A stretch of DNA of 29,221 bases from Stramenopiles sp. TOSAG23-6 (Eukaryota > Sar): NCBI GenBank assembly GCA_900128565.1, contig LT635974.1, positions 1 to 29,221 on the forward strand. Direction: 5' to 3'. The translations under genes and the position numbers were made by a program. Shown in pieces: positions 1-29,221 of the stretch. Each line of letters starts with the position of its first letter. Position 1 is the first letter of the stretch. Under the pieces are notes generated by a model. That model was given only the letters and a program-made list of their open reading frames with translations. It was not told where the DNA came from and did no database searches.

Positions 1-3000
1 GGTATGAAAGAGAAATAAAAGAAGAAATTTTAGAACCGCAATCGAAACTGCAACATGTTTCAAGTGGATTTGCAAAACAGGTCAATCGTAGCTCCGCGAC
101 TCCATCGGACCTTCCACAACTTCAAATGCGATCTTCTACACGAAATGGAGGCATGGGAATTTGGGATATGCATGAAAATTCGATAAAGTCAATGTATAAA
201 GAATCCTTTAATTTGAGAATATCAAAAAATAGTATATCAATTTCTGAACATAGAATTCCTCTTTCTTATTCAAGAAATTCAACAATGATATATCATCATC
301 CTATGGATGCCCCATCCCATTCAAAAACAGCCAAAAGCAAAAATATTCCAAACAACAAAAAGCAAATTACAGAAATGCAGTAGAAAAGTTTGTCGATATA
401 GTTTCGCAAAGACAACAAAATCCACTGGCTACTTTTCTTCGAAGTAGCAACTCATATGAAACAAATGATATGTATCGTAGAAATAGACCGAAAACTGTTG
501 GTAAAAGTCTGCAGAATTATGGAATGCGAGATTGCGAATCTCAAGGAATTGGAAGTGCTCTATCACAAAGTTCTGAAATTCATGTATTAGATCTCAGTGG
601 AAACCATTTTACTAATAAAGGAGTTTCGGCAATTCTTTCGGCGGGTCTTGAAACAAATACTTCTTTGGTCGAATTAGACTTTTCAGGAAGTAGAATGGGT
701 TCAAAAGGTGCCGATGCCCTCTTCCAATACATTTGTCGACCAGAATGTCGCATGTATGTTTTATTTTTTTTTTCAATTTTGATTTTATTTTTCGTACGCA
801 ATTTTATCCCTAACGATTTTTTTTTGAAATATTTTTCCAAAATACATAGAAGTTCTCAATATATCAAAAAATAATCTAGGCGACAGTGCTATATCATCAA
901 TCTGTGAAGCTTTGGATCGCAACAAATATCAAAACACGTCTCTCATTACACTAGATATATCACACAACGGAGCAGGCAATAAAACTGCGACAGTTCTTGC
1001 AAGAGTTCTCGGTATGAGCACAAGTACAATTCAAGATCTGAATTTGAGTTGGAGTCATATAAGAGGAAGTGCATTTGTTTCACTTATTATGTCTATTATG
1101 AAAAATAATTCTTTGAAATCACTTGATGTGTCTTGGAACATTCTTGGAAACGGGGGTGCCCATGCAAAACTTCCCAGTAATAGTGCAAAAGTTTTAAGCC
1201 AACTGTTCCTTTTTAATAAATGTCTAACACATCTCAACCTTGCAAACTGTAGATTAAATAAGACTGATGTCGTTGAAATTGCAAAGGGTTTAAAAAAAAA
1301 TGAAACTATCTTTGGTTTACATTTTGAAGGAAACTCTGGCTATGTTGATGGCAATGGATTCTTGAAGCCATCAGAATCGCAAGGATATAAAGGTACTGCT
1401 ATAGAAGTTGCGCCTAGTCGTCTGAATGAAGTCGCTTACGCAAAGCAAAATTTTAATGGTGGAGCTCATTCGAATCATCCACAAATACAGAATCTCTCGG
1501 GACAAATTATGAGACAATATGGCAGCTGTTTTATACCTTCCAAAACGACAGAAAAATAACATTGATACTCACACGGATAAGGATTCGCTTCATCCAGAAG
1601 AGTTCAGCGAACCTCATGATAAAACAAACTCAAGTGCATCTGGAAGTTTCCAACCAATGCAGCTAAAAGAGAAATATTTTAACAATCTTCCAGTTTGTAG
1701 AGCATACAATTTTGGAATTTGTACGGCTCAAGCGTTTAACATGTGTAATAATGCACATGTTTGTTGGGTTTGTCAGAAACCACACTCTTGTAAGTCTCAG
1801 GCGCGATGTCGTATGAAAGTGTCATTACCTAAAAAGTCAAGATTAAGTTGTCCATGTTGGATATGTGATGAATGGTCAGCATATGAATTTCGATGGACTC
1901 CTGGTATTTCAGGTGACATTTTTGACGAAACAGATGTATGGGTACATCTTTCTATTGATGATTGGAAACCGGCAGTGCTTCATGCTGATTACGGTAAATT
2001 AAGCACTATTAGAATGATTCCAAAAGGTGTTCAGGTGGAGTATGTACGTTTCAATTTTTTTTTCAATTTCAAATTTGTTTTTTTTTCGTACCCAATTTTG
2101 TACCTAACGAGTTCTTTTTATACTACATTTTTGAAATATTTTTTCACAATACATTATTTTACTTCTAGTAAACGAGGGCCGTTTACTGCATCGGATCAAA
2201 ATTTAGGTGTATGTGGAACGCAAACATTCCCTTTGGCACTTTTAAATTATGTATACGTAATAGCTGATGATATTGTAAAAAGTGTGAAGAATGAATTCAA
2301 CGACGAAGAATCTTCTGATAGCGATGTAGAAAGTGAAGACTCCCAGAAAATAGCATTACTTTCAAAATATAAACCACGACAAGAACCTCCAAGTAAAAAA
2401 CTCCAACAACAGAGAATTAATGTTTGGTCTCCGAATTCTTCTGTCTGGATTTGGCGTCCAATATCATGTGATTCGCGGAGTTTTTATACAACTCACTTCG
2501 TATTGGACTTCTCTTGTGAAACGGAATGGAATAGAATGAAATGTCGCCCAGGGCTTTTTAGATTAGTGAAACGCATTAATGGAGAACGAGAGATGAATCT
2601 TCTTAGTCTTGCACTTCGAGAACATTTTGTTGTGCTTTGTAGAATATTTAATTTTTTATGTGCAATATCGAGTTCAGCACAGGATAGTAATCCATTTCAA
2701 TTATATTTTAATGTATTCTTTCGTGTCGTTTGTTGTACATGGAAACTCAATATGAAAAGGGAAGTGATATTGGATTTGTGGAAACTTACCACAGAGAATG
2801 AACATATTGAAAACAAACTACAAACAGAGAAATCTTTACCAGTTAAACAAAAGACAATGACCCGTTCGGAGTTTTTTGAACTAATTATTCGCATCATTGC
2901 ACAAAAGCTAATTCGAGCAAGGGTTGTAGATAGATTGTCAAAAGGAGTTGGTGTACTCCTCAAAGACTTTTTGATCCCAAATTTAAAGCTTCATCCTCTA

Positions 3001-5177
3001 GGTAACTATATCATGAAAGATCAAAAGGAATGGCGCCACAGAGAGTTATATAGAAAAGTTATTGACCAAACATTTCGCTTACACTTGATACAACTTCTTA
3101 ACATATTTAGATTTTGGGCGAAACGTGATATTGCATCAGATGAAAACTTACGAAAGATGACAATGGATGAGTTCTGTAGTTTTTGTCAATGCATTGGCTT
3201 TGTTGAAGATACAGTAAACAGAAAAGAGGAGTACATTCTTTCAAAAGAACAAATTAAACTGATATTTATAGATTCACGTATGATACTGATTGATACAGAA
3301 TGTGAGGGAACTGTGGGATTAGCATTTGTTGATTTTCTTGAGGCATTGTTGCGTCTTTGTGCACAGCCTGAATTAAAAACAGTCTTACATAATCCTGAAG
3401 TAGAAAATGAAATTGTGGTTAAAGTAAAAGCTTCAGAGGCAAACAAAAACGAAATGGAACATAAGAGGAAAGATACAGATAGAGAGTATGGTTTCAAAGA
3501 CAAAGCAAAGCATGGAAATCGTGATAGTTCAGTTGCTGTTGTTCCGAATCAAGAAGTTGCTAACAGCAATTCAAGTGTAGTTGACCCATTTGAGTCCCCA
3601 TCAAAGTCAAATGAGGTATCTGATTCCTCTTCTAGTACTATTTCAAGCACGGCATCTGAGTCTGAAGATATTGAACCGTCATTATCTCTAGAATTAAAAC
3701 TGCTTTTGTCAATTATATTTAAACGTATGCCGATTGCACTGAAACGACTAGTAGAACAGAAAAAGATGAAAGAAAAACACAGTATAAATCTACGCAAATA
3801 CTCAAAACTTAACTATGCATCAACTTCAGTTCAATTTAATACTCGTGTAAGTATATTTTCAAAGAAAGCTGGTTACGACGAATCATTTAAAAACATTGAA
3901 TTACCTGCTTGGCAAACGTGGATGTCACAAATAATGATTTACGACCCATCTTTACTTGATATTTTTCTAGAGAGACTAAAATTAAGTCCCTCGAAGAATT
4001 GTACAAAAGAGCGACTGCATCATCAGATGTCTGATGTGAATTGGTTATTTGATGTATCTAACGGTATGAGTAAAAATTTACAACGTGATTTGATCAATGA
4101 AGCGTGTGAAGTATTAGGTACAAATGGGGTTTTCAAAAGTAACATTTTACTGTCCTATCTTTCGTATTTTCGACCGAATCCTACAAAAAACAAATTTTGA
4201 TATTCGTGACAGTATTTTTTGGTAAGCGCATTCAAACTTGTTCAGCACATGCAGCATTTAATACAAATAAAGTATTTGAAGAAGCTTTCCAATCAGAGTT
4301 TGATTTAATAATTGGAAACTTTACTGAAATTTTAAAAGACGAAAAGGAAAAAGACGATTTAAAAAACACAATGTCTAAGTTATACAAGCAATTTGTGTTT
4401 TTTTTTAATGTCGTCTGCATTTTTTTGTAAACAATCCGGTTCAATTTCTCATGCAGGATTTAGTAATTTAATACACGACATTAAAATGGAAGACATTGCC
4501 GAGGATATTTGTGACTTTGATGGTATTTTTAAAGAAAATGTTGAATTAAATAGAAATCCTTCAACGCAGCAAAAATTAAATTTGGGTCTGAATCGATTTC
4601 AATTCTTAGCTGCTATGATCAAAGTTGGATTGAAAATATTTTATGATTCGAATTCAAGTCCTGGTGAAGCAATTGTCGTTTTTTATAACAAGCATATTTT
4701 ACCTTTTGTGAAAAAAAAAAAGAAGAGCCTTTTGACATTTAGATCTTATTTAGACCGAGAAACATTTCGCCGGCGATTTCTCTACGCCTCAGCAGCACCA
4801 GCTATATTTTTGCGTTCCAAATCCGAAATATTAAAGGAAATATTTTTGAAATGTAATAAAACCAAAGCAAACACAAAAAACACAAAAGTAATAAGAAATC
4901 AAATGATAAAATGTCATGGGAAGCTTGGGAAATATTTGTAAATTATGCAAATATTAATAATTTATCGCATATACCAATTCGAATAGCATTCAATCATTCA
5001 CATATGTTTCAAGTGAAAAAAATATTCCAAGAAAGTTTCTTAACATTTGAGGAATTTCTGGAAGCTATCTCAAGACTAGCTCATATGACTGGCCAAAAAC
5101 GTCGACCGCTTGTATTGAACATTAAGGATCTGTGGACAGATGATGTACTCAACAATATTCTTGACAAACTTTCATGA
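1..5177 (+). CDS. LRR / Cys-His zinc-binding / EF-hand-like protein, 5'-partial, multi-exon
   Basis: Open from the left edge (frame starting at base 3), so the true start is outside the window. Proposed exons are 3-231, 363-753, 848-1392, 1526-2043, 2155-4138, 4246-4372, 4464-4852 and 4924-5177. Together they give about 1478 residues in one frame. The 754-847 and 2044-2154 introns are introner-type and well supported. The other five are inferred only from frame changes plus available GT-AG pairs. From 470 to about 1390 there are ribonuclease-inhibitor-type leucine-rich repeats (PECRIEVLNISKNNLGD after splicing). Around 1696-1810 is a C-x7-C-x7-C-x3-H-x-C-x2-C-x3-H cluster, likely zinc-binding. 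The C-terminal half has several helical segments resembling degenerate EF-hands (for example FEEFLEAISRLA near 5050). Cytosolic or cytoskeletal scaffolding is a guess; no named family is recognised. Alternative: two genes, split near 1520-1560 where frames change. Confidence 0.6.
232..362 (+). other. Candidate GT-AG intron (131 bp)
   Basis: The coding frame changes between about 230 and 385. A GTATATC donor at 232 and an AAAAAG acceptor at 362 restore the frame. Other pairs, or an assembly indel in the A-run near 356, could do the same. Confidence 0.25.
754..847 (+). other. Introner-type intron A (94 bp) in the LRR gene
   Basis: Starts GTATGTTTTATT and carries the core as CGTACGCAATTTTATCC then CTAACGA. 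It ends CCAAAATACAT. Left exon ends ...CGCAT, right exon begins AGAAG, so AT is repeated at both junctions. Removing it gives ...CRPECRIEVLNISKNN, a perfect fit to the PxCxLxxLxLxxN pattern of ribonuclease-inhibitor LRRs. Using the nearby AG (ending at 849) breaks the frame. Confidence 0.88.
1393..1525 (+). other. Candidate GT-AG intron (133 bp)
   Basis: The LRR frame ends in a stop at 1557-1559 while the next long frame opens at 1513. A GTACTG donor at 1393 and an ATATGGCAG acceptor at 1525 join them in frame (...SQGYK-AVLYLPKRQKN...). Confidence 0.45.
2044..2154 (+). other. Introner-type intron B (111 bp) in the LRR gene
   Basis: Starts GTACGTTTCAATTT, core CGTACCCAATTTTGTACC then CTAACGA, ends TTTTTTCACAATACAT. 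Length is 37 codons with no in-frame stop, so the reading frame runs through it. The translated stretch is Phe-rich and low complexity, unlike its surroundings. Removal joins ...GVQVEY to YFTSSKRGPF. No GT-AG pair nearby keeps the frame. Confidence 0.85.
4139..4245 (+). other. Candidate GT-AG intron (107 bp)
   Basis: The frame ends at a stop at 4198-4200 and coding resumes in another frame. A GTAACA donor at 4139 and the TTGTTCAG acceptor at 4245 restore it (...NGVFK-THAAFNTNK...). An alternative acceptor, GTGACAG at 4212, also keeps frame. Confidence 0.45.
4373..4463 (+). other. Candidate GT-AG intron (91 bp), weak donor
   Basis: A frame change occurs around a T-rich stretch at 4397-4430. 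GTCTAAG at 4373 with GGATTTAG at 4463 keeps frame. The stronger-looking acceptor CTCATGCAG (ending 4456) has no donor in the right phase, so a homopolymer error in the T-run is also possible. Confidence 0.25.
4853..4923 (+). other. Candidate GT-AG intron (71 bp)
   Basis: GTAATA donor at 4853 and TGGGAAG acceptor at 4923 move the reading from the frame that stops at 4941 to the terminal frame ending at 5177 (...EIFLKSWEIFVNYAN...). The segment is A-rich and unlike the introner family. Confidence 0.4.
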
Positions 5178-5404
5178 AATCGTTGAGTTGTTGATTCAGT
5201 TTCATCAAACAATGTTTCCAAGGTAAATGATGGATTTCAATAAAAAACTAACATAAATTATGATAAATAATAATGATATTGATAGCTTCAAAGATATATT
5301 TAATTACAACTTTTATTCACAGTATGACTTTTTTACGACAACTAATTACTCTTATTTGTTCTTGTGTAGAAAAACACGAAACAACTTCTAGAGAAAAAAA
5401 AAAG

Positions 5405-6091
5405 TCAACAGCATGAAGAATCTTTTTTACCATCCGTCAGTTGTACACTGGAATTACCTTGTTTATTCGAAGAACTATTGCTATTGTTTGACTGAGAAAA
5501 CCCCGTATTTGGCTTATCAGGCACCTTGGGTGCTTTCTTTATTTGGTTATGCACAACTTCTTCTGCGAGTCGTTGGAAAGCAACTTTTACTCCTTGATCA
5601 GTCTTCGCACTCACCTCAAAATGTTGACAACCATATGACTTTGCAAGTTTCATCGCTTCCTTTAAAGTCACTTGTCGCTGACTTGATAAATCACTTTTGT
5701 TCCCAACTATTAAAATTTGTGGATCAGTTTCCACGTTATCTTTAATCTGCTGCATCCAGTGCGTAATATTAGTGAATGTTTCACGATTAGTTATGTCATA
5801 TACCATGAGAACACCTTGTGAACCACGGTAAAACTGTGTGGTCAGCGTTCGAAATCGCTCCTGTCCAGCAGTATCCCATATTCTCAATTTTACTCTCTTT
5901 CCATCTATTTGGAGGGTCTTATTACGGAAGTCTATTCCAATAGTCGAGATAAACACGTCATGGAAGTCATCTTCTACATACTGAGTCAGCAAACTTGATT
6001 TTCCGACCCCCGAGTCTCCCAACAAAAGAAGTTTCAGTAAAGTATCAAATGTATCCCGCCGACTACCTCTACGCTTCGAACCACTACTCAT
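5405..6091 (-). CDS. Rab-family small GTPase (Rab8/Rab1-like)
   Basis: Complete 228-residue intronless gene. Rab GTPases switch between GDP and GTP on membranes and recruit effectors for vesicle traffic. Motifs seen: P-loop GDSGVGKS (25-32), effector/switch I STIGIDF (49-55), WDTAGQE (72-78) with the catalytic Gln, NKSD (131-134), SAK (161-163), and a C-terminal CC pair (227-228) for double geranylgeranylation. The tail before it is Ser/Asn-rich. Switch I and the TLTTQFYRGSQGVLMVYDIT segment are closest to the Rab8/Rab10/Rab1/Rab35 group, but the exact subfamily cannot be set by eye. It converges on the LRR gene, with a 227-base gap. The start has no in-frame competitor nearby. A double telomere-like motif lies about 100 bases upstream of the ATG. 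Confidence 0.95.
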   Translation of the reverse strand: MSSGSKRRGSRRDTFDTLLKLLLLGDSGVGKSSLLTQYVEDDFHDVFISTIGIDFRNKTLQIDGKRVKLRIWDTAGQERFRTLTTQFYRGSQGVLMVYDITNRETFTNITHWMQQIKDNVETDPQILIVGNKSDLSSQRQVTLKEAMKLAKSYGCQHFEVSAKTDQGVKVAFQRLAEEVVHNQIKKAPKVPDKPNTGFSQSNNSNSSSNKQGNSSVQLTDGKKDSSCC

Positions 6092-6193
6092 TGGTGAATT
6101 AAATTATGAAAATAGACAATGCAACGGAGATAAAAAATCACCTCAGTTGCTTGCTCTCCAGGGAGGAAAGGAAAAGTCGGTACGTTAAATATC

Positions 6194-6209
6194 AAAACCC
6201 TAACCCTAA
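6194..6209 (-). promoter_or_regulatory. Telobox-like motif upstream of the Rab gene
   Basis: AAAACCCTAACCCTAA, two tandem CCCTAA units, sits about 103 bases 5' of the Rab start. Similar motifs lie upstream of the C2/protease pair and, imperfectly, of the ClpB gene. A promoter role, as for plant teloboxes, is inference. Confidence 0.35.
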
Positions 6210-6266
6210 TTGGATATTTATTGTAATTCAAAAATAAATTTGAGATTTGAGATTAGTACTGTATGG

Positions 6267-7709
6267 TCAGAGTAACATCGGATGCAGGAATGACTGGATT
6301 ATTTTGTTAGTCTCTTCTTCCTTTTCTTCAGCAATTATCCTACGTTTTTCTTTCATTTGTTTTGCTTGAATATGAAATGATATTTTGCATTGCTCTCTAT
6401 ATTTTTCCATCGCTTCAGTCGCTCTACGATTTGACTCACGATGTTCTTCTTTTTNTTTTTTAACTATTTCTTCTAGACTAAGTAAATTATTATTATATTT
6501 TGTATTATTTTGTATTCTGTCATTGTCATTTGTTACATCTTGGGAATTTAATTCATTAAAATTTTGTATTGCCATCCTATTCAGTCTTTTTCGATCTAAT
6601 TTGTTCTTAATAATTTGAAATGCCTCAAAAACACATCTCCCGCGTTTACCATGAAAATATAAAATAATTTTTCTTAATTGCAAAGCATTTGATTGTTCCA
6701 TACTATCAATAGAATTTGTACTATTATCTACATTGAAAATATGAGCCACATCAACTAAATAACCACCATCAATTAATTCACGCAATTTCAAATTTAAACG
6801 TTGTTGCCTTTGTTGAATTGCTCGATTTCGTTTTAGTGCTTGAGCGTCAGCAATAGTTCGCGAAATGGCATTCATCTTTTTACGTAGTTTTTGAGAATTT
6901 TGCTTTGTTTCTCTCCGAGTTTTTACTTTTTGCATCGCTTTCGCTACCGAGGCTTGTCCTGGTGTTAGTCCAGATCTTGGGTTACGAGGATATGTAGGCC
7001 ATAACCAACGTTGATCCCTCACCACTTTAGGTGAGAAATGCTGAAAAGCTACGACATTTCTATAAATAGTTCTTGATTTTTCGGCGGCTCGCAACGCTTT
7101 TACCCGGCGCCAAGCATCAGTAAGTTTTTCTTCATAATTACGAGTTGATGTGGTTGGGAAAATATTCCGTATCTTTTGAAAGGAACCCTGTACTCCTACA
7201 CGAATTTTTGTATTTTTTGGAAATTGGCCCAACTGTTGCCAAGCTTTAACTTCTTCTGCCTCTACAGGACCATTGATAGCGTTAGTGCTTGAATTTCTGT
7301 AAAATATAATATTTGCATCATTATATTTACTCCGCGAAATTTTTGAAATAACCACATGGGACTTAATCCGTGGTAGTGTTGACGAGAGTGTATGATTGTG
7401 TGTATTCAGAGTATTAGGAACTGGAAATAAAAAAGATGACTTCTTTTCTAACCTTCGTTCTAATCGTTCTTTCATTGATATCTCATGTGGCCCAAAGTGT
7501 GAAGGACCATAGGAATAGACTGTCTGCGATGGCGACACGCTGCCTTTTTTGTTTCCGCATATAGAGTGTAGTTTTTGTAATAGGCGCTTGTCTTTAAAAT
7601 ACTTTTTTCGTCCGTGAGGAGTCAGCACTTTAGTTTTTTCACTGTGTCTTGCAGTCATCATTCTTGAGTCAGTAGTACGGTCTTGGAAGGACACTCTTAC
7701 TGCATTCAT
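6267..7709 (-). CDS. Unknown basic protein with C-terminal coiled coil
   Basis: Single-exon frame of 480 residues beginning with ATG at 7709. I do not recognise the family. It is rich in Lys/Arg/Gln/Asn. The N-terminal third is low in hydrophobics and probably disordered. There are two helical basic blocks (about 260-310, with repeated QxxLxxK/R patterns). A Glu/Lys/Arg-rich coiled coil runs from about 415 to 470. One undetermined base (6454) makes residue 419 unknown. No signal peptide or membrane segment is visible. It lies head-to-tail upstream of the Rab gene with a gap of about 175 bases. A cytoskeletal or centrosomal-type structural role would fit the composition but is speculation. Confidence 0.7.
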   Translation of the reverse strand: MNAVRVSFQDRTTDSRMMTARHSEKTKVLTPHGRKKYFKDKRLLQKLHSICGNKKGSVSPSQTVYSYGPSHFGPHEISMKERLERRLEKKSSFLFPVPNTLNTHNHTLSSTLPRIKSHVVISKISRSKYNDANIIFYRNSSTNAINGPVEAEEVKAWQQLGQFPKNTKIRVGVQGSFQKIRNIFPTTSTRNYEEKLTDAWRRVKALRAAEKSRTIYRNVVAFQHFSPKVVRDQRWLWPTYPRNPRSGLTPGQASVAKAMQKVKTRRETKQNSQKLRKKMNAISRTIADAQALKRNRAIQQRQQRLNLKLRELIDGGYLVDVAHIFNVDNSTNSIDSMEQSNALQLRKIILYFHGKRGRCVFEAFQIIKNKLDRKRLNRMAIQNFNELNSQDVTNDNDRIQNNTKYNNNLLSLEEIVKKXKEEHRESNRRATEAMEKYREQCKISFHIQAKQMKEKRRIIAEEKEEETNKIIQSFLHPMLL

Positions 7710-8062
7710 TATTCAGCTACTTTCGTGCCTATCAAGGCGAAAATATGCATAGAATCATCTAACAAAGCGGTCTAGCTTTGTTTCATTCTTGAAGTCTTTG
7801 ATTTGACTACACAACGATTGTGCAAGTACACTTGTGGACTACTAAGACTACTAGCTACTAGTAGTAGTACATACTGGTACCATAGCTACCATATAGGAGG
7901 AGACAGTCGATTTTTGACAGTTTCTCAAAAACCGTCAAAAACCGCCGGTCGCGTCTCCGACGCAATCAAATTGAGAAAATGTTCTACTCACAAATAATGA
8001 AGAAATAACTACATCTTTTTATAAATATAATACTTCGCTGGCGAAAAATTTGTTCAACTTTT
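7710..8062. other. Intergenic region between the ClpB 3' end and the 480-aa gene
   Basis: 353 bases. It contains a CTA/TAG-rich patch near 7838-7870 and a short direct repeat of AAAAACCG near 7925-7945. No RNA gene, introner core or coding frame of note is seen. It should hold the promoter of the gene starting at 7709. Confidence 0.5.
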
Positions 8063-11000
8063 TCACGCTGTAGATTTAGGTCTGTCCCATGTCATTTCTT
8101 TGGTTACCTTGTTATAGAATATAGTTTTCTGAGTAGCTTCATCAGTATAACTAACCCAATCTTCAGGTAAATCATTTAAATTACTTTCACTTGCATTACA
8201 GTGACCACTTTCACCTTCACAAATATCACTTGGTTGAATTTCCTCCGGATTCAATGAAATTTCAATACTGAGGGAGCCTGTTGCATCACCATCAACAAAT
8301 ATATTAGGCCCGTGTTTAGAATTCCGTGTTTTCATACCGCTTTTTGATCGTCCATGTTCCATTATAGCTTTTGCAATTTCCGTTCCTAGAACTTGGTGAA
8401 TATATCTTCTTAATGGTCTTGCGCCATACATCGGTTCATATGCTTGCTCTACAATAGTATCAATACCATTGTCCGATACAGTCAAATTAGCTCTGTTCCC
8501 TATATTAATATCGAATTGATTCACAAGTATTCGAGTGATCTCTGTTAATTGGGGCATCGATAAAGAAGCAAATATAATAATATCATCCAAACGATTCAAA
8601 AATTCAGGTCGAAAGTGTTGTTTGACTTCTTTCATCACAGACTTTTTAGCCATATTTAAACTTTGTTTGTTCTTTGAATCCGTGTACACATCTGCAAGAA
8701 ACTGACTGCCCAAATTAGATGTCATAATGATGTATGTATTGCTGAAATCTACAGTAACACCTTTTCCATCTGTTAAACGTCCATCATCGAGAACTTGAAG
8801 GAAGGAAGTCAACACAATTTGATGAGCTTTTTCAATTTCATCGAGAAGAACAACACAATATGGTTTTCTCCTTACAGCTTCGGTAAGTTGACCACCGCTA
8901 TCATGTCCGATATATCCCGGAGGACTTCCAATCATTCTTGCAACGGAATGTTTCTCCGAATATTCACTCATATCTAATCGAACAATTGCATTTTCATCAT
9001 CAAATAATTGTTCTGCTAATGCTTTTGCAAGTTCTGTTTTTCCCACACCCGTAGGACCGAGAAAAAGAAATGACCCAGATGGTTGATTTTCGGCACCAAT
9101 ACCAGCACGACTTCTTAATACTGCATTCGTCACAGCATCAATTGCGTCATTTTGACCAATGATTCTCTCATGTAACTTATTACCTAAACTAAGGATACGA
9201 CTCTTTTCGCCTTCACTAAGCTTTGACAATGGAATCCCTGTAGTTTGACTAACAACTTCTGCAATATGCTCAGGTGCAATTACATCAGTTAAAAGAACAG
9301 CGGCATCATGATGTTTTCGATACTCTTCTATTGTTTTTATTATTTCTGCCCGTCGTAATTCTAATTTTGGTTTCACTGTATGAAGTAACCGTGATACTTC
9401 GTCAACATCTGTATTTGCTTCATTTTCTAAAGCTGATAGATTACTATTAAGGTCGTCAATATCCTGCTGAACCTTGTGAAGAGAATCCATCCTCTCCTTT
9501 TCTTCGGCAAGTCTGCTTCTCATATCTTGCAACTCGTCTCTAGTAGCAGATAGCTCAATGTCAACAATTTCTAATCTCTGAACAATTGGTGATTCACCAT
9601 CCAAATTTTCATCTCCTCCTAATCCAAACCAGGATACAAATGTGGCAAATGTTGAACCATTTGCTGTACGTTCGATATCACGCTGCAAAGATCTTTGTTC
9701 TACAGCAAGTTGCATGTATTTTCTCTCTAGATCCTCCAACTGCTCCGGTTGACTATCTAATTGAACTCTTATTTTTGCACATGCTTCATCAATTAAATCA
9801 ATTGCTTTATCAGGATTAAATCGGTGAGATATGTATCTATCTGATAATCGAGCAGCAATTCGTAATGTCTCATCCAAGATACGGACCCCATGGTGTGCTT
9901 CATACCTTTCACGCAAACCTCGAAGGATAGCAATGGTGTTTTCAACATTCGGTTCTTCTATAAGAACTTTTTGAAATCGACGTTCAAATGCCTTGTCTTT
10001 TTCAATATATTTTCTATACTCATCAGTAGTTGTAGCACCAATCACACGGAGAGATCTTGCAAGTGCAGGCTTTAATAAATTTGCACCATCCATCGATGAA
10101 CCACCACCTGAACCAATCAAACTATGAATTTCATCAATAAATAAAATTACATGTGAAGATCTCTCAGCCTCTGCAATAACTGACTTTAATCTGGCTTCAA
10201 ATTGACCCCTCGCACTTGCACCAGCTATCAGCGCGGCCAAATCTAGCGAATATATGTGAACACCAAGTAAAGAATGTGGTATGTATTGTGAAAAATATTT
10301 AAAAAAAAATCCCGTTAGGTACGGAATTTCGTACGAAAAAAAAAAAAAAAAAAGATATGAAAACGTACACCATTCCAGAAACAATCCGCTGAGCTAATCC
10401 TTCAGCGACAGATGTCTTTCCTACTCCAGGGTCCCCAATAAAAACAGGATTATTCTTTTTTCGTCTGGATAAAATTTGTACTGCACGACGAATTTCCATG
10501 TATTGTGAAAAAATACTCAAAAACAATTGTTAGGTACAAAATTTCGTATGAAAAAAAGATGAAATAAATAATGAAAATGTACATGTCTCTCCCTATGACA
10601 GGATCTAACTCCCCAGCTTCAGCTTTTGCTACAAGATCTAATGCGTACGTTTCTAACGCAAAAAAATCTTCATCCGCAGTAGATCCACCACTTTTCTTAC
10701 TAGAACGATCACGACTATAACCTTTATTATTTCGATGTTTTTGATTTCGTTCATTTTTGGACGTATTCGTTTGACCTCGACTTTTTCGAACTTTGTTAAC
10801 TTGTTTAATGACAGAATTTGCCGTGAGAAGACCTGTTTTCTTTAGTAAAGCTGCGACATCTTTATCCTTTAAAACTGCAACAATAAGATTGTAATGTGTA
10901 TAATATATCAAAATAAAAAAAATGATTATTAAGGTACAAAAGATTACGTCACTGTAGTATTATTTTTAAAAAATATTCCGTATTGGTCAAGTCCAATATG

Positions 11001-11399
11001 AGTTTCATCAGTTTCTAATCGTTCTTTATTAGCCAGACGGAGTACGGCAGATAGTTCGTGTGTTTGACCAAGTTCAAGTGGTGCAGGCGACTGACGAGGT
11101 AATGCAGAAACTTTCCTCCCAAGTTCAACCAAAAAGTTTGAAATGGTTTTACGGACCTTCATTGCTGTTGGGTTTCCACTGATTGACTTTTTCAGGAGCC
11201 TTTGACCAAAAGATCCTTGATCTTCAAATAATGCTCTAGCTAAGTGCATCTGAGAACATGCAGGATTCTTACGTTTTCTAGCAGTTTCTTCTGCTTTCTG
11301 ATATACCTCTAAAGCTTTGTTTGTAAGCTCAAGTTGCCCATTGACAGAGGAATTCAGCGAAAACAGACAAAAAGTTAAAAGTATGCAACGTATAAACAT
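8063..11399 (-). CDS. clpB-like: ClpB/Hsp104-type AAA+ disaggregase with signal peptide and C-terminal WW domain
   Basis: Exons 11399-10983, 10893-10583, 10497-10369 and 10280-8063 give 1024 residues. Clp/Hsp100 hexamers thread aggregated proteins through a central pore using ATP. Seen: hydrophobic N-terminal signal ([21 protein letters not shown]); Clp N domain (about 25-165); Walker A GDPGVGKT (264-271) and Walker B ILFIDE (331-336) of NBD1; coiled M domain (about 465-620); Walker A GPTGVGKT (694-701) and Walker B VVLLDE (762-767) of NBD2; C-terminal small domain [15 protein letters not shown]. The last 35 residues form a WW domain (W994, W1017, P1020). The NBD1 pore loop reads [10 protein letters not shown] where ClpB normally has KYRG, so the pore Tyr is missing; the NBD2 loop GYIG is intact. 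The signal peptide implies entry to the ER, secretion, or a plastid behind an ER-derived membrane. All three introns are introner-type. Confidence 0.93.
10281..10368 (-). other. Introner-type intron F (88 bp) in the ClpB-like gene
   Basis: In gene sense it starts GTACGTTTTCATATC, has core CGTACGAAATTCCGTACC then CTAACGG, and ends TTTTTCACAATACAT. Removing it gives [19 protein letters not shown], matching the ClpB stretch LAQRI(V)xGxVP exactly. There is no AG at the end. This is one of the best anchored boundaries in the window. Confidence 0.93.
10498..10582 (-). other. Introner-type intron G (85 bp) in the ClpB-like gene
   Basis: Gene-sense start GTACATTTTCATT, core CATACGAAATTTTGTACC then CTAACAA, end TTTTTTCACAATACAT. 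Removal gives [20 protein letters not shown], the canonical ClpB sequence DPVIGRDxEIRRxxQIL. ATG is repeated at both junctions. No AG closes the intron. Confidence 0.93.
10894..10982 (-). other. Diverged introner-type intron H (89 bp) in the ClpB-like gene
   Basis: Gene-sense start TACGGAATATTTT, partial core TTTTGTACCTTAATAATCA, end ATATTATACACAT. Removal joins [19 protein letters not shown], as expected of the Clp N domain. TAC is repeated at both junctions. There is no GT within about 20 bases of the donor, so a GT-AG reading is impossible here. Confidence 0.75.
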
Positions 11400-11739
11400 T
11401 TGCGTTCTTCAGTGGGCTTTGACGGTCCGTGTTTAGATATTTATCGGGAAACAGAGTTGTTCCTTTTCCTTATAATGGTTTGATGAAAAGAATGTGAAAA
11501 GTTTCTTTTTTATCGAATCTTTTTGTCGTGTCGTCAGCAGGCAGGATGTTCGGATTTGTCGGATATATTAATTTTCAAACATTGGAAACCCCCAACCCTA
11601 GTACATAATTTATATTTTCATCAATGTGATGTATTTCATTCTCTCGTATAACAACTAATTTATCTAATGCGATTTTATTTTAAAAAGAAAGCAAGAAATT
11701 TTAAAATAATATATATATGATGACGCGCTGCGATTCTAT
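11400..11739. other. Intergenic region, ClpB promoter side and EGF gene 3' side
   Basis: 340 bases between two head-to-tail minus-strand genes. It has an imperfect telobox (AAACCCCCAACCCTAG, 11586-11601) about 187 bases upstream of the ClpB start, and AT-rich sequence near 11700-11720 close to the EGF gene stop. No RNA gene seen. Confidence 0.5.
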
Positions 11740-14700
11740 CTACACAACAACATTTTCACCATCTTGCATATTTACAGAATTCTCTTCACTCCGTCGTCTA
11801 AAAGAGAGTTTTCTTAATTTTTCCTTTGAGCAACATTTCTTAATAGACGTTGAATGCATTGAAATCACAGCAATAATATGAAAAAGTATACATGTCACTG
11901 CAAGCAAGAGCATCGTCATTTCGCACCATTTCGGTATAGCATCTGTTTCTTTTTCACGAGGTACAAAAGAGAGTGCGAGTATTACATGTATTGTGAAGAA
12001 ATATTCGGGAAAAAATCGTTAGGCCTAATTTTCATAATAAAAAAAAACAAAAATTCATGATGAAAACGTACAATCATCTCTACTGATGTGCACCCGGAAA
12101 GGAAATTATCATGCCAACTTCCTAACGGTCGCCATAGAATGTAACAGAATAATTCAATGGCAAATAAAGCAATAAGAACAATTGCCTGAACTTTGCTATC
12201 ATCCTCATCCTTGAATTTTCCAATACAAATACCGCGAAATAATTGTAATGGGAGTAGAACAATAACCAAGAAAAATACAGCACCACGAGATCCTGACATA
12301 TCTTCAAATAATGGTCCCCATTTAGCGACATATCCCTTATTTCCATCCCCATCAGCATCTTTCCACTCTTTTTCGTCTTTATCCCATACTGCTCTTGCAC
12401 CCTGTTCGTTATAAACTTCTTTATAAATCTTATACGTAGCTATCATCATAAAACCGATTATATATACTACAATAAAACCAAAAACTGCAGCTACTATAAA
12501 AAACGAAACTTTACCATTGACCAAATTTGCCGTTGCTGCTTCTCCCAATCCTTGGAAAACAATCAATAGAACTAGAACTTCATACCTGGGAAATTTACTT
12601 TCTGTTATCCTTTCATTTACGATTTTTCCTGCAGACTTTCGTAAAAGTGTCTTACCATCAGGGCCAATTAATCTTTTCTCAGAATTCGGGAGGTAGATTG
12701 CAATGCGTTCACCAAGAGACACTCTTCGCAATGCCACCTTTTTATTCTCTTCATTTTTTCTAAAGCTTTCATCACATCGATGCTTACCAGATATATCCAT
12801 ACCTAATTCATACATTGAGCTTCTTTTTTTCCTGATTCCTGTCATTTCGATATCTACGTCCCCAGGTGTAACGCTTGTTAATGAAGGTGTAGTATCGTCC
12901 ATTTTTAATTGGACGGTACCAGTATCTTGCCCATCATTGCCAACACTTTGATGGTCTCTCATCCGAGTCAGTTTTCCACGTTGTTTGTTGCTTTGGCGAG
13001 GAGAAAGAAGTAAATCCATACTATTCTTAGGAGAAAGGAGTGAGTCCTTATTAGTAGCTTTAGCTCTAGCTACAGGCGATACAGTTCTAATCATGCTATT
13101 CTTCCGTAATGCAGCAATTGGTGACGAAAGATTTAATTCGTTAGACGAAATAACAATAGCATCATCAAACTCTTCTTCTTCCGGCTTCTTCTTTTCACAA
13201 CAAAATATTTCTCTATATTTAGGAACTCGTTTATCAAAGAAGCATCCAATCACAATGATGTGAATTACAGCTACAGCGATACATAAAAATACAGCCCATG
13301 TTACATTTGCAGAAAATACTTCCAAATGGAACTCTTGTAAAGCTCTCGCATAATTAACAGAACTGAGAACGACTGTTGTATCCACTTTATCTGCAGTCAG
13401 AATAGTATGTTCATTCTCATCTTCCGTTTTTGATACATCAGTATCTTTTTTTTTGAGTCGTCGTCTTCTTGATTGTAAAGAATAGAGTTCATTTTGTTTT
13501 ACTTTTGATTCATTCTTTGCTGCTTCTTGGGCCTCTTTCCATGTCAACATTGCTTTTTCATCATCACACAGCCATAAATCTCCAGTGTCTGTTTTGAATG
13601 ATACAGTACTACCAAGTATCATTAATATAAAAGCTATCAATAGTAATGATATGCCAAAAGCTACCTTTCGAAAACTTCGCCTTGGTTGAATCGTAAGTTC
13701 CTCCACGCCATCACCATCCTTTAATGCAACACTCTGTAAACGCTTAGTAAACCAATCCCTCTTTTTACGTCGTAATCCATCAACTACAAATAATATTCCT
13801 ACAGGTATAAAGAATAAGACAGAATAAATAAAGAACCAACTTTCAAGCTTAAACCAACACCAAATTGGACGGATGCCTCGCAAGTTAGCCCATCGAACTT
13901 GATCCGCAAACCCAGATAATGTTGGAGCCCAATGCATCTGAGATACATTTGACAATAGTGACAAAGTTTGAACGTTAAATATTAATAGCCAGACAGCATT
14001 TCCAGCCATGCCTGAACCACCACCTCCTGCAGCAGCATTACTTCCTCCAGACATAAAAGCAGTGGGAGCACTAGCTACTCCTGCTGCTGCACCGCCACTA
14101 GCACCTGCAATACTAGCAGCAACTGTGCCAACTACGACTGTTGCTGCTACGCAAGTCGTCGTTGTCTCCCCCAAAGCTTCTACAGTCGTAGGTTCCAATA
14201 CAGGTTCCGGTTCATCTTTATTCTTAATAGTATATTTTTGATTAAATAGTATAGGATCTAGCGCAGGCGTATTCTTGCTTTCATTGCATGTTTTCCCTGT
14301 CCATCCAATCTCGCAAGTACAGGAACCATCATTAGCAACGATACCTTTATTACTACAAGTTTCTTTGTTACTATATTGACAATTCAATCCAGCATATGTT
14401 GCTGCGCAATTCTGACACGAAGCACCAGCATATTTTGTTGTACATGTGCACGTTCCTAAATTATCCACATTACCACGATTATTACAAGTAATAGCGTCTG
14501 TAAATTGACAATATTCTCCTTTGCCAACAGCATTACATTTACAAGTACCTTTATCATTTTTAACTGTCACGACGCCATTACCATTGCATGTGCCCTTATT
14601 ACTGAATTGGCATTTTGTTCCAAAATATCCATTACCACAGGTAGAGCAAGAGTTGTTACCTTTCCAAGCATCTACACATTCACATGTAGCAACGTCAAGT

Positions 14701-17084
14701 GCATCAACTTTGACATCTCCTTGATCATTGCAAGTTTTAGAACGCGAGTATTGACAATTTTTACCAGATAAACCATTTGTACATGTAGAACAATTGGCGC
14801 TTCCTTTCCAGTCGTTATCGCATGTACATACTCCCTTTGCACATGTGCCATGTCCACTACAGTTATTGCCATTGCATGGATCTGGTGAAGCATTTTTACA
14901 TACTAATCCATTATTACTTGTCTTTCCAGAAGGACATGCCGAGCAACTGCCTTTTCCCACATCAGGTTGAACTTTACCAACGGTACAAGCTTGGCATCCT
15001 GAAGCAGGAACTGCCCCAGTATGATGCGTACCTGCATTACAAAAACAGTCAGTCAGAGCTGTAGAACCCGTTTGCGTTGTTGTCTTTCCTGTAGGGCATA
15101 ATAAACATTTTACAGATGAATTAGATACCTCTGTTTTGTATTTTGCTAATGCACACTTTTCGAAGTTTCCTGCATTATTTTTGAAATATCCCGGTGCTGC
15201 TAGACAATCAGTTGGGAGAACAGTTCCTTTTGCTTTTGTAGTAGAGTTTGCTGGACAAGTACTACACGCCAATTTGCTACCGCTAGTTGGTTGATATGAT
15301 CCTAGTGCACATATAGCGCAACCACCGTTTCTAGGACATGTATTCGTTGCACCATATCCTTGACCACATGAACCACAACCCACAACTATCCCATTATGGA
15401 GAAAATGTGAAGTGACGTTATCAACGTTTTTCGACACCAAATATTTCTTTGTATTGGTATTCAGAAATATTGCTTCATTCTTATAAATAGGAATCAACGT
15501 TTTATTTCCATCACAAGTAATTTTGAAACTTTGAGCGCTCGCAATTGTACAGATTTCATTGCCGAATGCATTGTACACTTTGACTCCAGCCTTAAATCCA
15601 TGAGATGTTGGAGTCGAACCACTGTCATGAGTAAATGATGATAATCCAGCAGGTTGATAGGTTGCACCTTGAATATAAACAGGTTCGCCAGAATAAATAC
15701 AATCTTTTGTATCATCTTGGGTCTTGCTGCCCGTTTGAGCAGTGCAATTTTTACATGAGACATTGTCACTGTTTCCTTTGCCGTCACATGTGTCTGATTT
15801 ATATTGCACTTTAGTGCAAGTCGTACATTTCAGTGCTATATATTATGGGAAAATATATCAAAGTAGAAATTCGTTAGGTGGAAATTTTTCTACGAGAAAA
15901 ATAAATTTGAAATTCATGATGAAAACGTATATACCTCTATTATTCACATAGAATCCTTGTTTAGCTTGAGCACAAGGTTGATGGTCTTGTGGCTCTCTTC
16001 TTTTGAAAATCATTGCACCAGATGGAATAGCAACTGCAGTACCTGTACCAAAGGTAAGCTGATTCGAGGATTTCCCAGTAATTCGAGGCAAATCGGAACC
16101 ATCGACCAAGTAAGGGATTTGCTTTAGGTGTATTACTTGCGCTACGTTAGTAACACCTGCAGGAAGGTTCACCCGCATTGACTTTGTACCTTTTGGATAA
16201 GCTTGATATGCAGTAAGACCTGTGCCCTTAATATCGACACATGGCTTTGTATTTGTTGCCACAGCATCTACAGCACAATTAGGCTGAGATTGACACTTTG
16301 CACAAGCACCAGCTCCATTAGAAGTATGATAACCTGCGTTGCACTCACAGTATGGTAAACCTCCACTAGTTATTGTCCATAGAGGGTGATCAATCCAATC
16401 ATCAACCTTCGTCGGAGTGTCCAAGCAACATCTACATCCCCAACCTGGAGTCGACTGAGAAACCATAGTCAAACCAGAAAAACTTCCGGAATATGTTTTA
16501 CAAGAATTATTTGTTTTCATATAGTCATAACACTTCTTTTTCACACAGTCCCAATTACAACTACCAGAAACTGCATAAGTACTTGAGCCGTAACCGTGAC
16601 TATACTCACCTCCCTTGACACCAGTCGTGGGATGCGTTTCACATTCTCTTCCATCGTTGGTCGCTGGTAATGTTTTACAAGCCCCATGGCCATTGCAAGG
16701 GTTTCCAGCACCTCCAGCGCAAGTGGCTTCACATTGAAATCCGGCATAACCAGTGTTGCACACACAACTACCACTAACTTCAGAGCCATGCCCATTACAT
16801 TTTGGTGGTCCTTGTTGCTGATCACACTTAGTGAAATCACTGGGGCAAGCACCAGCGCCATTATTATTTGGTTTAATACAATAATAACCAAAATTTTGAT
16901 CAGCGTTTTTCCGGACACAAAGTTTGGCATCTGAGGCACTTGAACCATTATTAAATCTCCCGGATATGCCGTTTTTGAGGGAGCCGTTACCACTGTACGA
17001 AGCGCTACATTTTTTTGAACATGCTGCAGCATCTACTCCTGAAAATAAACTTAAAAGTGTTATAGTAAGGAATAACTGAACCAT
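11740..17084 (-). CDS. Large secreted-N-terminus EGF/Cys-rich polytopic membrane protein
   Basis: Exons 17084-15931, 15837-12072 and 11985-11740 give 1721 residues. The ATG at 17084 starts a clear signal peptide (MVQLFLTITLLSLFSGVDA). The extracellular part is Cys-rich: EGF-like modules near residue 100-150, ephrin-receptor/GCC-type repeats at about 555-700 (CPxGKTT, CPSGKTS), and five or six EGF-like repeats at about 700-905 (CNGNNCSGHGTC and so on). After a Pro/Thr linker come hydrophobic segments, including about 948-980, 997-1016, 1052-1071 and 1110-1129, more towards the C-terminus, and a final one (TMLLLAVTCILFHIIAVIS) in the last exon. That exon ends in a basic cytosolic tail. It is probably a surface receptor, adhesion molecule or channel-like protein. 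The family is not named with confidence. Both introns are introner-type. Confidence 0.85.
11986..12071 (-). other. Introner-type intron I (86 bp) in the EGF gene
   Basis: Gene-sense start GTACGTTTTCATCATG, a decayed core (ATTATGAAAATTAGGCC then CTAACGA), end TTCTTCACAATACAT. Removal joins ...TSVEMI to VILALSFVPRE and opens a last exon of 246 bases with a transmembrane segment and a stop at 11740. TGTA is shared by both junctions. Confidence 0.85.
15838..15930 (-). other. Introner-type intron J (93 bp) in the EGF gene
   Basis: Gene-sense start ATACGTTTTCATCATG, core CGTAGAAAAATTTCCACC then CTAACGA, end CCCATAATATAT. TATA is repeated at the junctions. Removal gives NNRGIALKCTTC. Here a GT-AG reading (15934 to 15836) would also keep frame and give NNRALKCTTC, so this copy does not discriminate. 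Confidence 0.75.
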
Positions 17085-17381
17085 GGCGTATTTGAATCCC
17101 GATTTCAAGAAGATTGCGTGTACATAAATACGTGTGTTCGTTCGTTCCTACGGATATAGGCTAGGAACAAAAAGCGAAGATTCAAAGATTCGATCTGATC
17201 CTTTTTTGATGGACACGTTGAACTCCTCGCTTATAAAAAAAATCAGATTTCGTGTTTTATTAGCCGGTGCAAATGACTCGCGGTGTTCTGCTGACTGTTT
17301 TTCTTTACTGTATATTTCAAGAACAGTATTCAGGGAATATTATTAAACAAGAAACTGAATCGACTGAATTGATTTAAAAGA
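17085..17381. promoter_or_regulatory. Divergent promoter region
   Basis: 297 bases between the divergent EGF gene (-) and the charged-protein gene (+). AT-rich near both starts. No telobox, introner core or RNA gene seen. Treated as a shared promoter region only because of the gene orientation. Confidence 0.4.
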
Positions 17382-18269
17382 ATGGATATGGTGAATGTAT
17401 TTTCCGCTTTGGATGTATCAAAGAAGAAAAAAAATAAAAAGAAAGCGAAAAAGTCCGTAAAGAAGAATAAGGTTGTTGAAGCCGCGAAGCTTGAAGAAAA
17501 CTCGATTACAGGTAGTCCTATTTTTGCCCCGTCTGCTCTTCCTGAGTTTGGTGCTGGAGGAGCATTGGCATGGGCAGATGAAGATAATTCCGAAGATGAG
17601 GATGGATTTAGTTTTGGTAGTAGTATGCCGCCAATGATGCCCGTTCTTCCACCGATAGCTGGTGCGGAACCTGCTGAGGAAGAAGATGAGGAAGAAGTAG
17701 AGAGCGAAGAGGAAGAAGAAGAAGTAGAGAGCGAAGAAGAAGAAGAAGAAGATGATACAGTGGAGAATACAGTCGGTATGGGAATTACCGCGCGCGCACC
17801 TACAGCGAAGAAAGTGATTGTTCGGCAGATATCTAAGAAGGCACAGAAGAAAGCATCTAACGCAGAGTTGGACGCAATTCTTGCTGAATTTGCAACACCA
17901 GCCGTACCAGAGGTCGAGTCAAAACCAACAAAAGAACAGGAAAACACAGAGGATAATCATGTAGATAATGACGACGAAGATCTTGCGTTACTTGGAATAG
18001 TTTTGGGGGGTGGTAAAAAGAAAACGAATAAGAAAAAGAAAAAGAACAAAAACAAGAAAAAGAACAAAACCAACCCTTCTACACAAGTTCCACTCAAGTC
18101 CAACCAAGCGCCAAATGATATCAAAGATGTTAAAACCTTTTTGGCAAATAAATTAAAGAAAAAGCCATCTAAATCATCTTTGAGGATGAAAGCAGCAGCT
18201 GAAAAGAAGAAGAAGAAAACTAAAGTCAAAGATAAAAGTCACTACAATCAAACACCTCAAGGTAGATAA
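17382..18269 (+). CDS. Unknown highly charged Lys/Glu-rich protein
   Basis: Intronless, 295 residues from ATG at 17382. The family is not recognised. The order of segments is: Lys-rich N-terminus (KKKKNKKKAKKSVKKNK, about 14-30); a short hydrophobic/Gly segment (APSALPEFGAGGALAWADED); an acidic Ser/Glu tract of near-perfect repeats (about 104-125); a basic helix (KKAQKKASNAELDAILAEFA, about 152-171); an Asp-rich stretch; and a second Lys/Asn-rich tract (about 213-233). The tail is KKKPSKSS-type basic. Alternating poly-Lys and poly-Glu blocks are common in nucleolar and ribosome-assembly proteins, so a nuclear role is a reasonable guess only. The acidic and basic runs are simple-sequence DNA and may vary in length between strains. 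Confidence 0.75.
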   Translation: MDMVNVFSALDVSKKKKNKKKAKKSVKKNKVVEAAKLEENSITGSPIFAPSALPEFGAGGALAWADEDNSEDEDGFSFGSSMPPMMPVLPPIAGAEPAEEEDEEEVESEEEEEEVESEEEEEEDDTVENTVGMGITARAPTAKKVIVRQISKKAQKKASNAELDAILAEFATPAVPEVESKPTKEQENTEDNHVDNDDEDLALLGIVLGGGKKKTNKKKKKNKNKKKNKTNPSTQVPLKSNQAPNDIKDVKTFLANKLKKKPSKSSLRMKAAAEKKKKKTKVKDKSHYNQTPQGR

Positions 18270-18395
18270 TGTTGTCAAGGGTTTTAAAGTCTTCATTGAA
18301 TGACAACACACAATAGTTGCTTTTCCTATAATTACTATTATTCACTTTATTTGGACTTATAATAATAAATTCAGAAATTAGGTTTATATCACAAA

Positions 18396-18422
18396 CCTTT
18401 AAAGCCTTTAAAGCCTTTAAAG
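18396..18422. repeat. Three tandem copies of a 9-bp unit CCTTTAAAG
   Basis: Perfect 3 x 9 bp array in the gap between two converging genes. The unit contains the palindrome CTTTAAAG. It could act in 3'-end formation, but nothing shows this directly. Confidence 0.8.
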
Positions 18423-18430
18423 TGTAGCAT

Positions 18431-21400
18431 TTATGTTTTGACTTCATCGGGTTTTGCTAATTTGACTATTATATTTTCGTCTTGTTTTGAATTCTGTGTC
18501 ATGGAAATTGAGTTTTGAAGAATTACTTTTTTAACTCTTTTTGATTTACTTTTCCTTCTGACCACTCCGCGTTTTTTTCGACTTTTGTGTTTTTGCTGTT
18601 GACTTGAGGCATACATTTCTTCTAACAATGTCTTCAATTTACCTGGTTCAAATAAATCCTCCCCAGCCAAGTCAGAGTATAAATACCGAAGGCGTTCTCC
18701 TCTAAAGCCAAGTCTATGTGCAGCAATTTCAAACATTGATCCATAATCGGATGATCTTAATGAGATTGGCATTCTTGAAAGATATCCAAAACGAATGGAA
18801 TCATTAGGAAGAACCTTGCTGCCAGTATTAGTTGAGGAACGGCCACCAATAATTCTATTGCGTTTAGACCGGATTCTCCGTTTTGCCAAGTCTTGTAATT
18901 GGTACAAAGCCATTGACTCTTTCTTTGTATTGATATTATTGTAATTAAATTTTGCGCGACTAAACGGTCCGATGACGAGAGGTGGCTTTCTAGATTTTGG
19001 TCCTTTTAGTTTCTTTTGTTTCACACGAGGCAGACATTTTTCATTCTTTGAATTGTTACTAAGCTTTTCTAAATTATCCATTCCTTTTGTTTCTTTTGTT
19101 TCTTTTGATACATTTGGTACTTTTTGACACTTTAATTTGCGCTTTTGAGTAAGCTTTAACTTTGACTTACTTCGACGAGATTTTGTTATCCCAGCGAAAG
19201 AACTTCCAGTTAACTTATGTATTTGCTCTTGCTCAAAATGTCTTTTTCTATTCTTGCTATTACAGGATGTTGAATTTATATCAGGTGACATTACTAAATC
19301 TGGTAGATTCATTAAAAATCTCTCTAGACGAATATCGTTCATGGTAATCCTGCCCACTGTTTGATCATCAACATTGCCATTGTTGATACGTCGTTTCAAT
19401 GCACGCATTTGAGCTATTAATTCTAAATCAAAATTTGACGCACCACGGGCAAACCATTTCTCTTCGAGAAGGTTAAGCATTTGACGCGCTTCCTTGTAGC
19501 CTTGCTTTTCGCGCTCATTATCTCGTAAACGCCGTCTACCATATTTGTCAATATAATATTTCGATTTTTTCCGTACTCTCGCCTGTTTGGCCAATTTTCG
19601 TTTTCGTTTCCGAATCTTTTGGTGCGAGATTACTGCTTCGGTGTAATAGCCATACGCAACGTGTGCAGATATGCCAGCTTCTGATGCTGCATCCATAGCA
19701 ACTTCTGTTGAAAGTGCTACAACAGACGCAAGCTTTTCTTCATTTGTCTTCATTCCCATTCGGACTCGCATTGCAGCTTTTTCATATTTTTTTCTCTTCG
19801 CTGATAAAAGACGTTTGCGCTTCTCTTCATGCTTCTTCAATTCTGCAACTCTTGTGGTGCGTTTTCTCTCGATTTCGCGATCTTCAGACATGAGAAGAAT
19901 TTTAACTTGACCAACAACTGAAGCACATGTGACGTTTGGTATAAATATTGTCCTTTTCTCAAATGTGAGTATATTGAGTACGTATATCGAAACACCTCTA
20001 ATACCTTGATTTGATGTTTTGGGTGTATTGTAATTTTTTGGTGCATTAGTTTTTGAAATTTGAACCATCACTAAATTTTCATTCCTAGTGTGGGATATAT
20101 TTCCCATGCCATCTATACTTGGATATCGTAAAGCAAACCGACGTGAATCATCAGTTTGTATTGGGTAAAACACTCTATGAATATTCCCTATGTTAATGTA
20201 ATTAATATTACCAGTCATTGGGTCAATCCATTTCATACCATAATATTTATCTTTAATCATTTCATATATATCTTTTCCTGTTGGCCACGATAATGTTTCG
20301 CCGTATAAATGACGCAAAATATTACTAAATTGGGTCACGGTCAATTCACCGGTAAATAATACATCCTTACTAATAGTACCAGCCACCAGACACATGTTAC
20401 TAATGCCAACATTTGATTGTGCATATTTTTCTGCTTTAATCGTAAAGTTGGCTCCGTTTAAGATACCTTCAAAAAAAAATTGTTTTGTCATTTTCAAAGT
20501 ATCTTCTCTTTTAGAACATGCAAAAGGAAATGATTCAATAAGAGCTTTATACAACGCACATGCATCAAAATCAAGTTGGCCCATTCGAGGTTGCAAACGA
20601 ATGTTTGATCGGGCTACATCAACAACAGTTTCCTTCTTGTTTTTACTGTTTTTGTATTCTATATCAAACATTTTGGCATCTGAAATTGACTTTATTATTC
20701 CTGGAATATATTTCTCATCAGTGTCGATATCTTTTGTATTAATTACAAATAATACAGGATCACCAAGTCGAATCGTATCGACAGTTGAATTGTCAACTTT
20801 ATCTCCTTTAATAGTATTGTCGTCTTCTTCAGCAAAGTCAACCAACCACATTTTAGCAAATCCTCCAACAGAAACTCGAATATGAATTTCTCCACCATCT
20901 TCTCTATTTTTATCAGGACCTTTCGTTATTTTATTACTTAATAACAATACTCTCTCTTCAGTACAAGTTTCGTGTAATAGCAAAGACTTAACAAATAACG
21001 AACCAATTGTTGCACTTCCCAAAATATCATCGCCACCAAGTAAATCCCAATCATATATATCTATCTGAATTTCAGCTATTTTACAGGAATTCCAACTACT
21101 GAATCGAATTTTAAATTCCTTGGTTTTAGGAGGATCATTAGTCCAGTCAGGATTGAGGTTTTTTTTTTTTGTAGATGATTTGAATCTTTCGCCACCACAT
21201 AATATGCTTACATATGGATCACTACTTCTCCCATCTCCTCGAGTCAAATTTATTGCACGGAGTATTTCAATAGTTACTTCACCTGGTATATCACCATTAT
21301 CATCTCTGAGTAATGCAGCGTTTTTGGCTTGCTTTAACTCTTCAGGACTAAGTGTATAATTTTTGTACTTCTTTGCATTTGCTAATGCTTGTTTCTGTTT

Positions 21401-24130
21401 ATCAGCGTGTATTATCCATGACGTACCATTCTGAAAACCTTTCAGACTTACTTTGAGATACAAAACACCACCCGGTTTGTTTTTATCTTTACCTTTTGTA
21501 TGATTAGCTAGTACGAGTGTCCGATGTTCCGACAAACTTGGATTATTGTATAGTAATGTATTCACATTTAATGAACCAAGGGAACACGTACCCATCAAAT
21601 CATTTCTCCCAATCATATCATAGTCAATTACTTCAATTTTTATATCTGTCTTTGTGCAAACATACCAACTTGAATAATTAAAAATAAATGTTTCCGAATA
21701 AATTGGATTCAATTGTTTCTTCTTTGTTACAGTTTTGAATACCTGTGTTCCGCATGTGAGTTTTACAAAAGGATCCGAACTTTTCCGATCGGCACGTGGA
21801 AGGTTTTCTGCACGAATGACTTCAACTACTACTTGGCCGGATACGTCCTTTCCTTTAAGCCGCTGAGCTGCAGCCTTAGCGGTTGACATTTCAGATAGAC
21901 TGGAAAAACCACTTACATCTAATGAAGAATTTCTTTTTTTAATAATAGTTTTATCAAAACCATGAATTGCGAGACGAAGCTTTATTTCTCCACCACTAGA
22001 TTTATTGGAATCTTTTCCTTTTGTCAAACTATTATCTAATTCTATCGATCGCTCTGTGTAAATTTTAAGTGGTGTACTTTTTTCATTAAGCGGGTCTCCA
22101 CTTATCCAATTGCCGCTATCATCTACTGTGTAATTTACAATTCGCGGCTTTATGAACTCTTCACCAGTGGATGTTTTACACAGTAAATTCCGAATTATAG
22201 TGGATGCTAATAAATCGTTACTGCCAATTAAATCCCAATCCCAAATCTTGATTTGTATTTGCGCCGACTTGCAGGACGACCAGCAATCAAAATAAAATAC
22301 AAAGTTTTCATTGAAATCTGGATTTAATGTCGTTTTCTTGGTTGCAGTTTTGAATTTTTGTGCATGATCCCCTGCTATTGGGTTTCCAGTTTCATCAAGT
22401 AATATCAATTCTACATATGGGTCACTACTTATCGCATCACCCCGACAGAGATTCCTTGCGGAAACCACCCCAACTTCAACAATGCCTGTCCCGTCACCTT
22501 TACTTTCAAATGAAGAAATTTCTGAATTGCACACATCATCCGGATTTTGGTTCCTTTTAGTGGCAGCTTCTTCCTGTTTTTCTTTTCTTATTTGAAGCCT
22601 CGCTTCTTCTATTTCCATTTTAAGTTTATTTTCTTCTGTAGGAAAACCCTCGACAGTAACTGCAACAAATATTTCTCCACCAGATGACAAATCCTTGTCT
22701 TTTCCAGTCGATGCATTTGATAACTCAAATGACCGTTCTTCTCGTATTCCTTTTACGGGTTTCATCAAAGATCCAATAGTATCGTCTTTAATAGGAGAGC
22801 CATTCACTACACCAAAATTACTTATGCCACCAACGATTTCGCCAAGTATATCGTTACTTCCTATCAAATCCCTGTTGAGTGTAAATGATTAACATTTGCA
22901 TAATTCAAAATAAATAAATGTTATAATTCAAAAATAATTCAAATCTACACAAATGTGAAGAGATTACTTACCAGTCAAATATTTGAACAAATACTTTTGC
23001 ATCTAAAAGTTCACTCCAATTTGAAAACACAAATGTAAATAATTGATTTTCCCAAATTGGATCTAGAGTTTTTTTTAGAGTATTCGTTTTAAATGTTTGT
23101 GTAACTCCTGAAGTTTCGCATGTATAGTGAAAAAATGAACCAGAAGAAAAATTGTCAGGTACGAAATTTTCTATGAAAAAAAAACAAAATTTGAAATTAT
23201 GAATGATTAAAAAAAAATCAAGATTTAAAAGTTTTTTTTGTTAGGTACAAAATTTCGTATGAACATACACGTGAGTACACAAAATGGATCACTTGAATTT
23301 TTGTCTCCGCGAGGAAGATTTGATGCACGAATTACTTCTATCTTTACAATACCTGACTCATTCAATAATTTTCGTTGAGCCGCGAGTTGAAGTTCAGCCT
23401 TGCGTTGCTTTTCAGTCTTGATACTCGTTTTTAATTTTTGAGCAGAACATTTTGTTGTTGCGACAACTTCCATATTTATTTCGTTTGGGTTTGATGAATT
23501 TATATTTTTGCTTATTTCTATTTTACTCGTTTTTTCTATCTGCTGCATTTTAATAAAATCTGATTCATATGGAAAACCAGATGTTTTGATTATCACTGAT
23601 AAGTGACCTCCACTAGAAAGCCTCTTATCCTTACCTGTTGATTTATTTTCCAAGGCAAAACTTCTATGGTCAGCATTCGGAGTAATTGGCTTATAGTCTG
23701 TAGCACTTATCATATCTCTAATTGGAGAACCTACAGGACAATCACCGAGACAGTCAATCACACACGTGCTCAACAAATCATTGCTACCAATCATATCCCA
23801 ATCATACACCAAAACATCTATTGTAGCATTTTTACATTCTTCCCAAGTGTCAAAAAAAAATACTAAGTTTTCGTTCCACACAGGTTCACACGTCTTCTTT
23901 TTCGTTGAAGTTTTCAAACTTTTCTCTCCACAATTCAATACACAGAAAGGATCTGATGACTTACTATCACCGCGGGGGAGGTTTGTGGCTGAAACGATTT
24001 CAATTTCAACTTNACCTCTACAAAAGAGACTGCCCTGTTTATCTTGAGCTAAGGAACCTCTTTCGGAGATATTTTTTTGGTGCATCTCAGACATATTGGT
24101 CTTCTCTGTGACTAGTTCAGAATGTAGCAT
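18431..24130 (-). CDS. Five-C2-domain protein with Tudor-like domain and long basic tail
   Basis: Exons 24130-23269, 23119-22972 and 22871-18431 give 1816 residues. C2 domains bind Ca2+ and phospholipids or proteins. Five copies are visible at about 40-135, 257-345, 464-563, 681-768 and 864-960, each with an NLxRGDxxSSDP(F/Y) loop and a later D(W/Y)DxIGxNDLL loop, which carry the usual Ca2+-ligand aspartates. Each C2 core is followed by a matching GKDK...GGE-type strand, so the unit repeats about every 200 residues. At about 1038-1096 is a Tudor/SH3-like fold (GDPVLFV...YIPGIIKSI...FDIEYKN). The remaining 700 residues are Lys/Arg-rich, with nuclear-signal-like clusters. There is no transmembrane segment, unlike ferlins or MCTPs. 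One base (24013) is undetermined. It has one introner-type and one ordinary GT-AG intron. Confidence 0.88.
22872..22971 (-). other. Conventional GT-AG intron (100 bp) in the C2 gene
   Basis: Gene-sense donor TG|GTAAGTAATC and acceptor CACTCAACAG|GG. Removal completes the C2 motif FDWDLIGSNDILG. It has no CGTACG core and no introner ends. It shows that standard spliceosomal introns exist in the same gene as an introner. Confidence 0.93.
23120..23268 (-). other. Compound introner-type intron K (149 bp) in the C2 gene
   Basis: Gene-sense start GTATGTTCATACGAAATTTT with a first core ending GTACC then CTAAC. It is followed by a second, nearly full-length unit (TTTCAAATTTTG..., core CATAGAAAATTTCGTACC then CTGACAA), ending TTTTTTCACTATACAT. 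Removal gives SSDPFCVLTCETSGVTQTFKT, in register with the other C2 repeats. At 149 bp it is about 50 bp longer than its relatives and carries two cores. Confidence 0.88.
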
Positions 24131-24483
24131 GGCAAATGATCATGCCTCAAAACATATTGTTCTGTCATGTTCTATCTAAACCATTGTTTGACTTTTTACA
24201 ATGTTTTGAATCTTTCTTGAAATCTTTCTGACCAGGCCGCACAGGGACAGTTTCAAAAGACTTACGTTATAACTTATCTAGCCTAGGGTTAGGGTTAGAA
24301 AATGTCAGTAGTCAGTCAGTCGCAAAAAAAAAAAAAAAAAAAAATAATATGACATTTTCATAGAATGACATTAGAATCCTTACCTACGTTTGCTTGAGCT
24401 ATTAGTGCCCTTCGGAAAGAAGAAGTGCTTCCATTGTTTCAAAAGTGTATTACGTTTACTCTGGAAAAGGCTATTTATTTCAG
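24131..24483. promoter_or_regulatory. Divergent promoter region with telobox and poly-A tract
   Basis: 353 bases between the C2 gene (-) and the protease gene (+). TAGGGTTAGGGTTAG lies at 24284-24298. A GTCAGT microrepeat precedes a run of 21 A at 24324-24344, a likely nucleosome-excluding tract. The divergent layout implies promoters for both genes. Confidence 0.45.
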
Positions 24484-26167
24484 ATGCTACAAGCACTATC
24501 GTTGATCGCGTGGTCACTTTTCTTTTGGTTTCCTTGTTATTCTAGTTTGCGACTCCCTCTCATTCATCAACCTAGAACCAGGAGAAACGTCACTTCTCTT
24601 TCACTAGGTCAAAAAGAACCTCTTCACGATGCATATCGCAGTGCTGGAGAATTTTATCTTAATATCACCATTGGGGGACAAACTGCGACACTTTTGGTAG
24701 ACACAGGCTCTTCAGACCTTGGAGTAGTTTCTACTTTACTGCCATTTGATGATATTCCTAAAAAGACAGTACCCCCATACAACCCATCAAAATCGAGGAG
24801 AATGGACTGCGAGTGGTGTCACGAGCATCGTCATCATGGATCTTCTAATAGGTGCACACATGTCAAAGGACAAAAGACCGAGAAGCAATGTACGTATCAT
24901 CAAAGCTATATTGATGGAAGTGGCTTTTCTGCCGCAGTGTACAAAGATTATTTTTCTTTTGGGTCAAATGCCCCAAGTACCTTAAGTGTTATTGGAGCAT
25001 ATTATAAGTCGAAAAATATGGATGATTCAATTACAATGGATGGAATCATTGGCATGGCAGGTCCAGGATTAACTGCAAGTGGAGCTAATTCAACTGCATT
25101 TGATGATTTGGTTGCTTCTGGTGAAGTTGAGGATGTATTTGCAATTTGTCTTGAAAATCCGACACTGAAGCGACCAAAAACTAAAGGTCAGTTATATCTT
25201 GGTTTAGATTCTGATAATACAATAACAAAACTAAGAAATAGAAAACATGTCAATGAAGTGGACAAGATTGCAGGCATTCCACTACATCAACATTTCAATG
25301 ACACAGGAACTATTTGGACCCCGCGTGTTTTGGATAGCGACTATGTACGTTTTCATTTCAATTTCGAATTTATTTTTTTTTTGGTTTTTCGTACGAAATT
25401 TTGTACCTAACAAATTTTTTAAGATTTTTTTTGAAATATTTTTTCATAATCCATTACGCTATTGGAATTCGTGATATTCTGATAAATGGAATTTCAATTC
25501 ATGTTAGTGTGAAAATTTTAAATAATGGCGGTTCGATAGTGGACACGGGTACATCAATGGTTTGGTTACCAAAGACTGCATGGTTATCCACGAAGCGTAT
25601 CTTAAAAAAATACTGCAAGACTGAAGAAACTTGTTTACCGGGAATTTGTGTATGTTTTATATGAATTTCTAATTTATTTTTTTTTCATACGAAATTTCGT
25701 ACCTAACGATTTTTGTTTTGAAATATTTTTTCACAATACGTGATTGCGAGTTACTTTCACCCTTGTCTTATAATAAATCTATTTTGTACAATAATTGTGC
25801 TACATTAACTGAAAAGGAAATTGAAAAATTTCCATTGTTCGAGTTTGAACTTGTTGGAGGTGGCCGGATACCATATACCCCACAAAAATATCTCCGCAGT
25901 GGAACGCATACGTTTTCAAAAATTGAATTTCGATTTTGTTTTCATAGATAATTTTGTACCTAACGAATTTCGAATTTCAAAAAAATATTTTTTCACAATA
26001 TACAATTTTGTGAAGGAAATGGTCCAGTGTCCTTCGCGATGGGAGGTAACGATGATGATACAAGCGGTATGATTTTGGGGGAAAGTTTTATGTTTGGAAA
26101 TATTGTTATACATGAACGACGCAATCCGCAACGAATTGGCTTTCACCCCATTAAAAATTGTCCTTAA
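24484..26167 (+). CDS. Secreted pepsin-type (A1) aspartic protease
   Basis: Exons 24484-25344, 25455-25649, 25742-25907 and 26004-26167 give 461 residues. It cleaves peptide bonds with two catalytic Asp residues. Seen: signal peptide (MLQALSLIAWSLFFWFPCYSS), short pro-region, first active site VDTGSSDLG (D73), a Cys/His-rich insert after it (CEWCHEHRHHGSSNRC), flap-like YIDGSG, second active site VDTGTSMVWLP (D317), and the conserved end MILGESFMFGNIVIHERRNPQRIGFHP. No C-terminal anchor is visible, so secretion or delivery to a lytic vacuole is likely. The Cys-rich insert recalls nepenthesin or plasmepsin V types, but this is not decisive. An upstream GTG extends the frame; the ATG at 24484 is preferred because it opens directly into the signal peptide. 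All three introns are introner-type. Confidence 0.93.
25345..25454 (+). other. Introner-type intron C (110 bp) in the protease gene
   Basis: Starts GTACGTTTTCATTTC, core CGTACGAAATTTTGTACC then CTAACAA, ends TTTTTTCATAATCCAT. Removal gives DSDYYAIGIRDILINGISI, the typical aspartic-protease strand before the second active site. No AG is available at or near the acceptor in the right phase. Confidence 0.92.
25650..25741 (+). other. Introner-type intron D (92 bp) in the protease gene
   Basis: Starts GTATGTTTTATATG, core CATACGAAATTTCGTACC then CTAACGA, ends TTTTTTCACAATACGT. Here the last two bases are GT rather than AT, and the left exon also ends in GT, so the junction repeat co-varies. A GT-AG reading ending at 25750 would also be in frame but deletes DCE. 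Confidence 0.85.
25908..26003 (+). other. Introner-type intron E (96 bp) in the protease gene
   Basis: Starts ATACGTTTTCAAAAATTG, with a decayed core (ATAGATAATTTTGTACC then CTAACGA), and ends TTTTTTCACAATATAC. Removal gives GTHTQFCEGNGPVSF and restores the frame to the conserved protease C-terminus. CA is shared at the junctions. The intron lacks a GT start in its best placement. Confidence 0.82.
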
Positions 26168-26517
26168 AAAATTGCGAAAAAAATAAAAGGAACAAACCTG
26201 TTTTCCATTAAATTAAAATTTCAATTGATTTTGCATTTTGATGTGCACACGAGGCTCCGCTCCTCCGTTGTTAGGTACGAATTTTCGTACGAATTTGAAT
26301 ACCACTCGACGTGTTTTGCGCACACAATTATCCCCTTTTGACAAGTCGAAGTTGACTTGACAACCCTTTTTTTACACACGAGGCGAAATTTATCAAAGCA
26401 ATCAATCATCGTCTATTAAATCATCTTAGACCAACACATATCTAGTAAGGGGAATTATTTAACTTGGGAACTGGGTGTAGATTCAGTTCTAAGTGGAAGC
26501 CTTCTTTCGATTGGAGT
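26168..26517. other. Intergenic region with an orphan introner core
   Basis: 350 bases between the protease and PP2C genes. It contains the core at 26270-26293 in antisense orientation, two copies of ACACGAGGC (near 26246 and 26375), and a small inverted repeat CAAGTC/GACTTG near 26343. It presumably carries the PP2C promoter. No coding frame of note. Confidence 0.5.
26270..26293 (-). repeat. Orphan introner core outside a gene
   Basis: On the minus strand it reads TTCGTACGAAAATTCGTACC followed by CTAAC, matching the intron cores. The TTTTTTCACAATACAT end is absent, so this is a fragment or relic. It is antisense to both flanking genes. Confidence 0.75.
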
Positions 26518-28254
26518 ATGTTAATAGGCTCTCCTCACCACCCGTCACCTTCAAGGTCCAGTCAATTACCTGGGAGTGAAACCCTTGTAGGGTTTTGGTC
26601 AAAAAATCTGAAGTCGTTAGAGCCTTTACAATGTGATGTTGTGGATAAAAAATGTGTAGACTCTTGTAGCGATAAAAGTCAGGTACGTTCAGATCTACAT
26701 CAAAACGGAGAAATTTCGTTGGGAAGCGTTAGTTCAGACAATGATGATAAGTTACGTGCAACTTCAGTTGCGTCTAGGCCTAGAATACAAATTAGAGGTC
26801 GCCCTCGTTACAGAAATAATCGTCGGCTTTGGATTCCTGGTTCAAATTTATCTAGTGGGGGCAGTCGCATGCGGAGTAGAAGTCGCAGTAAAAGTAGAAG
26901 TCAGAGTCCTTGTAACAGCCCGAAAAAAAGAAGAAGATCTGGTGCTTTCAATAGCAATACCCATTTTTCTCTATCTCCAACTATACCCAGAGATTCTCCT
27001 TCAACTGATAAGAGAAAGGCTATTCTTGAGTTTTCTGTAGTAGGTTCAGCCGATGCTCAAGGAACTCGTGCTTATATGGAGGATCGAAATGTCATAATTG
27101 ATAAGATTGAGGAAAAGACTGAGCGACCAAACATGCAGTTTGTTGGTGTGTATGATGGTCACGGAGGGGCTGCGTGCGCGGAACATACTGCCAATTTTTT
27201 ACACAGATATCTATTTGCAGAGCTTGCAAAAGAGGAGATGGTGGTTGATGATTCGACTGCTGGTCCACATAAGTGCAAGCAACCAATTGAAGATTGGACT
27301 GCGAAAGTAACTGATAATATTTCACCAAGTGATAAAATTTTGGACAAAGATAACAAAGATAACATTAATATCAAGGATATAAACAAACCTGTAAATCCAC
27401 AAAATATAGAGAGTTCTAAAAGTAATACTAGTGTAGGAGAAAATAATTTAGATAAATTGAGTGAAAAGTCCATTTCAGACATTTTGCGTGCATCTTTTCT
27501 CGCAACTGATCAAAAGTGGCTCACGAAGGCAGGAACGCACAACCCACCACTTCGTAGTGGTTCTACAGCAGTCGTAGCTCTTTTAGATCCTGGTTGGCCT
27601 TCAGAGATTAAGACAATAGACGATGCTTTTGCTTATGTTCGTAAAACTTTTCCAGAATCGGTAGAACAAAAAAATCGAGAAAAGGAGAACAGGGCTTTGA
27701 AGGAACATCCAATACAGAGAAATATTGCTCCAAGAGTATTTATCGCCCATGCTGGAGATTCAAGAGCTGTATTGTGTCGTAGTGGACGTGCGCAGAGACT
27801 AACTAAAGATCACAAGCCGAATATCCCAGCAGAGAAAGATCGAATTCTAAGGAACGGGGGGCATGTAATTTTCCTTGGATGTTGGCGTGTTGCTAGGACT
27901 GGTGCACCATCTGCGATGGCATGTAGTCGTGCAATTGGCGATTATTCTTTGAAGCGTCCATTGTTAGTTATGACTGCTGATCCTGATATTTCGTCTTTGC
28001 CACTTCAGTGCGACGATGAGTTTTTAATTATAGCAACAGATGGCCTGTGGGATGTAGTCGCTGATCAAGATGCAATTGATTTAGTACGAGAAAAAATGAA
28101 AAAAAGTACAGGTGGAAAAAAAGATGCTCAAAGTCGTTGTACTGTTGCAGCCGAAAGTTTAGTACAAACAGCTCTTGATAAAGGGTCACAAGATAATATC
28201 ACATGTGTCGTGGTTATGTTACAATGGGCAAATGAAAACGAAACAAAACAGTAA
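26518..28254 (+). CDS. PP2C-family Ser/Thr phosphatase with RS-rich N-terminus
   Basis: Intronless; 578 residues from ATG at 26518. The frame extends upstream without ATG. PP2C (PPM) enzymes are monomeric Mg2+/Mn2+-dependent phosphatases. Seen: R-x-x-MED motif (RAYMEDRNV), metal-binding DGHGG (213-217), GSTAVVALL, HAGDSRAVL (D414), TKDHKP, the SRAIGDYSLK loop, the second metal site ATDGLWDVV (D508), and DNITCVVVML (D559). All expected metal ligands are present, so it should be active. The N-terminal ~165 residues are disordered and include an Arg-Ser run (RSRSRSKSRSQSP) typical of splicing-related or nuclear-speckle proteins. A poorly conserved insert of about 100 residues rich in Asp/Lys/Asn lies between DGHGG and GSTAV. 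A nuclear role linked to RS proteins is inference. Confidence 0.93.
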   Translation: MLIGSPHHPSPSRSSQLPGSETLVGFWSKNLKSLEPLQCDVVDKKCVDSCSDKSQVRSDLHQNGEISLGSVSSDNDDKLRATSVASRPRIQIRGRPRYRNNRRLWIPGSNLSSGGSRMRSRSRSKSRSQSPCNSPKKRRRSGAFNSNTHFSLSPTIPRDSPSTDKRKAILEFSVVGSADAQGTRAYMEDRNVIIDKIEEKTERPNMQFVGVYDGHGGAACAEHTANFLHRYLFAELAKEEMVVDDSTAGPHKCKQPIEDWTAKVTDNISPSDKILDKDNKDNINIKDINKPVNPQNIESSKSNTSVGENNLDKLSEKSISDILRASFLATDQKWLTKAGTHNPPLRSGSTAVVALLDPGWPSEIKTIDDAFAYVRKTFPESVEQKNREKENRALKEHPIQRNIAPRVFIAHAGDSRAVLCRSGRAQRLTKDHKPNIPAEKDRILRNGGHVIFLGCWRVARTGAPSAMACSRAIGDYSLKRPLLVMTADPDISSLPLQCDDEFLIIATDGLWDVVADQDAIDLVREKMKKSTGGKKDAQSRCTVAAESLVQTALDKGSQDNITCVVVMLQWANENETKQ

Positions 28255-28363
28255 ATAAATCGCTTCGTTGAGCGAGTGATTATAAATTTGGTGAATGTTA
28301 AAAATACAATTTATTCCAATTTATTATTTCAACTTTTGATCTTTAGTTTTGAAACTATTTATA

Positions 28364-29221
28364 TTATTTCTCTGAAAATCCTAAACTGATTACATTAAAT
28401 AGCATTACCTCTCGAATAAGTAGTTGTAATCTCCGATTTCTCACTGAAAGACATGCACAAATATATGGCATTAAATGCAACAAATGAACTTTAGATCCAT
28501 TACCATTAGCTACTAAATGCATCCTGTTTGGTAATGTCCAAACTTGACACGCCTCCACTACGATAGGATTTAACTCCAAGGATAATAGTTTCTCTAACAT
28601 AAATGTCGTAATGTTAAAACGTATGCGTTCATCATCTGCAGTAATATCAACAAAACCATTGCCAGCATAATCTTGTGATAAATGCGCAAGATAGTTTTTT
28701 ACAACTCTACAGAGAGCACCATGGAATTTTCCACTAAGCTCCGGAGTAATATCAATGGGACTATCTTTATTCGAAAATGCAAAAAGATACTTCATACACG
28801 TTTTCGCAATACCGCCTCGGAAAGATCCTTTTTCTAACAAATTAATAAACGAATCAAACGCAGATATCTTATACACCGCAATAACTTCAAGTATATTAAC
28901 AGAATGTTTCACCAGAGAGTCTATTATTTTACACTTTTTTTTCGCATGTGGTGTCACTCTATACTCTTTCATTGATGGACGAGTCGAGTTACCAGGTACT
29001 GGTTCAGAAATAATATAAAGTCCATCCTTCGAGACATTTCCAAAGAAATGAGACAGCGAAGGTTCAGTAGGGGATACACCATCAAGTGTATCCGCAGAAT
29101 ATATAAAATAGTTAGAAGCCTTTTCGTTATCAGGATTATCAAATATAAATGATTGAATATTATATATTTTGGAAAAATATTTCAAAAAAAAATCGTTAGG
29201 TACAAAATTTCGTACGAAAAA
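28364..29221 (-). CDS. 3' end of an unknown, mostly helical protein (partial)
   Basis: The last exon (29161-28364) encodes 265 residues ending in a stop. The upstream part lies beyond the window behind an introner-type intron. It is predicted largely alpha-helical, with leucine-rich amphipathic segments (ITTFMLEKLLSLELNPIVVEACQVW, LLHLMPYICACLSVRNRRL). That composition suits a HEAT/ARM-repeat scaffold. There is a faint resemblance to C-termini of large Sec7-type ARF-GEFs (BIG/Mon2), but I would not name it. No signal peptide or membrane segment in this part. It converges on the PP2C gene with a gap of about 110 bases. Confidence 0.65.
   Translation of the reverse strand, partial: FFVRNFVPNDFFLKYFSKIYNIQSFIFDNPDNEKASNYFIYSADTLDGVSPTEPSLSHFFGNVSKDGLYIISEPVPGNSTRPSMKEYRVTPHAKKKCKIIDSLVKHSVNILEVIAVYKISAFDSFINLLEKGSFRGGIAKTCMKYLFAFSNKDSPIDITPELSGKFHGALCRVVKNYLAHLSQDYAGNGFVDITADDERIRFNITTFMLEKLLSLELNPIVVEACQVWTLPNRMHLVANGNGSKVHLLHLMPYICACLSVRNRRLQLLIREVMLFNVISLGFSEK
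29162..29221 (-). other. Introner-type intron L, cut by the window edge
   Basis: Gene-sense: core CGTACGAAATTTTGTACC then CTAACGA, followed by a T-run, GAAATATTTTTCC and AAAATATAT, then the exon AATATTCAATC. The core matches the best copies exactly. The 5' end lies outside the window, so the donor is unknown. Confidence 0.85.

Follow-up and report, generated by a model that had tools for sequence, protein, structure and literature searches.

Evidence that look-alike introns, hundreds to thousands in number, come from a short mobile element in the genome of an uncultured marine protist

Introner copies in the window and across the assembly

The window, by which we mean the whole 29,221-nt stretch of DNA analysed here, contains 11 introner introns spread over 7 open genes; the count falls to 6 if the first two genes, whose overlap lies near positions 1513-1559, are taken as one. 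The hosts are a leucine-rich-repeat gene, an adjoining large open frame, ClpB, an EGF-like/transmembrane gene, a C2-like-repeat gene, a pepsin-like protease (three introns) and a gene truncated where the window stops; ClpB was named by search, the protease by the Pfam domains of its homologues and the remaining window genes by eye. A search profile built from 58 copies gave 13 matches at E<0.05 in the window, which on reading by hand resolve into the 11 introns and an intergenic core fragment. An earlier note on this DNA had put 13 copies in 29 kb and twelve introns in six unrelated genes; its 13 agrees with the number of profile matches and its six with one of our two gene counts, but the introns number 11, K and L being one composite. 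The core CGTACGAAATTTTGTACC alone has 9 window matches (up to 3 mismatches), against a mean of 0.02 in 100 shuffles. The features are as follows, a slash marking the join.

754..847, + strand: introner intron A, leucine-rich-repeat gene (by eye); GTATGT...ATACAT; frame CGC AT/A GAA GTT read by hand
2044..2154, + strand: introner intron B, in the open frame 1513-4200; GTACGT...ATACAT; the NT join keeps the frame open, the first AG does not
10281..10368, - strand: introner intron E, ClpB; GTACGT...ATACAT; gapless against ClpB across SGMVPHSLLG
10498..10582, - strand: introner intron F, ClpB; GTACAT...ATACAT; gapless against solved ClpB across GRD-M-EIRR
11986..12071, - strand: introner intron H, EGF-like/transmembrane gene (by eye); GTACGT...ATACAT; profile match, frame read by hand
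15838..15930, - strand: introner intron I, same gene as intron H; AT...AT by the common rule; profile match, frames read by hand
22872..22971, - strand: ordinary intron J, in the gene of K+L, a contrast case; GTAAGT...CAACAG; a 100-nt GTAAGT/CAG pair, frame GAC TG/G GAT read by hand
23120..23268, - strand: composite intron K+L, C2-like-repeat gene (by eye); two profile matches (23121-23201 and 23231-23269), 5' end from one copy and 3' end from another; frame CTC ACG T/GC GAA read by hand
25345..25454, + strand: introner intron M, pepsin-like aspartic protease gene; GTACGT...ATCCAT; join gapless against 8 of 8 homologues
25650..25741, + strand: introner intron N, protease gene; GTATGT...ATACGT; join gapless against 7 of 8 homologues
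25908..26003, + strand: introner intron O, protease gene; ATACGT...ATATAC; length near the join equal to that of 3 of 8 homologues
26268..26294, - strand: intergenic core fragment without ends; profile match, E=1e-4
29162..29221, - strand: introner intron Q, truncated where the window stops; profile match

The element is about 90 nt long and reads GTAYGTTTT...CGTACGAAATTTTGTACCTAAC...CAAAATAC, with a 2-bp target-site duplication, usually AT, on its flanks. Its anatomy was read from a sample drawn from the window and L001-L050, which held 84 unique matches to the core with no more than 5 mismatches. The left end of the sampled copies is GTATGTTTT or GTACGTTTT, followed by T-rich stretches; the palindromic core closes in ACCTAAC, and the right end is CCAAAATAC or CACAATAC. 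An NT, mostly AT, precedes the element on its left and recurs on its right; with the flanking NT counted in, copies are 75-113 nt long. The GTA/TAC ends make a very short inverted repeat. The donor (GTATGT or GTACGT) and the branch site (CTAAC) rank with the most strongly conserved parts, the donor exceptions being GA in a METTL13-like copy and AT in intron O; GTATGT is the yeast donor consensus as well. The adenine of CTAAC lies a median of 35 nt from the 3' end (21-50; 55 of 58 copies), in line with the 35-45 bases given earlier. The shared ends and palindromic core described at that time are both real, the common 3' end being CAAAATAC or CACAATAC followed by the duplicated NT, without AG. 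Neither the non-AG acceptor nor the host had been noticed in the earlier note.

In the 8.03-Mb assembly the 22-nt core has 1096 + 1016 = 2112 matches (up to 3 mismatches), a figure that takes in duplicated contigs (e.g. C13/C14 and the two arms of C2), so that distinct loci are fewer. The hundreds to thousands of matches foreseen for a whole-assembly search were thus found, and a chance or low-complexity origin of the core is ruled out by a reversed control of 0. An exact core scan of viral_contigs and GTDB genomes gave 0 matches. One-sided partial profile matches also occur, e.g. at L034 3938-4006 and 4249-4330. Pairwise identity among 58 copies has a mean of 0.78 and a maximum of 0.96, with 49 of 1653 pairs above 0.9, which suggests mixed ages and not one very recent burst; of the recent genome-wide spread that had been proposed, the genome-wide part is confirmed and the recency only in part. 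Copies with matching duplications were about as divergent from the consensus (0.150, n=39) as those with mismatching ones (0.157, n=19).

Target-site duplication and mobility

The bases on the two sides of the element vary together. Exact pattern searches of the genome gave 361 copies with 5' A (ATG) and 3' AT. Of the 23 copies with 3' GT, 21 have a 5' G, one a 5' T and one a 5' A, and of the 29 copies with 3' TT, 21 have a 5' T, 7 a 5' A and one a 5' G; both of these patterns left out 5' C, and 3' CT was outside the search too. Repeats from duplicated contigs account, by eye, for about 4 of the 21 G/GT copies and about 1 of the 21 T/TT copies. Reversed controls gave 0 for these three patterns and 2 for a pattern with a non-A 5' base, of whose 112 listed copies the first 100 comprise, by eye, 52 with G, 35 with T and 13 with C. 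A 3' G follows in 20 of the 52 5'-G copies as compared with 1 of 369 A copies (Fisher p 3e-19), and a 3' T in 18 of the 35 5'-T copies as compared with 7 of 369 (Fisher p 2e-16). At the second position, scored in the loose searches only as T or non-T, non-T stands on both sides in 24 copies, on the left only in 26 and on the right only in 20, with T on both sides in at least 413 (Fisher p 3e-15); the reversed controls here are not small (7, 6 and 5 respectively), and part of these counts is background. The flanking NT is a 2-bp target-site duplication, mostly AT, which supports mobility of the element. Together with the copy number, it bears out the earlier assignment to an introner-type mobile family and supports the view that this uncultured marine protist owes the many look-alike introns of its genes, hundreds to thousands in number, to a short mobile element.

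Spread through RNA by reverse splicing, with the apparent duplication as a by-product, would fit the sense orientation seen wherever a copy joins an open frame. Selection would in any case remove antisense insertions, however, and covariation of both flanking positions as a duplication is not predicted by such a route, which we consider highly improbable. As to a source of transposase, no autonomous partner came to light; DDE_3 (Tc1/mariner-type) has a single genome match, in a 432-aa open frame on C298. That family normally makes TA duplications and the match is unreadable, and it was therefore not linked to the introner. The TA duplication of a Tc1/mariner MITE is likewise absent here, the duplicated bases being NT, mostly AT.

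Position of the exon junction

For the frame test 61 copies with well-scored ends were taken; a stricter set held 58, of which 56 had enough flank, and six sampled copies have a visibly misplaced 3' end (flank TTT). With the exons joined at GT...NT, the frame stays open for 90 nt on each side in 48/60 copies, as against 13/60 and 19/60 when the 3' cut is shifted one base either way and 8/60 when the element is retained. At 150 nt the corresponding figures are 37/59 open at NT versus 5/59 and 6/59 one base off, and with 36/56 of the stricter set open at this length in the sense orientation, most of the sampled copies do, as had been foreseen, lie at places where taking them out exactly leaves a joined reading frame. 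A cut three bases from NT leaves 45/60 open, close to the 48/60 at NT, and these two the frame alone cannot separate, although homology can (see below). No open join of 150 nt on each side at NT was found for 20/56 sampled copies, some of which may be intergenic, dead, mis-ended or beside another intron.

An ordinary GT-AG introner, with an AG slightly downstream of the element as acceptor, would match the introners described to date. The first downstream AG does keep the frame in 28/60 copies at 90 nt, in 17/58 at 150 nt and in 16/56 of the stricter set at 150 nt, and copy I has a usable in-frame canonical GT-AG pair (15836-15934). In the stricter set at 150 nt, however, 22 copies are open only at NT and 2 only at AG, with 14 open at both and 18 at neither; that is, 22 of the 36 copies that join at NT fail with the first AG. 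In intron A the AG at 848-849 would shift the frame, which is open at NT and not with that first AG, and in intron B the first AG leads, by hand, to an in-frame stop. The GT-AG acceptor was rejected as a general rule on these frame tests, and the homologue comparisons given below also make it very unlikely. In a survey of intron endings, GTAAGT introns with YAG (10) did not separate from those with the control endings YAC (15) and YAA (19), and with GTATGTTTT the counts were YAT 14, YAC 10 and YAG 6, only mildly in favour of a non-AG end.

Orientation has a bearing on whether removal would take place in RNA or in DNA. At 150 nt, 36/56 copies are open in the sense orientation and 1/56 in the antisense. 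Excision from DNA, as with ciliate internal eliminated sequences, would mean that a germline was sequenced and that the expressed DNA lacks the elements, and precise removal leaving one copy of a 2-bp repeat is what it would produce. The sense bias, the donor and branch sites and an apparently ordinary intron in one of the affected genes point instead to RNA; no stramenopile is known to carry out DNA-level excision of this sort, and this explanation is scarcely credible.

Comparison with homologues places the predicted junction more closely. Alignment is gapless at 8 junctions in 5 genes: introns M and N of the protease (whose protein was built for alignment with three introner introns removed), F and E of ClpB, an SNF2/CHD helicase joined inside ILADEM/GLGKT, a METTL13-like protein, where the match is a weak one of 28 bits, and two joins in a FANCJ/DDX11-like helicase. 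At intron N, whose duplication is GT on both the 5' and the 3' side and not AT, the exception is homologue P0010, with a gap just after the join. A ninth junction, that of protease intron O, agrees within one residue, four homologues being one residue longer and one shorter, and keeps the invariant Cys. Of these nine introns seven end in AT, N in GT and O in AC, and none in AG. Among 8 joined proteins the join falls inside a Pfam domain in 4, in one case below the cut-off of the domain, and in the other 4 no domain lies across it. For an asparagine-synthase-like join no PDB match was found, and a near-identical spliced protein was found neither in the protein search, where the best identities were 38-43%, nor at the strict limit of 1e-120. 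Exact removal of the element with one copy of the duplication was in this way shown to restore the predicted coding sequence, and the same comparisons support a predicted intron of the form GT...AT (or GT...GT, GT...TT), not GT...AG with its nearly universal ending.

The same exons would result if both cuts fell two bases earlier, making the introns AT-AC type (NT/GTAYG...AATAC/), to be removed through a first-last A-C interaction or by the minor spliceosome. Where the duplication is perfect the mRNA would be identical and sequence cannot separate the two placements, and copy O does read AT...AC. Against this, the first base of the donor would vary (A, G, T, C). Minor (U12-type) introns have a ATATCCTT donor and a branch site near the acceptor, unlike the copies, which lack that donor; as minor-spliceosome introns they were rejected, the donor being GTAYGTTTT and the branch adenine a median of 35 nt off. 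We regard the earlier placement of the cuts as unlikely.

ClpB also gives a view of the host and of its deposited gene models. An 18S fragment on L031 is presumably that of a stramenopile, judging by eye. The deposited EukProt protein GSMAST32.ASY1.ANO1.1583.1 equals the window ClpB over the aligned exon blocks, residues beside gaps of the model excepted, with the first 58 residues of the query left unaligned; by the label of this protein the host is a MAST-3 stramenopile. The label is taken to mean a MAST-3 single-cell assembly like those described, in the part drawn on here, by Seeleuthner et al. 2018 (PMC5778133). When set against homologues, the deposited model is wrong at both introner introns of this one gene: at one it inserts IIFSQY (6 extra residues), and at the other it reads into the intron and loses a conserved block. 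We attribute these errors to a pipeline expecting GT-AG; the departure of the model from its homologues at both introners also speaks against an AG acceptor. In the literature searched, supplements lying outside its scope, neither introners nor introns with a non-AG end were reported from MAST-3, and the SI tables of Gozashti et al. may list a MAST-3 family.

Proposed mechanism and relation to known introners

The reading that we favour, with a probability of about 0.85, is that the introner is a non-autonomous DNA transposon whose donor and branch site are normal and whose acceptor is not AG. A transposase acting in trans would insert the element of about 90 nt, making the 2-bp duplication NT, mostly AT. 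The element would arrive with its donor GTATGT or GTACGT (rarely GA or AT), its branch site ACCTAAC and T-rich stretches, and without AG. The major spliceosome would then remove it by means of the carried donor and branch site, cutting after the duplicated NT, just 3' of CAAAATAC. Choice of the acceptor would presumably depend on its distance from the branch site and on the ACAAUACAU motif, and perhaps on pairing between the intron ends (AUGUAU/AUACAU). A U2AF search of the assembly gave 9 matches that all stayed below the cut-off, the strongest lying in a 654-aa open frame on C376, and searches for U1 and U6 snRNA gave no informative match, their controls being empty as well.

Pairing of the ends also bears on removal without the spliceosome, through pairing, cleavage and ligation, as proposed for the nonconventional introns of euglenozoans. 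The non-AG end and the short junction repeats would suit such a process, as would pairing in excess of shuffles, more than 2 bp being expected in 43% of copies versus 8% of shuffles. The terminal stem is, however, just 4-6 bp, the median copy has 1.08 expected end pairs, and the donor and the branch site CTAAC are among the parts best conserved; we think it quite unlikely. In a wider reading, one mobile family may have rewritten the 3' splice rule in this lineage, a large share of the genome's introns lacking AG, with the transposon's target-site duplication as acceptor and a spliceosome (or U2AF) that cuts at one constant position downstream of the branch site and of the ACAAUAC motif, whatever the dinucleotide. 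To this wider proposal we would give only slightly better than even odds.

The comparisons that follow draw on parts of the papers cited. The window family works like an introner, with many similar copies at unrelated positions, a predicted mRNA left unchanged and the signature of transposition, but GT(GC/GA)-AG splice sites are absent, the acceptor being NT, in contrast to the families described in those parts. The introners of Micromonas, Aureococcus and other genomes (Gozashti et al. 2022, PMC9860276) similarly place like introns at many unrelated positions, have target-site duplications, and carry one splice site while taking the other from the duplication. They differ in their repeats, 3-9 bp in earlier families with duplications of 4 bp and 8 bp in the examples as compared with 2 bp here, and in their AG acceptor, whereas the acceptor co-opted here is without AG. 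That survey takes, in the part used, annotated introns as its starting point and could thus miss elements without AG.

As far as these sources go, the closest earlier case of non-canonical introners is Amoebophrya (Farhat et al. 2021, PMC7789003), whose introner elements likewise make non-canonical introns en masse with direct repeats at the junctions and terminal inverted repeats. Their inverted repeats are 8-20 nt and their direct repeats 3-5 nt long, versus 4-6 nt and 2 nt here, and they form hundreds to thousands of families with no clear dinucleotide signature, in contrast to the constant donor and branch site found in this stramenopile host. The AG/AC and AG/AT introns of Fritillaria (PMC13326754) resemble the present ones in acceptors that form a YAY triplet (here mostly CAT) and not AG, and are linked in that source to a divergent U2AF; here the donor is an ordinary GT, and the cause can be seen in a mobile element together with its duplication. 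Euglenozoan nonconventional introns (PMC12621601) share non-canonical ends, short direct repeats and end pairing, but are described as having no U1-pairing donor and strong end pairing, whereas our copies have a constant GTATGT/GTACGT donor and mostly weak pairing.

The gene models of this genome, and surveys built on them, may be wrong at such introns, ClpB being the one case compared. Intron gain by a transposon appears here to be caught with the joint still readable, in the form of matching flanks in hundreds of insertions. If this is true, a host can tolerate non-AG acceptors en masse, and the order of events, a change in the splicing machinery versus the introner burst, would become testable.

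ClpB gene and its deposited protein

The gene model examined here is:
Window 8063-11408, minus strand: ClpB gene, exons matched by deposited protein P0014

In protein alignment, P0014 (GSMAST32.ASY1.ANO1.1583.1) agrees with the ClpB exons of the window, but its model is wrong at both of the two introners, and besides these errors several further ClpB exon pieces are missing from it. A WW-like domain was placed by eye at the ClpB end (window 8063-8200, minus strand), and PF00397 is listed among the precomputed domains of P0014; ClpB with a WW-like domain is an unusual fusion.

Other features of the window

The gene carrying the composite, non-AG introner intron K+L also contains an ordinary-looking intron:
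Window 22872-22971, minus strand: intron, GTAAGT...CAG

Short intergenic (CCCTAA)n-like runs, a telomere-type motif, were noted by eye at 6196-6209 and 24284-24297.

Introner copies and a transposase in the assembly

Several contigs of the assembly are inverted or duplicated (C2, stretches L034/L036; C13/C14; C37; C58; C75), as expected from single-cell amplification, and genome-wide introner counts are therefore inflated. A search of the whole assembly gave a single match to a DDE_3 (Tc1/mariner-type) transposase, at C298:6479-6913, with an open frame of 432 aa. The introner profile search returned two paired arrangements:
Stretch L034, 3938-4006 and 4249-4330: left-side and right-side partial introner matches, about 240 bases between
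Stretch L032, 7482-7585 and 7587-7676: two introner matches, end to end

The partial pair may be a broken copy or a longer composite one. At L032 7482-7676, the 3' end of the first introner copy may be where the second one inserted.
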